DNA of 64,000 bases, taken from Clostridium sp. BJN0001 (GTDB lineage: Bacteria > Bacillota > Clostridia > Clostridiales > Clostridiaceae). The translations under genes were made by a program, and so were the position numbers. Positions 1-64,000 of this stretch are shown one piece after another. The stretch covers positions 745,501 through 809,500 of the forward strand of contig NZ_CP094971.1 of the NCBI RefSeq assembly GCF_022869825.1, given 5' to 3'. Below the pieces are notes generated by a model. That model ran no database searches, had not been told where the DNA came from, and saw only the letters and a list, made by a program, of their open reading frames with translations. The number at the start of each line of letters is the position of its first letter. Position 1 is the stretch's first letter.

Positions 1-1
1 G

Positions 2-829
2 GATCTTCTAAATAAAGCTATAGTTGAGAAAAATAGCAATCAAATTAAATCTGAAGATAAAGATGAAAATAATTCTCTTTATAAAGAATTTCAGAAGCTT
101 GATATTGATGAAGAATATATTAATGATTTAATTGATAAAGTAAAAAATATTAAGGAAAATTCTGAAGAAAAAAAAGATCCTAAAGAGATATTAAGTGAAG
201 CTTTAAAAGAAGATATAAATATATCATCTGATGATTTAGAAGGAAATGTAGTGCTTGTTGGACCTACAGGTGTTGGAAAGACAACAACAATAGCAAAACT
301 TGCAGGAAGACTTTCTTTAGTAGAAAAAAAGAGAGTTGGTCTTATAACAGTTGATACTTATAGAATTGGAGCAGTAGATCAGCTTAAAACTTATGCTGAG
401 ATAATGAACATACCATTTGAAGTTGTTATAACTGCAAAAGAGATGGAACAGGCTGTAGAGAAGATGTCAAATCTTGATGTTGTTTTAATAGATACAACTG
501 GAAGAAGCAGCAAAAATATTATGCAGATATCAGAACTTCGTACATTTATTACAAAAACTAATCCTTCAAAAGTTGAAATGGTAATAAGTTCTACAACTAA
601 AAATAGTGATATTAAATCAATACTTAAAGGTTACGAAAAACTTGATTATAACAACATAATCATAACAAAATTAGATGAAACTACCACATATGGATGTATA
701 TATAATATATGTAAGGAAGCTGAAAAACCTATACAGTATATGACAATAGGTCAAAATGTTCCTGATGATATGAAAGTACCAGAAAAAGATGAAATTATTC
801 GTTTAATATTAGGAGAAGAAACAATATGA
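2..829 (+). CDS. flhF: Flagellar GTPase FlhF (C-terminal part, 5' end outside window)
   Basis: SRP-type GTPase that places and assembles flagella at the membrane together with FlhG. The frame is open from base 2, so the gene begins upstream and 275 codons are visible. The first ~80 residues are an acidic/lysine-rich linker typical of FlhF. The NG domain follows: G1 P-loop GPTGVGKTT at fragment residues 87-95, then DTYRIGAVDQL, the G3-like DTTGR and the G4 TKLDE. The GTG at 251 is only an internal codon (the V before LVGPTG) and should not be used as a start. The stop overlaps the flhG start (ATGA), which indicates translational coupling. SRP54/FtsY are excluded by the neighbouring flagellar genes. 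Confidence 0.95.
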   Translation, partial: DLLNKAIVEKNSNQIKSEDKDENNSLYKEFQKLDIDEEYINDLIDKVKNIKENSEEKKDPKEILSEALKEDINISSDDLEGNVVLVGPTGVGKTTTIAKLAGRLSLVEKKRVGLITVDTYRIGAVDQLKTYAEIMNIPFEVVITAKEMEQAVEKMSNLDVVLIDTTGRSSKNIMQISELRTFITKTNPSKVEMVISSTTKNSDIKSILKGYEKLDYNNIIITKLDETTTYGCIYNICKEAEKPIQYMTIGQNVPDDMKVPEKDEIIRLILGEETI

Positions 830-1671
830 TAGATCAGGCAGAATCATTAAGAAAATTGGCTAAAGAGGATAAAAAAAGAGCAAAAGTAATTACAGTAACT
901 TCTGGAAAAGGTGGAGTTGGAAAAAGCAATTTTGTTGTTAATCTTGCCATATCTCTTCAGAAAAAAGGAAAAAATGTTTTAATTTTTGATGCTGACCTAG
1001 GAATGGGGAATGATGATGTATTAATGGGACTTTACCCACAATATAATATTTTCGATGCAATATTTACTAATATGGATATAAAAGATATAATAATAGAGGG
1101 CCCTGAAGGTATAAATCTTGTGCCGGCTGGTTCTGGTCTTAATAAAGCCATGCAGCTAAAACCGGAACAAAGAGATGAATTTCTTAAGAAACTTGATGTT
1201 TTAGATGATTACGATTATATATTGATGGATACAGGAGCAGGAGTCAATAAAGATGTACTTGAATTTATTAAAGCATCTGAAAAACTTATTGTAATTACTA
1301 CTCCTGAACCTACTTCAATTACTGATGCATATAGTCTTATAAAAGCTACTGATTATTTTAAACTTAAAACTTCTGCTGATATTATAGTAAATAAGTCTTT
1401 TTCGTATAAAGAAGCTTTAGATACCTTTTCTAAACTCAATAGAACGATAGAACGATTTCTAAATATTAAAGTGAATTATTTAGGAGCAATTTCAGATGAT
1501 AAAAAGCTTGTAATGAGTGTTAGAGCGCAAAGACCTTTTATTATGTCTTATCCACAGTGTGAAGCATCAAAAGATATCGATAACATTTCAAATAAGATAC
1601 TAGGATTGCAATCAGAAAATACACAAGGGGCTAGAGGTGTTTTTAGAAAATTATTTAATATTTTTTCATAA
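826..1671 (+). CDS. flhG: Flagellar number regulator FlhG (MinD/ParA-like ATPase)
   Basis: MinD-family ATPase that partners FlhF and limits flagellar number and position. The deviant Walker A motif KGGVGKS is at residues 28-34, followed by FDADLGMGNDD (Walker A') and LMDTGAG (Walker B). The extreme N-terminus contains DQAESLR (residues 3-9), matching the DQAxxLR motif that in characterised FlhG proteins stimulates the FlhF GTPase; this distinguishes it from plain MinD. Length 281 aa is usual. The C-terminal segment (about KLFNIF) resembles an amphipathic membrane-targeting helix. It overlaps flhF by 4 nt and is followed 15 nt later by the PilZ gene. Confidence 0.94.
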   Translation: MIDQAESLRKLAKEDKKRAKVITVTSGKGGVGKSNFVVNLAISLQKKGKNVLIFDADLGMGNDDVLMGLYPQYNIFDAIFTNMDIKDIIIEGPEGINLVPAGSGLNKAMQLKPEQRDEFLKKLDVLDDYDYILMDTGAGVNKDVLEFIKASEKLIVITTPEPTSITDAYSLIKATDYFKLKTSADIIVNKSFSYKEALDTFSKLNRTIERFLNIKVNYLGAISDDKKLVMSVRAQRPFIMSYPQCEASKDIDNISNKILGLQSENTQGARGVFRKLFNIFS

Positions 1672-1686
1672 TCTTAGGAGGCAAAA

Positions 1687-2328
1687 ATGGAAGGTATCGG
1701 GTTAGAAGTAAATACAAAGCTTGAAATTCAAGGCGAAAAAAAAGGATATAAAAGTATTGTTTTAGATGTTTCAGATGAAAACTTTATGATCAATATTCCA
1801 GTTTCAGATGGAGAGTATATGCTTTTGCATATTGGGGAAGAAGTTGAAATTAACTGCTATTTAGAAAATGGGAGATGTTATAATTTCTTTTCTAAGGTAA
1901 CAGGAAAAGGAAAAGAGAGAAATATTTTATATTATAGATTGAGTACTCCTTTTAACATAAGAAAGATTCAAAGAAGAAATTTCTTTAGAGTTAGTGTTAT
2001 AAAAGAAGTAAAATATAAGATAATTACTAATTTAAATAAAGAAGAGATTAATGATTTACAATATAGACATGCTACTTTAATAGATTTAAGTGGTGGAGGA
2101 TTAAAGATAAAAATAAAAGAAAAAATACAAAAGGGAGAAAAAATCCAGATAAAGTTTAAGGTTAAAAATACTGAACTTGAGCTTAAAGGAGAGGTTGTCA
2201 GATTAGAATATTCTGAATATAAAGAAAGAGTGTGTGGAATTAAATTTATAGATATAACACAGTGTCAGAGTGATAAAATTATTGAGGAATTATTCTGCAT
2301 AATGAGAAAACAGAGAGCAAATCTTTAG
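1687..2328 (+). CDS. YcgR-like PilZ-domain protein (c-di-GMP-responsive flagellar brake)
   Basis: A 213-aa protein with an N-terminal YcgR-type beta-barrel (residues ~5-90) and a C-terminal PilZ domain. Both c-di-GMP-binding signatures are visible: RRNFFR at 96-101 (RxxxR type) and DLSGGG at 133-138 (D/NxSxxG type). In the family, ligand-bound protein acts on the motor or MotA to slow swimming. It is preceded by TAGGAGG with good spacing and lies inside the flagellar operon, between flhG and the sigma-28 gene, a common clostridial position. The function is inferred from the domains and context; the binding residues look intact. Confidence 0.88.
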   Translation: MEGIGLEVNTKLEIQGEKKGYKSIVLDVSDENFMINIPVSDGEYMLLHIGEEVEINCYLENGRCYNFFSKVTGKGKERNILYYRLSTPFNIRKIQRRNFFRVSVIKEVKYKIITNLNKEEINDLQYRHATLIDLSGGGLKIKIKEKIQKGEKIQIKFKVKNTELELKGEVVRLEYSEYKERVCGIKFIDITQCQSDKIIEELFCIMRKQRANL

Positions 2329-2352
2329 ATAAAAAGGGAGGGGCTTATAGTT

Positions 2353-3078
2353 ATGGCAGCAAAGTTTGCTAAATCAATCGATGAAGGGATAGTAAAGGAA
2401 TATATTCCTCTAGTAAAATATATAGCCTCTAGAACAATGTACGGTAAAAATAATAATTTTGACTTTGAAGATATAGTAAGCTACGGAATGATTGGCCTTA
2501 TTGATGCAGTAAATAAATTTGATGCAGGAAAAGGAATGAAATTCTCATCATATGCAGCTCTTAGAATAAGAGGTTCTATAATAGATCAATTAAGGAAGAT
2601 GAGACCACTTTCTAAAACAGCTATGGACAGGCTTAATGCTTACAATAAAGCGGTTGAAGAATTACAATCAAAGTTTTTAAGAGAACCTTCAACTTTAGAA
2701 ATTGCTAAATATTTAAAAATAGATATTAATGAAGTTGTAGAAATTGAAAATAATATAAATTATATTTCTATGGTTTCACTTGAAAATGTTATTTTTACTG
2801 ATGATGATGATGTAAATTTAATGGGTGTAATTGAGGATAAGAGGAGTCCAAATCCAGATAATATAATAGAAGATAAAGAAAAAGCAGAGATACTAGAAAA
2901 GGCAATTTCAATGCTTAAAGAAAAAGACAGATTAGTTTTAAATCTTTATTATTATGAAGAACTTACTTTAAAAGAGATTGGAAAAATTCTTGAGGTATCA
3001 GAATCAAGAGTGTGTCAGCTTCATAGTAGAGCTATAAGAAATTTAAGAGATTGTATGAAAAAACTTCATTATATTTAA
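2353..3078 (+). CDS. fliA: RNA polymerase sigma factor for flagellar genes (sigma-28, FliA/SigD)
   Basis: 241-aa sigma-70-family factor of the FliA/SigD class that directs late flagellar, chemotaxis and autolysin promoters. Region 2 contains YGMIGLIDAVNKFD and FSSYAALRIRGSIID, and the RIRGSIIDQLRK stretch is characteristic of sigma-28. Region 4 near the C-terminus has LVLNLYYYEELTLKEIG plus the recognition helix VSESRVCQLHSRA. The AGGGAGGGG ribosome site lies ~7 nt before ATG. It is co-transcribed with flhF-flhG and the PilZ gene. I did not find a sigma-28 promoter inside the window. Confidence 0.95.
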   Translation: MAAKFAKSIDEGIVKEYIPLVKYIASRTMYGKNNNFDFEDIVSYGMIGLIDAVNKFDAGKGMKFSSYAALRIRGSIIDQLRKMRPLSKTAMDRLNAYNKAVEELQSKFLREPSTLEIAKYLKIDINEVVEIENNINYISMVSLENVIFTDDDDVNLMGVIEDKRSPNPDNIIEDKEKAEILEKAISMLKEKDRLVLNLYYYEELTLKEIGKILEVSESRVCQLHSRAIRNLRDCMKKLHYI

Positions 3079-3105
3079 TTTTTAATAGAAAAGGTGTGAA
3101 TTTAT

Positions 3106-3546
3106 TTGCCAGTATTTTTAATACTTATAGGATTTTTTCTTATTGTATATGCAGGTATTTCAATAAATAGAGATAAAAAAGTATCTATAAAAAATAATGA
3201 AAAAGTAAAGTCTTTTGATAAAACTCTTAATGAATCTAAAAATAATATATCTTCTGATAAGTTTGAGCTTGGGATATTAAGAAGAGATATTGGAGAGAGT
3301 TTTACTGAACTTCAGATGGAAATAGAAAGCATAAAAAAATTTATAAATATGCCACAAAATATTAAACAAGATGATAAAAAAGACGATAATAATGATAGTG
3401 GAGTTATATCAGAAATAAAATTTTCATCTAAATCACAGAAAATAAGTAAACTTATTATTTCTGGTATGAGTGATGATGATATATGTAGAAAACTTAAAGT
3501 TGATAAGGGGGAAGTGTTATTAGTAAAAGGATTATTGAAAAAATAA
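3106..3546 (+). CDS. Membrane-anchored HTH-like protein of the flagellar operon (DUF6115-like)
   Basis: 146-aa protein of unknown function with a TTG start behind AAGGTGTG. Residues 1-19 form one membrane segment (PVFLILIGFFLIVYAGISI). A polar linker with a short predicted helix (residues ~50-85) follows. The C-terminal ~40 residues look like a small helix-turn-helix (KISKLIISGMSDDDICRKL, then KVDKGEVLLVKGLLKK), similar to the region-4-like ends of clostridial DUF6115 proteins; that family name is from memory. It lies directly after fliA and its 3' end overlaps the next small ORF by 28 nt. A membrane-tethered helper of the operon is plausible, but no function is established. Confidence 0.7.
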   Translation: MPVFLILIGFFLIVYAGISINRDKKVSIKNNEKVKSFDKTLNESKNNISSDKFELGILRRDIGESFTELQMEIESIKKFINMPQNIKQDDKKDDNNDSGVISEIKFSSKSQKISKLIISGMSDDDICRKLKVDKGEVLLVKGLLKK

Positions 3547-3746
3547 CAAAGCTTATAAAGCTTCTTATTGATAAAAGAGTTTTGCTTGGGATAGGAATAG
3601 GAATTATTATTGCAACTTTGTGCATGACTTTTTATAAATACAAGATATCTTTATCTGACAGCGAAATAGAGCAGAGGGCAAGAGATCTTGGAATGAATTA
3701 TCAAAGTGAATTTAAAGCAGTATTAAAGGGAGATGAGAGTAACTAA
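3519..3746 (+). CDS. Small membrane protein, probable ATT start, in flagellar operon
   Basis: 75-codon ORF that fills the apparent gap between the DUF6115-like gene and the first rod gene. No ATG/GTG/TTG starts the full frame; an ATT at 3519 lies 7 nt after AAGGGGG (3505-3511). The alternative is TTG at 3567-3590 range, inside the hydrophobic stretch, giving about 54 residues. The product has a basic amphipathic N-terminus (SKRIIEKITKLIKLLIDKR), one membrane helix (VLLGIGIGIIIATLCMTFY) and a soluble tail with SDSEIEQRARDLGM. The tail wording resembles the helix seen in many small clostridial envelope proteins, including some YceG-like ones. The stop (TAA) shares its last base with the next ATG, strong evidence of a real coupled gene. 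Function unknown. Confidence 0.72.
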   Translation: MSKRIIEKITKLIKLLIDKRVLLGIGIGIIIATLCMTFYKYKISLSDSEIEQRARDLGMNYQSEFKAVLKGDESN

Positions 3747-4519
3747 TGATCAGAAGTTTTTATACAACAGTTTCTGGACTTATTACACTTCAAAATGAAC
3801 AGGAAACTATAACAAATAATTTAGCTAATATAAATAATAACGGTTTTAAAAAATCTCAGCTTACAAAGCAGAGTTTTGACGATGTACTTCTATCAAATAG
3901 ACAGAAAGTTTCAGGAAAAGATTATGTAAGAAATAACATAGGAAATTTAAATCTTGGAGTAAAGGTAAATACAGTTAAGACTATGCATACACAAGGCCCT
4001 TTTAAGACCACAGAGAGTCCTTCTGATTTTGGAATAGATGGAAGAGGCTTTTTTGTAATAAGAGATGGTAATCAGCAGATGTACACAAGAGATGGTAATT
4101 TCAAAATTAGTACTGATGGATATTTAACTACAAATGATGGCTATGAGGTACTTGGAAGAAATAATCAAACTGGAGAAATAGAACCTATATATGTGGGTGA
4201 TCATAAATTTACATTAGATGGAGATAATGGTCTTAGAATGGAAGATATAGGTGCTACACCAGATACACTTCTTACAGCTGATTTTCAGTCTTATGATAAT
4301 TTAAAAGTAGTAGGTAATAATTTTATAACTTCAGATAATCCTATTTATGATGCTAAGGTTACTGCAAGGCAGTATGTGCTTGAAAAATCAAATGTAAATC
4401 CTACAGAAGAGTTTGTAAAGCTTCTTGAAGTAAAAAGACAGTTTGAAACTAATCAGAAGTTTATAAAAATGCAGGATGAAACAGTTGATAAAGCATGTAA
4501 TCAAATTGGAAGAGTTTAA
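3746..4519 (+). CDS. flgF: Flagellar basal-body rod/hook protein (FlgF/FlgG family, FlhO-like)
   Basis: 257-aa axial protein of the flagellar rod. The N-terminus (SFYTTVSGLITLQNEQETI, then NNLANINNNGFKKS) is the flagellar rod signature helix shared by FlgB, C, F, G and E. The C-terminal helix (NPTEEFVKLLEVKRQFETNQ) is the matching family end. The middle has FGIDGRGFFVI and YTRDGNFKI, characteristic of FlgF/FlgG. The start overlaps the preceding stop by 1 nt. It forms a tandem paralogue pair with the next gene, as FlhO/FlhP do in Bacillus and FlgG1/FlgG in C. difficile, so the exact F versus G assignment is uncertain. Exported by the flagellar type III system; no Sec signal. Confidence 0.87.
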   Translation: MIRSFYTTVSGLITLQNEQETITNNLANINNNGFKKSQLTKQSFDDVLLSNRQKVSGKDYVRNNIGNLNLGVKVNTVKTMHTQGPFKTTESPSDFGIDGRGFFVIRDGNQQMYTRDGNFKISTDGYLTTNDGYEVLGRNNQTGEIEPIYVGDHKFTLDGDNGLRMEDIGATPDTLLTADFQSYDNLKVVGNNFITSDNPIYDAKVTARQYVLEKSNVNPTEEFVKLLEVKRQFETNQKFIKMQDETVDKACNQIGRV

Positions 4520-4542
4520 TTTTATGAGAGGAGAATCTTAAC

Positions 4543-5316
4543 ATGATTAATATTTTTAAGACAGCAGAAAGTGGAATGAGTGCATATCAAGAAGAGTTAG
4601 ATCATTTATCAAATGACCTTGTTAATATGAATACAACAGGATACAAAAAGACAGATGTTGGTTTTAAAGAACTTCTTATGGAAAAATTAGATAGAAGAGG
4701 AACTCCTCTTGTTGATAAAACTGCTGTAAATGGAACAGGAGTAAAGACCGGGTATACATATAAAATAAGAACACAAGGAAATTTAATATCAACTGGAGTA
4801 AGTACAGATGTTGCATTAGATGATGATGGACAAGGACTTTTTGCAGTTACATTAAGAGATGGTTCTATTGCATATACAAGAGATGGAAATTTCAAGGTAG
4901 ATAGTACGGGTGTATTAGTTGATTCTATTGGAAGCAGAGTTTATATAGAATATGAGCCTGGAGCATCAGAAGGTGAGCCTAAGCTTTCGTCTAAAGATAT
5001 GACAATAAGTGAAGACGGAGAAATTTCATTAAAACAAGGAGAAGACGAAGTTAAGATAGGAAAAATTCCTGTATTTACTGCAATAGGTGATAGAGCTTTC
5101 TACTCAATAGGTAACAGCTATATGAAACCTCAAGATCCTACAGAAGTTACATTAAGTACGGACTATAGTATGCAGCAAGGAATGCTTGAAAATTCAAATG
5201 TTGATACTACAGAAACAATGACTGATGTAGTTTCCACTTCTCGTGCATTTCAAATGAGTTCTAAAGCACTTGAAGTTGCAGATGAACTTTGGGGAATGAT
5301 AAATAATATGAGATAA
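4543..5316 (+). CDS. flgG: Flagellar basal-body rod protein FlgG-like (FlhP-like)
   Basis: 257-aa distal-rod family protein, paralogue of the gene upstream. N-terminal rod motif MINIFKTAESGMSAYQEEL and NDLVNMNTTGYKKT; central YTRDGNFKV; C-terminal DTTETMTDVVSTSRAFQMS helix and KALEVADELWGMINNMR. The last phrases are typical of FlgG and FlgF ends. Preceded by GAGAGGAG with proper spacing. It is the last gene of the operon; a multi-hairpin repeat with a strong terminator-like stem follows at once. The rod function is well founded; the subtype is by analogy with tandem FlgG pairs. Confidence 0.87.
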   Translation: MINIFKTAESGMSAYQEELDHLSNDLVNMNTTGYKKTDVGFKELLMEKLDRRGTPLVDKTAVNGTGVKTGYTYKIRTQGNLISTGVSTDVALDDDGQGLFAVTLRDGSIAYTRDGNFKVDSTGVLVDSIGSRVYIEYEPGASEGEPKLSSKDMTISEDGEISLKQGEDEVKIGKIPVFTAIGDRAFYSIGNSYMKPQDPTEVTLSTDYSMQQGMLENSNVDTTETMTDVVSTSRAFQMSSKALEVADELWGMINNMR

Positions 5317-5612
5317 TTTCAAATTAACAAAGGACGATGGACAAATGACAAATTAGGAGGTTTCTGCTCAGTCGCAGAAACGTAGAATTTATTGAGCTTT
5401 CGCTTCAGGCGAAAGCTTTAGTTTTTTGCGAGAATCGAAAAAAACCATACAATGAAATTCCGTAGGAATTTCCACCTAAATTGTCCATTGTCCATTGTCA
5501 ATTAGATTGGATTGCCACCTAAATTATCAATTATCCATTATTAATTATCATTTGCACAGTATTTAAACCTGATTTGTCATTTGTCCTTTAACAATTTGTC
5601 ATTTGAACTGTT
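5317..5612 (+). repeat. Multi-hairpin intergenic element, copy A
   Basis: Non-coding element filling the gap after flgG. From left to right: a left arm of GGACAAATGACA-like words (5327-5353); hairpin H1 with stem GTTTCTGC/GCAGAAAC (5360-5381); H2 with stem AGCTTTCGC/GCGAAAGCT and loop TTCAG (5395-5417) plus a T-rich tail; H3 with TTTTTTGCG against an A-rich arm (5422-5444); H4 with GAAATTCC/GGAATTTC (5454-5472); A+T-rich words such as ATTGTCCATTGTC and TTATCAATTATCCATT; and a right arm TTGTCATTTGTCCTTT (about 5575-5590) that is the inverse of the left arm. The same module order recurs near 10060, 19130 and 57200. The remaining bases to 5688 show only the pyrophosphatase leader. Confidence 0.85.
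5395..5427 (+). terminator. Terminator-like hairpin (H2 of copy A) after flgG
   Basis: Nine-pair perfect stem AGCTTTCGC/GCGAAAGCT with a five-base loop, followed by TTAGTTTTTT. This meets the form of a Rho-independent terminator for the flagellar operon. The same hairpin with a T-tract recurs in the other element copies. Confidence 0.7.
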
Positions 5613-5688
5613 CTTTACATTTAAATAATTAACAAGTAAAATAAGAAATGAATATATTAAATGAATTAAAATTTAAGGGGGATTTACA

Positions 5689-7332
5689 TTGAAAGATGTA
5701 GTTTATGTTACTGGACATAAGAATCCGGATTCAGATTCAATATGTGCAGCAATTGCTTATGCAGAATTTAAAAATGATACTACTGATTTAACAGCAGTTC
5801 CAGTAAGACTTGGAAAAGTTAATCAGGAAACACAGTATATTCTTGACAGATTTAAAGTTAAGTCACCAGAATATTTAGAAACATTAAGAGAAAAAGTTGA
5901 AGATTTAAAAATAGATACAGTAGCACCTATTTCTTCAGATATTTCATTAAAAAAAGCATGGAATATAATGAGAGACAGCGGATATAAATCATTACCAGTA
6001 GCTGATAATAACGGAAGACTTACTGGAATAGTATCTGTTTCAAATTTAACTTCTTCATATATGGATATATGGGATAATAATTTATTAGCAAAGAGTAAAA
6101 CTTCTATTGATAATATAATAGATACATTATCTGCAAAATCTATATACATAAATAAAGATACTAAAGTATTTGGTGGAAAAATAACAGTTACAGCAATGAC
6201 ACCTGAAAGTTTAAAAAACATCGTAGAAGAAGGAGACATTGCAATTGTTGGAGATAGAGAAGAAGTACATAAGGCATTAATTGATATAAAAATATCATTA
6301 ATGATAATTACAGGATCTAATAAGCTTGAACCTGGATTATTAGAATCTGCTAAGAAAAATGGAGTTACAGTAATAAGTACACCTCATGATTCTTTCACAG
6401 CTTCAAGACTTATCGTTCAAAGTATTCCAGTAAGCTATGTAATGGTAACTAAGAATGTAATATCATTTTCACTTGATGATTTAGTAGAAGATATTAAGGA
6501 TGTAATGGCACAAACAAGATACCATAGTTATCCTGTAACTGATATTGATGGAAAAGTTGTTGGAACAATTTCAAGATATCATTTAATTTCAAATTATAAA
6601 AAGAAAGTTATTCAAGTTGACCACAATGAAAGAGGACAGTCAGTTGATGGACTTGAAGAAGCACAGATTCTTGAAATAATTGACCATCATAGAATTGCAG
6701 ATATTCAAACAAATAGTCCTATTTACTTTAGAAATGAACCAATAGGAAGTAGTTCAAGTATAGTTGCAAAATGTTTCTTTGAACATGGAATAAGACCATC
6801 TAAGAAGATTGCAGGACTTTTATGTGGAGCTATTATTTCTGATACACTTTTATTTAAGAGCCCAACTTGCACAGAGCAAGATAAAACTTTATGCAAAAAA
6901 CTTGCTGATATTGCAAGAATTGATAATATAGAAGAGTTTGCACAGGAAATGTTTAAGGCAGGAACATCTCTTAAAGGAAAGAGTGTAGATGAAATATTCA
7001 ACTCTGATTTTAAGCCTTTTACAATGGGAGACCATAAAGTTGGTATAGCTCAAGTTAATACAATGGATATAGATGGATTTATGCCTTTAAAAGATGACAT
7101 GATAAAATACATGGGAGATCTAGCAAATGAAAAAGGATATTCTGTTACACTTTTATTATTAACAGATATATTAAAAGAAGGATCTCAGATTTTAGTTGAA
7201 GGAAGCAATCCTGAATTTGTAGAACAAGCTTTTAATGTAAAGCTTGAAGATAAAATGGCATTTTTACCAGGAGTATTATCAAGAAAGAAACAGGTTGTAC
7301 CTCCTCTTACAAATGCAATAAACAACCAGTAA
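5689..7332 (+). CDS. ppaC: Manganese-dependent inorganic pyrophosphatase, family II, with CBS and DRTGG regulatory insert
   Basis: 547-aa cytoplasmic enzyme hydrolysing PPi to two Pi. The DHH catalytic core is split by a regulatory insert. HKNPDSDS at 10-17 gives the first metal ligands and EIIDHHRI near residue 330 the DHH motif; the DHHA2 domain occupies the last ~100 residues. The insert (about 65-310) holds a first CBS repeat (SGYKSLPVADNNGRLTGIV), a DRTGG domain (about residues 205-250) and a second CBS repeat (YHSYPVTDIDGKVVGTISR). In this family AMP/ADP inhibit and ATP or Ap4A activate through the CBS pair. The TTG start has GGGGGA 5 nt upstream. A membrane pyrophosphatase is also present at 55162. 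Confidence 0.93.
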   Translation: MKDVVYVTGHKNPDSDSICAAIAYAEFKNDTTDLTAVPVRLGKVNQETQYILDRFKVKSPEYLETLREKVEDLKIDTVAPISSDISLKKAWNIMRDSGYKSLPVADNNGRLTGIVSVSNLTSSYMDIWDNNLLAKSKTSIDNIIDTLSAKSIYINKDTKVFGGKITVTAMTPESLKNIVEEGDIAIVGDREEVHKALIDIKISLMIITGSNKLEPGLLESAKKNGVTVISTPHDSFTASRLIVQSIPVSYVMVTKNVISFSLDDLVEDIKDVMAQTRYHSYPVTDIDGKVVGTISRYHLISNYKKKVIQVDHNERGQSVDGLEEAQILEIIDHHRIADIQTNSPIYFRNEPIGSSSSIVAKCFFEHGIRPSKKIAGLLCGAIISDTLLFKSPTCTEQDKTLCKKLADIARIDNIEEFAQEMFKAGTSLKGKSVDEIFNSDFKPFTMGDHKVGIAQVNTMDIDGFMPLKDDMIKYMGDLANEKGYSVTLLLLTDILKEGSQILVEGSNPEFVEQAFNVKLEDKMAFLPGVLSRKKQVVPPLTNAINNQ

Positions 7333-7382
7333 ATAATAATTAACAGTTTTATAAGAGAAAACTTCAAAAACTGTGAATTAAT

Positions 7383-7452
7383 AAGGGAAGTATTATATTA
7401 AGATAAAGTTATGCTTTATTTTATGTAATACTTCCTTTTTATTTTTTTAGTA
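7383..7452 (+). terminator. Rho-independent terminator after the pyrophosphatase gene
   Basis: Long stem pairing AAGGGAAGTATTA (from 7383) with TAATACTTCCTTT, with an inner AAAG/CTTT helix and a T-rich tail to about 7450. Ends the pyrophosphatase transcript. Confidence 0.8.
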
Positions 7453-7512
7453 ATAAAAGGAGTAATACAGAACTATATATAAGTATATAAGTTTGTGAGG
7501 AGGAAAAAAATT

Positions 7513-10056
7513 GTGATTGAGAAGAAGGAATTGTCAGCAGGATTATCTACATCTGAAGCTGAAAAGAGGCTTAAAAAATTTGGGCTTAATGAACTTAGAA
7601 GTAAAAAGAAAACTTCAGCCCTAAAAATATTTATATCACAATTTAATGATTTTATTGTATGGGTTCTTATTGCTGCAACAGTAATTTCAGGGATAATAGG
7701 TGATATTGCTGATGCAGTAACTATACTTGTAATAGTTATAATTAATTCACTTTTAGGCTTCATTCAGGAATTTAAGACTGAAAAATCACTTGAAGCACTG
7801 AAAAGTCTTGCTGCGCCAACATGTAAAATCGTAAGAGATGGAAGCATAAAAGTTGTAAATTCAATTTATCTTACAATTGGAGACAGAGTTATTTTAGAGT
7901 CTGGAGACAGAATACCAGCAGATGGAATATTTGTAGAGTGCTCAGGTCTTGTTGTTGATGAATCTCTTCTTACAGGTGAATCTGTAGGTGTAAATAAAGA
8001 TACAAAAAAGAATAACAAAGGATATATGGGAACAACAATTGTAAAAGGAAAAGCTATTTTTAACGTTTCTTCTATAGCAATGGAAACAGAAATGGGAAAG
8101 ATTGCAGGACTTATTGAAAATATTGATGATGAAAAATCTCCACTCAGTAAAAAACTTGATTCACTTGGAAAAGTTTTAGTTGTTATATGCCTTATTGTAT
8201 GTGCAATGGTTACCATACTTGGAATTATTCGTGGAAATAATATAACTGAGATGTTTCTTTTAGGTGTAAGTCTTGCAGTTGCAGCAATACCAGAAGGGTT
8301 AGCCGCAATAGTTACAGTTGCACTTGCACTTGGTGTATCAAGAATGCTTAAAAGAAATGCACTTATAAGAAAGCTTCCTGCAGTTGAAACACTTGGTTGT
8401 ACTTCTGTTATATGTTCTGATAAGACAGGGACTTTAACTCAAAACAGAATGACTGTAAAAGAGGTCTATCTAAATGGTTATAATTATAGGCTCTCTCATG
8501 AGAAACTTAAAGATTACAAAATGTTTATGAAGTCACTTGTATACTGTAATGATTGCAGCTACGATTTTACGAAAAAAAATATGGATGAAGCTTTGCATGG
8601 AGATCCTACAGAAACTGCTCTTATAAGATTGTTTTTTAATGATACAAAAGCTCTTCATACTTTTATAAACTCAGCTGAACGTATATTTGATATTCCATTT
8701 GATTCAACAAGAAAGATGATGTCTGTTATAGTAAAAGAACATGGAAAAGAAAAATGTTACGTAAAAGGTGCACCTGAAAGGGTAATAGAAAAATGCAGTT
8801 TCATACTTGAACATGGAAGAGTTAAAACATTTACTATGGCAAAGAAAAAAGAAGTAAATGAATTTATATCATCAATGTCATCAAGAGCATTAAGGTGTAT
8901 TGCAGCAGCATACAAAGAAGAAAAGTTATATAAAGACAAAAGAATTGAAGAAAATCTTATTTTTATAGGAATAGCAGGAAGTATAGATCCTCCTAGAAAA
9001 GAAGCAGAAGATGCTGTTTTAAAATGTAAACTTGCAGGTATAAAGCCTGTTATGATAACTGGAGATCATCCAAACACTGCCCTTGCAATTGCTAAATCTT
9101 TAAACATATGTACAAGTAAAGATCAAGTAATGACAGGTGATGATCTTAATAAAATTTCTGATGATGTTTTAAGCAAAAAAACAGATAAAGTAAGGGTATT
9201 TGCAAGGGTATCTCCAAACCATAAGTTAAGAATTGTAAAAGCCTTTAAAAGTAAAGGAAATATAGTTGCAATGACAGGAGATGGAGTAAATGATGCTCCA
9301 GCAATAAAAGAAGCTGATATAGGAATAGCTATGGGACTTTCAGGGACAGACGTTACTAAAGAAGCTTCGTCTATGATACTTATGGATGATAATTTTAAGA
9401 CAATAGTATCTGCGGTAGAAGAGGGAAGAATAATTTATGATAATATAAGAAAATTTATAAGATATCTTCTTTCATGTAATCTTGGAGAAGTTCTTACAAT
9501 GTTTCTTGCAAGTATTTTTTATCTGCCAAACCCATTAAATCCAATTCAGATACTTCTTGTAAATCTTGCAACAGATGGTCTTCCTGCAATAGCACTTGGT
9601 GTTGATCCAGCAGATAAAGACATAATGAACCAGATGCCGAGAAAGAAAAATGAAAGCATATTTGCAAGAGGTCTTGTTGAAAAGATATTAATAAGAGGAT
9701 CGTTAATAGGAATATGTACTCTTCTTGCCTTTATGACAGGAAGATACTTTAGAATGGATTTAAAGACATGTAGAACACTTGCTTTATGTACACTTGTATT
9801 TTCACAGCTTATTCATGTATTTGAATGTAGGTCCGAAAGACACTCAATATTTGAGATAAATTTATTTAGCAATATTTATCTTTTAGGAGCTGTAGTTATT
9901 TCAATAATTATGATATGCTGCGTTTTATATATTCCTTTCTTAAGAGTAATATTTCATACAGTTTCACTTAATATTGCACAAATTTTGATTGTAATATTTT
10001 ATTCTGGAATAATAGCTCTTATAAATAGTGTATATTTACTTATAAAAAGCAAGTAA
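7513..10056 (+). CDS. Cation-translocating P-type ATPase, probably Ca2+ (PMR1/SERCA-like, P2)
   Basis: Membrane ATP-driven cation exporter, 847 aa from the GTG at 7513. The upstream in-frame GTG at 7495 overlaps the AGGAGG that serves this start. Order: N-terminal cation-ATPase domain; TM1-2; actuator domain with LTGES (~153); TM4 with AAIPEGLA, the PEGL of Ca2+ pumps; phosphorylation site DKTGTLT (Asp ~303); nucleotide domain with KGAPE; hinge MTGDGVNDAP (~587); and a C-terminal TM bundle. TM5 SCNLGEVL and TM6 NLATDGLPA carry the Asn/Glu and Asn/Thr/Asp positions that bind both Ca2+ ions in SERCA, so Ca2+ is favoured. Mg2+, Na+ or mixed specificity cannot be ruled out. Stands alone. Confidence 0.9.
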   Translation: MIEKKELSAGLSTSEAEKRLKKFGLNELRSKKKTSALKIFISQFNDFIVWVLIAATVISGIIGDIADAVTILVIVIINSLLGFIQEFKTEKSLEALKSLAAPTCKIVRDGSIKVVNSIYLTIGDRVILESGDRIPADGIFVECSGLVVDESLLTGESVGVNKDTKKNNKGYMGTTIVKGKAIFNVSSIAMETEMGKIAGLIENIDDEKSPLSKKLDSLGKVLVVICLIVCAMVTILGIIRGNNITEMFLLGVSLAVAAIPEGLAAIVTVALALGVSRMLKRNALIRKLPAVETLGCTSVICSDKTGTLTQNRMTVKEVYLNGYNYRLSHEKLKDYKMFMKSLVYCNDCSYDFTKKNMDEALHGDPTETALIRLFFNDTKALHTFINSAERIFDIPFDSTRKMMSVIVKEHGKEKCYVKGAPERVIEKCSFILEHGRVKTFTMAKKKEVNEFISSMSSRALRCIAAAYKEEKLYKDKRIEENLIFIGIAGSIDPPRKEAEDAVLKCKLAGIKPVMITGDHPNTALAIAKSLNICTSKDQVMTGDDLNKISDDVLSKKTDKVRVFARVSPNHKLRIVKAFKSKGNIVAMTGDGVNDAPAIKEADIGIAMGLSGTDVTKEASSMILMDDNFKTIVSAVEEGRIIYDNIRKFIRYLLSCNLGEVLTMFLASIFYLPNPLNPIQILLVNLATDGLPAIALGVDPADKDIMNQMPRKKNESIFARGLVEKILIRGSLIGICTLLAFMTGRYFRMDLKTCRTLALCTLVFSQLIHVFECRSERHSIFEINLFSNIYLLGAVVISIIMICCVLYIPFLRVIFHTVSLNIAQILIVIFYSGIIALINSVYLLIKSK

Positions 10057-10275
10057 AATAACAAAGAACAAATGACAGTCCAAATGACAAAGCACAAATG
10101 ACAGTCTAAATGACAAAGCACAAATGACAAATGACAAATGTGGATGTTTCTGCTCAAAATCGCAGAAACGTAGAATTTATTGAGCTTTCGCTTCAGGCGA
10201 AAGCTGTAGTTTTTTGCGAGAATCGCAAAAAAACCATACAATGAAATTCTGAAAGAATTTCCACCTAAAATTATC
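10057..10275 (+). repeat. Multi-hairpin intergenic element, copy B, left part (interrupted by IS)
   Basis: Same module order as copy A. An expanded left arm has an imperfect ~27-bp tandem repeat built on ACAAAGCACAAATGACA (10063-10140). Then H1 GTTTCTGC/GCAGAAAC (10146-10169, larger loop), H2 AGCTTTCGC/GCGAAAGCT (10183-10205), H3 TTTTTTGCG/CGCAAAAAA (~10211-10234) and H4 GAAATTCT/AGAATTTC (10243-10261). The element is cut at TTATC 10271-10275 by an insertion sequence and resumes at 11646. Confidence 0.85.
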
Positions 10276-10338
10276 GGAGGGCTCCCCGTTAAATGGACAA
10301 TATTAAGTTAATACTCGTTAATTCTTAATATTCTGTAA

Positions 10339-11280
10339 TTATGCTGCTAATTTCATTAGATAGTAATCATGAGGAGGAATATATCCAATAGATGAATGTA
10401 TTCTCTCATGATTATATCTATAAACAAAATCACCTACATCATTTTTTATGTGATCTAAATTCCAATATATCATTCCGGTAAGGCATTCATCTTGAAGATA
10501 TCTATGATATGATTCTATGAATGCATTATAATTTGGACTGTGTACTGGAATTCTTTCATGAAGAACACCTTCATCAAGGCATCCTTTCTCAAAAACTCCA
10601 CTAATAAATTGACTACCGTTATCGGTACGAAGTACTACTGTTTTATCTTTAGCATAGTTTAAGCCTCTGTTATATAGAGCTTCTAACATAACTTTTTTAG
10701 CAACAGAACCTGTAGCAGATAAGTCAATTGAATATGCCACTATTTCTCTATCAAAAACATCGATTATTGAAGTTATATAGGCTGTTTTTTTATTACCAGC
10801 AATAAATGCATATTTGATATCCATTTGCCATAATTGATTAGAAGCTGTAACTTTTCTGCTTTCGCAGGTACGTGACATTCTTCTTTTCTGTCTTTTATAG
10901 TAGTTTCCTAATAAATTTAAATTTTTCATTAGTCTTCTAACTTTCTTCTTATTAATTTTTAAATTGTACTTCTTTCTAAATCTTAACTCACCGGTAACTT
11001 TTTTATATCCATATTTTCGCGATGTTTTCTTACTTCTAATTTCTGTTATATACTTTTGAATAGTTATATCAGATATTTTGATATTATCGAATGTTAAACT
11101 GTATCCAGGGACCTTTCTACCTACGTTAGCGTAGCTTCTTTTAACAATATATTTCTGTTTTGAATAATATGTGGATCTAGAAATCCGTAATATTTTAAGT
11201 ACTATTGTTACTTTATATCCAAGTTTAATCCATTTGTGGGCACTTAAAATTTTATATTCTAGTGTTATTTGTTTTTTTTT
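10339..11280 (-). pseudogene. IS3 transposase OrfB, interrupted by a frameshift
   Basis: The 3' part (10339 to about 11030) encodes the rve/DDE integrase core in one frame: Asp in WQMDIKYAF, Asp in RTDNGSQF and Glu in NAFIESYHRYLQDE, with the usual YNHERIHSSIGYIPP tail. The N-terminal HTH_21 part (about 11040-11280, with AHKWIKLGYKV and ILRISRSTYYSKQ) is in another frame that stops at 10983-10985. The expected junction KYGYKKVTGELR continues only in the DDE frame. So one indel near 11024-11050 separates DNA binding from catalysis, and the element is probably immobile unless rescued in trans. A sequencing error in an A-run is possible. Confidence 0.78.
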
Positions 11281-11564
11281 AGAAGATCTTCAAGAATAGC
11301 TATTTTTAGTTTTTGCTCCTCAATTTTTTCCTGAGCTTTTTTGTATTCACGCTTATAATTAGGTATCAATTTTGTATCTTTTGGTTCTTTTGGTTCTAGT
11401 GTTTGCCTATATCTACGGTAATTATTTACCCAATAGCTTAATTGTACAGCATTAATATCATATTTTTTAGCAATAAGTATATTGCTTCCAGACTCTAAAA
11501 CTTCAGTAACAAATTTAACTCTTTCTTTCTCTGTAAATGTTCTTCTAAATTTAATTTTCTCCAT
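11265..11564 (-). CDS. IS3 transposase OrfA (HTH protein)
   Basis: 99-aa helix-turn-helix subunit. The ATG at 11564 follows AGGAGGTC; an upstream in-frame ATG at 11588 precedes that ribosome site and is unlikely. KFRRTFTEKERVKFVTEVL and the following INAVQLSYWVNNYR are the HTH and its wing. The C-terminal EKIEEQKLKIAILEDLLKK is the leucine-zipper helix of IS3 OrfA. The 3' end passes a nine-A run, a typical slippery site for programmed frameshifting into OrfB, whose N-terminal frame overlaps here. Confidence 0.85.
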   Translation of the reverse strand: MEKIKFRRTFTEKERVKFVTEVLESGSNILIAKKYDINAVQLSYWVNNYRRYRQTLEPKEPKDTKLIPNYKREYKKAQEKIEEQKLKIAILEDLLKKNK

Positions 11565-11645
11565 ATAAAAAGACCTCCTAATTATCATATTTATATATTA
11601 ATTATTTTAATTAATATTGTCCAATCTAATTAGGGGGGCTATAAG

Positions 11646-11728
11646 TTATCAATTATCCATTATTAATTCTCAATTTGACTGGAATTTTAACATGATTTGT
11701 CATTTGTCATTTAACAATTTGTCATTTT
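11646..11728 (+). repeat. Multi-hairpin intergenic element, copy B, right part
   Basis: TTATCAATTATCCATT words followed by the right arm TTTGTCATTTGTCATTT and AACAATTTGTCATTTT, the same order as the end of copies A and D. It continues the element broken at 10275. It ends at the stop of the deacetylase gene on the opposite strand. Confidence 0.8.
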
Positions 11729-11729
11729 C

Positions 11730-12632
11730 CTACAGTTCGTCTAGTGATTTAAATTCATATCCCTCGTCTTTTAATTGCGAAAGTACAGATTTTAAAATTT
11801 TTGCGTTTGTATCAGATACTGCGTGAAGAAGCATTATGCATCCAGGATGACTTCCATTTGTTATTTTTTTTACTGCAAAATCATCAGAAGGCTGATCATG
11901 AATAAGCCAGTCTTTATATGCAAAACTCCAGAATATTGTTTTATATCCAAGCTCTTTTGTCATCTCAAGAGATTTTTGTGAGTATTTACCCATAGGAGGT
12001 CTAAAATATTTTTTCATTTCTTTGCCTGTTACACGCTTGTAAGCATCTTCAACCCCTGTAAATTCAGCTTTAAATTTAGAAGGATCAGTTATCTGAGCCA
12101 TTGATGGATGATGAACTGAATGATTTCCAACTATGTGTCCTTCGTCAGCCATTCTTTTTATAAGTTCAGGTTCTTTGTCTATATACGGCTTTACAACGAA
12201 AAAGGCTGCAGGTATATTAAGTTCTTTAAGAGTGTCAAGTATCTTAGGTGTGTTTCCATTTTCATACCCTTCATCAAAGGTAAGATATATAACTTTTTCA
12301 TCTGTATTTTTTAAATAAAATGCATCATTCTCTTTTAAAAATGAAAATGATTCTCTTGGACATTCAGAAGGATTTCCTTTTCCCTTGCTTACATAATACC
12401 AGTTAAGTTCACCTTTAGGATTAATTGCCGCTGAAAAGATGCTATCAAGATCTTCTGCATCTTTTAAGTCGCCTATAATATCATCATTTATTACACATTC
12501 GTCATCGCAAGCTTCTACTGCTGATGAATTTGCACTTTCATTATTATTTTCTATAGCTTTTATATTTGTTTTGGGAATTATAAAAGACATAATGAGTGGA
12601 ATTATTAAAAATTTTATTGAATTCCTATTCAA
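11730..12632 (-). CDS. pdaA: Polysaccharide deacetylase, PdaA-type (delta-lactam-forming de-N-acetylase)
   Basis: 300-aa exported carbohydrate esterase 4 protein. The N-terminal segment (FLIIPLIMSFII) is a signal peptide or anchor. The NodB domain starts with VIYLTFDEGYENG; the TFDEGYENG form, rather than TFDDGP, is typical of PdaA, which removes N-acetyl from muramic acid during spore-cortex muramic-delta-lactam synthesis. Metal ligands are the Asp of this motif and the histidines of GNHSVHH; FRPPMGKYS and LLHAVS complete the family motifs. I place the start at TTG 12632, six bases after GAGGTG; the upstream GTG 12641 is part of that ribosome site. Implies a spore former. Confidence 0.88.
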   Translation of the reverse strand: MNRNSIKFLIIPLIMSFIIPKTNIKAIENNNESANSSAVEACDDECVINDDIIGDLKDAEDLDSIFSAAINPKGELNWYYVSKGKGNPSECPRESFSFLKENDAFYLKNTDEKVIYLTFDEGYENGNTPKILDTLKELNIPAAFFVVKPYIDKEPELIKRMADEGHIVGNHSVHHPSMAQITDPSKFKAEFTGVEDAYKRVTGKEMKKYFRPPMGKYSQKSLEMTKELGYKTIFWSFAYKDWLIHDQPSDDFAVKKITNGSHPGCIMLLHAVSDTNAKILKSVLSQLKDEGYEFKSLDEL

Positions 12633-12736
12633 AACTAACACCTCATTTATTATAAATTTATATTTTTAGTTTTTACAGAAAGTAAAAATATAATCAAGAG
12701 AAAATATGGATATTTATTAAAATCATTTTTTGAAAG

Positions 12737-12765
12737 TTGAAAATTAAGTATATCTAGAGTATAAT
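12737..12765 (+). promoter_or_regulatory. Sigma-A-type promoter for ychF
   Basis: TTGAAA (12737-12742), 17-bp spacer, TATAAT (12760-12765), 47 bp before the ychF start codon. Confidence 0.8.
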
Positions 12766-12812
12766 TTTATAGATATATTAAACATGAAATATATGAAAGG
12801 AATGTACATATA

Positions 12813-13910
12813 ATGAAGTTAGGTATAGTTGGTTTACCAAATGTAGGGAAAAGTACACTATTCAATGCAATCACAAAGGCTGGTGCAGAATCTGCAAACT
12901 ATCCATTCTGTACAATTGAGCCAAATGTTGGTGTTGTAAGCGTGCCAGATAAAAGATTAGACGTTTTAGAGAAAATGTATAATTCAAAGAAAAAAGTTTA
13001 TACAGCAATTGAATTTTACGATATTGCAGGACTCGTAAAAGGCGCATCAAAAGGCGAAGGTTTAGGAAATAAATTTTTATCTCATATAAGAGAAGCTGCA
13101 GCAATAGTTCATGTTGTAAGATGTTTTGATGATGAAAACATAGTTCATGTAGATGGCTCTGTAGATCCTATAAGAGATATAGAAACAATAAATTTAGAAC
13201 TTATTTTTTCAGATTTAGAAATTCTTGATAGAAGAATTGAAAAAACAGTAAAGGTTGCAAGATCAGGAGATAAGAGAGCAAAAAAAGAACTTGAGATTAT
13301 GGAGAAGATAAAAGTACATCTTGAGAATAATAAACCTGTAAGAACTCTTGAAACTACTGAAGATGAAGATGAGTTTATAACAGGACTTTTCTTAATTACA
13401 TCAAAACCAGTACTATATGTATGTAATGTATCTGAAAATGATATTTCAGAAAACAATGGTCAAAATGAATACGTAAAGAAAGTTGAAGAATATGCTACAA
13501 AAGAAAATTCTGAAGCTTTAGTTGTTAGTGCAAAAATAGAAGAAGAGTTATCTGGTCTTGAAGATGATGAAAAAAATGAAATGCTTGAAGCATATGGTCT
13601 TGAAGAATCAGGTCTTGATAAAGTAATAGAGGCAAGCTATAAATTATTAGGACTTATAAGCTTTTTAACAGCTGGAGAACCTGAGGTAAGAGCATGGACA
13701 ATAAGAAAAGGAACTAAAGCACCACAGGCAGCAGGTAAGATTCATACAGATATAGAGAGAGGCTTTATAAGAGCTGAAGTAGTTTCATATGAAGATTTAG
13801 TTGAATGTAAAAGTGAAGCTAATGCGAAAGAAAATGGAAAATTCAGACTTGAAGGAAAAGATTATGTTATGCAGGATGGAGATGTAGTTAACTTCAGATT
13901 TAATGTTTAA
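12813..13910 (+). CDS. ychF: Redox-regulated ATPase YchF (Obg family)
   Basis: 365-aa cytosolic P-loop NTPase of the Obg/YchF family that prefers ATP, binds ribosomes and affects stress responses. G1 is GLPNVGKST (residues 5-13). G3-like DIAGLVKGASKGEGLG and a C-terminal TGS domain (TAGEPEVRAWTIRKG onward) complete the usual layout. Length matches the 363-366 aa norm. Single gene with its own promoter and terminator. Confidence 0.95.
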   Translation: MKLGIVGLPNVGKSTLFNAITKAGAESANYPFCTIEPNVGVVSVPDKRLDVLEKMYNSKKKVYTAIEFYDIAGLVKGASKGEGLGNKFLSHIREAAAIVHVVRCFDDENIVHVDGSVDPIRDIETINLELIFSDLEILDRRIEKTVKVARSGDKRAKKELEIMEKIKVHLENNKPVRTLETTEDEDEFITGLFLITSKPVLYVCNVSENDISENNGQNEYVKKVEEYATKENSEALVVSAKIEEELSGLEDDEKNEMLEAYGLEESGLDKVIEASYKLLGLISFLTAGEPEVRAWTIRKGTKAPQAAGKIHTDIERGFIRAEVVSYEDLVECKSEANAKENGKFRLEGKDYVMQDGDVVNFRFNV

Positions 13911-13960
13911 TAAAAATATAAAATATTAATTTCTGTATTTATAATTCTACATTCTTAATT

Positions 13961-13992
13961 AATAAAGAGGCTGCGGAAGCCTCTTTATTTTC
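13961..13992 (+). terminator. Rho-independent terminator after ychF
   Basis: Perfect 12-pair stem AATAAAGAGGCT/AGCCTCTTTATT with a GCGGA-type loop and T-rich tail. Confidence 0.9.
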
Positions 13993-14062
13993 TTTAAGTA
14001 GATTTTATTTTTAAATTTTGGTAAAATAATATTTATTAAATAGAAGGTGGGTGATTTATTTA

Positions 14063-15790
14063 ATGTCTGAAAAGCTAAGTATTGAAAAGAAAAAAGATTA
14101 TATTTCATCATCGCTTACAATGATTATTACACTAGTTATGATTCTTATAATTTCGCTTTTATGCAAAACTATAATGGGGAAAGCACCTAATACAAAATCA
14201 ATTACTATCGCTGAAAATTCAGCAGAGGAAGCATTTTATAACAGAGACTATGAAAGGTCAATAAATTTATATGAAGATCTTTTAAAGAAGGATCCATGGC
14301 CATTATATAAGGTGAAAATAGCTGAAATTTATTCTATACAGGGTGATTATGACAAATCTAATGCACTTTTACAAGAAGCTTATGAAGACAGAAACAGCAT
14401 AATAGACACCGAGGGAAAAGAAGACTATGAGGATAAAGATAGAGAACTTGCAAACTATATAGTCTTTACTTTTTATATGAATGGTGAGTATAAAAAGGCA
14501 CTCGAGTATGGGGAAATGTTTTTTAAAGATTATAGTGATGATAAAAAGTTATTAAAAACAATGTTTACTGTTTATATGACTAATCATGAAATTGATAAGG
14601 CAAAGGACATAGTAAATGATTATCCAGAAGACGATAGTGATTCTAAGGATTTGGCTAATCTTGGAAGAATGTATATGCTTATTGATGATTATGATAATGG
14701 ATTCGACCTTTTAAAAAAGGCATATGAAAATGATAAAGATGAAGTTAAGGTTTTTGATGTAATAGCACAGATAGCAGATTATAATAAAGACAAAATAATG
14801 AGGAAGATATCAGACTTATCTAAGAAAGACGAGGATGAAGATGTTTATAAGCTATGGATGGCAAAAATTTATTCTATGAGTCCGTATTCAGCTTATGAGT
14901 CACTTGATATATTAAATGAAATAAGAGATAGTGAAGGAGATAGCATAAATTTTAAGCTTATTGAGTCAAATGCATATGAAAATAGTGGAGATGAAGAGGA
15001 ATCAAATAAAATATTAAGCTTAATAATATCAGATAAGGATAAATCATTTATAGGATATCATACAGCTGCATGGCAGGAATTTAACGATGGAAGTTATGAT
15101 AATGCTTTAGATGATTGTAAAAAAAGCATACTTTTAAATAAGGATTATGCAGATAATTATGGATTTTTAATTCCTGAAATTATGGAAAAACAGAATAAAG
15201 AAGATGAGGCTGAACCATACTTTAGAACAGCTTTATATAAGGAACCTTTTAATTATAATATAATGATAAAAATTGCTAAATATTATTTAAATACAAGTAG
15301 TGATAATAATATGTCACTTAAATATTATAATCTCGCATCTAAGATAAAACCTGATGATGCAGAAATATATTATAATATAGCTCTTATTAACATAAATGAG
15401 CAAAATAATAATGAGGCAGTCCTTAATCTTAATAAATGCATAAAGATAGATCCGCAAAATAGTAAATATTTTAGAACGATTAGTACTGTCTATTCTAATA
15501 TTGGAGAAAACGAGAAAGCTCTTAAAAATATAAAGAATGCTTATGCACTTAACAAAAATGATATTTTGACTTTAAATAATGCAGGATGTTATTATATCTC
15601 AGTTGAAGGCGATATACAAAGAGGAATGGTAAACTTAAAAGCAGCTTATCAAGAAATGGATGAAGATACAGGAGACGATGAGAGAAAGATAATAACAGAT
15701 AATTATTCAAAAGCAAAGAAAATATATGACGAGTACAATAAGATGGATGGAAGAGATATAAGTATACCAGAATTTAAATTATTCTACTAG
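14063..15790 (+). CDS. Membrane-anchored TPR-repeat protein
   Basis: 575-aa protein with a short cytosolic N-terminus, one membrane helix (about residues 17-38, LTMIITLVMILIISLLC) and a long, acidic, presumably extracytoplasmic region of tetratricopeptide repeats. Recognisable repeat units include AFYNRDYERSINLYEDLLKK, the KPDDAEIYYNIALININEQ unit, and the IGENEKALKNIKNAYALN unit. TPRs scaffold protein contacts; the target is unknown. I choose ATG 14063, since GGTGGGTGA ends 8 nt before it; the upstream GTG 14051 lies in this ribosome site. It is followed 28 bp later by a second membrane protein and uppP, suggesting an envelope-related operon. Confidence 0.8.
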   Translation: MSEKLSIEKKKDYISSSLTMIITLVMILIISLLCKTIMGKAPNTKSITIAENSAEEAFYNRDYERSINLYEDLLKKDPWPLYKVKIAEIYSIQGDYDKSNALLQEAYEDRNSIIDTEGKEDYEDKDRELANYIVFTFYMNGEYKKALEYGEMFFKDYSDDKKLLKTMFTVYMTNHEIDKAKDIVNDYPEDDSDSKDLANLGRMYMLIDDYDNGFDLLKKAYENDKDEVKVFDVIAQIADYNKDKIMRKISDLSKKDEDEDVYKLWMAKIYSMSPYSAYESLDILNEIRDSEGDSINFKLIESNAYENSGDEEESNKILSLIISDKDKSFIGYHTAAWQEFNDGSYDNALDDCKKSILLNKDYADNYGFLIPEIMEKQNKEDEAEPYFRTALYKEPFNYNIMIKIAKYYLNTSSDNNMSLKYYNLASKIKPDDAEIYYNIALININEQNNNEAVLNLNKCIKIDPQNSKYFRTISTVYSNIGENEKALKNIKNAYALNKNDILTLNNAGCYYISVEGDIQRGMVNLKAAYQEMDEDTGDDERKIITDNYSKAKKIYDEYNKMDGRDISIPEFKLFY

Positions 15791-15818
15791 TTAACTCTTT
15801 ATAATGGGGGAGATATTT

Positions 15819-16946
15819 ATGGATCAGACTAAGGCGAACAATATAAGGATAATAAGTGGGTTAATAATAGCAATTGTTATAATAATTCTGTGTATAATAA
15901 ATACTATTCAAGGAAGAAGAACTGGTCTTAAAGTTATATCTTGGGATAATTATTATAACGAAAATAATATACAATTTTTTTATGAAAATCAAAAAAGTGA
16001 TAAAATTGAAAAACTTAATGCAGCTTATAAAGTAAGTGATTTTGTAGGCTCAGAAAGTTCTGAAATTGAAAAAGTTCTTAAAACAGTTGAAATTCTTAAT
16101 AGTATAGTTCAGATAGATGATGTAGCAGATACAAATATAACAAATGGAGCTGACATAATAACTTCTTTAGAAGGAAGAAAAAAAGTTTCTTTAAATGATG
16201 CTTCAATAATAGAGAGAGATCTTATTTATGCTGCGGGTTTTTATTCAAGAATAGGCACATTTAGAAAAAAAGATTCTCAATTTAAAGAAAAAGAAGCTCA
16301 GTATAATGTAATTGAGTATTGGAGCAATGAAGATCAAAAATGGGTAATGATTGATTTTAGAGATTTAGGATACTTTAGCAGTGCAGATAAGAAATTATCT
16401 GCAGTAGAAGTTATGAATTCTGAGATAAAGGATATATCATATCTTGGTAATACTTCACAAAATGATTATAAAAATATGATAAAAAAATATCTTATATCAT
16501 ATTCACTTAATATAGATAATACAATAAAAAAAGATAAGAGTAATACGCAAGTAACGTATCTTGTAGATAAGGCAGTACCTGAACTTAAATATAATAATGC
16601 ATTTGCACCGCCTTCTATATTTACAAAGAAAAAGGAATTATTCGAAAAAAGTCCATTTAATTCAGAACTACAAGAAGATGAAAAAGCGTATCTTCTTGTA
16701 GTAGCAGTTCCAGATAAGGATACTGAAAAAAATAAATTGAAAGTTAAATTATTATTATCAGCATTTAAGGATGATAAGATAGTTAATTCATTTTATATAA
16801 AAGTAAATGATTCTGATTTCGAAAATATCAGCAAATATAAAACAATAGATTTACCAAAAGGAAAAATCAAGCTAGAACTTTCTTTAGATGGTGAAAATGT
16901 TATTGATACCGTAGAAATTGATAACCAAAAAGAAGATTACAGCTAA
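15819..16946 (+). CDS. Unknown membrane-anchored protein, possible degenerate transglutaminase-like fold
   Basis: 375 aa from ATG 15819; the upstream ATG 15804 is within the GGGGGAG ribosome site. One N-terminal membrane helix (residues ~9-28) is followed by an extracytoplasmic region. I do not recognise a family with certainty. The stretch RDLIYAAGFYSRIGTF, then about 15 residues on NVIEYWSNEDQKWVMIDFRD, has the spacing of the His-to-Asp part of transglutaminase-like proteins (HAWVEVY...W..VD), but the His is replaced by Asn and no clear catalytic Cys precedes it. A non-catalytic fold is therefore possible. The last ~100 residues look like a beta-sandwich. Adjacent to the TPR protein and uppP. 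Confidence 0.6.
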   Translation: MDQTKANNIRIISGLIIAIVIIILCIINTIQGRRTGLKVISWDNYYNENNIQFFYENQKSDKIEKLNAAYKVSDFVGSESSEIEKVLKTVEILNSIVQIDDVADTNITNGADIITSLEGRKKVSLNDASIIERDLIYAAGFYSRIGTFRKKDSQFKEKEAQYNVIEYWSNEDQKWVMIDFRDLGYFSSADKKLSAVEVMNSEIKDISYLGNTSQNDYKNMIKKYLISYSLNIDNTIKKDKSNTQVTYLVDKAVPELKYNNAFAPPSIFTKKKELFEKSPFNSELQEDEKAYLLVVAVPDKDTEKNKLKVKLLLSAFKDDKIVNSFYIKVNDSDFENISKYKTIDLPKGKIKLELSLDGENVIDTVEIDNQKEDYS

Positions 16947-16969
16947 ATAATAAAGATAATTGAAAGTGA

Positions 16970-17872
16970 GTGAAGAGAGTGGACATTATTTATATTTTGA
17001 AAGCAGCTATCGTAGCTATAGTTGAAGGACTTACTGAATTTATACCAGTATCATCTACAGGTCATATGATTCTTACATCAAGCATTATAAATTTTCATGG
17101 TAGTTTCGTAAAAATGTTTGAAGTTGTAATTCAGCTTGGAGCTATATTAGCAGTAGTTGTATTATATTGGAACAAAATAAGAGACAGCTTAATAGATTTT
17201 TTTACATATATATTTATAGCAATAAAAAATCTATTTAGAAGTCTTAGTGGTAAACCTACAGAGAGATTAAGAGGTCAAGTAGGATTTAAATTCGGAATAA
17301 ATGTAATTATAGGTTCTATACCTGCCTTAATTGTGGGCATGCTATGCTATGATACAATAAAGGAAAAGCTATTTTCAGCATGGGCCGTTATTGTAGGCTT
17401 TTTAGTTGGAGGTATACTTCTTATAGTAATTGAAAATATTTTTAGAAAACAGAAACATAAGATAAGAGATGTCGATCATATAAGCTATCTTCAGTCTTTT
17501 AAAATAGGATGTTTTCAATGTCTTTCTATGTGGCCTGGAATGTCAAGAAGTGCATCTACTATAATGGGAGGCTGGATATCAGGACTTTCAACACCAGTAG
17601 CTGCAGAATATTCATTCTTTTTAGCAATACCTGCAATGGTAGGTTCTTCTTTTATAGATCTTTTAAAATTTGATTATTCGCTTATGGATTCTACAAAAAT
17701 CACAGCATTAATAGTAGGATTTGTTGTAGCTTTTATCGTTGCACTAGTTGTAATGAAGAAATTTGTAGATTATTTAAAGAAGAAACCAATGAGAGTGTTT
17801 GCTGTCTATAGAATAGGAGCTGCAATTGTATTTACAATCCTAATGTATATGGGATGTTTATCTATGCAGTAG
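16970..17872 (+). CDS. uppP: Undecaprenyl-diphosphatase UppP (BacA)
   Basis: About 300-aa integral membrane enzyme that dephosphorylates undecaprenyl diphosphate to recycle the lipid carrier for peptidoglycan and confers bacitracin tolerance. The two family motifs are present: EGLTEFIPVSSTGHM (residues ~18-32, catalytic Glu and His) and PGMSRSAST (~190, with the catalytic Arg). About eight hydrophobic helices. Start GTG 16970 is given, but the in-frame GTG at 16979 (VDIIYILKA) fits the usual UppP N-terminus and is equally likely. It follows the two membrane-anchored proteins by 23 bp. Confidence 0.95.
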   Translation: MKRVDIIYILKAAIVAIVEGLTEFIPVSSTGHMILTSSIINFHGSFVKMFEVVIQLGAILAVVVLYWNKIRDSLIDFFTYIFIAIKNLFRSLSGKPTERLRGQVGFKFGINVIIGSIPALIVGMLCYDTIKEKLFSAWAVIVGFLVGGILLIVIENIFRKQKHKIRDVDHISYLQSFKIGCFQCLSMWPGMSRSASTIMGGWISGLSTPVAAEYSFFLAIPAMVGSSFIDLLKFDYSLMDSTKITALIVGFVVAFIVALVVMKKFVDYLKKKPMRVFAVYRIGAAIVFTILMYMGCLSMQ

Positions 17873-18027
17873 TGTTAAATAAAATTAACAATTATATCCT
17901 CTAATAGATATAAAAATAAGAATATTTAAAAAAGTTTTTGAGTAAGAATAAAGTATAAGTTCTGTTTGGAATTATATTTTATTCTTTTTTATTATTTGGA
18001 TATTTTTAGTATTTGGAGGAGTATATT

Positions 18028-19125
18028 ATGGAAAAGGGAAGAAAGAAGATAGCACTTTTAACAGGAGGAGGAGACTGTCCTGGATTAAATGCTGTTATAA
18101 GAGCAGTTACAAGATCTGCAATACTTAATTATGGATATGATGTTATAGGGTTTAAATTTGGCTATAGAGGTCTTTACAAAAATGATTATATGAATCTTGA
18201 TTTAAAATCTGTATCAGGATTAATATCAAAAGGAGGAACAATACTTTATAGTTCAAATAAAGATAATCTTTTTGATTATACAGTTATAGAGAATGGAAAA
18301 GAAGTAAAAAAAGATGTATCAGATGTAGCTATAGAAAATTTAAAGAAAGATGGAGTTGATGCTCTTGTAATAATAGGTGGTGATGGAACTTTAACATCTG
18401 CTAGAGATTTTTCAAGAAAAGGAGTGAATGTTGTTGCAGTTCCTAAAACAATTGATAATGATTTAGGTTCTACTGATATTACATTTGGTTTTAATACAGC
18501 ACTTAATACTGCAACAGAAGCTCTTGACAGGCTTCATACTACAGCAGAATCACATCATAGAGTTATGATTCTTGAAGTTATGGGAAGAAATGCAGGATGG
18601 ATTGCATTAGAGTCTGGAATAGCAGGCTCAGCTGATGTTATATTAATACCAGAAATACCATACAGTATAGAAAAAATAGCTGAAAAGATAGAGAGCAGGA
18701 AAAAAGAAGGAAAGGAATTTACTATAATTGTTGCAGCTGAAGGGGCAAAACCTGAAAATGGTGATATTAGCGTTGCAAAAATAGTAAAAGATAGTCCGGA
18801 TCCTATAAGACTTGGAGGAATAGGCAATAAAATTTTAGAAGATCTTGAAAAGGTAGTAAAAGAAAATGAAATAAGATGTACTGTTTTAGGTCATCTTCAA
18901 AGAGGCGGCACAACATGCACATTTGATAGAATTTTATCCACAAGATACGGAGTATATGCAGTTGAACTTATCGCAAAAGAAAAGTATGGAAATATGGTCA
19001 CTCTTAGAGGAAACAGTATATCATATGACAGTCTTGAAAATGTAATAGGAAATAATAAAACTGTTGATAAAAATGGAGAACTTGTTATGACCGCTAAAAA
19101 AATAGGAATAAGCTTTGGCGAGTGA
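18028..19125 (+). CDS. pfkA: 6-phosphofructokinase, group III (mixed-substrate) type
   Basis: 365-aa glycolytic enzyme phosphorylating fructose 6-phosphate. ATG 18028 follows GGAGGAG; TTG 18013 overlaps that site. GGGDCPGLN (13-21) forms the phosphate loop, GGDGT is near 117, PKTIDND near 139 (catalytic Asp), and MGRNAGWIAL follows. The phosphodonor determinants are Gly in GGDG (ATP-type) and Lys in PKTIDND (shared with PPi enzymes); this Gly/Lys pair marks group III ATP-dependent enzymes rather than bacterial PfkA with PGTIDND. ATP use is likely; PPi use cannot be excluded. The gene ends at the edge of multi-hairpin element copy C. Confidence 0.9.
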   Translation: MEKGRKKIALLTGGGDCPGLNAVIRAVTRSAILNYGYDVIGFKFGYRGLYKNDYMNLDLKSVSGLISKGGTILYSSNKDNLFDYTVIENGKEVKKDVSDVAIENLKKDGVDALVIIGGDGTLTSARDFSRKGVNVVAVPKTIDNDLGSTDITFGFNTALNTATEALDRLHTTAESHHRVMILEVMGRNAGWIALESGIAGSADVILIPEIPYSIEKIAEKIESRKKEGKEFTIIVAAEGAKPENGDISVAKIVKDSPDPIRLGGIGNKILEDLEKVVKENEIRCTVLGHLQRGGTTCTFDRILSTRYGVYAVELIAKEKYGNMVTLRGNSISYDSLENVIGNNKTVDKNGELVMTAKKIGISFGE

Positions 19126-19392
19126 GGGAATACCAAAGGACAAAGGACAAAGGACAATTGACAAATGTTGAGGTTTCTGCTTGGACGCAGAAACTTTGAA
19201 TTTGATAGAATTGATAGTGAGCTAATGTATAATTGTGGTTGTTTCTGCTTAAGTCGCAGAAACTTTGTATTGAGCTTTCGCTTCAGGCGAAAGCTTTAGT
19301 ATTTTGCGAGAATAGCAAAATACCATAAAATGAAATTCCTACGGAATTTCTACATTATTTGTCATTTGTCATTTGAAAGTTTGTCATTTATA
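19126..19392 (+). repeat. Multi-hairpin intergenic element, copy C
   Basis: Left arm of AAAGGACAAAGGACAA words (19135-19166). H1 occurs twice: GTTTCTGC/GCAGAAAC at 19172-19193 and 19241-19263, with different loops. H2 AGCTTTCGC/GCGAAAGCT is at 19273-19295. H3 is TATTTTGC/GCAAAATA (~19301-19322), in which both arms differ from copies A and B in a paired way. H4 GAAATTCC/GGAATTTC is at 19333-19351. The right arm TTTGTCATTTGTCATTTG (19359-19376) closes it. It abuts the pyr promoter. Confidence 0.85.
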
Positions 19393-19395
19393 TTA

Positions 19396-19424
19396 TTGAC
19401 ATAAACTAAAAATAGTGTTATTCT
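19396..19424 (+). promoter_or_regulatory. Promoter of the pyrimidine operon
   Basis: TTGACA (19396-19401), 17-bp spacer, TATTCT (19419-19424). It lies right before a probable PyrR-regulated leader. Confidence 0.7.
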
Positions 19425-19435
19425 ACATAAAAGAA

Positions 19436-19590
19436 AAACCTTTAATTTGATCCAGAGAGATTAATAAGGAAGTTAAAATTTATTATATATTTTTATCCGG
19501 CTTTTTATAATTTTTATAATTTTATTTGCCGAAGATTAAGTAATGAAAGTAATTCTGCCTTCCTATTAATTTGGGAAGGCTTTTTTTTGC
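19436..19590 (+). promoter_or_regulatory. PyrR-type transcription attenuator in the pyrB leader
   Basis: 19439-19469 folds as a stem CCTTTAAT/ATTAATAAGG enclosing TTGATCCAGAGAG, which matches the PyrR binding loop (UCCAGAGAGG-type in Bacillus pyr leaders). Downstream, GCCTTCC/GGAAGGC (19557-19580) followed by T8 is the terminator. GGAAG at 19468-19472 can pair with CTTCC of the terminator's 5' arm, so an antiterminator competing with the terminator is possible. In the known mechanism, UMP-bound PyrR stabilises the upstream stem and causes termination. PyrR itself is not in the window. Confidence 0.78.
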
Positions 19591-19630
19591 AAAAATACAG
19601 ATTTTTATTTTAATTAAGGGAGCTGAAAAA

Positions 19631-20554
19631 ATGGAAAAACTAAGACATTTAATAGAACCTGAAGATTTTACAGTAGAAGAACTAGATGAGATTTTTAAAA
19701 TTGCACATAATATAATGGATTGCCCAAAAGAGTTTGCACATATATGTGATGGAAAAATTCTCGCAACACTTTTTTATGAACCAAGTACAAGAACAAGACT
19801 TAGCTTTGAAGCTGCAATGATGAGACTTGGTGGAAAGATATTAGGATTTTCAGAACCGAATTCAACATCTATAAGTAAAGGTGAAACAGTTGCTGATACA
19901 ATAAAAATGATTTCGATTTATTCAGATATAATTGCAATGAGACATCCAAGAGAAGGAGCAGCAAAAGTTGCAAGTATTTATTCAAGTGTTCCAATAATTA
20001 ACGCTGGAGATGGCGGACATCAGCATCCTACACAGACTCTTGCAGATCTTCTTACAATTCAAAGTTTAAAAAATGGTTTAAGTGGTCATACCATAGGACT
20101 TTGCGGAGATTTAAAATTCGGCAGAACAGTCCATTCACTTATAAAAGCCATGACAAGATATAAAGATAATAAATTTGTTCTTATATCACCTAAAGAACTT
20201 TCAATTCCAGAGTACATAAAAGAAGAAGTATTAGAGAAAAATAATATTCAATATAAAGAATCAGATAAACTTGAAGATTGTATAGGCGATCTTGATATTT
20301 TATATATGACAAGAATACAAAAAGAAAGATTCTTTAATGAAGAAGAATATAAAAGATTAAAAGACAGCTATATATTAGATAATAAAAAGATGGAACTTGC
20401 AGATAAAGATATGATAGTAATGCATCCACTACCAAGAGTTAATGAGATAGCATATGAAGTTGACTTAGATAGCCGTGCAGCATATTTTAAGCAGGCAAGA
20501 TACGCAATGTATGTTAGAATGGCACTTATATGCAAATTGTTAGGAGTGATGTAA
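19631..20554 (+). CDS. pyrB: Aspartate carbamoyltransferase catalytic chain
   Basis: 307-aa catalytic subunit joining carbamoyl phosphate and L-aspartate in de novo pyrimidine synthesis. [10 protein letters not shown] holds the carbamoyl-phosphate site, [12 protein letters not shown] the His134-type residue, and HPLPRVNEI the aspartate loop. The start is ATG 19631 after AAGGGAGC; the frame runs upstream to 19571 but through the attenuator. The neighbouring pyrI indicates a class B, allosteric dodecamer like that of E. coli. First gene of the seven-gene operon. Confidence 0.96.
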
Positions 20555-20556
20555 TA

Positions 20557-20979
20557 ATGTTAGAAGTAACAAGTTTAAAAAACGGAATCGTAATAGATCA
20601 TATAAAAGCAGGAACTGGAGTTAAAATCTTTAAGTATCTTAAACTTGATGAAAAAGGATATAACGTTGCACTTATAATAAATGCAGATAGTAAAAAGCTA
20701 GGCAAAAAAGATATAATTAAAATAGAAAACTGTGAAAATTTAGATTATAAAATACTTGGAATGTTATCACCAAGCATAACAATAAATGAAGTAAAAAACG
20801 AAAAGATAGTAAAAAAGATTACGCCTGATCTTCCAGAGAAGGTAGAAAATATAATAACATGTTCAAATCCAAGATGTATTACAAAAGTAGAGCAGTATGT
20901 ACCACAATCTTTTGTATTAGTTGATAAAGAGACTGGAAAGTACAGATGTGAATATTGTGATCAAATAACAACACTTTAA
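20557..20979 (+). CDS. pyrI: Aspartate carbamoyltransferase regulatory chain
   Basis: 140-aa subunit that gives feedback control (CTP inhibition, ATP activation in characterised enzymes). The C-terminal zinc site is complete: CSNPRC (CX4C) and CEYC (CX2C). ATG 20557 follows TAGGAG and lies 3 nt after the pyrB stop; an upstream in-frame start at 20530 lies inside pyrB and is unlikely. Confidence 0.95.
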
Positions 20980-20997
20980 TTATAAGGGAGAGTTTTT

Positions 20998-22212
20998 ATG
21001 GAACTTTTATTAAAAAATGCGAGAATAGTAGATGCGTTTCAGGATTTTGTCGGTGACATATATGTAAAAGACGGAATAATTTCTGAAATAGGAAAAGATT
21101 TAAATAAAAAAGATGTAAAGACATACGATTTAAAATTAAAAACATTAATGCCTTCATTTGTAGATACTCATGCTCATTTTAGAGATCCAGGACTTACACA
21201 TAAAGAAGATATAAAAACGGGCTCAAGAGCGGCTTTAAGAGGAGGATATACAGGAGTATGCTTAATGGCTAATACAAAGCCTGTATGTTCATCAAAAGAA
21301 GTTTTAGAATATGTAAGAAAAAAATCAAAAGAATTAAATCTTATAGATATTCATCAGTGTATATCAGTTACTAAAGATTTTGACGGGGTTACATTAGATC
21401 ATTTAAAAGAATTTAAAGATGATAAATTAATTAAAGCAATATCAGATGATGGAAAAGGAGTTTCAAATTCAGATACAATGTATGAAGCAATGAAAATTGC
21501 CAAAGAATATGGATGGGTTATAATGTCTCATGCAGAAACTCCTGAATTTTCAAAAGTAGATATGAGAATTGCAGAAAATATGATGACTATAAGAGATTTA
21601 AGACTTGCAGAAATTACAGGTGCAAGACTTCATATGTGCCATGTAAGTACAAAGGAAGCTATAAAAGATATAATAGATGCAAAATTAAAGGGTGCAAATG
21701 TTACTCTTGAAGTAACTCCTCATCATATAGGACTTACATCAGATATATCAAATTATAGAGTTAATCCTCCTATAAGAGAAAAGGAAGATGTTAAAGCTAT
21801 AATTAAAGCTATAAAGCTTGGAATGGTTGATACAATAGGAACAGATCATGCACCTCATACAGCTGAGGATAAGAAAAATGGTTCACCTGGAATGGTAGGA
21901 CTCGAAACTGCATTTTCTGTATGTTATACTAATCTTGTAGTAAAAAATAATATTTCATTAAATAAGCTTAGTGAGCTTATGAGCTTTAATACAGCTAATA
22001 TTCTTTCAATGAATAAAGGAAGAATAAGCGTAGGATATGATGCTGATTTTGTAATTGTAGATACAGATAAAAAAGTCACTATCGATTCTTCTGAATTTGC
22101 ATCAAAAGGAAAGAATACTCCTTTTAATAATATGTGTCTTCAGGGAGAAGTTTTATGCACAATCAAAGCTGGAGAAGTAAAGTATCAAAACAAAAATATT
22201 AATATATTTTAG
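20998..22212 (+). CDS. pyrC: Dihydroorotase
   Basis: 404-aa zinc amidohydrolase converting carbamoyl aspartate to dihydroorotate. [10 protein letters not shown] gives the HxH metal pair and substrate Arg; [10 protein letters not shown] and TPHHIGLT carry further ligands; GTDHAPH holds the catalytic Asp. This pattern is that of type I dihydroorotases of Gram-positive bacteria. Ribosome site AAGGGAGAG. Confidence 0.95.
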
Positions 22213-22223
22213 GGGGAAGAATA

Positions 22224-23096
22224 TTGAATAGTTATATTGCAGACAAATTGTATGACAGAATAGAAAAAAAAGGAGTTGTATGTGTTGGTCTTGATACATC
22301 ATACTCTTATATCCCAGAATACATAAAACAAAGCAAAAATTTAACAGATGCAATTTTTGAATTCAACAAAGAGATAATAGATGCAACTAAAGATTATGCT
22401 GCCTGTTTTAAAGTTCAGATAGCTTACTACGAAAGTTATGGAATTGATGGACTTTTAGCTTACAAAAAGACTCTTCAGTATTTAAGAGAAAATGATGAGA
22501 TAATAATCGCAGATATAAAAAGAGGAGATATAGCAGCAACTGCAAAGATGTATGCTAAAGCTCATTTTGAAGGAGACTTTGAAGCTGATTTTATAACTTT
22601 AAGTCCTTATATGGGATTTGACAGCATTGAGCCTTATATGGAATATTTAGAAGGCGGAAATAAAGGAGTGTTCTCACTTGTAAGAACATCAAATAAAGGT
22701 GCAGAAGATATTGAATATCTTGATACCAAAGATGGAAGAAAAGTTTATGAAGCAGTAGCAGATGGACTTTATGATATGGGAAAAGATATAAAAGGAAAGT
22801 GCGGATATAGTGCTATAGGAGCAGTTATGGGATGTACTCATGTAGAGGAAGGAAAACTTTTAAGAGAAAAATATAAAAATATGTTCTTCTTAATTCCAGG
22901 ATATGGTGCGCAAGGTGGAAAAGCTGAGGATGTTGCACTTTATCTAAATAATGGAAATGGTGGAATTGTAAACTCATCAAGAGGAATTATTACAGCATAT
23001 AAAAAGCTTCAAAGAAATGAAAAAGAATTTGCAGTATGTGCAGCTGAGGAAGCTCTAAAGATGAGAGATGCAATAAGAAAATGTGTAAAAAGATAG
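22224..23096 (+). CDS. pyrF: Orotidine-5'-phosphate decarboxylase (type 2)
   Basis: 290-aa TIM-barrel enzyme forming UMP from OMP. The catalytic Lys-Asp network is in IADIKRGDIAATA. The length and the CVGLDTSYSYIP and KVQIAYYESYG elements mark the longer type 2 subfamily. TTG start with AGGGGGAAG 6-7 nt upstream. Confidence 0.94.
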   Translation: MNSYIADKLYDRIEKKGVVCVGLDTSYSYIPEYIKQSKNLTDAIFEFNKEIIDATKDYAACFKVQIAYYESYGIDGLLAYKKTLQYLRENDEIIIADIKRGDIAATAKMYAKAHFEGDFEADFITLSPYMGFDSIEPYMEYLEGGNKGVFSLVRTSNKGAEDIEYLDTKDGRKVYEAVADGLYDMGKDIKGKCGYSAIGAVMGCTHVEEGKLLREKYKNMFFLIPGYGAQGGKAEDVALYLNNGNGGIVNSSRGIITAYKKLQRNEKEFAVCAAEEALKMRDAIRKCVKR

Positions 23097-23127
23097 AATT
23101 TATAATTTTTAGGAGGAAAAAGAAAGT

Positions 23128-23871
23128 ATGAAGCCTGAGTGTAAGGATGTAAGGGTTATATCAAATAAGGAAATATCAAAAGGAATTTTTAGACTTGCAG
23201 TTGAATGTGATGATAATTTTAATGCAGGACAGTTCTATATGCTTAAAGCAAAAGGTCAGACATTTTTAAAAAGACCTATAAGTGTATGTGAAAAAGAAGA
23301 TTCTAAACTTATTTTTGTTTATGCAGTAGTTGGAAAAGGTACAGAAGATATATCATCTTTAAAAGAAAATGATACAATTTCAATAACAGGTCCTCACGGA
23401 AATGGATTTGATATTCATAAGGCATACGGAAAAGCCGCAATTGTATCTGGAGGAATAGGAATAGCACCTATGCTTGGACTTGCAAAGAATCTTAGAAATA
23501 TTAATAAGTACGAAGAAATAGATCTTTATTCAGGATTTAGAGACGACATCTATCTTATTGACGAGATGGAAAAGTATGTTAATTCAATAAATATATCAAC
23601 AGACACAGGAAAAAATGGAGTTAAAGGATTTGTTACAGATCTTTTAAAACCTGAAGAATATGATACTGTTTTATGCTGCGGACCTGAAATAATGATGAAA
23701 AAAGTTATAGATATGTGCAAAGCTAAAAATGTAAAAGTATATGTTTCTATGGAAAAACATATGGCATGTGGAATAGGAGCTTGTCTTGTATGTACATGCA
23801 AAACAAAAGACGGAAACAAAAGAGCGTGCAAAGATGGTCCTGTTTTTGACGGATACGATGTAGAATTGTAA
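23128..23871 (+). CDS. pyrK: Dihydroorotate dehydrogenase B, electron-transfer subunit
   Basis: 247-aa iron-sulfur flavoprotein passing electrons from PyrD FMN to NAD+. FAD is bound by LKRPISVCE; the NAD site is around [15 protein letters not shown]; the C-terminal [2Fe-2S] ligands are CGIGACLVC...C (residues ~213-233). It precedes pyrD by 13 bp, as in the Bacillus and Lactococcus heterotetramer. Confidence 0.95.
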
Positions 23872-23884
23872 AGGAGAGTTTAAG

Positions 23885-24784
23885 ATGTTAGAAGTAAAAA
23901 TAAATGGTGTTGATTTTAAAAATCCAGTAATAGCTGCATCTGGAACATTTGGCTTTGGACAGGAATATAATGATTTTTATGATGTTTCTGTTTTAGGAGG
24001 AATATCATCAAAAGGACTTACTATTAATAAAAAAGCAGGAAATGAAGGATTAAGAGTATATGAAGCAGCATCAGGAATGATAAATTCTGTAGGACTTCAG
24101 AATCCTGGAATAGATTCATTTATAGAACATGAACTTCCTTCAATGAAAAAGCTTGGAACTAATGTTATTGCAAATGTTGGTGGTGGTTCAATTGAAGAGT
24201 ACGAAAAAGCAGTATCAAAAATTGATAAGACAGATGTTGATATGATAGAACTTAACATATCATGTCCTAATGTAAAGCATGGTGGAATGGCGTTTGGAAT
24301 TAAAGCTGATGTTGCATATGATGTAGTAAGCAAGGTTAGAAAACTTACAAAAAAACCTCTTATGGTAAAACTTTCACCTAATGCTGAAAATATAGTAGAT
24401 ATGGCCCTTATGTGCGAAAAAGCTGGAGCAGATTCATTATCTCTTATAAATACAATTAAAGCTATGGCAATAGATATTTACAAGAGAAAGCCTGTATTTA
24501 ATAACGTTACAGCAGGACTTTCAGGCCCATGTGTAAAACCTATTGCACTTAGAATGGTTTATGAAGTGTCAAAAGCTGTAAGCGTGCCAGTTATAGGTCT
24601 TGGAGGAATACAGACAGGTGAAGATGCAATAGAATTTATGATGGCAGGTGCAAAAGCTATACAGATTGGAACTGTTAATTTTGTAGATCCTCTTTCAGGT
24701 AAAAGAATAGTATCTGAAATGGAAGACTTTTTAAAGAAACAGGGAATAAAAGATATAAACGAAATAGTAGGAATTATAAAATAA
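23885..24784 (+). CDS. pyrD: Dihydroorotate dehydrogenase B, catalytic subunit
   Basis: 299-aa FMN enzyme oxidising dihydroorotate to orotate. [12 protein letters not shown] carries the active-site Cys, typical of class 1B, and [14 protein letters not shown] the C-terminal FMN phosphate loop. AAGGAGAG ribosome site, directly behind pyrK, with which it forms the NAD+-linked enzyme. Confidence 0.96.
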
Positions 24785-24811
24785 ATATTTTTATAGTGTG
24801 GAGGAGAAATT

Positions 24812-25492
24812 ATGCAAGAATATAAAAAACAATTTATCGAATTCATGGTTGAAAGTAATGTTTTAACATTTGGAGATTTTGTAACAAAGAGTGGAAGAAA
24901 GACACCATTTTTTATTAATGCTGGAAATTATCAATCAGGAAGTGAACTTTCAAAACTTGGAGAATTTTATGCAGAAGCAATAAAAGAACATTTTGGTGAT
25001 GAATATGATATACTATTTGGACCTGCATATAAAGGAATTCCAATAAGTGTTACAACAGCAATTGCATTATCAAATAAGTATGATATAGAAGTTAAATATT
25101 GCTCAAACAGAAAAGAAATAAAAGACCATGGTGATAAAGGAATACTTCTTGGAAGTAAGTTAAAAGATAATGATAGAATCATAATTGTTGAAGATGTTAC
25201 AACAGCAGGAACTTCAGTTTATGAAACAATGCCTATATTAAAATCAGAGGCTGATGTAGATGTAAAGGGACTTATTATCTCAGTTGATAGAATGGAAAAA
25301 GGTCATGGCGAAAAGTCTGCACTTACTGAATTAACAGAAAAATTTGGATTAAAAACATGTTCTATAGTTAATATGGAAGAAGTTGTAGAGTATCTTTACA
25401 ACAAAGAAATAAATGGAAAAATTGTAATTAATGACGAAATAAAAAGTAGAATAGATGATTATTATAAAAAATATGGTGCAGTAGAAAAATAA
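24812..25492 (+). CDS. pyrE: Orotate phosphoribosyltransferase
   Basis: 226-aa enzyme making OMP from orotate and PRPP. The PRPP motif is IIIVEDVTTAGTS, and FGPAYKGIPIS and YCSNRKEIKDHG are typical of the family. Last gene of the operon; the pfl leader promoter begins 2 nt after its stop. Confidence 0.96.
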   Translation: MQEYKKQFIEFMVESNVLTFGDFVTKSGRKTPFFINAGNYQSGSELSKLGEFYAEAIKEHFGDEYDILFGPAYKGIPISVTTAIALSNKYDIEVKYCSNRKEIKDHGDKGILLGSKLKDNDRIIIVEDVTTAGTSVYETMPILKSEADVDVKGLIISVDRMEKGHGEKSALTELTEKFGLKTCSIVNMEEVVEYLYNKEINGKIVINDEIKSRIDDYYKKYGAVEK

Positions 25493-25494
25493 TA

Positions 25495-25523
25495 TTGACA
25501 TTAAAATTAGAATCTGATAATAT
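25495..25523 (+). promoter_or_regulatory. Promoter of the pfl leader
   Basis: TTGACA (25495-25500), 17-bp spacer, TAATAT (25518-25523). It starts the ZTP riboswitch transcript. Confidence 0.6.
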
Positions 25524-25534
25524 AAACATATCGA

Positions 25535-25632
25535 TTGATCATATGACTGACGGAAGTGGAGTATACCACGGGAAGTATGATTAAAAAAGGCCGACCGTCT
25601 GGGCGAAAAGTTCAGACGTCGGCTTTTTTTAA
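25535..25632 (+). ncRNA. ZTP riboswitch (pfl motif) with terminator platform
   Basis: Matches the pfl/ZTP consensus. P1 is GATCATA/TATGATT (25537-25543 with 25576-25582). The internal loop is GACTGACGGAA, then GTGG/CCAC and GGGAAG; the 3' pseudoknot part is CCGACCGTCTGGGC (25591-25604). The 3' part is also the 5' arm of a terminator stem with CAGACGTCGGC and T7 (to 25630). In the class, ZTP/ZMP binding, a signal of 10-formyl-THF shortage, prevents termination. The motif was first named for its position before pfl genes, exactly the case here. Confidence 0.92.
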
Positions 25633-25660
25633 TCTTATTTATTAATTAAGGAGGCAGCAT

Positions 25661-26371
25661 ATGGTTAAAGGAAGAATTCATTCTTTTGAATCAATGGGTC
25701 TTGTTGATGGACCAGGAATAAGAACAGTTATTTTTATGCAAGGATGTCTTTTAAGATGTAAGTATTGTCATAATCCTGATACATGGAAATGCGAAAGCGA
25801 AAAGCTTTATACTCCTTTAGAGGTAGTTAAGAAAGTAGAAAGGTATAAACCGTATTTTTCTTCAGGTGGTGGTGTAACATTTTCTGGTGGAGAACCTCTT
25901 TTGCAGCCAGAGTTTTTACTTGAAACTCTTAAACTTTTAAAAGAAAGAGGAATAAATACATGTATAGATACAGCTGGATATGGTTATGGTAATTATGATG
26001 AAATACTTAAATACACAGACCTTGTTTTATATGATGTAAAACATTATACAAAAGAAGGATACAAAAATATTACATCAGGAAATATTTTAAAGACACAAGA
26101 ATTTTTAAAAGCTATGATAAGAAATAATACTAAGATGTGGATAAGACATGTTGTTGTACCAAATCTTACAGATTCGCGTGAGCACATTTATGGACTTAAA
26201 AAATACATAGAAAAGATTCCTAATGTATTAAAAGTTCAGCTTCTTCCGTATCATGTTCTTGGAGTAAATAAATATGAAAAGATGAAAATTAAATACCCGT
26301 TAGATGGTGTAAAGCCTATGGATAAAAAAATAACAGATACCCTTTTAAAAGAATTTTTTGGGGAATACTAA
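25661..26371 (+). CDS. pflA: Pyruvate formate-lyase activating enzyme
   Basis: 236-aa radical SAM enzyme that installs the glycyl radical on PflB. The [4Fe-4S] motif is CLLRCKYC (CxxxCxxC), preceded by VDGPGIRTVIFMQGC; FSGGEPLLQ is the SAM-binding GGE motif. Located between the ZTP riboswitch and pflB, so both genes should respond to formyl-folate status. Ribosome site AAGGAGG. Confidence 0.96.
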   Translation: MVKGRIHSFESMGLVDGPGIRTVIFMQGCLLRCKYCHNPDTWKCESEKLYTPLEVVKKVERYKPYFSSGGGVTFSGGEPLLQPEFLLETLKLLKERGINTCIDTAGYGYGNYDEILKYTDLVLYDVKHYTKEGYKNITSGNILKTQEFLKAMIRNNTKMWIRHVVVPNLTDSREHIYGLKKYIEKIPNVLKVQLLPYHVLGVNKYEKMKIKYPLDGVKPMDKKITDTLLKEFFGEY

Positions 26372-26421
26372 ATAAAAAATATTCAGAATAATCTGAAAAA
26401 TTATAGTTAAGGAGTAATATT

Positions 26422-28650
26422 ATGTTTAAAGAATGGAATGAATTTAAAGAAGGAAACTGGCAGAAAGAGATAGATGTAAGAAACTTTATATTAAAAAATT
26501 ATACTGTTTATGAAGGAGATTCTTCATTTCTTGAAGGAATAACAGATAAGACAAAAAATGTTTGGGATAAGTGTTTAGAGCTTATAAAAAAAGAAATAAA
26601 GCAAGGAATAATTGATGTTGAAACTGATAAAGTATCAGGAATAAACAATTTTAAACCTGGATATATAGATAAAGAAAATGAAGTAATAGTAGGACTTCAG
26701 ACAGATGCACCTTTAAAGAGAATAGTTAACTTATATGGCGGAATGAGAATGGCTGAAAGTGCACTTAGTCAGTATGGATATAAGCTTAATGAGGATATAA
26801 AAAAGCATTTTTCACAGTATAGAAAAACACATAATGATGGAGTGTTTGATGCATATCCTAAGAGAACAAAAATAGCAAGACATGTAGGACTTTTAACAGG
26901 TCTTCCTGATGCATATGGAAGAGGAAGAATAATAGGAGACTATCGAAGAATTGCTCTTTATGGAATAGATTATCTTATTTCAGATAAGAAAAAAGATCTT
27001 GATAATTTAGACGGAACAATGAATGAAGATCGTATTAGACAAAGAGAAGAAGTGTCAATGCAGATAAGAGCACTTAAAGAAATACAAGACATGGCTATGT
27101 CATATGGAGTAGATATTTCAAAGCCTTCAGAAACTGCAAGAGAAGCAGTTCAAGCTACTTATTTTGGATATCTTGCTGGAGTTAAAGAAAATAACGGAGC
27201 AGCTACATCTCTTGGAAGAACATCAACATTCCTTGATATCTATATAGAGAGAGATTTAGAAAGAGGCTTAATAACAGAAAAAGAAGCTCAAGAAATGATA
27301 GATCAGTTTATCATAAAATTGAGACTTGTAAGACATTTAAGAACTCCTGAATATAATGAATTATTTGGAGGAGATCCAACATGGGTTACAGAATCAGTTG
27401 GAGGAATGACAATAACTGGAAGACCTATGGTTACCAAAAATTCATATAGATATTTAAATACACTTATTAATTTAGGTGCTGCACCAGAGCCTAATATTAC
27501 AGTATTATGGTCAGAAAAACTTCCAAAGAATTTCAAGAGATACTGTGCAGAAATTTCAATAAAGACAGATGCTATTCAGTATGAAAATGATGATGTAATG
27601 AGACCTATTTATGGAGATGATTATGCGATAGCATGTTGTGTATCTGCTATGAAAGTTGGAAAACAGATGCAGTTTTTTGGAGCAAGATGTAATTTAGCAA
27701 AATCTTTACTTCTTTCAATAAATGAAGGCTTTGATGAAATAAAATTTGAAAAAGTTGTTCCACATATTGAAAAGATGAATGATGAAATTTTAGAGTATGA
27801 TAAGGTAGTTAAAAGCTATAAAAAAGTTTTATCATATGTTGCTAATCTTTATGTAGATACAGTAAATATAATTCATTATATGCATGATAAATATGCATAT
27901 GAAGCAGGTCAGATGGCACTTCATGATACTTGTGTAGAAAGAATTATAGCATTTGGAGTTGCAGGTCTTTCAGTTGCAGTTGACTCACTTTCTGCTATAA
28001 AGTATGCAAAGGTAAAGCCTATAAGAAATGATAATGGTATAGCTGTTTCATTTGATGTTACAGGAGATTTCCCAAAGTATGGAAATGATGATGACAGAGT
28101 AGATGATATTGCAACTGATTTACTAACTATTTTCATAAAAGAACTTAAAAAACATAAAACTTATAGAGATGCATATCATACTTTATCTGCTCTTACTATT
28201 ACATCAAATGTAATGTATGGTAAGAAAACAGGAACAACTCCTGATGGAAGAAAGAAAGGTGAACCACTAGCTCCTGGAGCTAATCCAATGCATGGACGTG
28301 ATGAAAATGGAGCTTTAGCATCATTAAATTCAGTCGCTAAGATACCTTATAGAGATGTATGCCAGGATGGAATTTCAAATACATTCTCAATAGTTCCACA
28401 AGCATTAGGACAGGATGAAAAAATGAGAGAAAATAATCTCGTTTCAATACTAGATGGATATTTTGTTCAAGGAGCACATCATTTAAATGTTAATGTATTA
28501 AATAGAGAAACATTAATTGATGCAATGAATAATCCAGAAAAATATCCTACACTTACAATAAGAGTATCAGGATATGCTGTTAACTTTAATAGATTATCAA
28601 GAGAACAGCAGCAAGAAGTTATAAAAAGAACATTCCATGAATCAATTTAA
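26422..28650 (+). CDS. pflB: Formate C-acetyltransferase (pyruvate formate-lyase)
   Basis: 742-aa glycyl-radical enzyme splitting pyruvate and CoA into acetyl-CoA and formate; in clostridia it mainly supplies formate for one-carbon metabolism. The catalytic Cys-Cys pair is in ACCVSAM; the C-terminal glycyl-radical loop is [28 protein letters not shown] is diagnostic for PFL rather than glycerol dehydratase. Ribosome site AAGGAG. Confidence 0.96.
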
Positions 28651-28711
28651 AAAAATAGTAAAATTTAAATTATAGTTTTCTAAATTAAAATTAAAGCTTA
28701 TTTATATAAAG

Positions 28712-28774
28712 GACAGTGGACAAATGATGAAAAGATTAATTCTTTTCTATAAAATTTGTCTACTGTCTTTTTTT
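28712..28774 (+). terminator. Terminator after pflB
   Basis: Long two-part stem: GACAGTGGACAAAT pairs with ATTTGTCTACTGTC (one G-T) around an inner GAAAAGA/TCTTTTC helix, followed by T7. The outer arm uses the same GGACAAAT words as the multi-hairpin elements. Confidence 0.9.
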
Positions 28775-28791
28775 AATCTGCTTATTATAAG

Positions 28792-29406
28792 CTACTTGTT
28801 TTTAAGAATATTTGAAAAATATCCTCTTTTTATAAATCCCTTTTTTAGTCCATAAATTACAGTAAGATATGTAGCTGTTGTATCAAATCTTGCATCATGA
28901 TATGCTTCAGAACTTTGGAATAATTTTTTAGAATGCTCTGAGATATCATTTTCTGTTATCTTTAAAAAGTCTACGACTTCAGAAAGACGTGGATTTTTTG
29001 TGTTTCCATTTGGATTTTTTATGTCACATATATTTTTATAATATGCCATTGTACAGAATTTATCTTTAGGTATAAAGATTTCTCCAAGACATTCAAGTTC
29101 ATGTTTTAAAAATTTTATATCAAAATTTACATTGTGTCCAATTAAGAAATCAGCTTCTTTAAAATCATTTATAAAATTCTCATATAAATCTTCAAAATAC
29201 TGTCCATTTGACAATTCATAAAGTTTTTCCATTGAAAAACCATGAACTTCTTGAGCTGAAGGATCCATTTCATCAACTGAAAAGAAATAGTTATGTCCTT
29301 TTGTTATTTGAGGTTTTGCTGATGCATCTACAGTAATATAACTAAGCTGACAAATGCTGCCAGGTTTTATGCTTGTAGTTTCAGTATCAAAAAATAATAA
29401 TTTCAT
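28792..29406 (-). CDS. 3'-5' exonuclease, DEDDh family (DnaQ-like)
   Basis: 204-aa exonuclease. ExoI is LFFDTETTS (DxE), ExoII GHNVNFDIKFL (Asp), ExoIII EAYHDARFDTTAT (His and Asp), so all four catalytic acids and the His are present. It may trim DNA or RNA; stand-alone proteins like this are often called DNA polymerase III epsilon-like. Faces pflB convergently, with the pflB terminator between them, and is divergent from ldh. Confidence 0.88.
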   Translation of the reverse strand: MKLLFFDTETTSIKPGSICQLSYITVDASAKPQITKGHNYFFSVDEMDPSAQEVHGFSMEKLYELSNGQYFEDLYENFINDFKEADFLIGHNVNFDIKFLKHELECLGEIFIPKDKFCTMAYYKNICDIKNPNGNTKNPRLSEVVDFLKITENDISEHSKKLFQSSEAYHDARFDTTATYLTVIYGLKKGFIKRGYFSNILKNK

Positions 29407-29599
29407 TAAATAATCTCCTTAAAAATTTTTACATTAACAAAATAATTATATATTAATAAAAAAGATTTTTAAATGATTGATTAATAAATATATTTTTATG
29501 TTTTGGAAATAATAACATAAAAGAAAAAAATTTTTATTTATGAGTAGAGTATACTATAATAGAAAAGCAAAGACATTTTATTTAGGAGGAGAGTATATA

Positions 29600-30562
29600 A
29601 TGTTAAAAACAAAACGTAAAATTTCAATAATAGGTGCAGGATTTGTAGGAGCAACTACAGCTTACTCACTTATGCAAAGCGGTGTCGCAACAGAAATATG
29701 TATAAATGATATAAATATGGATAGAGCTATGGGTGAGGCAATGGATCTTGTTCATGGAACTTCTTTTGTAAAACCAGTTAAAATATATGCTGGAAGTTTA
29801 TCTGAAACAAAGGATTCAGATATAGTAATTATAACAGCAGGAGCTGCACAAAAAGAAGGAGAAACAAGACTTGATTTAATTGATAAGAATTATAAGATTT
29901 TTAAAAGCTTTATACCACAAGTTGCAAAGTTTAGTCCAAATGCAGTTTTACTTGTATTATCAAATCCATGTGATGTTTTAGCATACATAACATATAAGTT
30001 ATCAGGTTTTCCAAAAGAAAGAGTAATTGGTTCAGGAACAGTTCTTGATACATCAAGACTTAAGTATGTAATTGGAAAATACTTTGAGGTAAGTGATAAT
30101 AATGTTCATGCATATGTATTAGGAGAACATGGAGATAGTGAAGTTGTAAGCTGGAGTACAGCAACTATTGCTGGACAGTCATTTGAAGAGTGCGCTAAAG
30201 AGTTTGATCTTGAATGGGATGACGAAATAAAAAGAGTAATAGAACAAGATGTTAAAGATGCAGCATATGAGATAATAAGCAGAAAGAAAGCAACATATTT
30301 TGCAGTAGCACTTGCAACAACAAGAATAGCTCAGGCATTATTAAGAGACGAAAATACAATTTTAACTGTTTCAACTCTTTTAGAAGGACAATATGGAATT
30401 TCAGATGTTCATTTAGCTATTCCAACTCTTTTAAACAGTAAGGGTGCAGTAAAAATAGTTAATCCTCCAATTAAATCTCCTGCAGAACTTAAAAAATTAA
30501 GAGATTCTGCTGATGTTTTAAAATCACATATTAAAAAAGTTTTAGAGCAAGATAACTTATAA
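29600..30562 (+). CDS. ldh: L-lactate dehydrogenase
   Basis: 320-aa NAD-dependent enzyme reducing pyruvate to L-lactate. GAGFVGATTAY is the Rossmann loop, LVLSNPCDVLAYI the NAD/substrate region and GEHGDSE contains the catalytic His. Malate dehydrogenase is less likely given the length and the GEHGDSEV context. I use ATG 29600, 6 nt after AGGAGGAG; the frame extends upstream to 29540 but over the -10-like TATAAT (29555-29560). I looked for a Rex operator and found no convincing one. Confidence 0.93.
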   Translation: MLKTKRKISIIGAGFVGATTAYSLMQSGVATEICINDINMDRAMGEAMDLVHGTSFVKPVKIYAGSLSETKDSDIVIITAGAAQKEGETRLDLIDKNYKIFKSFIPQVAKFSPNAVLLVLSNPCDVLAYITYKLSGFPKERVIGSGTVLDTSRLKYVIGKYFEVSDNNVHAYVLGEHGDSEVVSWSTATIAGQSFEECAKEFDLEWDDEIKRVIEQDVKDAAYEIISRKKATYFAVALATTRIAQALLRDENTILTVSTLLEGQYGISDVHLAIPTLLNSKGAVKIVNPPIKSPAELKKLRDSADVLKSHIKKVLEQDNL

Positions 30563-30563
30563 A

Positions 30564-30592
30564 TTGACAAAGAAATCCTGCTAAATTATAAT
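30564..30592 (+). promoter_or_regulatory. Consensus promoter of asnA
   Basis: TTGACA (30564-30569), exactly 17 bp, TATAAT (30587-30592). About 80 nt of leader follow; no T-box or riboswitch seen in it. Confidence 0.9.
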
Positions 30593-30680
30593 CTAAAGTA
30601 TGCTGTCGTTGTAGATAAATTAAGATTTTTGTCTTATATATTTTAGGCAGAGAAAAAGATTATTAATATGGAGGTATATT

Positions 30681-31697
30681 ATGAAAATTGATGGTGTTAT
30701 TATACCTGAAGGGTATAAAAGCAAGTATTCATTAATTGAAACAGAAGTTCAGATAAAGAAAATCAAAGATTTTTTTGAAAAAACTTTAGCTGAAAATTTA
30801 AATCTAACAAGAGTTTCTGCACCTCTTTTTGTTGAGCCTGATACAGGAATTAACGATAATTTAAATGGTGTTGAAAGACCAGTTGGTTTTGATATCAAGA
30901 TAGCAAACAAAGATGTACAGATTGTGCAATCACTTGCAAAGTGGAAAAGATACAGCCTTTTTAGATATGGATTTAAAAAAGGAGAAGGTCTTTATGCAGA
31001 TATGAATGCAATAAGAAGAGATGAAGAAGTTCTTGATAATCTTCATTCTGTATATGTTGATCAGTGGGACTGGGAAAAAATAATAGATAAGTCTGAAAGA
31101 AATATTGAAACATTAAAATGTGTAGTAAATAAAATATATGATGCTTTCAAGAAGACAGAAAAGTTTTCATGTGAAGAACTTATCAAAGAAGAAAAATATT
31201 TACCAGAAAAAATATTTTTTGTAACAACTCAAGACCTTGAGGATAAATATCCACATAAAACACCTTCTGAAAGAGAAGACATTGTAGCAAAAGAACATAA
31301 AGCTGTATTTATCATGCAGATTGGTGGAGCTTTAAGATCAGGAAAGAAACATGATGGAAGATCTCCTGACTATGATGATTGGAAACTTAATGGAGATATA
31401 ATATTCTATAATCCTCTTCTTAAAAGAGCATTTGAAGTTTCTTCAATGGGAATAAGAGTTGATGAAAAAGCTTTAGATGAGCAGCTTAAGATATCAGGCT
31501 GTGATGATAGAAGAAATCTTAAATTCCACAAAATGCTTTTAGAAGGAAAACTTCCATATACAATTGGTGGAGGAATCGGCCAGTCAAGAATATGTATGTA
31601 TTTTCTTAAAAAAGCTCATATAGGTGAAGTTCAATCTTCAGTATGGGATGAAAAGAATATAAAAGCATGTAAGGAACATGAAATAACATTATTATAA
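30681..31697 (+). CDS. asnA: Aspartate--ammonia ligase
   Basis: 338-aa class-II-synthetase-like enzyme making asparagine from aspartate, ammonia and ATP. Characteristic pieces are [38 protein letters not shown], then [12 protein letters not shown] and [19 protein letters not shown] ribosome site. Its terminator is immediately followed by the group II intron. Confidence 0.95.
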
Positions 31698-31700
31698 AAG

Positions 31701-31737
31701 TAAGGCAGAAGCATTTTGTTTCTGCCTTATTTTTATA
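31701..31737 (+). terminator. Terminator after asnA (intron insertion target)
   Basis: Ten-pair stem TAAGGCAGAA/TTCTGCCTTA, loop GCATTTTGT, then TTTTTATA. The group II intron starts at the next base. Confidence 0.92.
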
Positions 31738-33659
31738 GTGTGCCCAGCATGGGCACGTGCTAATCGGTGAAAGTCCGTAATGGGGGCTGATAGTGCCAAC
31801 CATTAGCTTAAGACAAGGGTGTCCATCGCAAGGTGGAATCTGAAGGAAGTCGGCGGCAAAGCCTTGGTCTGAGGAATACGAACCACATCTGAGGCTCAAT
31901 TCCGTGGGTGAACTTGCTATACAAAGTAAAGCCCAATAACTATCCGAAACGGAAAGAGTAAATGTGGCAGATAGATGAGGTGAAAGTACGTGTTCTTACC
32001 TGGGGAGGTCTGATAGATAAGTGCCTAAAGAAATTAAGTTTCTAGGTACAACCTATATAGTGATATATAGCTGAACTATCAGAAGTCAGCAGAAGTCATA
32101 GTAACTCCGCTAATCGCGATAGCGGATGAAGGACTGAACGTTAGGAGGTTTACAACTTTGGATAAATCAAAGAAATTGCAAAGAAAGCAGAAAACTCAAT
32201 ATAGAGACCAATTGATGGAAGTAGAAGTGGAACTTCAAGGTAAATCAAAGGTGCCGAGCAATCCTATGGTTTTACCAAATAGAGAAAGCGTAAACGATGG
32301 AGCATTTGATACTAGTAGATTACTTGAAGAAGTTCTAGAAAGAAATAATATGCTTTCAGCACTTAAAAGAGTAATTAGCAATAAAGGTAGCCATGGTGTC
32401 GATGGAATGAAGACCGATGAACTTCGTGAGCATATCAAGAAACACTGGGAAACAATTAAAGCTAAACTACTAGAAAATAGATATAACCCATCACCTGTAA
32501 GGAGAAAAGAAATATCCAAGCCAGATGGTGGAATTAGATTATTAGGGATACCAACTGTACAAGATAGATTGATTCAACAGGCTATTGCTCAAGTTTTATC
32601 TAAAATATATGAACCTTTATTTTCTGAAAATAGTTTCGGATTCCGTCCTCGTAGAGGAGCAAAGGATGCTATAACAAAATCAAAACAATATATAAATCAA
32701 GGAAATAGATGGGTTGTAGATATGGATTTAGAGAAATTCTTTGATAAAGTTAATCATGATATTCTTATGAGTAAACTTGAAAAGAAGATACAAGACAAAA
32801 GATTGTTAGCATTAATAAGAAAATACCTCAAAAGCGGAATTCTCATTAATGGGGTTTCAGTAACAAGTGAAGAAGGAACACCGCAAGGTGGTCCGTTAAG
32901 TCCATTATTAGCTAATATAATGTTAGATGAATTAGATAAAGAACTTGAAAGACGAGGTCACAAATTTTGCAGATATGCAGATGATAATAATGTATATGTC
33001 AAAAGTAAAAGAGCAGGACTTAGAGTAATGAAATCTATGACAAATATAATTGAAAATAATTTAAAGCTTAAAGTAAATAAGGATAAAAGTGCAGTAGACT
33101 TTGTATCTAAACGAAAATTTTTAGGATTTTCGTTTTACTTTTCGAGAAGCGGAGCAGAAATAAGAATCCATGAGAAATCCCTAAAGAGATTTAAGGAGAA
33201 GGTCAAATTCTATACTAATAGAAATAAAGGAATTAGCATGGAATACAGACTATTAAAATTAAATCAAATCACAAGAGGGTGGATTAATTATTATGGAATT
33301 GCTAACGCTCGCGGAAAGCTAGTAGAACTAGACAAATGGATTAGAAGAAGACTAAGAGCTTGCATATGGAAACAATGGAAGAAGATTAGCACTAAACAAA
33401 GAAATTTAGCTAAACTAGGAATCAATAAATACAAAGCATGGGAATATGCAAATACAAGAAAAGGCTATTGGAGAATCTCCAAAAGCCCTATACTAAACAA
33501 CTCTCTAAATAATAAATACCTAGAATCTCTAGGATTTATTAGTCTAACACAAACATATCAAATGATACATTAATTTCTGATGAACCGCCGTATACCGAAC
33601 GGTACGTACGGTGGTGTGAGAGGACGCTAAATAAAATAATTATTTAGCTCCTACTCGAT
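31738..33659 (+). mobile_element. Group IIC intron (about 1.9 kb) with encoded maturase
   Basis: The 5' end GTGTG (31738-31742) is the usual group II boundary and the following ~400 nt are highly structured (for example CCCAGCATGGGCACGTGCTA and GGTGAAAGTCCGTAATGG segments). The 3' end has domain V (GAACCGCCGTATACCGAACG..TACGGTGGTGTGAGAGG, 33581-33624) and domain VI with a bulged A (CCTACTCGAT) ending about 33659. The encoded reverse transcriptase resembles the Geobacillus GsI-IIC enzyme and lacks an HNH endonuclease. Insertion directly behind a terminator stem and T-tract is the known targeting habit of IIC introns. Looks intact. Confidence 0.92.
32158..33573 (+). CDS. ltrA: Group II intron reverse transcriptase/maturase (IIC type)
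   Basis: 471-aa intron-encoded protein for splicing and retrohoming. TTG start behind TAGGAGGTT. RT motifs: GVDGMKTDELREH, KPDGGIRLLGIPTVQDRLIQ, FGFRPRRGAKDA, VDMDLEKFFDKVNHD, EGTPQGGPLSPLLANIML, catalytic YADD (~273-276), KFLGFSF. The maturase X domain follows (RGWINYYGIAN, IRRRLRACIWKQWK, TRKGYWRISKSPILNNSL). No HNH domain at the C-terminus, as in class C. The ~60-residue N-terminal extension before LLEEVLERN is longer than in GsI-IIC. No truncation or lost motif seen. Confidence 0.95.
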   Translation: MDKSKKLQRKQKTQYRDQLMEVEVELQGKSKVPSNPMVLPNRESVNDGAFDTSRLLEEVLERNNMLSALKRVISNKGSHGVDGMKTDELREHIKKHWETIKAKLLENRYNPSPVRRKEISKPDGGIRLLGIPTVQDRLIQQAIAQVLSKIYEPLFSENSFGFRPRRGAKDAITKSKQYINQGNRWVVDMDLEKFFDKVNHDILMSKLEKKIQDKRLLALIRKYLKSGILINGVSVTSEEGTPQGGPLSPLLANIMLDELDKELERRGHKFCRYADDNNVYVKSKRAGLRVMKSMTNIIENNLKLKVNKDKSAVDFVSKRKFLGFSFYFSRSGAEIRIHEKSLKRFKEKVKFYTNRNKGISMEYRLLKLNQITRGWINYYGIANARGKLVELDKWIRRRLRACIWKQWKKISTKQRNLAKLGINKYKAWEYANTRKGYWRISKSPILNNSLNNKYLESLGFISLTQTYQMIH

Positions 33660-33739
33660 TAGTAAATTAATTAAAAAAGCATAAAAATGATGGTACTATC
33701 AAAAAAAAATAAAAAAATAATAATAATATCAAAAAAACA

Positions 33740-33768
33740 TTGACAAAGGATATGTTAGCATATATACT
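33740..33768 (+). promoter_or_regulatory. Promoter upstream of the rpiR operon
   Basis: TTGACA (33740-33745), 17-bp spacer, TATACT (33763-33768), just after the intron. A terminator-like hairpin follows about 35 nt later, before the first gene. Confidence 0.75.
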
Positions 33769-33803
33769 TTACCTAAAGATAAATAAAGAACTTGAATGAC
33801 AAA

Positions 33804-33834
33804 GGCGTCACGATTATATCGTGGCGTCTTTTTT
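33804..33834 (+). terminator. Leader terminator/attenuator before rpiR-family gene
   Basis: Stem GGCGTCACGAT/ATCGTGGCGTC with loop TAT and T6. It lies between a good promoter and the first gene, so transcripts would be cut at about 60 nt unless readthrough occurs. The leader before it (~29 nt) is too short for any riboswitch I know. Confidence 0.75.
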
Positions 33835-33871
33835 ATTTAAACAGCTATGATTGAATTAAGAAAGAAGAGTA

Positions 33872-34720
33872 ATGAATATGAAAGAAAATGAACTTAGAAA
33901 AAAAATAAATGCAGTTTCTCAAAGTTCAGCTATATTTAAAAAAATAGGAAAATTTATTGAAAATAATTGGGAAAGCATTTGTTTTATGACAGCTACTGAG
34001 GTTGCAAAAAAGCTAAATATAAGCCAGGGAAGTGTATCAAGATTTTGTAGTGAACTTGGTTTCGTAGGATTTAATGAATTTGTAAAGATAATGCAGGAAA
34101 TTCATCAAGAAGGTGCAATGACTGCACCAAAAAGACTTGAAAAAATAAAGAATGATGAATCAGGTTACAAAGAGATAATTGAATCAGAAAAAAATAATTT
34201 GAATATGATACCAGAAATAATGTTAAAAAATGATTTTAAAAATATTGTTGATAAAATTGTAAAAAGTAAAAAAGTGATACTTATCTCGGCAAGACTTTCT
34301 GCAACGCTTCTTCAAAGTTTTGAATATACTCTTTCTAAAATAAGAGATAATGTTGAAATTGTAATTCCTGGAAGTTCTGCTTGGAATAATATAGTTTTAA
34401 ACAACCCTAAAGATACTTTTGTTTTTGTAATTTCTTTTCCACGATATCCAGCTTTATTGCTAAATAAATTAAAAGATATGAATGACTGTGGATATGAAAT
34501 AGGACTTATGACAAATAGTATGGTGTGTCCACTAATTTCTTTTTCAAAGTATTATATAGAAGTTCCAATTTCTTATGGCAGCTTTTTTGATATATATACA
34601 ACTGCAACAGTATTATTAAATTTTATAGTAATGGAAGCAGCAAAGAAAATTAAAAATCTTGAAAAGAGAATTAACGAATTAGAAAAATATGAACAAAAAG
34701 AAATAACCTATATTTCTTAG
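33872..34720 (+). CDS. RpiR-family transcriptional regulator (HTH + SIS)
   Basis: 282-aa regulator. The N-terminal HTH_6 has FMTATEVAKKLNISQGSVSR followed by FCSELGFVGFNEF, the RpiR signature. The central SIS domain (residues ~110-240) would bind a sugar phosphate or other effector; its usual S-x-x-S loop reads ISARLSATLL. It starts an operon with two amidohydrolases and an amino-acid-type ABC transporter and so probably senses a substrate or intermediate of that pathway. RpiR members also control purine and amino-sugar catabolism. Confidence 0.87.
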   Translation: MNMKENELRKKINAVSQSSAIFKKIGKFIENNWESICFMTATEVAKKLNISQGSVSRFCSELGFVGFNEFVKIMQEIHQEGAMTAPKRLEKIKNDESGYKEIIESEKNNLNMIPEIMLKNDFKNIVDKIVKSKKVILISARLSATLLQSFEYTLSKIRDNVEIVIPGSSAWNNIVLNNPKDTFVFVISFPRYPALLLNKLKDMNDCGYEIGLMTNSMVCPLISFSKYYIEVPISYGSFFDIYTTATVLLNFIVMEAAKKIKNLEKRINELEKYEQKEITYIS

Positions 34721-34732
34721 AAAGGACAAAAA

Positions 34733-35980
34733 ATGAAGATAAATGGTAAAAGATTAGAAAATAATATTGAAACATTATCTCTTTTTGGAAAAGATAAGGA
34801 AGGCGGAATTTATAGATCTATAGGAAGTAGTAGTGATTTAGAGGCAAGAAAATGGTTATGTGAGCAGTTTGAAAAATTAGGAGCAGAAATAAGAATTGAT
34901 GCAATGGCTAATATATTTGCAACAATGAAAGGAAAAGAAGATATTTTGCCTTTAGCAATTGGTTCACATCATGATGCAGTCCCAAATGGAGGAAAATATG
35001 ATGGAGCTATGGGTGTACTTTTAGCACTAGAAGTAATGAATACTTTATGTGAAGAAAAAATACAATTGAGACATCCATATCAAGCTATATTATTTACAGC
35101 AGAAGAGCCTAATCCATTTGGCATATCTACAATGGGAAGCAGGAGTATAACAGGAAAGATAAAATATGATTTACTTAAAAAGAGTAAAAACTCTGAAAAT
35201 GGAATGCTTCTTTCAACTGCTATAAAAAATGCTGGAGGTAATATAGATAACTTAGAATGTGATCAGATGAAAAAAAATCAGCTTAGTGCATTTATAGAAT
35301 GTCATATAGAGCAGAGTAGAAACTTAGAAAATAATAATCTTCCACTTGGAGTTGTTTCTACAATTACCGGAATTTATCGAGAAAAAATTACTATAAAAGG
35401 GGAAGCAAATCATTCTGGAACAACTTCAATGACAAATAGAAAAGATGCTCTTACAGCTTCATCAGAGCTTATATTAAATATAGAAAGTATAGCTAAAGAT
35501 TATCAAAAAACAGAAATTGTTTCTACAGTTGGAAACTTAAATGTTTATCCTAATGCTGCAAATATAATTCCAGATAAGGTTAACTTAATTATGGAAATAA
35601 GGACTCCAGATGAATCATATAAAAATGATTTTATAAAGAAAATTGATAATGTTATATACGATATTGAAAATAGAAGAGGGGTAATTATAAAAAGAGAAGT
35701 TAATTTAAATCAAAGTGGAGTCAAAATGGATTCAAAAATAATTGAAGTCTTAGAAAAGCATGTAAAAACAGAACAAGATAAATCAATTAAGCTTGTTAGT
35801 ATGGCAGGACATGATGCTGTACATATGACAGATATAACAAAGGTAGGAATGCTTTTTGTTAGAAGCAAGGATGGAAAAAGTCATTGCAAAGAAGAATATA
35901 CAAAACCTCAAGATATAGAGAAAGCAGGCAATACATTAATAAATACTTTAATAGAATTAGATAAAACACTTGATATATAA
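34733..35980 (+). CDS. M20-family amidase: N-carbamoyl-L-amino-acid hydrolase / allantoate amidohydrolase type
   Basis: 415-aa metallo-amidohydrolase that removes a carbamoyl or ureido group from substrates such as N-carbamoyl amino acids, ureidopropionate or allantoate. Metal ligands: SHHDAVPNGGKYDGAMG (His and Asp), AEEPNPFG (Glu), HIEQSRNLE (His). The dimerisation lid has GEANHSGTTSM, and MAGHDAVHM the C-terminal His. Length and motifs fit the HyuC/AllC/beta-ureidopropionase group; motifs alone do not give the substrate. Starts 12 nt after the regulator stop. Confidence 0.88.
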   Translation: MKINGKRLENNIETLSLFGKDKEGGIYRSIGSSSDLEARKWLCEQFEKLGAEIRIDAMANIFATMKGKEDILPLAIGSHHDAVPNGGKYDGAMGVLLALEVMNTLCEEKIQLRHPYQAILFTAEEPNPFGISTMGSRSITGKIKYDLLKKSKNSENGMLLSTAIKNAGGNIDNLECDQMKKNQLSAFIECHIEQSRNLENNNLPLGVVSTITGIYREKITIKGEANHSGTTSMTNRKDALTASSELILNIESIAKDYQKTEIVSTVGNLNVYPNAANIIPDKVNLIMEIRTPDESYKNDFIKKIDNVIYDIENRRGVIIKREVNLNQSGVKMDSKIIEVLEKHVKTEQDKSIKLVSMAGHDAVHMTDITKVGMLFVRSKDGKSHCKEEYTKPQDIEKAGNTLINTLIELDKTLDI

Positions 35981-36000
35981 AAAAGTGTGGAAAGGAAATT

Positions 36001-37335
36001 ATGAAAATTATTATAGCGAAAAAAATATATAGTGAAGAAAAAATATTAAATAATTACGGTGTTGTTATAGAAAATGGTGTGATAGAAGATATTCTTTCTG
36101 AAGGTGAGATAAAGAAGAAGTATTCTAATGAGGAAATAGAATATTGGACTGACACAATAATGATACCAGGAACTGTAAATATTCACAATCATTGTTTTCA
36201 GAGTTTGCTTAGAGGACTTGCAGTAGGAAAGCCATTTTTGGAGTGGAGAGATAAAGCATTATATAAATATTCTCCAATATTAACACCAGATGATTTATAT
36301 ACAGGAGCTGTTTTTGCTTTTTCAGAAATGATGAAATGTGGTGTTACAACAGTATCAGATTTCTTCTATGTACATAATGATGGCTTAGAAAGTGATGAAG
36401 CAATTATAAGAGCAGCAAAAGATGTTGGAATCCGTTTAGTTTTAGCAAGGACTATGTATGATTGGGATGGAGCGCCAAAAGGATATGTAGAAACTATAGA
36501 TGAGGCAGTAAGTAATACTAGATTATTAGCACAAAAATATAATAATTCATCTGATTTAATGACTACTGTTTTGCCAGCTCCACATAGTCTTCATGCAGCT
36601 AGTATAGAAATGGTAAAAAAAGGAGCAGATTTAGCAAAAGAACTTGGAACAAAATTTCATATTCATGTTGCAGAAGAGCCATTTGAAGTTGAGGATATAA
36701 AAAATAAATATGGGGTGAGACCTGTTGAACTATTAGAAAAAATAGGTGTACTTAATAGTAATATGGTAGCTGTCCATGCAGTATGGTTAGATGAAAATGA
36801 GCTGAATTTATTCTGCAAAAATAAAGTAAATTTAGCGTATTGTCCATCAAGCAATATGTTCTTAGCAGATGGAGTAACTAATATTAAAAAGATGAATTCT
36901 GAAAAAGTAATGATAGGTTTAGGCAGTGATGGAGCTTGTAGTAATAATAGAATAAGTGTATTTGAAGAAATGAGAATGGCTTCTATACTGCAAAAAGTAG
37001 ATAAATTAGATGCATTAACAATTGATAGTAAAGACGCATTCAATTATGGTACTAAAAATGGAGGACTTATCTTAGATCTTCCAATTGGGGAAATAAAAAA
37101 GGGAATGAGAGCAGATTTTGTAGGAATTAATTTAAATGATTTTTCAATGCAGCCAATGTTTGATAATGATGAACAAATGATTCCGAATATTGTTTATTCA
37201 ATGCAATTAACAGCTATAAAAAAAGTTGTTGTAAATGGAAATATAACTGTTGATGAAGGAATACTTAAGACAGTAAGCAGTGAATACGTACTTGATAGAG
37301 TAAAAAAACTTATGGTTAAGTTTCAAAATTGTTAA
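36001..37335 (+). CDS. Amidohydrolase, TrzA/guanine-deaminase-like
   Basis: 444-aa cyclic or aromatic-ring amidohydrolase of the subtype containing guanine and 8-oxoguanine deaminases, SAH deaminase and atrazine chlorohydrolase. Metal site: NIHNHCFQSLLRG (HxH), FHIHVAEEPFE (His and Glu), VAVHAVWLD (His), GLGSDGACSNN (Asp). YCPSSNMFLADG is typical. The neighbouring M20 carbamoyl-amidase suggests a ring-opening pathway of a purine, hydantoin or ureide. It follows the M20 gene by 20 nt with a GGAAAGG ribosome site. Substrate not established. Confidence 0.85.
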   Translation: MKIIIAKKIYSEEKILNNYGVVIENGVIEDILSEGEIKKKYSNEEIEYWTDTIMIPGTVNIHNHCFQSLLRGLAVGKPFLEWRDKALYKYSPILTPDDLYTGAVFAFSEMMKCGVTTVSDFFYVHNDGLESDEAIIRAAKDVGIRLVLARTMYDWDGAPKGYVETIDEAVSNTRLLAQKYNNSSDLMTTVLPAPHSLHAASIEMVKKGADLAKELGTKFHIHVAEEPFEVEDIKNKYGVRPVELLEKIGVLNSNMVAVHAVWLDENELNLFCKNKVNLAYCPSSNMFLADGVTNIKKMNSEKVMIGLGSDGACSNNRISVFEEMRMASILQKVDKLDALTIDSKDAFNYGTKNGGLILDLPIGEIKKGMRADFVGINLNDFSMQPMFDNDEQMIPNIVYSMQLTAIKKVVVNGNITVDEGILKTVSSEYVLDRVKKLMVKFQNC

Positions 37336-37384
37336 ATTATATTAACTTTAAAAATAAATTAAAGACGCTTAGGAGGAAAAAATT

Positions 37385-38152
37385 ATGAAGAAGAAAATTA
37401 TTACATCACTAGTAGTTGCAGTTTTATCGGTATTAACGCTTGCAGGATGTGGAAAAACACAAACAGCTACTACAACACAGGGAACAGAAAAAACATTGAA
37501 AGTCGGAACAGATGCAACATTTCAACCATTCGAGTATATGGAAAATAACGAATATAAAGGATTTGATATTGAACTTGTTACTGAGCTATCAAAAGAGATG
37601 GGTTATGAAAATGTAGAATTTGTAAATACAGATTTTAAAGGATTAATTCCGGGGCTTATAGCTAATAAATTTGATTTGATTTCATCTGCTATGTATATTA
37701 CAGATGAAAGAAAAGAATCAATAAATTTCTCAGATCCATATTATCCAGGTGGTCTTAGCATTATGGTAAAAACAGAAAATAATGATGTTAAAAATTTAGA
37801 TGATTTAAAAGGCAAGAATGTGGCTGTTCAGGTAGGAACTAAATCAGTTGAATATTTAGAAAAGAATTGTTCTGATATAAAAAGAGTTGAAGTAGAAACA
37901 AATAATGAGATGTTCCTTCAGCTTGAAAGTGGAAAAGTTGATGCTGTAGTAACAGGAAGACCAGCGGCTCTTGTGTATGCAAAAGCATCAGGTAAGGTTA
38001 AAGTGCTTGATTATGAAGTTACTAAGGAAATGTATGGATATGGTTTAAGAAAAGATGACGAGGATATGCTTAAGAAAGTTAATAAAGCACTTGAAGCATT
38101 AAAAGAAAATGGAAAATATGACGAAATATCTGAGAAATATTTTGGAAAATAA
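37385..38152 (+). CDS. Amino-acid-type ABC transporter substrate-binding lipoprotein
   Basis: 255-aa lipoprotein. Signal peptide with lipobox TLAGC (Cys22), then a family 3 solute-binding fold (LKVGTDATFQPFEYMENNEY, KGFDIELVTELSKEMGY, the SDPYYPGG and GTKSVEYLEKN loops). The family binds polar amino acids and similar compounds (His, Gln, Arg, cystine). In this operon the ligand may be a ureide or amino-acid derivative. Ribosome site AGGAGG. Confidence 0.9.
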   Translation: MKKKIITSLVVAVLSVLTLAGCGKTQTATTTQGTEKTLKVGTDATFQPFEYMENNEYKGFDIELVTELSKEMGYENVEFVNTDFKGLIPGLIANKFDLISSAMYITDERKESINFSDPYYPGGLSIMVKTENNDVKNLDDLKGKNVAVQVGTKSVEYLEKNCSDIKRVEVETNNEMFLQLESGKVDAVVTGRPAALVYAKASGKVKVLDYEVTKEMYGYGLRKDDEDMLKKVNKALEALKENGKYDEISEKYFGK

Positions 38153-38170
38153 ATAAAATTTTAAGGTGAT

Positions 38171-38196
38171 TGGTCTTCATGTTTATATGAAGACCA
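38171..38196 (+). other. Intercistronic hairpin between binding protein and permease genes
   Basis: Ten-pair stem TGGTCTTCAT/ATGAAGACCA with a six-base loop and no T-tract. Such hairpins after a binding-protein gene often protect its mRNA and give more binding protein than permease; here this is inference. Confidence 0.7.
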
Positions 38197-38224
38197 TATT
38201 ACTAAGAAGGGGGCATTATATAGT

Positions 38225-38893
38225 ATGGATTTTTTAGTCGTTTTTGAAGATAACAATTTATCTTTTTTATTAGTTGGGTTTATATATACTATTATTTATA
38301 CATTATTAGGTTTTCTTTTAAGCATCACAATTGGGCTATTAGTTGCTTTTGGAGAATTATCTAAAAAGAAAATTATAAAAGCATTAGCAAGTGCATATTT
38401 ATCATGGTTTAGATCAACACCACTACTTGTACAATTAGTATTAATATATTATGGTTTCCCAATTTTGTTTAATATACAGACAGAGCCTTGGGTATGCGGA
38501 ATTATTGCTTTAGGAATGTATAGTGGAGCGTATGTTTCACAAGTAGTTAGAGGTGCAATTATTTCAATAGATAAAGGTCAGATGGAGGCAGGACGTTCTC
38601 TTGGATATTCACATAATCAGACTATGCTAAAAATAATATTGCCACAAGCTTTAAGAAGAATGATAGCACCAATGACAAATGAATTGATTTCACTTACAAA
38701 AAATTCATCTCTGTTATCTACAATTACAGTTGCAGAATTATTTAGAAAAGCAAATACTTTGATAGCTAAAAATTTCAAGACGATTGAAATATATATTTTG
38801 GTTGCAGTATTATATTATCTAATTAATAATTTATTTGGAATAATTGGAAAAATGTTAGAATGCAAACTTCGTACAGGGGAGGAATTGCAATGA
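38225..38893 (+). CDS. Amino-acid ABC transporter permease
   Basis: 222-aa His/Glu/Gln/Arg-type permease with five hydrophobic segments. The EAA loop reads [20 protein letters not shown] (residues ~125-144), which contacts the ATPase. [18 protein letters not shown] is the family signature near residue 60. The stop overlaps the ATPase start (ATGA). Confidence 0.93.
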
Positions 38894-39675
38894 TAAAAAA
38901 AATGATAGAAATTAAAAATTTAAATAAATATTATGGGGCACATCATGTTTTAAAAGAAATTAATTTAGATGTCAATGAAGGAGAAGTAGTTGTAATAATT
39001 GGACCATCAGGAAGTGGTAAAAGTACTTTATTAAGAAGTATTAATTATCTTGAAACTTATCAAGATGGAACGATTGAAATTGATGGTGAGTTTATAGGAC
39101 ACACTATAAAAAACGGAAAATCAGTGCCTATGGAACAGAAAAAATTGAATAAAATAAGACAGAATGTAGGAATGGTTTTTCAAAGTTTTAATTTATTTGC
39201 ACATAAAACTATAATTGAAAATATTATGATGGCTCCTATGGATTTAAAAGGTATTAAGAAAAATGAAGCTGAAAAAATGGCAATGGATTTATTAAAAAAA
39301 GTTGGATTATCTGAAAAAGCAAATGTGAAACCTTCAAGTCTGTCAGGTGGACAAAAGCAGAGAATTGCAATTGCAAGAGCTTTAGCTATGCAGCCTAAGG
39401 TTATGTTATTTGATGAACCTACATCTGCATTAGATCCAGAAATGGTTGGAGAAGTATTAAAAGTAATGAAAAGTCTTGCACAAACGGGAATGACAATGGT
39501 TATTGTAACACATGAAATGAACTTTGCAAAAAGTATTGCCAATAAAGTTGTTGTATTAGAAGAGGGAAACATTATAGAACAGGGCCCACCAGAGCAAATT
39601 TTTGAAAATCCAATATGCGAAAGAACTAGCAAATTTGTTAATATGGTCTTTACAAAAGATGTTATAGATGAATAA
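38890..39675 (+). CDS. Amino-acid ABC transporter ATP-binding protein
   Basis: 261-aa ATPase of the GlnQ/HisP group. Walker [11 protein letters not shown]-loop FQSFNLF, signature LSGGQKQR, Walker [16 protein letters not shown]-loop THEMNFA. ATG 38890 after GGGGAGG and overlapping the permease stop; upstream in-frame codons from 38860 lie inside the permease gene. Confidence 0.95.
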
Positions 39676-39714
39676 TTACATTAGATTTATAACAAAAAGA
39701 ATAGGGGTTACAGT

Positions 39715-40317
39715 ATGAATAATAAAATAGTTGTTATTAGTAGACAGTTTGGAAGCGGTGGAAGAGCTATTGGAAAGAAATTAGCTGAAAAATTAAATAT
39801 TAAATTTTATGATCTTGCTATTATAGGAATGTTTGCAGAAAGAAGCCATGTTGATTATGATACTGCATTAGAGATAGATGAGAAAAAGATAAAACAAAAG
39901 TGGTACTTTTTTCCTGAAGAGGTGGATTCAAAATATAATTTATCTAGAATTCCAGTTAATGATAAGCTATTTCAAATACAAAAAGAAATTATATTTGATT
40001 TAGCAAGAAAAAGTTCATGTGTTATTATCGGCAGAGGTGCTGATTATATGTTACGCGAAAGTAAAAATATGATAAGTGTATTTGTACATGCTGATAGAGA
40101 AACAAAAGTTAAAAGTGTTATGAAACATTATAATCTTGAAAGAGAAGAAGCTTTAAAATTAATGAAAAAAACAGATTCTCAAAGAAGCCGCTATTATAAT
40201 TCATATACAGAATATAAATGGGGTAATGTTGATAATTATGATTTAATGATTAATAGAGGGAAGTTTGGTATTGATGGTTCTTCTGAAATACTCTTATCAG
40301 CTTATAATGAGCTATAA
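39715..40317 (+). CDS. Cytidylate-kinase-like P-loop protein (PF13189 type)
   Basis: 200-aa P-loop kinase-like protein: ISRQFGSGGRAIGKKLAEKL is the modified Walker A, IIGRGADYML and FVHADRETKVKSVMKHY follow the CMP-kinase-like pattern, and DSQRSRYYNSYTEYKWG is the lid region. Family members are common in clostridia and mostly uncharacterised; nucleotide phosphorylation has not been shown for this protein. It is the last gene of the RpiR/amidohydrolase/ABC operon (40 bp after the ATPase), so it may act on a product of the pathway. Confidence 0.85.
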   Translation: MNNKIVVISRQFGSGGRAIGKKLAEKLNIKFYDLAIIGMFAERSHVDYDTALEIDEKKIKQKWYFFPEEVDSKYNLSRIPVNDKLFQIQKEIIFDLARKSSCVIIGRGADYMLRESKNMISVFVHADRETKVKSVMKHYNLEREEALKLMKKTDSQRSRYYNSYTEYKWGNVDNYDLMINRGKFGIDGSSEILLSAYNEL

Positions 40318-40356
40318 TTTTTTATTTAAGATTTTATATATTAAATTACAAAAGAT

Positions 40357-40405
40357 AAAAATAGAGTCAAAAAATAATAAATATTTTTTGACTCTATTTT
40401 TATTA
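40357..40405. terminator. Bidirectional terminator between the ABC operon and birA
   Basis: Long stem AAAATAGAGTCAAAAAATA/TATTTTTTGACTCTATTTT, with T-tracts readable in both directions. It separates two convergent genes. Confidence 0.9.
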
Positions 40406-40410
40406 AGATA

Positions 40411-41385
40411 CTATTCATCTATTGTTTTAAAACTTATCTCACCAGATAGTATTTCTCTTTCTGTTCCAGAAGAATCTTTAACTATAAGGTTTAATGAATC
40501 TGAAATTCCAATACATGTTACAATTTCTTCATTATTTAATGTAATAAGTTTTGCTTTTCTTCCAAAGGTATTTGAATTTTCTCTACATATATTTATAGTT
40601 TCTGTTAAATCATTTTTTTCTACGAATGAGTCATACATATCTTCAAAGTTTTTAAGAAAACTAGCTAAAATTTCTGCTCTACTGAAAGTCTTTTTCTTTT
40701 CAATCATAAGAGAACTTGCAGTTTTAAAAAGATCATCATCAAAAGATTCTCTTGATATATTAACATTTAAACCTATACCTACTATCATGTAGTGTATAAT
40801 ATCCATATCACATTTCATTTCACATAAAATTCCACAGATTTTTTTATTATTTAATATAATATCATTTGGCCATTTTATTTTTGTATCTATATTTTTTTCA
40901 TTTAATGTCTTGTTCATTGCAGCGGCTGCTATCTGTGTGATTTTTGGAGCTTGTTGAGGTACGATTTCAGGTCTTAAAATTAGAGTAAACCAGATTCCGC
41001 CTTTTGGTGAAGTCCATACCCTTTTAAATCTTCCACTGCCACTATTTTGAGTTTCAGAAATCACAATACTTCCAGATGGTGCATTATTTTGTGCTAATTT
41101 TTTTGCTTCAGTATTTGTAGAATCTATATCATCAAAATGTATTATATTTCGTCCAAGTGTTTTTGTTTTTAAAAGTGGGGATAATTCATTTGAAGAAAGT
41201 ATATCAGGACATGATAATAATTTATATCCTCTATTTGAAATACCTTCAATTTTATAACCTTTATTTTTAAGCGATTTTATATGTTTCCATACAGCACTTC
41301 TTGTTATATTTAAGAGTGAACTTAAAGCTTCACCTGAAATATAATTATCTGCTGTTTTTAGCTTCTCTAATATTTTTTCTTCCAT
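40411..41385 (-). CDS. birA: Biotin operon repressor / biotin--[acetyl-CoA-carboxylase] ligase
   Basis: 324-aa bifunctional protein. The N-terminal winged helix (SGEALSSLLNITRSAVWKHI) binds DNA; the ligase core has GSGRFKRVWTSPKGGIWFT (biotinyl-AMP loop) and KWPNDI; the C-terminal SH3-like domain closes it. The start is ATG 41385 after GAGGTG; upstream in-frame codons to 41451 have no ribosome site. Confidence 0.93.
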   Translation of the reverse strand: MEEKILEKLKTADNYISGEALSSLLNITRSAVWKHIKSLKNKGYKIEGISNRGYKLLSCPDILSSNELSPLLKTKTLGRNIIHFDDIDSTNTEAKKLAQNNAPSGSIVISETQNSGSGRFKRVWTSPKGGIWFTLILRPEIVPQQAPKITQIAAAAMNKTLNEKNIDTKIKWPNDIILNNKKICGILCEMKCDMDIIHYMIVGIGLNVNISRESFDDDLFKTASSLMIEKKKTFSRAEILASFLKNFEDMYDSFVEKNDLTETINICRENSNTFGRKAKLITLNNEEIVTCIGISDSLNLIVKDSSGTEREILSGEISFKTIDE

Positions 41386-41524
41386 TATTAACACCTCGTC
41401 AAATATTATAACATAATAAAAAGCATATAAAAATTGATTTTTTCTTATCAAATATAATGTGATATAATATAATGACGGATATAAATTTAAATTCCATAAT
41501 ACAAATAATGGAAAGGAAAAAGTA

Positions 41525-42577
41525 ATGAATAGACATCAGCATAATAAACGTAACATAAGAATGAAAAATGGTAATGTTAATAAAAATGTCAGGAGAAGAA
41601 GAAAAAAAAGAACAAAATTATCAATGGGTGTTTTTATAACATTTCTAATATTTGAATTATTATTTACAGTATGTACATTTCCATTTTTACTTTTATATGG
41701 TCCATTTGAAACTGCAAAGAGCACATACATAGGTGCAGCGATGACATCAAAAAGTCATCAATTTCTTGCAACTCTTTTTATGTCAGAAGAGAAAATAAAT
41801 AATATTTTGGGAAATAATTCTGTAGATGAAACTAGTGATGAAACTACAAATCTAAATGAAATAAATATACCCAAAATTAAAGACAGTACAATTGAACTAT
41901 ATAAACTCGATGATAATTCTAAATACACAGGATATTACTTAGTTATTAAAGATCCTACAAGAGTTAAAATAGGAGTCACTTCAAAACTTAAAGTAGAAGG
42001 AGAAACAACAACTGAAATAGCACAGAATAATGATGCAATAGCAGCAATAAATGGTGGAGGTTTTACTGATACTCAGTGGACAGGAACAGGGGGACTTCCT
42101 ATAGGCGTTATTATGACAAATTCAGAGATAAAATATACTGATTTAAGTGAAGCTGGTAAAACAGATCTTTTTGCGATAACAAAAGAAGGAAAGATGGTTG
42201 TTGGAAAATATTCCATAAATGATCTTAAGAAAATAAAAGCAAGCGAAGCATTAAGCTTTAAACCAACTCTTATTATAAATGGTAAGAATACACCAATAAA
42301 AGGAGATGGAGGCTGGGGTGTTGCACCACGAACAGCTATAGGACAGAGAAAAGAAGATGGAGCTATAATAATGCTTGTAATAGATGGAAGAGGAATAGGC
42401 AGCACAGGAGCTACAATTAAAGAAGTTCAGGAAATCATGAAGAAGCTTAAATGTTATAATGCCATAAACTTAGATGGAGGTAAATCATCTACAATGTATT
42501 ATGACGGTGATCTTGTAAACGAACCTTCATACAGCATGGGAGAGAGACTTATTCCTTCAGCGGTTATCGTAGAGTAA
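41525..42577 (+). CDS. Exported phosphodiester glycosidase family protein (NAGPA-like)
   Basis: 350-aa protein with a very basic N-terminus (RRRRKKRTK) and one membrane helix (~residues 35-58), then a NAGPA/DUF2233 domain: AAINGGGFTDTQ, GWGVAPRTAIGQ, VIDGRGIGSTGA, NLDGGKSSTMYY. The NLDGGxS motif is the family hallmark. Relatives cleave GlcNAc-1-phosphodiester-type bonds or act on wall/teichoic material or spore-coat polysaccharide; the substrate here is unknown. It begins a three-gene group with the next two genes. Confidence 0.88.
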   Translation: MNRHQHNKRNIRMKNGNVNKNVRRRRKKRTKLSMGVFITFLIFELLFTVCTFPFLLLYGPFETAKSTYIGAAMTSKSHQFLATLFMSEEKINNILGNNSVDETSDETTNLNEINIPKIKDSTIELYKLDDNSKYTGYYLVIKDPTRVKIGVTSKLKVEGETTTEIAQNNDAIAAINGGGFTDTQWTGTGGLPIGVIMTNSEIKYTDLSEAGKTDLFAITKEGKMVVGKYSINDLKKIKASEALSFKPTLIINGKNTPIKGDGGWGVAPRTAIGQRKEDGAIIMLVIDGRGIGSTGATIKEVQEIMKKLKCYNAINLDGGKSSTMYYDGDLVNEPSYSMGERLIPSAVIVE

Positions 42578-42605
42578 ACATAGTAAAAGCGAAAGGAAAT
42601 TATTT

Positions 42606-43643
42606 ATGAAAGTATTTAAAAGATTAATTGCATGGGCAATGATATCTTTAGTTTTGCAATTAGGACTGCTTTTTTTTCTTGATAAAATAGTATTTAGACA
42701 TACATCATATTTTAATAGTAAGAAAATTGAGCTTAATAAAGATAAATCAAAAGAAGTAAATGCATCACTTCCAAATAATGCTGAATCTGTTCAGGTATCA
42801 TTTGATGGAAAGTATATTTTATATTATGTAGACAATAATCCATATGTGATGGAAGCTAAGACAGGAGAAGCAAAACAAATAGAAGGAGATAATGATGCAC
42901 AGATACTATTTTTAACATGGATTCCTGATAGAAATAGGCTTGCAGCACTGCAAAAAGTAAGGTTATCTTCTACAAATAAAGTTCAGCTTGTAACTTATAA
43001 TCCAAAAGATGTTTCACAGACAGAAGTTACAAATGTATGTAGTTATACTGATAACTTCAAAGTTAATAACTTTACTGTGTCATCTATTACAGGAGTGTAT
43101 TACATAGATGTAAGTACAAATGGAAATAATAGTATTGTATATAGAATTGACATAAATAATAATCTTACAAAGTTTCCTGTAAATGCAGAATCGATTTTGA
43201 GTATGTGTGTTGTTCCACATCAGGATAGGCTTATATATCAAGATGAAGAATCAAGGAAATTTTATGAAACAAATCCTAAGAAAGAACTTACATTTAATAC
43301 GAATAAAAATCTTGAACTTCTTGGAATTGACAGGCAGGATGTCATATATATTGGAGAAGTTGATGGAAAAAAGATAACAAGTATAATTTATGGTACTCTT
43401 GATGAAAATACTACTGAGTGGAAAAAAGTAAATATAGATTCTCCGATAGATAAAGAGGATGTATTCTTCTCAGATAAGAGCGAAATATATGTTAATGATA
43501 ATCTTAAAGGAGTAGTAGAAAATATTACATCTGGTAAGAAAATGGATTATGAAGGCAGGCTTATAAAAATGTCAAATGATTTTATAGCTCTTGAAGATAA
43601 TTCTGGAAAAGTAACATATAAAAATATTTCAGATAAAAAATAA
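42606..43643 (+). CDS. Membrane-anchored protein of unknown function, beta-propeller-like
   Basis: 345 aa with one N-terminal helix (residues ~8-28) and an extracytoplasmic region rich in short beta units with blade-like phrases (SVQVSFDGKYILYYVDNN, LFLTWIPDRNRLAALQ, FYETNPKKELTFNTNKN). This resembles TolB/DPP-IV-type propeller repeats, but no catalytic motif is visible. It lies 28 bp after the glycosidase and 21 bp before the protease gene. Confidence 0.72.
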   Translation: MKVFKRLIAWAMISLVLQLGLLFFLDKIVFRHTSYFNSKKIELNKDKSKEVNASLPNNAESVQVSFDGKYILYYVDNNPYVMEAKTGEAKQIEGDNDAQILFLTWIPDRNRLAALQKVRLSSTNKVQLVTYNPKDVSQTEVTNVCSYTDNFKVNNFTVSSITGVYYIDVSTNGNNSIVYRIDINNNLTKFPVNAESILSMCVVPHQDRLIYQDEESRKFYETNPKKELTFNTNKNLELLGIDRQDVIYIGEVDGKKITSIIYGTLDENTTEWKKVNIDSPIDKEDVFFSDKSEIYVNDNLKGVVENITSGKKMDYEGRLIKMSNDFIALEDNSGKVTYKNISDKK

Positions 43644-43664
43644 TATTTTAGGAGGAGAAAACTA

Positions 43665-44300
43665 ATGAATGATTTTATATTAGATAAAATTTTAATTATT
43701 CCAGCAATGCTTGTAGCATTTACATTTCATGAGTATGCACATGCATTTATGGCTGATAGATTAGGAGATAAAACTCCAAGATTTCAGGGAAGATTAACTC
43801 TTAATCCATTAGATCATATTGATCCATTAGGTTTTATAGCTGTACTTTTATGCGGCTTTGGATGGGCAAAGCCAGTTCAGGTAAATCCTTCTGCATATAA
43901 AAATTATTTTAAAGATGATCTTAAAGTAAGCCTTGCAGGTCCTATTGCAAATTTTATTGTATCAATAATTTTTGCTTTTATTTTAGGATTTTATGCAAAA
44001 TTTTTATATGCAAGGCTTCCTTATGGACTTAATGCTATACTATATAACATAATAAATTCAGTTGTATTTATAAATATAAATATAGGAATATTTAATCTTT
44101 TGCCAATCCCTGGACTTGATGGATTTAGTCTTTTTAGAGATTTATTTCCTGATAAATTTTATAAATATGAAAATAAGTTTTATCAGTATCAAATACTATT
44201 TTTAATAGGAATAATTGTGATAGGTGGAAGAATAATTTCAATACCATGTAATGCACTTTATTCGTCACTTATAAGACTCGTTCAGTCTTTACTTTTTTAA
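43665..44300 (+). CDS. Site-2 protease family zinc metalloprotease (M50)
   Basis: 211-aa integral membrane protease. The zinc site is FHEYAH (HExxH type) in TM1 and the third ligand motif is NLLPIPGLDG in a later helix. It matches the short M50B group lacking PDZ or CBS domains (YwhC/YdgF-like). Function in clostridia is mostly unknown. AGGAGG ribosome site; ends 1 bp from the stop of the convergent gene. Confidence 0.9.
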   Translation: MNDFILDKILIIPAMLVAFTFHEYAHAFMADRLGDKTPRFQGRLTLNPLDHIDPLGFIAVLLCGFGWAKPVQVNPSAYKNYFKDDLKVSLAGPIANFIVSIIFAFILGFYAKFLYARLPYGLNAILYNIINSVVFININIGIFNLLPIPGLDGFSLFRDLFPDKFYKYENKFYQYQILFLIGIIVIGGRIISIPCNALYSSLIRLVQSLLF

Positions 44301-44301
44301 C

Positions 44302-46236
44302 TTAAAAATTTACATGTATAAGATAAAAAGTTATCTTTTTATCGCTCCATCCAAGATCCCATGGAACATTTAGTCTGTCTGTATTGTGGCAGGTTACGAG
44401 TGAATATCCTTTAGAATCTGCCCCACTTACAACAGAAACATGTGTTATATCGCCTTTCTTTTCATATGCGACTATGTCGCCAGGAAGAAGTTTATAAGAA
44501 GCTTTATAAACTTTTTCATATGATCCTCTTGCAATTAATGAAGCTCTTCCACTATAAAGCATATAATGAGTGAATTTCCCTGCATTAACCCATGAAGCAG
44601 AAGCTTCACCTTTATTATAATTCCATGAAGAATTTTTTCTGAAATTTTCGCTTGCAAAAAGAGTTTGGGAAGCAAAGTTTGCACAGTCTCCTCCAGCAGG
44701 GTTAAAATCTCTATATTTTTTATTATATGATGAATTTTCATCTGAAGAATTAGATATTCCACAATATTTAAATGCATACGAAATAGCTTTTTTTCTATTT
44801 TCTTTTATATCGGAAAGATCACGCTCATTTTCAGACATTATATGTGTAGTTATTGAATCTACTTTTAGATTTTCAAGATTTAATGAATCTGCAAATGGAT
44901 CTGTATACCATTCTTTGGCTATTAGATAGTCATCATTTTCTTTTACTAATTTTAAAATATGGTAAGTTCCTATTCCACAGGAATTTATTTTAGTATCATC
45001 ATTTAAATATTTATATTTATAAAATGTATTACACTTTATATAAAAATTAACAGAAGTATCATTTGAAGTTATTTTTTTAAATGTGAGATTAGGCGTTATA
45101 TTTATAAATTTTATACCTTGTTTTTCTGCCCAATTATTTATGTATTTTATTTTTCTTAATTCATATTCATAAGCGAACTGTCCTAATTTGCAGTTTTTTG
45201 CATATAATGACTTTACACTTTTTAAGTCACCAGTAAGGATTGAGTTATTTCGTTTTATAAAGATATTTTCTGCTATTTTTTTATAAAGCGACTTGTCATC
45301 TTCTTCGTTAAAAGAAGTTTTACATTCTTGCAGAGCATCATCTATGAGAGATATACATGTTTTTGTATATTCATCTTCTTTAATATCTAAATACCAATCT
45401 TTTTCTAAATTGTCCTCTTTAAAGTATTTTGCTTTTAAAATTATTTCAGGACGATATTCAAAGTGAAGTATATCAAAATGCGCCCATTTTCCTCCCCAGA
45501 TAAAATTGTTGTTTTCAAAAGCAGATACCATTTCAGAAGGATATTCTTTAATTCTTTTTTTGCCATTTTCTTTAGTATTCCATTTCCAGTAATCATATTT
45601 GCTGCTTTTCAAATCAATAGCAATTCCATATGAATGTGGGCTTAATCTTCCAGTACCTTTTATTACTCTATAGTTAAAAGTTCCACTTCCAGGATATAAA
45701 AGAGCACCTACCTTGGAATTAGATTTAGAAATTGTAGAAACTTCTTTTAAAGCATTATCTAAAGAAGCACATGCGTTATTGTTTTTATTAAACTCATAAT
45801 TAGGATAAACTGATGTAAGATTTTTAAGATTTTTTGATATTTCAGTTTTAGAATGTCCATATACTTCATTTAGAAGCTCATAATTTCTACATCTTCCAGG
45901 ATCAAAATCGTCTTCTTGAATATCATCTTTATATTCTAGAGGATATATGTCTTCTAAAGTATCTTGAATATCTGCATTTATTAATTTTTCTTCATTAGTT
46001 TTTTTCTTTTTATCATCATATAAAATTTTTTTACCTGAATTCATTACTAAGTATATATCGGAATTATTTTCTAAAGTCACGTTTTTAATAAAAGATTTAT
46101 ATGATAACATTAGAACTAAAATATCCTGCTTTGCTTTTCTTAGATATTTAATGTCCATATTTTGGTCTGATGCTTTTACTGACATATTACATACAAGAGA
46201 CATTATAATATAAAATAATATTACCTTATTTTTCAT
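44302..46236 (-). CDS. Exported M15 peptidase (VanY-like) fused to amidase_6 domain
   Basis: 644-aa secreted protein with an N-terminal signal peptide (KNKVILFYIIMSLVCNMSVKA). Residues ~150-275 form a D-Ala-D-Ala carboxypeptidase-like M15 domain: HSYGIAIDLKSS gives the His/Asp zinc ligands and HFDILHFEYRPE the distal His. Residues ~500-640 form an amidase_6/CHAP-like domain: catalytic Cys in GGDCANFASQTL, His in ITHVSVV, and the CHNTDRLNVPWDLGW end. The middle is an unassigned alpha/beta region. ATG 46236 follows AGAGGTGA; upstream in-frame starts are rejected. Probable wall-remodelling enzyme. The two catalytic domains in one chain are unusual to me. Confidence 0.85.
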   Translation of the reverse strand: MKNKVILFYIIMSLVCNMSVKASDQNMDIKYLRKAKQDILVLMLSYKSFIKNVTLENNSDIYLVMNSGKKILYDDKKKKTNEEKLINADIQDTLEDIYPLEYKDDIQEDDFDPGRCRNYELLNEVYGHSKTEISKNLKNLTSVYPNYEFNKNNNACASLDNALKEVSTISKSNSKVGALLYPGSGTFNYRVIKGTGRLSPHSYGIAIDLKSSKYDYWKWNTKENGKKRIKEYPSEMVSAFENNNFIWGGKWAHFDILHFEYRPEIILKAKYFKEDNLEKDWYLDIKEDEYTKTCISLIDDALQECKTSFNEEDDKSLYKKIAENIFIKRNNSILTGDLKSVKSLYAKNCKLGQFAYEYELRKIKYINNWAEKQGIKFINITPNLTFKKITSNDTSVNFYIKCNTFYKYKYLNDDTKINSCGIGTYHILKLVKENDDYLIAKEWYTDPFADSLNLENLKVDSITTHIMSENERDLSDIKENRKKAISYAFKYCGISNSSDENSSYNKKYRDFNPAGGDCANFASQTLFASENFRKNSSWNYNKGEASASWVNAGKFTHYMLYSGRASLIARGSYEKVYKASYKLLPGDIVAYEKKGDITHVSVVSGADSKGYSLVTCHNTDRLNVPWDLGWSDKKITFYLIHVNF

Positions 46237-46412
46237 AAAATTATCACCTCTTTTTAGTTTATCCAAAGAAAAAACATAGTATGTACCTTATTGTATTATT
46301 GAGAAAAAAAATAAATAGTTGTAAACTATAAGTAAAAACAAAAGTGAAGGTTAAATTACTGATATACAAATGATGTAAAAAAATCTTTTATTTGTTTTAG
46401 GGGGTAAAGAGG

Positions 46413-48038
46413 TTGAATAAAAAATTACTAAAAGAGGGTTTTAAAAGAAAATTTTTAAAATTGAAGTCTATAGCGGATAAATATAATCTTGAAATAAACT
46501 TTATTGATGATTTTATATCTGAAATTGATGATTTTAAAGTTATAACTCCTGTTATCGGTGGTTTTGGAACAGGGAAGAGTTCTCTTATAAATGCTGTACT
46601 TCAGGATGATATTTTAAAAACTAATATAGAATCTAAAAATTCAATTACAACGGAAATAAGTTATTCAGATAAAGATAATGTTAAGTTTTTAAAAGATGAT
46701 AAAGTTATAAGTGATACTTCAGTTTGTAATTATACAGATAAAAAATATGATGTAGATGATTATGATTTAGTGAAAATAGAATATAATAATGACGTTCTTG
46801 AAAAAATAAAGAATGTAAAAATAGTTGATATGCCTGGATTTGATTCTGGAATAGAGCTTCACAAAAAGGCAATAGATAAATATTTAACAAATAGTCTTTC
46901 GTATATTATTGTATTTTCAGCAGATAATATAGAGCTTACGCAGAGTGTAAAAAATTTCTTAAGGGAAATAAATCTTCATGATATACCTATTTTTATAATA
47001 ATAAATAAATGTGATAAAGTAAGTAAAAGCAAAATAGAAGAAGACTATAAAAAGGTAAACGATATAATAGAAAAATATCTTCCGAAAAAAGGTGTAAAAG
47101 TAGGGCTCTCTAAGTCGAAAATTCATAAAAATGTTAGAGATGTAACAAATATTTTACTTCAAATAGAAAGTGATTCAGAAAAAATTATTAAAAATGAGTT
47201 TTCAAGAAAACTTAAAAATCTGACACTACCAGTTGATAGCTATATAAATTCAAAACTTTCTAATATGAAGCTTACAGATAAAGAGCTTGTAGAAAAAGAA
47301 GAAGAACTTCAGATGAAGTCAGAATCAAATTATGAAAAGGTAGAGAAAGAGAAACAGGAATTTAATAAAAACATTCCTTTATATATAGAAAATGTACAAA
47401 GGAAGGTAGATGAAGGACTTAAAGATAGTACGGATAAATTAGTCGAAATGATTCTTAATGATGAAGATATTAAGGAGAAAATTAATTATATAGTAAGAAA
47501 GAATGTAATAATGGGTATAAAAGCAGAATTTGAACCAGTATTAAAAAAATATCTTACTGATGTTGTAAGCATATTAAAAATAGATGCAAAAGAAGAAATA
47601 AAGCTTGATGAATTTAAAGTTTCAGCAGGAGGACTTATAGAAAATGTTGTTGTAAATAGTGTGCCAATAGTTCTTATGGCTGTTGGAGCTTTTTTAGCAG
47701 GGCCGCTTATAGGTCTTGTTGGAGGCTTAGCTGGAGTCTGTTTTGATGCTATATTAAAAAATTCAAAAGAAAAGTTAAAAAAAGCAGAGATAGAAAATAT
47801 GGTTTCTAAAAAAATAATTCCTGAGGTTTCAAAAAAATCAGGAGAATGTATAAAGAGAGAAATTTCAAAATATGTAGAAGAAATTAATAAATCTCTTGAA
47901 CTTATTATAGACCATGAAAAGGAAGTAATGATGAAAGCTATTCTTGATGTCAAGAATGAAAATAAATTTGATGCTTTGTCAAAAAATGATAAAGTTAAAG
48001 CACTTATAAATGATTTAAAAGTTGTAAGACAGCTTTAA
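46413..48038 (+). CDS. Dynamin-like GTPase
   Basis: 541-aa GTPase. G1 GGFGTGKSSLINA (residues ~50-62), G3 DMPGFDSG, G4 NKCD. A long helical region follows with a hydrophobic hairpin near residues 415-445 (VLMAVGAFLAGPLIGLVGG) and a helical C-terminus, as in bacterial dynamin-like proteins that reshape or repair membranes. TTG start behind GGGGTAAAGAGG. It precedes pepF by 10 bp, so the two are probably co-transcribed; no functional link is known. Confidence 0.85.
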   Translation: MNKKLLKEGFKRKFLKLKSIADKYNLEINFIDDFISEIDDFKVITPVIGGFGTGKSSLINAVLQDDILKTNIESKNSITTEISYSDKDNVKFLKDDKVISDTSVCNYTDKKYDVDDYDLVKIEYNNDVLEKIKNVKIVDMPGFDSGIELHKKAIDKYLTNSLSYIIVFSADNIELTQSVKNFLREINLHDIPIFIIINKCDKVSKSKIEEDYKKVNDIIEKYLPKKGVKVGLSKSKIHKNVRDVTNILLQIESDSEKIIKNEFSRKLKNLTLPVDSYINSKLSNMKLTDKELVEKEEELQMKSESNYEKVEKEKQEFNKNIPLYIENVQRKVDEGLKDSTDKLVEMILNDEDIKEKINYIVRKNVIMGIKAEFEPVLKKYLTDVVSILKIDAKEEIKLDEFKVSAGGLIENVVVNSVPIVLMAVGAFLAGPLIGLVGGLAGVCFDAILKNSKEKLKKAEIENMVSKKIIPEVSKKSGECIKREISKYVEEINKSLELIIDHEKEVMMKAILDVKNENKFDALSKNDKVKALINDLKVVRQL

Positions 48039-48048
48039 GGAGGAACTT

Positions 48049-49818
48049 ATGAATAGAAAATGGAGTCTTGATTCACTATATAAATCATTTAGTGATGAAA
48101 AATTTTTAAATGATATAAAATTATTAGATAAAAAAGAAGAAGAATTTAAAAAATGTTGTTTAGAGTTAAATAATGAAGGAAAAAGTGATTATTTAAAACT
48201 TGAGGAATATTTAAAATGTAAAATAAGCCTTTATAGTATTTTGCAGAATCTTAAATTCTTTTCAAATCTATCATTATCTGCAGATACAAATAATGATGAA
48301 GCTTCAAAGTATAATGATAAGATAGAAAAAAAGCTAATGAATATTATATCTATAGATTCACTAGCAGCTAAGTTTATAGGAAGTATAAAAGATATAGATA
48401 AAGTTATTAATAAGTCTAAGATGCTTAAAGAACATGAATTTATATTAAAAGAGCAGCATGATAAAAATAAATATATGCTAAAAGAAAGAGAAGAAAAAAT
48501 AATATCTCAAATGAAATCAACAGGTTCTAAGTCTTTTGAAAAGCTATTTAATAAAGTAATTTCAAATCATAAGGTACTTATGGATGATTCATATTATCTT
48601 TTAGGTGATATTCAAAATATGGCATATGATGAAAAAGAAGAAACACGAAAGAAAGCTTATGAAGCTGAATTAAAATCATATGAAAACATAGAAGATATAA
48701 TAGCTATGTGTCTTAATTCTATAAAAGGTGAATCTATAGAAGAATGTAAAATTAGAGGATATAAATCTCCTCTTTATAAAACTCTTATTGATTCAAGATT
48801 TGATGAAGAAACTTTAAATATAATGCTAGATGTTATGAAAGAAAACTTTGATTTATTTAGAAAATATTTAAGAAGAAAAGGAGAAATTTTAGGTCATAAA
48901 GATGGACTTCCATTTTATGATCTCTACGCTCCTATAATAAAAAATAGTAAAAAGTATACTTTCTACGAGGCAGCATCATTTGTAGTAAAATGTTTTAACT
49001 CATTTAATAAAAAGCTTGGAGATTATGCAAAGCATGCTATAGATAATAATTGGATAGATGTTTATCCAAGAGAAGGAAAAGTTTTAGGTGCATTTTGCGA
49101 AAATCTAATAGCTATAGGAGAAAGCAGATTTTTATTAAATTTTGGAGAAAATTTTTCTGATGTTGTAACTCTTGCACATGAGCTTGGACATGGGTTTCAT
49201 GGGGAGTGTTTAAAAGGAGAATCTATACTTAATACAGATTATTCAATGCCTATAGCAGAAACAGCTTCAACTTTTTGTGAATCAATCGTTAAAGAAAAAG
49301 CTTTAGAAAATGCAGATAAAAATGAGAAGATAAGTATATTAGATGCAGATTTATCAGATGCAGCTCAGGTAATAGTAGATATATATTCAAGATTTATTTT
49401 TGAAAAAAGTGTTTTTGAATTAAGAAAAGAAGGACCACTTAACGCATCTACAATAAATGAAATTATGATTAAAGCGCAGAAAGAGTCATATGGAGATGGA
49501 CTTTGTAAAGATTATATGAATAAATATATGTGGATATATAAACCTCATTATTATGATGGAGATTATCATTACTATAATTTCCCTTATGCGTTTGGCTTTA
49601 TGTTTTCAAATGGATTATATATGAAATATAAGAATAATAAAGAAGGATTTTTTGAAAAATATACTAGTCTTTTAAAGGTAACAGGAAAAAATAATATATA
49701 TGATACAGCAAAAATCGCTGGAATAGATCTTCATAATAGAGAGTTTTTTGAAAGTGCAATGAATAATGTAAAGGAAAAAGTTAATTTATTTATTAAACTT
49801 ACAGAGAGAATGGATTAG
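48049..49818 (+). CDS. pepF: Oligoendopeptidase F (M3 family)
   Basis: 589-aa cytosolic zinc peptidase cleaving oligopeptides. The zinc motif HELGH is at 377-381, with the third ligand Glu in AETASTFCE. The N-terminal PepF domain (YNDKIEKKLMN) and C-terminal FPYAFGFMFSNGLYMKY are characteristic. AGGAGG ribosome site just after the dynamin-like gene. Confidence 0.93.
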   Translation: MNRKWSLDSLYKSFSDEKFLNDIKLLDKKEEEFKKCCLELNNEGKSDYLKLEEYLKCKISLYSILQNLKFFSNLSLSADTNNDEASKYNDKIEKKLMNIISIDSLAAKFIGSIKDIDKVINKSKMLKEHEFILKEQHDKNKYMLKEREEKIISQMKSTGSKSFEKLFNKVISNHKVLMDDSYYLLGDIQNMAYDEKEETRKKAYEAELKSYENIEDIIAMCLNSIKGESIEECKIRGYKSPLYKTLIDSRFDEETLNIMLDVMKENFDLFRKYLRRKGEILGHKDGLPFYDLYAPIIKNSKKYTFYEAASFVVKCFNSFNKKLGDYAKHAIDNNWIDVYPREGKVLGAFCENLIAIGESRFLLNFGENFSDVVTLAHELGHGFHGECLKGESILNTDYSMPIAETASTFCESIVKEKALENADKNEKISILDADLSDAAQVIVDIYSRFIFEKSVFELRKEGPLNASTINEIMIKAQKESYGDGLCKDYMNKYMWIYKPHYYDGDYHYYNFPYAFGFMFSNGLYMKYKNNKEGFFEKYTSLLKVTGKNNIYDTAKIAGIDLHNREFFESAMNNVKEKVNLFIKLTERMD

Positions 49819-49856
49819 ATTAGATTTTACTCTCCAAAAGTTACTGCTTTTCTTAG

Positions 49857-49885
49857 TTGCAAACAAGTAAGAAAAATAATATAAT
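49857..49885 (+). promoter_or_regulatory. Promoter of gpmI
   Basis: TTGCAA (49857-49862), 17-bp spacer, TATAAT (49880-49885). The flanks AAGTTACT (49839) and AGTAACTT (49908) are inverse copies that may fold around it. Confidence 0.65.
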
Positions 49886-49943
49886 AAACCTGTATTAAAC
49901 AGTAGAAAAGTAACTTATATATAAATAATTTGGAGGTAAAAGA

Positions 49944-51476
49944 ATGTCAAAGAAACCAGTAATGTTAATGATATTAGATGGATTTGGTTTAGCACCTAAA
50001 TCAGAAGGGAATGCAGTTAGTTTAGCTAAAAAACCAAATTTTGATGCATTAGTTGAAAAATATCCTCATGCACATTTAAAAGCAAGCGGACTTGCAGTTG
50101 GACTTCCAGAAGGACAGATGGGAAATTCAGAAGTTGGACATTTAAATATAGGTTCAGGAAGAGTAGTTTATCAGGAACTTACAAGAATTACAAAAGCTAT
50201 TGATGATGGTGAGTTCTTTGAAAATGAAGTAATAAAAAAAGCTATGGAAAACGCTAAAAAACCTGGCGCTGCACTTCATTTAGTAGGCCTTTTATCAGAT
50301 GGAGGAGTTCATTCACACATCAATCATTTAAAAGGACTTTTAAGATTTGCTAAAAAAGAAGGAATTCAGAATGTATATGTTCATGCATTTATGGACGGAA
50401 GAGATGTTCCACCATCTTCAGGAAAGACATACATAACTGAAATAGAAGATTTTATGAAAGAAATCGGAGTAGGAAAGATTGCAACTGTATCAGGAAGATA
50501 TTATGCAATGGATAGAGATAATAGATGGGAAAGAATAGAACTTGCTTATAATGCAATAGTTTTAGGAAAAGGTGAAGAAGCTTCAAGCGCAATAGAAGCA
50601 CTTGATAAATCATATCATGATAATAAAACTGATGAATTCGTACTTCCTACAGTAGTAACTGAAGATAAACATGCTACAGCAAAGGTTAAAGACGGAGATT
50701 CAGTAGTATTCTTTAACTTTAGACCAGATAGAGCAAGAGAATTAACAAGAGCTATAAACGATAAAGAATTTGCAGGATTTAAGAGAAATACATTAAACTT
50801 AAAATTCGTAACAATTACTCAGTATGATAAGACATTAGAAAGAGTTAGTGTTGCATATACTCCACAGACTTTAGTTAATACTCTTGGAGAATATGTAAGC
50901 AAGAACGGACTTAAACAACTTAGAATTGCAGAAACTGAAAAGTATGCACATGTTACATTCTTCTTTAATGGAGGAGTTGAAAAAGAAAATCCTGGTGAAG
51001 AAAGAAAAGTTATTCCATCACCAAAGGTTGCAACTTATGATTTAAAGCCAGAAATGAGTGCATATGAAGTTACAGATGAATTATTAAAGAAATTAGATGA
51101 AGATAAATATGATATGATCATATTAAACTTTGCAAATGCTGACATGGTTGGACATACAGGAATTGTAAGTGCAGCAGTTAAGGCTATTGAGGCTGTAGAT
51201 ACATGTCTTGGAAAAGTTTATAAGAAAGTTCTTGAAAAAGACGGATGCGTATTTATAACAGCTGATCATGGAAATGCAGAAACAATGATCGATACTTCAA
51301 CAGGAAATCCATTCACAGCACATACAACAAATGAAGTTCCATTCATTTATGTTGCAAATGATGCTGCAAATAAGACATTAAAAGATGGAAAGCTTGCAGA
51401 TATAGCACCAACAATGCTTAATCAGCTTGGACTTGATAAACCTGCTGAAATGACAGGAGAAAACTTATTAAAATAA
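49944..51476 (+). CDS. gpmI: 2,3-bisphosphoglycerate-independent phosphoglycerate mutase
   Basis: 510-aa Mn2+-dependent glycolytic enzyme interconverting 3- and 2-phosphoglycerate. Metal Asp12 in LMILDGFG, catalytic Ser62 in [18 protein letters not shown], and the C-terminal TADHGNAE with [10 protein letters not shown] ligands. Ribosome site TTGGAGGT. Eno lies 1.8 kb downstream, but the usual gap-pgk-tpi genes are not in between. Confidence 0.96.
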
Positions 51477-51515
51477 GCATATAATTGCGATAAAACTTAG
51501 AAACTAGAATTTATT

Positions 51516-51574
51516 AGCTTTCGCTTAAATGGTATGACATATAAAATGCCATATCATAATGCGAAAGCTTTTTA
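51516..51574 (+). terminator. Terminator after gpmI, diverged H2-type hairpin
   Basis: Outer stem AGCTTTCGC/GCGAAAGCT, identical to H2 of the multi-hairpin elements, extended by an inner arm (ATGGTATGACAT against ATGCCATATCAT) and followed by T5. The upstream GAAACTAGAATTTATT echoes the sequence between H1 and H2. Probably a remnant or relative of the element. Nothing else seen in 51477-51641. Confidence 0.85.
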
Positions 51575-51641
51575 TATATTTAAAATGTGAATATTAAATA
51601 TAATTTATAAGCAATAATCAATTTTTTGGGGGGAGATTTTT

Positions 51642-52568
51642 GTGACAAAATATCTATTTGTGACGTTAAATCAAATATTTGTAATGTCTTTTATTATAGC
51701 TATTGGATATGTTTTGTATAGGAAGAAGATAATAAATGATGATGGCTCTGAGGAAATTTCAAATTTTCTTATAAAAGTTGTTACACCGTGTGTAATTATT
51801 TCATCATATCAGAGAGAATTTGATTTAAAAAGTGCAAAAATGCTTGGATTATCTTTTGTAGTGGCTATAATTACCTTTTTGATACCAATAATAATATCAT
51901 CTGTTATTTTTAAAAATAATAAAAAAGTATATAAAAATGATGCAAAAATGTGTCTTATTTTTTCAAATGATGGATTTATGGCAGTGCCTCTACTTCAATC
52001 ACTTCTTGGAACGATAGGGGTGTTTTTAGGCTCGGCTCATATTGTTGTAGGTACGGTAATAATATGGACATATGGTGTTTTTATGTTATCTAAAGATAAA
52101 AAATCAATTAATTTAAAAAATATAATATTTAATGTAGGAACAATATCTATGGTGTTTGGAATTCTACTATTTATATCGCCTATAAAACTTCCTAAACCTA
52201 TTATTACGACATTTACATATATAGCAAATGTAAATACGCCTTTAGCTATGATAGTGCTTGGAGTATTTTTAGCTCAGACTGATATATTATCTATAATTAA
52301 AGATAAAAATACATATAAAATATGTTTTTATAAATTAATACTTATCCCATCTGCAATACTTCTTTGTATGTATCTTTTATCAGTTGATAAAACAGTTGCA
52401 TTAGTTCTTATTATAGGTTCTGCAGCACCTACTGCGGTAATTGCTGCAATGTTTGCTAAAACATTTGAAACAGAATATATTTTTTCAACTAAAATGATAG
52501 CGGCAACAACTATATTTTCGATGATAACTCTTCCGTTTTTTATTACGCTTACGCAAATAATATTATAG
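51642..52568 (+). CDS. AEC-family (auxin efflux carrier-like) transporter
   Basis: 308-aa membrane protein with about ten hydrophobic segments. Typical AEC phrases: FLIKVVTPCVIISSYQ (TM2), NDGFMAVPLLQSLLG, ANVNTPLAMIVLGVFLAQ and the C-terminal GSAAPTAVIAAMFAK. AEC carriers move organic acids such as malate or malonate. GTG start after GGGGGGAG. A second, diverged AEC gene is at 60545. Confidence 0.9.
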   Translation: MTKYLFVTLNQIFVMSFIIAIGYVLYRKKIINDDGSEEISNFLIKVVTPCVIISSYQREFDLKSAKMLGLSFVVAIITFLIPIIISSVIFKNNKKVYKNDAKMCLIFSNDGFMAVPLLQSLLGTIGVFLGSAHIVVGTVIIWTYGVFMLSKDKKSINLKNIIFNVGTISMVFGILLFISPIKLPKPIITTFTYIANVNTPLAMIVLGVFLAQTDILSIIKDKNTYKICFYKLILIPSAILLCMYLLSVDKTVALVLIIGSAAPTAVIAAMFAKTFETEYIFSTKMIAATTIFSMITLPFFITLTQIIL

Positions 52569-52632
52569 AATTTATCATAAATAAGCAAAAATATAAATAA
52601 ATATTATTAGATAAATTATCAGGAATGGTTGT

Positions 52633-53217
52633 ATGAAAAAAAATTTTGCATATTCAGCTGACTTTGATGAAATTACAGAAAATGAATTTAGGAAAGCAAA
52701 GTACCTTGGGAGAGGAAATAATGGTATAGTTTATGAACTCCCAAACAATAAAGTAATAAAGATATTTTTAAAGAGAAAAGTATGCAAAGACGAGGGCAGT
52801 ATTCTTTATAAAACTAATGGCTCTAAATATTTTCCTAAATTGTATGCAAGGGGAAGCCTTTATGTTATAAGGGCAAAAGTATATGGAGAAAGGCTTGATA
52901 AATATATAAAAAAATATGGATTAAGTGATGAGCTTTCTTTAAATGTATATAATCTTTTAAATGAATTTAAAAGATTAAAATTTTTAAGACTTGATACACG
53001 ATGTAAAGATATTTATGTCGATTCTGATCAATCTGTAATGTTAATTGATCCTAAAAAAGCGTATAAAAGAAAAGTTGATTATCCACGGCATCTTATGAAA
53101 GGGCTTGATAAGATAGGAGCACTTGATACTTTTCTTTCACAGGTAGGAAAAATAAATAAGAAAAAGCAGATAAAATGGATAAAAAAGTATGCAAGATATA
53201 AAGAAACATTAAATTGA
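52633..53217 (+). CDS. Small protein-kinase-like protein, degenerate
   Basis: 194-aa protein with a kinase N-lobe: glycine loop GRGNNG (residues ~26-31) and VIKIF (Lys) followed by a possible alphaC Glu. The catalytic loop reads RLDTRCKDIYVD in place of HRDxxxxN, and DFG is replaced by IDPKKAY, so the family metal Asp may remain but the loop is atypical. It resembles short Firmicute kinase-like proteins (YrzF/RIO-like). Activity is uncertain; it may be a pseudokinase or small-molecule kinase. Ribosome site unclear (AGGAATGG). Sits between AEC and eno. Confidence 0.7.
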   Translation: MKKNFAYSADFDEITENEFRKAKYLGRGNNGIVYELPNNKVIKIFLKRKVCKDEGSILYKTNGSKYFPKLYARGSLYVIRAKVYGERLDKYIKKYGLSDELSLNVYNLLNEFKRLKFLRLDTRCKDIYVDSDQSVMLIDPKKAYKRKVDYPRHLMKGLDKIGALDTFLSQVGKINKKKQIKWIKKYARYKETLN

Positions 53218-53280
53218 TGAATATTAAATTTTAAAATACTAATAATATTAAAGTGATAAAAAAAAAGTCTTTATTATTAG

Positions 53281-54588
<1,308 letters not shown>

Positions 54589-54604
54589 AATTACAAAAAA
54601 TATT

Positions 54605-54639
54605 AAGGTAATAGTTTGAAAAAAACTATTACCTTTTTT
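54605..54639 (+). terminator. Terminator after eno
   Basis: Perfect 13-pair stem AAGGTAATAGTTT/AAACTATTACCTT followed by T6. Confidence 0.93.
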
Positions 54640-54771
54640 GGAATTTCTGTTATAATAAAACTAAGCTTAAATATTTTAAGATTTATGATAATGTCCAGTT
54701 GAAATATTCTTGATATTATGTTATGATAACAGATGTGTAATTTTTGGTATAAACTAAAGGAGGTGTTACCT

Positions 54772-55011
54772 TTGGATCTTAAAAGTATTTTACTTGTTAT
54801 AGATATTATTTTAGGTTTAATTGTTATAGTTACAATCTTTATGCAACCAAGTAAAGCTGATGCATTAAGTGGATTAATTCAAGGTGGAAGCAACGATACG
54901 TTTTATTCTAAAAATAAATCAAGAACAAAAGAAGTTATTCTTATAAGGCTCACATCAGTTTCTATGATTTTGTTTGCGATAAATACAACAATATTGAATT
55001 TAATAAAATAG
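54772..55011 (+). CDS. secG: Preprotein translocase subunit SecG
   Basis: 79-aa membrane protein with two helices (SILLVIDIILGLIVIVTIFM, and the VILIRLTSVSMILFAINT one) and the family linker QGGSNDTFYSKNKSRTKE. TTG 54772 after AGGAGGTG is the start; the frame extends back to 54733 without a ribosome site. In most clostridia secG is followed directly by rnr and smpB; here hppA and a repeat element lie between. Confidence 0.92.
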   Translation: MDLKSILLVIDIILGLIVIVTIFMQPSKADALSGLIQGGSNDTFYSKNKSRTKEVILIRLTSVSMILFAINTTILNLIK

Positions 55012-55022
55012 TTAAAATATTT

Positions 55023-55050
55023 AAGCTGCTTCATTGAAAGTAGCTTTTTT
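55023..55050 (+). terminator. Probable terminator after secG
   Basis: Stem AAGCTGCTT/AAAGTAGCTT (one wobble/mismatch) around CATTG, followed by T6. Confidence 0.7.
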
Positions 55051-55161
55051 ATTTACTTATGTAAAGTAGAAACAAGGTTTATACGCAAAAATGTAAACGT
55101 TTATCGAAAAATGTCGTAAAATCTTAATATTAGGCTTGAATATAGTATGAGGGGTGATTTT

Positions 55162-57189
55162 ATGAATTTACTATTTATTCCTATCATTATAGGTGTAATA
55201 GCAATGGTTGTTGTAGCATTTATTTCTCTAGGTATCTTGAAGAAAAATGCAGGTGACGAAAGAATGAAGGAAGTATCTTCATATATTGAGGAAGGGGCAC
55301 TTGCTTTTTTAAAGAAAGAATATTCGTATCTTATTATTTTTATTGCAGTTGTAGCAGTTTGCATACTTATATTTTTAAGCTGGAAAACAGCTATAGCATT
55401 TGTTTTTGGAGCTGCTTTTTCAATATCAGCTGGATTTATAGGAATGAGAATTGCCGTAAAATCTAATGTTAGGACAGCAGAAGCTGCAAAAAGCGGAATA
55501 TCAGATGCACTTTCAATTGCATTTTCTGGTGGTACTGTTATGGGACTTTCAGTTGCAGGGCTTGGACTTATAGGCCTTGGAATATTCTCTATTGCATTTA
55601 ATTTAAATGCTGAATATATTACAGGATTTGGTCTTGGAGCTTCTTCAATTGCATTATTTGCAAGAGTTGGAGGAGGAATATATACAAAGGCTGCTGATGT
55701 TGGAGCTGACCTTGTTGGAAAAGTCGAAGCTGGAATACCAGAAGACGATCCTAGAAATCCTGCAGTAATTGCAGATAATGTTGGAGATAATGTTGGTGAT
55801 GTTGCAGGTATGGGAGCAGATCTTTTTGAATCATATGTAGGCTCAATTATATCAGCTATAACTTTAGGGGGAGTTTTAGTTAAAACATTTGGAAATAATA
55901 TTGTTACATTTCCACTTATTTTATCTGCAATAGGTATTATATCGTCACTAATAGGAATTATTTTTGTGAAGACATATAAGGGAGATAATCCTCAAAAAGC
56001 ATTAAATATGGGAAGTGCTGTTTCGGGTGGATTAGTTGTTATATTTGGATTTATAGCATGTAGAACTTTATTAAATGATGCAAAATTATTTATACCGGTA
56101 ATTGCAGGTCTTGTAGTAGGATTATTAATTGGAAAACTTACAGAAGTTTATACTTCATCAGATTATAAATCAGTAAAATCAATTGCAGATGAATCTAAAA
56201 CAGGTGCTGCAACAAATATTATTGCAGGTCTTTCAGTTGGAATGAAATCAACAGTTATGCCTATAATATTAATAGCAGTAGGAATATTAATTTCTTATTT
56301 TTCAGTAGGTGGAGCATCAAATGTTGATATTGGTCTTTATGGAATAGCTTTATCTGCAGTTGGTATGCTTGCCACAACAGCAATAACAGTTGCAGTTGAT
56401 GCATATGGACCTATATCAGATAATGCAGGTGGAATAGCAGAAATGTGTGGCCTTGATGAAGGTGTTAGAGATATAACAGATAAACTTGATTCTGTTGGAA
56501 ATACAACAGCTGCAATAGGAAAAGGATTTGCAATAGGTTCAGCAGCACTTACAGCTCTTGCACTTTTTGCATCTTATGCACAGACAGTTAATTTATCTCA
56601 GATAAATCTTTTAAATCCTTTAACATTAGTTGGAATATTAATAGGAGGAATGCTTCCATTTTTATTTGGAGCTCTTACAATGCAGGCAGTAGGAAAAGCT
56701 GCAGCACAGATGGTTGAAGAAGTAAGAAGACAGTTTAAAGAGAAAAAAGGGATACTTGAAGGAAAAGAAAAACCAGATTATTCTAAATGTGTTTCTATAT
56801 CTACAAATGCAGCATTAAGAAAGATGATTCTACCTGGAATACTTGCAATATTAGTTCCAATATGTACAGGCTTACTTTTAGGAACTGAAGCATTAGCAGG
56901 ACTTATAGGTGGAGGAGTTGTTACAGGTGTTCTTCTTGCAATAATGATGGCAAATGCAGGAGGTGCATGGGATAATGCTAAGAAATATATTGAAACAGGA
57001 GTAAATGGAGGAAAAGGTAGTGAACCTCATAAGGCAGCTGTTGTAGGAGATACAGTAGGAGATCCTTTTAAAGATACTTCAGGTCCATCAATGAATATTT
57101 TAATCAAATTAATGACAATAGTATCAGTTGTATTTGCACCTATTATTGCAAAATATGGTGGAATGCTTTTAGGACTGTTTATGAAATAA
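55162..57189 (+). CDS. hppA: Membrane-bound ion-pumping pyrophosphatase (K+-dependent type)
   Basis: 675-aa protein with about 16 membrane helices that uses PPi hydrolysis to pump H+ and/or Na+. Active-site motifs: [40 protein letters not shown] (split over both), DNAGGIAEM, and the C-terminal [15 protein letters not shown]. In [14 protein letters not shown] the Ala replaces the Lys of K+-independent enzymes, so the K+-dependent class is expected. H+ versus Na+ cannot be settled here. ATG 55162 follows GGGGTGA. With the soluble ppaC at 5689, the cell has two PPi outlets. Confidence 0.95.
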
Positions 57190-57610
57190 CAATCCAAATG
57201 ACAAAGCACAAATGACAAAGGACAAAGAGGGAAGTTTCTGCTCGAATCGCAGAAACGTAGAATTTATAAGCTTTCGCTTCAGGCGAAAGCTTTATTTTTT
57301 TGCGAGAACCTTAATCCAAATGACAAAGGAAAAAGGACAAATGACAAAAATGGTTGTTTCTGCTCAGTCGCAGAAACTAAAATATATGAGCTTTCGCTTC
57401 AGGCGAAAGCTTTATTTTTTGCGTAAAACGCAAAAAAAACCATACGATGAAATTCCGTATGAATTTCCACCTAAATTATCAATTATCCATTATTAATTCT
57501 CAATTGCATAGCATTTCCATCTAAATTGTCAATTAGAATTTATTTCCATATTATTTGTCCATTGTCCTTTAACAATTTGTCCTTTAGCACGTCATTTGTA
57601 CTGTCCTTTG
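57190..57610 (+). repeat. Multi-hairpin intergenic element, copy D (core duplicated)
   Basis: Two tandem cores. First: left arm words (57195-57228), H1 (57234-57256), H2 (57269-57291) with T7. Second: more GGACAAATGACA words (57315-57350), H1 (57355-57376), H2 (57390-57412) with a T-tract, H3 TTTTTTGCG/CGCAAAAAA (57415-57437) with loop TAAAA instead of AGAAT, and H4 (57449-57467). Then ATTATCAATTATCC words, ATTGTCAATTAG, and the right arm (TTTGTCCATTGTCCTTT and TTTGTCCTTT, 57554-57596). The rest to 57747 is the rnr leader with TATAAT at 57640 and a short palindrome GTAGTATATTACTATAC. Confidence 0.85.
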
Positions 57611-57747
57611 TACTAATGTATTATTTTTACGAGAATGGATATAATAAAATTAAGATAAGTATGATTAATTAAGCATTATGTGGTAGTATATTACTATACA
57701 GGAATAATTGTTTTTTGTATTATCTTATTTACAAGGGAGGAATTATT

Positions 57748-59913
57748 ATGGGATTAAAACAGACATTATTACAGTTCATGAGTGAATCAGGTTATAATCC
57801 AATGGATATGGATGAGCTTTGTGCTGTATTTGATATAAAACAAGGTGAATATAATGCATTTAAAAAAGCATTGAGAGTTATGGAACATGAAGGTCTTATA
57901 ACAAAGACAAAGAAAGACAGATATATGATTTCTGATTCTCAAGTAGAAAGTTCTGAGAATTTAGTGCAAGGAAAACTGCAAGTTCACGCAAAAGGATTTG
58001 GATTTTTAATTCCTGATGAAGAAGGAGCTAAGGATGTATTTATTCCAAGTACAGCTATGAGTGATGCTATGAATGGTGATACTGTACAAGTAAAGATAAC
58101 ACGTGAAGATGAAGAAAATAAAAAAAGAGAAGGCGTAGTTATAAATGTACTTGAAAGAAATATTACTAAGGTTGTAGGTCTTTATCAGGACAATAAGAAT
58201 TTTGGATTTGTCGTTCCTGATGATAAACATATATCAAAAGATGTTTATATAGCTAAAAAGAATGTAAATGGCGCAAAAGATGGAGATATAGTAACAGTAA
58301 ATATTACTAAGTGGCCTGAGAGAGATAGAAAGCCTGAAGGAGAAATCGTAGAGATATTAGGTAAAAAGGGAGATAGAGGAATAGACATACTTACAATAAT
58401 AAAAAAGAATGATCTTCCTCTTGAATTTCCTAAAAAAGTTTTAGATTATGCAGAAGGTGTTGAATCTGAAATAAGCAAGGACGAATATAAAAATAGAAGA
58501 GATTTAAGAAACTTAAAGATGGTCACAATAGATGGAGAAGATGCTAAAGATTTAGATGATGCTGTATCTATTGAAAGACTTGATAATGGAAATTTCAAAT
58601 TAGGAGTTCATATTGCTGATGTTTCACATTATGTAAGAGAAAATAATCCTTTAGATAAAGAAGCATTAAAAAGAGCAACATCAGTTTATCTTATAGACAG
58701 AGTTATTCCAATGCTTCCAAAGAGATTATCAAATGGAATATGTTCATTAAATCCTCAGGTTGATAGACTAGCACTTTCTTGTATCATGGAAATAGATAGA
58801 GAAGGAAAAGTTGTTGATCATGATATTACTGAATCAGTAATAAAGACAAATGAGAGAATGACATATACTGCTGTAAATAAAATTTTAAAAGATAATGATA
58901 AAGAGCTTATAGAAAAGTATGATTATCTTTATGATGATTTTAAAGCTATGGAAGAGCTTTGCAGAATATTAAAAGCAAAGAGAGAAAAAAGAGGATCAAT
59001 AGATTTTGAAATTGAAGAATCAAAGATAACTTTAGATGATAATGGAAAGCCTATAGATATAAGACCTTATGAAAGAGAAATAGGAAATAGAATGATAGAG
59101 GAATTTATGCTTGTAGCTAATGAAACAGTAGCTGAGCATATGTACTGGACTGAACTACCATTTGTTTATAGAATTCATGAAGATCCAGATGAAGAGAAAC
59201 TTCAAAAATTCAAAGAATTTATATATAATCTTGGATATACAGTTCATTGGAAAGAAGATATTCATCCAAAGACATTCCAAGAAGTTTTAGAAAAGGTAAA
59301 GGGAAAGAGTGAAGAGACTGTTGTAAATACACTTCTTCTTCGTTCAATGATGCAGGCTAAATATTCACCAACATGTTCAGGGCATTTTGGTCTTGCAGCT
59401 AAATATTACTGCCATTTTACATCTCCAATAAGAAGATATCCTGATCTTCAGATACATAGGATAATAAAAGAATATCTTCATGGTAGTCTTGAAGAAAAAA
59501 GGATTAATAAGCTAAAAAATATAGTAGGTTATGCTGCAAAGCAGTCATCAGAAAGAGAAAGATTAGCACAGGATGCTGAAAGAGAAGTTGATGATTTAAA
59601 GAAGACAGAATTTATGAAAGACAGAATAGGACAGGAATTTGACGGAATAATTTCATCAATAACATCATTTGGAATATTTGTTGAACTTCCAAATACTGTA
59701 GAAGGACTTATTCATGTTACTGATCTTGATGATGATTATTATATATTCGATGAAGCACATCTATGTCTTACAGGAGAAAGATATAAAAAAGTATATAGGC
59801 TTGGACAAAAAATTAAAATTGTATGTGTAAATGTAGATATTCCAAATAGAGAAATTTTCTTTAATATAGCAGGTAAAGAAGAGGAAAAAGAAGAAAAAAC
59901 AGAAGAAAACTAA
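57748..59913 (+). CDS. rnr: Ribonuclease R
   Basis: 721-aa 3'-5' exoribonuclease of the RNase II/R family that degrades structured RNA and tmRNA-tagged messages. Order: winged-helix N-terminus (DMDELCAVFDIKQGEYNAF), two cold-shock domains (KGFGFLIPDEEGAKDVFIP and FGFVVPDDKHISKDVYI), RNB catalytic domain with DGEDAKDLDDAVSIE (metal Asp residues) and FTSPIRRYPDL, then S1 (DGIISSITSFGIFVEL). Acidic C-terminal tail. ATG 57748 after AGGGAGG. Followed by smpB, the usual partner. Confidence 0.95.
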   Translation: MGLKQTLLQFMSESGYNPMDMDELCAVFDIKQGEYNAFKKALRVMEHEGLITKTKKDRYMISDSQVESSENLVQGKLQVHAKGFGFLIPDEEGAKDVFIPSTAMSDAMNGDTVQVKITREDEENKKREGVVINVLERNITKVVGLYQDNKNFGFVVPDDKHISKDVYIAKKNVNGAKDGDIVTVNITKWPERDRKPEGEIVEILGKKGDRGIDILTIIKKNDLPLEFPKKVLDYAEGVESEISKDEYKNRRDLRNLKMVTIDGEDAKDLDDAVSIERLDNGNFKLGVHIADVSHYVRENNPLDKEALKRATSVYLIDRVIPMLPKRLSNGICSLNPQVDRLALSCIMEIDREGKVVDHDITESVIKTNERMTYTAVNKILKDNDKELIEKYDYLYDDFKAMEELCRILKAKREKRGSIDFEIEESKITLDDNGKPIDIRPYEREIGNRMIEEFMLVANETVAEHMYWTELPFVYRIHEDPDEEKLQKFKEFIYNLGYTVHWKEDIHPKTFQEVLEKVKGKSEETVVNTLLLRSMMQAKYSPTCSGHFGLAAKYYCHFTSPIRRYPDLQIHRIIKEYLHGSLEEKRINKLKNIVGYAAKQSSERERLAQDAEREVDDLKKTEFMKDRIGQEFDGIISSITSFGIFVELPNTVEGLIHVTDLDDDYYIFDEAHLCLTGERYKKVYRLGQKIKIVCVNVDIPNREIFFNIAGKEEEKEEKTEEN

Positions 59914-59925
59914 AATATGATTACT

Positions 59926-59965
59926 TACTATCCTATATTATCATGTGGTATAATATAGGATAGTA
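59926..59965. other. Perfect 16-bp stem between rnr and smpB
   Basis: TACTATCCTATATTAT (59926-59941) and its exact inverse (59950-59965), loop CATGTGGT. No T-tract follows, so it is not a standard terminator. The right arm contains TATAAT (59949-59954 range). It could be an RNA processing or stability element, or an operator/promoter for smpB. Confidence 0.75.
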
Positions 59966-59997
59966 TTATTTAGTGAAAAAACAGGCAGGTGAAAAAA

Positions 59998-60465
59998 ATG
60001 GCAAGAAAAAAATTTGCAAATTCATTAGCAGAAAATAGAAAAGCACATCATGAGTATTTTATAGAGGAATCAATAGAAGCTGGAATAGAACTTGTTGGAA
60101 CAGAAGTAAAATCTGTAAGAACAGGAAGAGTAAATTTAAAAGATTGTTATGCAGATGTTTATAATGGAGAAATCTTTATAAAAAATATGCACATAAGTCC
60201 TTATGAGCATGGAAATATATTTAATGTTGATCCTCTAAGGGAGAGAAAACTTTTGCTTCATAAAGAAGAAATAAGAAAACTTGAATCATGTACTTCACAG
60301 GATGGATATACGCTTGTTCCATTATCTTTATATCTTAAAAATGGAAGAGTAAAAGTATCACTTGGTATATGTAAGGGTAAGAAAAATTATGATAAGAGAG
60401 ATACTTTAATTGCAAAAGCTCAGAAAAGAGATATTGATAGAGCTATGAAGGAAAGAAATAGATAA
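59998..60465 (+). CDS. smpB: tmRNA-binding protein SmpB
   Basis: 155-aa protein that carries tmRNA to stalled ribosomes. [19 protein letters not shown], then [19 protein letters not shown] and the C-terminal helix [20 protein letters not shown] are diagnostic. ATG 59998 with GGTGA upstream; GTG 59989 lies in that site. ssrA, often downstream, is not found here. Confidence 0.96.
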
Positions 60466-60489
60466 AGGTTATCAGCATAAACAGGAAAT

Positions 60490-60544
60490 GGAGGAAATTT
60501 ATCAAAACGAAATTAAGATTATAATGTTTTGATAAAAAAATACT
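60490..60544 (+). promoter_or_regulatory. Structured leader of the second AEC gene (SD, hairpin, AUG)
   Basis: GGAGG at 60490-60494 is followed by a perfect stem TTATCAAAAC/GTTTTGATAA (60499-60508 with 60526-60535), then AAAAAATACT and the AEC ATG 60545. There is no other ribosome site near that ATG. If the stem folds, GGAGG comes to about 12-14 nt from ATG. A 14-codon upstream ORF also starts at 60488 (ATGGAGGAA) and stops at 60532. Confidence 0.5.
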
Positions 60545-61471
60545 ATGTATTATTTAAATTCTATAATTGCTGTCATGCCTATATTTTTACTTATTATTTT
60601 TGGAATGTATTTATGTAAAATAGGAATTTTTAAAGAAGAACATGGAGCACTTTTATCAAAAATAATAAATTACTGCTCACTTCCTCTTATGATGTTTGCA
60701 GCAATGGTTGATAAATTTACTAAGGAAAAACTCATAAGTGGAGGGATTGATTTTTTAATACCTTTTCTTTCAATAATGATAAGCATACTTATTTCAATAG
60801 TTATATGCAGGGTATTTAATGTAAACAAAAAGCGAAGAGGCATTTTTAAAGCAATGTTCTTTGGTTCTAATACGGTTCTTGTTGGAATACCAATTACTCT
60901 TGCGTTATTTGGAGAAGAAGCACTTCCTTATGCACTTATGTATTATGTTGGAAATACAACTTTATTTTGGACGATAGGTGTATATTTTATAGGAAAAGAT
61001 GGTGACAAAAAACAGACACAAAGCCCGTTAAAGAAAATATTTTCACCACCTCTTTTAGGGTATTTGACAGGTCTTTTGTTTGTTATTTTAGGAATAAAGG
61101 TTCCAGAGTTCATACTTGTAACAGCAAGATATGCAGGTAATCTTACAACACCACTTTCAATGTTTTTCTTAGGAATATCTCTTTATTACTGTGATAAAAA
61201 AGAAATTTCAATAGATAAAGATAATCTTCTTGTATATATAGGCAGATTTATAGTTTCTCCACTTACAGTAATATTAGTTTGCATGTTTATTCCTGCACCT
61301 AGACTTATGAAAAATGTATTTATAATTCAGAGTGCTATGGCGACAATGGTTCAAAGTGCAGTAGTTGCAAAAGAAACAGGTGCAGATTATAAATTCGCAT
61401 CAATAAGTGTTACATTATCTACGGTAATAAGCCTTGTAGTGCTTCCCGTATATTATGTTCTTTTAAATTAA
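60545..61471 (+). CDS. AEC-family (auxin efflux carrier-like) transporter, second
   Basis: 308-aa membrane protein with about ten helices: IIAVMPIFLLIIFGMYL (TM1), LSKIINYCSLPLMMFAAM, GSNTVLVGIPITLALFGEEA, AGNLTTPLSMFFLGISLYYC and the C-terminal QSAMATMVQSAVVAKETGAD. Probable organic-acid carrier; diverged from the 51642 paralogue. The next transcript is controlled by a SAM riboswitch, but this gene is upstream of it. Stops lie just before the ATG, so the start is fixed although its ribosome site is unusual. Confidence 0.88.
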   Translation: MYYLNSIIAVMPIFLLIIFGMYLCKIGIFKEEHGALLSKIINYCSLPLMMFAAMVDKFTKEKLISGGIDFLIPFLSIMISILISIVICRVFNVNKKRRGIFKAMFFGSNTVLVGIPITLALFGEEALPYALMYYVGNTTLFWTIGVYFIGKDGDKKQTQSPLKKIFSPPLLGYLTGLLFVILGIKVPEFILVTARYAGNLTTPLSMFFLGISLYYCDKKEISIDKDNLLVYIGRFIVSPLTVILVCMFIPAPRLMKNVFIIQSAMATMVQSAVVAKETGADYKFASISVTLSTVISLVVLPVYYVLLN

Positions 61472-61487
61472 AAATAATATAATTATA

Positions 61488-61516
61488 TTGACAATATAAT
61501 TATATGAATATATAAT
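61488..61516 (+). promoter_or_regulatory. Consensus promoter of the methionine-uptake operon
   Basis: TTGACA (61488-61493), exactly 17 bp, TATAAT (61511-61516), ~25 bp before the SAM riboswitch. Confidence 0.92.
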
Positions 61517-61539
61517 ATGAAACATAAGTTAATACTTAT

Positions 61540-61690
61540 TATCTTATCAAGAGTGGTGGAGGGACTGGCCCTATGAAACCCGGCAACCGGATATATGTCT
61601 ACGGTGCTAAATCCTGCAGCATAAACAGCTGATAGATGAGAGTAGATTTGGTTTTTGACGCCTGGATTTATTCTCAGGCGTTTATTTTTT
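61540..61690 (+). ncRNA. SAM-I (S-box) riboswitch with terminator
   Basis: All conserved blocks are present: CTTATCAAGAGTGGTGGAGG, GACTGGCCCTATGAAACCCG, GCAACCGG, GGTGCTAAATCCTGCAGC and the closing GATAGATGAGAG. The terminator ACGCCTG/CAGGCGT (61658-61681) ends in TTATTTTTT. In this class SAM binding favours the terminator, so met uptake genes are expressed when SAM is low. Confidence 0.97.
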
Positions 61691-61720
61691 GCTTAAATTT
61701 CTACAAGGGAGGTATACATA

Positions 61721-62683
61721 TTGATAGAAATAAGAAATATAGTAAAAAAATTTGGTACAACTGAAGTTTTAAAGGATATTTCTCTTTCTATAAATGAAGG
61801 AGAAATATATGGAATAATAGGTCATTCAGGAGCTGGAAAGTCGACAGTTTTAAGATGTATAAATGGTCTTGAGACTTATGATGAAGGCAGCGTAAAAGTA
61901 ATGGGTAAGGAAGTATCGTCCTTAAAGGATAAAGAACTTCGAGAATTTAGAAAAGATCTTGGAATGATTTTTCAAAATTTTAATCTTCTTAAAAGGAAAA
62001 CAGTATTTCAGAATATATCACTTCCTCTTGAAGTATGGGGAGTTAATAAGAATGAAATAAATAAGAGAGTTCTTAAGCTTTTAGATCTTGTTGGTCTTAA
62101 AGAAAAAAAGGATAGCAAACCTTCTGCATTAAGCGGTGGTCAAAAGCAGAGAGTTGCAATTGCAAGAGCACTTACTCTAAATCCTAAAATTCTTTTATGT
62201 GATGAAGCGACATCAGCACTTGACCCTAGTACAACAAAAGATATACTTGCTCTTTTATCTAAGATAAACAAGGAGATGGGAATTACTATAGTTATAGTAA
62301 CTCATCAGATGGAAGTTATAAAAGAAGCTTGTGAAAAAGTAGCTTTAATTGATGATGGAAGAATAAAGGCAGAGGGCACCGTTGAAGATGTATTTTTAAA
62401 ACCAGATAAATCACTTAAGAAATTCCTTGGTGAGGATGAAAATATGCTTCCTGAAAAAGGTATAAACATAAAAATATATTTCCCAAGCAATTCTTCAGAA
62501 AATGCACTTATAACAAAAATGGCAAGAGATCTTAATATTGATTTCTCAATAGTATGGGGAAAACTTGAGAAATTTAGAGAAGCAGTTCTTGGAGGTCTTG
62601 TAATAAATATTGAAGAAAAAGATAAACAGATTGTTCTTGATTATCTTAAAGATAAAGATATATTATTGGAGGTGTTATCATAA
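61721..62683 (+). CDS. metN: Methionine ABC transporter ATP-binding protein
   Basis: 320-aa ATPase. Walker A GHSGAGKST (34-42), Q-loop FQNFNLL, signature LSGGQKQR, Walker B ILLCDEATSALDP, H-loop THQME. The last ~80 residues form the NIL/C2 domain (KIYFPSNSSENALITKMA onward) that senses cytosolic methionine. TTG start with AAGGGAGG 8 nt upstream; directly behind the SAM riboswitch. Confidence 0.97.
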   Translation: MIEIRNIVKKFGTTEVLKDISLSINEGEIYGIIGHSGAGKSTVLRCINGLETYDEGSVKVMGKEVSSLKDKELREFRKDLGMIFQNFNLLKRKTVFQNISLPLEVWGVNKNEINKRVLKLLDLVGLKEKKDSKPSALSGGQKQRVAIARALTLNPKILLCDEATSALDPSTTKDILALLSKINKEMGITIVIVTHQMEVIKEACEKVALIDDGRIKAEGTVEDVFLKPDKSLKKFLGEDENMLPEKGINIKIYFPSNSSENALITKMARDLNIDFSIVWGKLEKFREAVLGGLVINIEEKDKQIVLDYLKDKDILLEVLS

Positions 62684-63321
62684 TGAGTAGTATATTAATT
62701 AAAGCAGTTAATGAAACACTTATAATGGTTTTTGCATCAACTTTATTTGCATTAATACTCGGATTTATCCCGGCAATTATTCTTACAGTTACAGCAGATG
62801 ATGGATTAAGACCAAACAAGAAAATATATTCGATTTTAGATTTTATAGTTAATATATTAAGAAGTTTTCCATTTTTAATTTTAATGGTTGTACTTATTCC
62901 ATTTACAAGAATTATTGTTGGAAAATCAATTGGTACTGCAGCGGCAGTAGTTCCACTTACTATAGCTTCAGCACCATTTGTATCAAGAATAATAGAATCA
63001 GCATTAAGAGAAGTTGATAAAGGAGTTATTGAAGCTGCAAAGTCATTTGGAGCAACAGATATGCAGATTATATTTAAGGTTATGCTTAAAGAAGCTATAC
63101 CATCTATAATGTCAGGACTTACTCTTACAATAATAAGTATAGTAGGATATTCAGCAATGGCAGGAACTGTAGGCGGAGGTGGACTTGGTAATGTAGCTAT
63201 AAGTTATGGTTATCAGAGATTCCAGGTAGATATCATGGTAGCAACATGTATCGTTCTTGTAATAATAGTAGAAGCACTTCAGCTTTTAGGAAATTATTTA
63301 TACAATAAATTATCAAAATAA
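62683..63321 (+). CDS. metI: Methionine ABC transporter permease
   Basis: 212-aa membrane protein with five helices. The EAA loop is EAAKSFGATDMQIIFKVMLK; VGYSAMAGTVGGGGLGNVAI is the family signature. It overlaps the metN stop by one base, with GGAGG just before. Confidence 0.97.
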   Translation: MSSILIKAVNETLIMVFASTLFALILGFIPAIILTVTADDGLRPNKKIYSILDFIVNILRSFPFLILMVVLIPFTRIIVGKSIGTAAAVVPLTIASAPFVSRIIESALREVDKGVIEAAKSFGATDMQIIFKVMLKEAIPSIMSGLTLTIISIVGYSAMAGTVGGGGLGNVAISYGYQRFQVDIMVATCIVLVIIVEALQLLGNYLYNKLSK

Positions 63322-63337
63322 ATAGGGGGAATTATAT

Positions 63338-64000
63338 ATGACAAAAAAGAAAGTAATATCAATATTTTTAGCGGGAGTTTTATCATTAGGTCTTATTGGA
63401 TGTGGAGGGGCTGGTTCAGACACTGCATCTAAAGATGATAAGACAATAAAAATAGGAGTAACTCCAAAGCCACATGAGGAAATTGTAAATGTTGCAAAAC
63501 CTCTTTTAGAAAAAGAAGGCTATAAAGTAGAAATAGTTGAGTTTAATGATTATGTTCAGCCTAATACAGCTGTAGATGAAGGATCACTTGATGCAAACTT
63601 CTTCCAGCATAAACCATATTTAGATGAACAGGTAAAGTCAAAAGGACTTGATCTTGTATCAGTTGGAACAGTTCATCTTGAACCAATGGGCTTATTTTCA
63701 AGAAAAATTAAGAGTATTGATGAAATTCAAGATGGAGATTCAATTGCAATTCCAAATGATGCTACTAATGAAGCAAGAGCATTAAGATTACTTGAAAAGA
63801 ATGGACTTATAAAGGTAAAAGAAGGAGAACTTGTTACTCAGAACGATATAATAGAGAATCCAAAAAACATAAAATTTGTTGAAGTTGAAGCTGCTAATGT
63901 TCCTAGAACATTAGATGATGTTCAGGCTGCTGTAATTAATGGTAACTATGCAATTCCAGCAGGATTTGATCCAAGCAAAGATGCAATAGTAATAGAAGAT
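63338..64000 (+). CDS. metQ: Methionine-binding lipoprotein (3' end outside window)
   Basis: 221 codons visible to the window edge with an open frame. Signal peptide with lipobox LIGC (Cys22); IKIGVTPKPHEEIVN and DYVQPNTAVDEGSLDANFFQ are typical NlpA/MetQ sequences. ATG 63338 after TAGGGGGA. A complete protein would be about 270-280 aa. Confidence 0.95.
   Translation, partial: MTKKKVISIFLAGVLSLGLIGCGGAGSDTASKDDKTIKIGVTPKPHEEIVNVAKPLLEKEGYKVEIVEFNDYVQPNTAVDEGSLDANFFQHKPYLDEQVKSKGLDLVSVGTVHLEPMGLFSRKIKSIDEIQDGDSIAIPNDATNEARALRLLEKNGLIKVKEGELVTQNDIIENPKNIKFVEVEAANVPRTLDDVQAAVINGNYAIPAGFDPSKDAIVIED

Follow-up and report, generated by a model that had tools for sequence, protein, structure and literature searches.

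The 64,000-nucleotide stretch analyzed here (the window, positions 745501-809500 of a single 2,688,791-base contig) carries four copies of what is probably a species-restricted, non-autonomous, composite palindromic repeat of the MITE, BOX or REP kind, one that has spread into the 3' ends of genes and serves there as a cap and as a target for insertion sequences (ISs). Species-restricted here means absent from the 67 other genomes of the genus that were searched, with one genome taken per species. In our best reading the family is new, being REP-like in its use by ISs, BOX-like in its build and terminator-like in its second hairpin.

Copies A to D share one order of modules: a left arm, the hairpins H1, H2, H3 and H4, and a right arm (Table 1). 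The H1 stem is GTTTCTGC/GCAGAAAC, H2 reads GCTTTCGC-TTCAG-GCGAAAGC, and the stems of H3 and H4 are TTTTTTGCG/CGCAAAAAA and GAAATTCC/GGAATTTC. Each arm is built from 7-nt words in succession, AAATGAC, AAAGGAC and AAAGCAC on the left and their reverse complements on the right, with AATTGAT and AATTGAC as an alternative vocabulary. A first-pass annotation of the window had reported the four copies, this module order and six instances of H1, and all were found where it had placed them. The copies are real but less plain than it described them, as H3 of A and C and H4 of D each contain a mismatch, the right arm of B is split by an IS3-family element, and D consists of a partial unit and a full element, one behind the other.

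Table 1. Modules of the four window copies (window positions) and copies of two ISs that lie in the repeat (genome positions)
Feature	Position	Strand	Remark
Copy A, whole element	5327..5614	+	left arm 5327-5359, right arm 5473-5614; outer arms pair
Copy A, H1 hairpin	5360..5381	+	
Copy A, H2 hairpin	5396..5416	+	followed by T-run; terminator-like
Copy A, H3 hairpin	5422..5444	+	one stem mismatch
Copy A, H4 hairpin	5454..5472	+	
Copy B	10060..11727	+	split by IS3-family insertion in right arm
Copy B, H1 hairpin	10146..10169	+	
Copy B, H2 hairpin	10184..10204	+	terminator-like
Copy B, H3 hairpin	10210..10232	+	
Copy B, H4 hairpin	10243..10261	+	CT/AG variant
IS3-family insertion in copy B right arm	about 10275..11643	-	HTH_Tnp_1 and rve ORFs; 4-bp flanking repeat TTAT
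Copy C, whole element	19138..19392	+	two H1 modules
Copy C, first H1	19173..19194	+	
Copy C, second H1	19241..19263	+	
Copy C, H2	19274..19294	+	terminator-like
Copy C, H3	19300..19322	+	TATTTTG...CAAAATA variant; one mismatch
Copy C, H4	19332..19350	+	
Copy D, partial unit then full element	57193..57606	+	partial unit (arm, H1, H2, half of H3) 57193-57310
Copy D, first H1	57234..57256	+	
Copy D, first H2	57270..57290	+	terminator-like
Copy D, second H1	57356..57377	+	
Copy D, second H2	57390..57410	+	terminator-like
Copy D, H3	57415..57437	+	
Copy D, H4	57449..57467	+	one mismatch
IS110, complete copies	genome 329974, 375062(-), 450259, 517751		also L048:1752-3199
DDE_Tnp_1 element, copies in H4 palindrome	genome 379484, 456936(-), 461495(-)		

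Copy A is predicted to fold into the four hairpins within a long outer stem. Compared with dinucleotide shuffles its z is -6.4 for RNA and -7.3 for DNA, values that exclude structure by chance. Its pairing arms amount to terminal inverted repeats, a trait of MITEs. In 33 of 42 copies the left and right arms belong to the same word class (Fisher p 0.011). Pairing of arms within copies is barely above pairing across copies (p 0.058), and covariation of the outer arms is weak.

To determine how common the repeat is, we built a covariance model from 42 copies and ran it on the genome, scoring 150 of 4365 first-look candidates. At E up to 0.001 it identified at least 56 places, 42 of them its own training copies. 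With four tandem partners subtracted and two H1-only loci added, these represent at least 54 loci in the 2.69-Mb genome, or about 0.4% of it (median length 212 nt). As the first-look candidates were scored only in part, the copy counts are lower bounds. H1 is a module in variable tandem number, present 0, 1, 2 and 3 times in roughly 1, 31, 18 and 4 loci (a fuzzy count), and truncated and IS-split copies also occur. The loci are crowded, with 39 of the 54 between 270 and 520 kb, a region making up 9% of the chromosome in which 5 would be expected; 20,000 uniform draws never placed more than 18 loci in any 250 kb. Local hopping or the import of a segment, for example from another strain, could possibly account for the crowding.

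Beyond this genome the family was not encountered. Across 67 other genomes of the genus, one per species, the model had no match among the 55 best candidates scored in each, and the arm pattern, with 40 matches here, had 0 in the same 67. H2 with up to one mismatch was found in none of 39 relatives. In a collection of 84,980 species that leaves out the records of this genome, the H2 pattern turned up at 8 places; the DNA fetched around them contained neither H1 nor arms, and model scores were at most 25.5 bits. They were therefore rejected as relatives of the repeat in other genera. Copy D had no match in plasmids or phages by distant blastn, and viral contigs had 0 matches to the exact H2 pattern. 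Consistent with the earlier remark that the elements fit no named family, Rfam gave no match on them in the window at the gathering threshold (copy D alone drew 11 weak matches, all below gathering scores), and no title or abstract found in the literature described a four-hairpin repeat family of this kind. The ends of the elements vary, and no clean case of an empty site or target duplication of the repeat's own was found; at the one gene that was compared, the nearest relatives have about 77% identity.

The claim that the modular hairpins lie downstream of genes, made from the window copies, now has the support of 54 loci, with gene contexts taken from simple ORF calls. The repeat is co-oriented with the upstream gene at 46 of the 54 loci and is not at the other 8. 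Between tandem genes, 28 copies have the direction of the upstream gene and 7 the opposite one; convergent genes flank 18 sites and divergent genes 1. A second gene heuristic on the same fetched DNA gave 15 convergent to 2 divergent spacers with the element against 7 to 12 without. The distance from stop codon to arm was taken at the 41 of 46 co-oriented loci that lie within 400 nt. Its median is 5 nt and its range -47 to 397 nt, with 24 of the 41 loci no more than 30 nt away, and the negative values arise partly from arm words overlapping the gene end. The stop codon itself falls within an arm word at some convergent sites. Counted by eye, 9 of the 18 convergent sites are filled from stop to stop and 9 are not. 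Convergent spacers without the element are also often tiny (-22, 1, 3, 55, 93, 141 and 308 nt), so a flush fit need not mean replacement and simple insertion may suffice.

When two stretches were scanned for terminator-like sites, all five H2 hairpins of the window headed the lists. Like intrinsic terminators they have a GC-containing stem followed by a T-run, and they lie downstream of a gene in its own orientation. Between copy A or D and the next gene there is no other terminator-like site on the + strand. H2 and its T-run may thus stop transcription of the preceding gene. In the case of copy D that gene encodes an H_PPase, and in the loci of 5 of 9 relatives the orthologue is followed after its stop, in the place of D, by an ordinary hairpin, mostly with a clear T-run (both judged by eye). 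Terminator-like hairpins of the host persist beside some copies (by eye, to the right at 290009 and to the left at 2302051 and 679803), so H2 is not always the sole terminator. The hairpin at 379202 was rejected as a leftover host terminator, as it lies inside a DDE_Tnp_1 element.

Three resident ISs have inserted specifically in the repeat, a trait of REP sequences: an IS110-family element in 4 of 4 complete copies, the DDE_Tnp_1 element in 3 of 3 and an IS3-family element in 3 of 5. In these searches 40 of 101, 40 of 173 and 40 of 115 first-look candidates were scored, respectively. Inspected by eye, none of the three has ends that match the arms of the repeat, and no autonomous relative of the repeat turned up among them. 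The DDE_Tnp_1 element (3.6e-31), which we read as belonging to IS4, is present in at least three copies. Each of the three sits in the 3' arm of H4, between flanking repeats about 10 bp long, AGGAATTTCT or its complement. At least five full copies of the IS3-family element are present, together with three further short or weak matches, and the three copies in arms include the one in copy B; 4-bp flanking repeats were seen by eye in 4 of 5.

The IS110-family element encodes a DEDD_Tnp_IS110 domain (3.6e-24). At least four complete copies were found in a search with its non-coding end, all four in arms after GTCCT, and a 65-bp fragment likewise follows an arm GTCCT. The right ends read ...TTGCT and continue with TTAACAATTTG in three copies and TTGTCATTT in one. 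CT is therefore the shared core. The non-coding end has a strong predicted fold (z -4.5) and carries CATTTGTCCT, with TTAAAG 32 nt further on. Among Markov shuffles, 0.475% contained the 9-mer ATTTGTCCT, 0.06% contained the 10-mer and 0.02% had the 9-mer together with TTAAAG no more than 60 nt away; the motifs had been picked after looking at the sequence. The 10-mer is fully matched at 2 of the 4 IS110 sites. Judging from these matches, CATTTGTCCT and TTAAAG form a candidate target loop or guide of a bridge RNA for the arms, which the RNA of the IS110 may use. Homologues of the IS110 in plasmids are less than 60% identical (the listed ones about 40%) and the non-coding end has no match there; viral contigs held no homologue. 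In a separate locus at genome positions about 1921452-1923109 (L099), one copy of the repeat has in its left arm an IS3-like element distinct from the first, followed by a fragment of an IS110.

Small hairpins embedded in heptamer arrays have a reported precedent in cyanobacteria, where the SDR of Nostoc are said by Elhai et al., in 2008, to be hairpins with compensatory changes within tandem heptamers; at 21-27 nt and in cyanobacteria, they differ from the repeat described here. REP, BIME and REPIN sequences are likewise intergenic and palindromic, and REP sequences draw the same three IS families, if DDE_Tnp_1 is read as IS4. REP sequences are described as hotspots for IS3, IS110 and IS4 elements (PMC1525189), compensatory changes are described for REPIN hairpins (PMC3116915), and BIMEs are reported as bidirectional terminators (PMC2965389). 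Unlike them, the present repeat has four different hairpins and arms made of words. The transposase domain of RAYTs (Y1, PF01797) had 0 matches in this genome and matches in 5 of 14 control genomes. With no Y1_Tnp found, mobilization by a RAYT was rejected, as was the idea of a REPIN served by a RAYT of this genome. BOX of Streptococcus pneumoniae is described as composite and modular, with one module in variable tandem number and a predicted structured RNA (PMC3049150). The composite build is shared, with H1 as the module that varies in number, whereas the modules and the arms differ from those in that description of BOX. SPRITE, also of S. pneumoniae, is given there as an interspersed repeat resembling a Rho-independent terminator (PMC3049150), a single long stem with a U-tract in contrast to four hairpins with arms. 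Among clostridia, Clop-1 of C. perfringens and Clot-1 of C. tetani are also intergenic stem-loop repeats, and their description as 93 and 74 nt long sets them apart (PMC2267715).

We also examined how far the hairpin stems change in pairs, counting on 42 aligned cores. The H1 and H2 stems are nearly invariant, without a complementary double change in either, and the constancy noted earlier for the H1 stem is upheld. H3 has T-A in 23 and A-T in 14 copies at columns 68-91, and C-G in 32, A-T in 6 and T-A in 1 at columns 75-84. H4 has C-G in 36 and T-A in 5 at columns 109-113. The changes on both sides of H3 and H4 that the first-pass annotation had seen are therefore real (T-A/A-T, C-G/A-T and C-G/T-A), though few. 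A fourth pair, 66-93, has two complementary double-change cells, 6 unpaired cells and 15 gaps. As many as four pairs with double changes arose in 109 of the 500 shuffles; one of the slid controls (-2) has four as well, in 12 cells compared with 28 in the stems. When 1711 column pairs were ranked by an APC-corrected G-test, the three well-populated pairs came 2nd, 4th and 6th, and unpaired columns took ranks 1, 3 and 5. Rank 7 is the stem pair 40-59, which changes together to an A/C mismatch. Among the 45 loci having both H3 and H4, each of the four possible combinations of their types is represented (35, 4, 4 and 2 loci), which means that modules have been exchanged between copies or that the changes recur. 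Single changes gave G-T in 5 cells, A-C in 8 and other mismatches in 21, and wobble is thus not favoured. The three-base loops of H4 occur in both senses (GTA 11/TAC 6, TGC 10/GCA 1, GAA 5/TTC 1, TGT 1/ACA 1); by eye, H1, H2 and H3 have no inverted loops in the 42 copies. Loop inversion was set aside as a sign of cruciform processing, as it is confined to these short H4 loops and may be chance.

The paired changes support paired stems, and they fit selection on RNA, selection on a DNA palindrome and copying from arm to arm alike. The first-pass annotation had taken them as pointing to selection on a folded RNA or cruciform. Three double changes that assort between copies without a G-U preference are no proof of selection on RNA. 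That the four hairpins are a structured regulatory RNA, folding in the 3' part of the mRNA and kept paired for a role in stability or protein binding, is in our view improbable. The strong fold of copy A and the three complementary double changes are what it would predict, and stem cells are paired in 97.4% of cases versus 95.0% in shuffles, with 0 of 500 as high; yet neither H1 nor H2 ever shows a complementary double change, G-T cells are not favoured over A-C cells, one coupled change leads to a mismatch, the four window copies adjoin genes with no relation to each other, and truncated and IS-split copies exist. Upkeep at the DNA level has a better though still minority chance, and is compatible with the preferred reading. 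Here template switching or gene conversion would copy one arm of a stem to the other and produce paired changes without function. Template switching, a DNA-level process, is described as able to restore pairing in RNA stems (PMC8794818). The changes from C-G to A-T and from T-A to A-T need no G-U step, and the H3 and H4 types assort between copies, as such copying would allow. The absence of inverted loops from H1, H2 and H3 in the 42 copies counts against it, with those of H4 perhaps due to chance, and each change may be a single event, which leaves few events to judge.

The repeats could also be kept mainly as terminators of the host, with recombination having swapped native terminators for copies and no transposase involved. 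The flush position, the orientation and the terminator-like H2 suit this account, as does the fact that A and D are followed by no further terminator-like site. We nevertheless consider it unlikely, for a need for termination does not explain the extreme clustering and the arms, H1, H3 and H4 would be superfluous for that task.

If the preferred reading of a mobile, non-autonomous repeat is correct, the element would spread by transposition in trans, with a transposase that, at a guess, has since been lost or was not recognized. Its arm words AAATGAC and AAAGGAC, with a period of 7, could give stop codons in any frame, as 7 is not a multiple of 3 and repeated AAATGAC words place TGA in successive frames by sequence arithmetic. 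H2 and the T-run would then act as an intrinsic terminator for the gene in front, while the arms and the H4 palindrome would provide the target sites of the three resident ISs, one of which, the IS110, appears to carry a matching guide in its non-coding end. A more elaborate version, with a rather slim chance of being right as a whole, has the repeat as a mobile cap for gene ends, in which stops in all frames and a terminator replace native terminators and offer a harmless dock for co-resident ISs, one of them with a bridge-RNA guide tuned to the arm words. In either form the repeat would be a Gram-positive counterpart to REP, drawing the same IS families and occupying places in which an insertion is expected to cause little damage. 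For the IS110, the known rules for bridge RNAs allow a direct test. The stems of the repeat are also a warning that a few paired changes among repeat copies can mimic evidence for RNA.

The window holds other structured elements. Pieces of a group II intron lie at 31822-32134 and 33583-33659, around an ORF at 32158-33573. A ZMP/ZTP riboswitch is found at 25533-25611 and a SAM riboswitch at 61541-61642. Before the carbamoyltransferase gene at 19571 there is a terminator-like hairpin, at 19557-19580, which we take to be a possible pyr attenuator.
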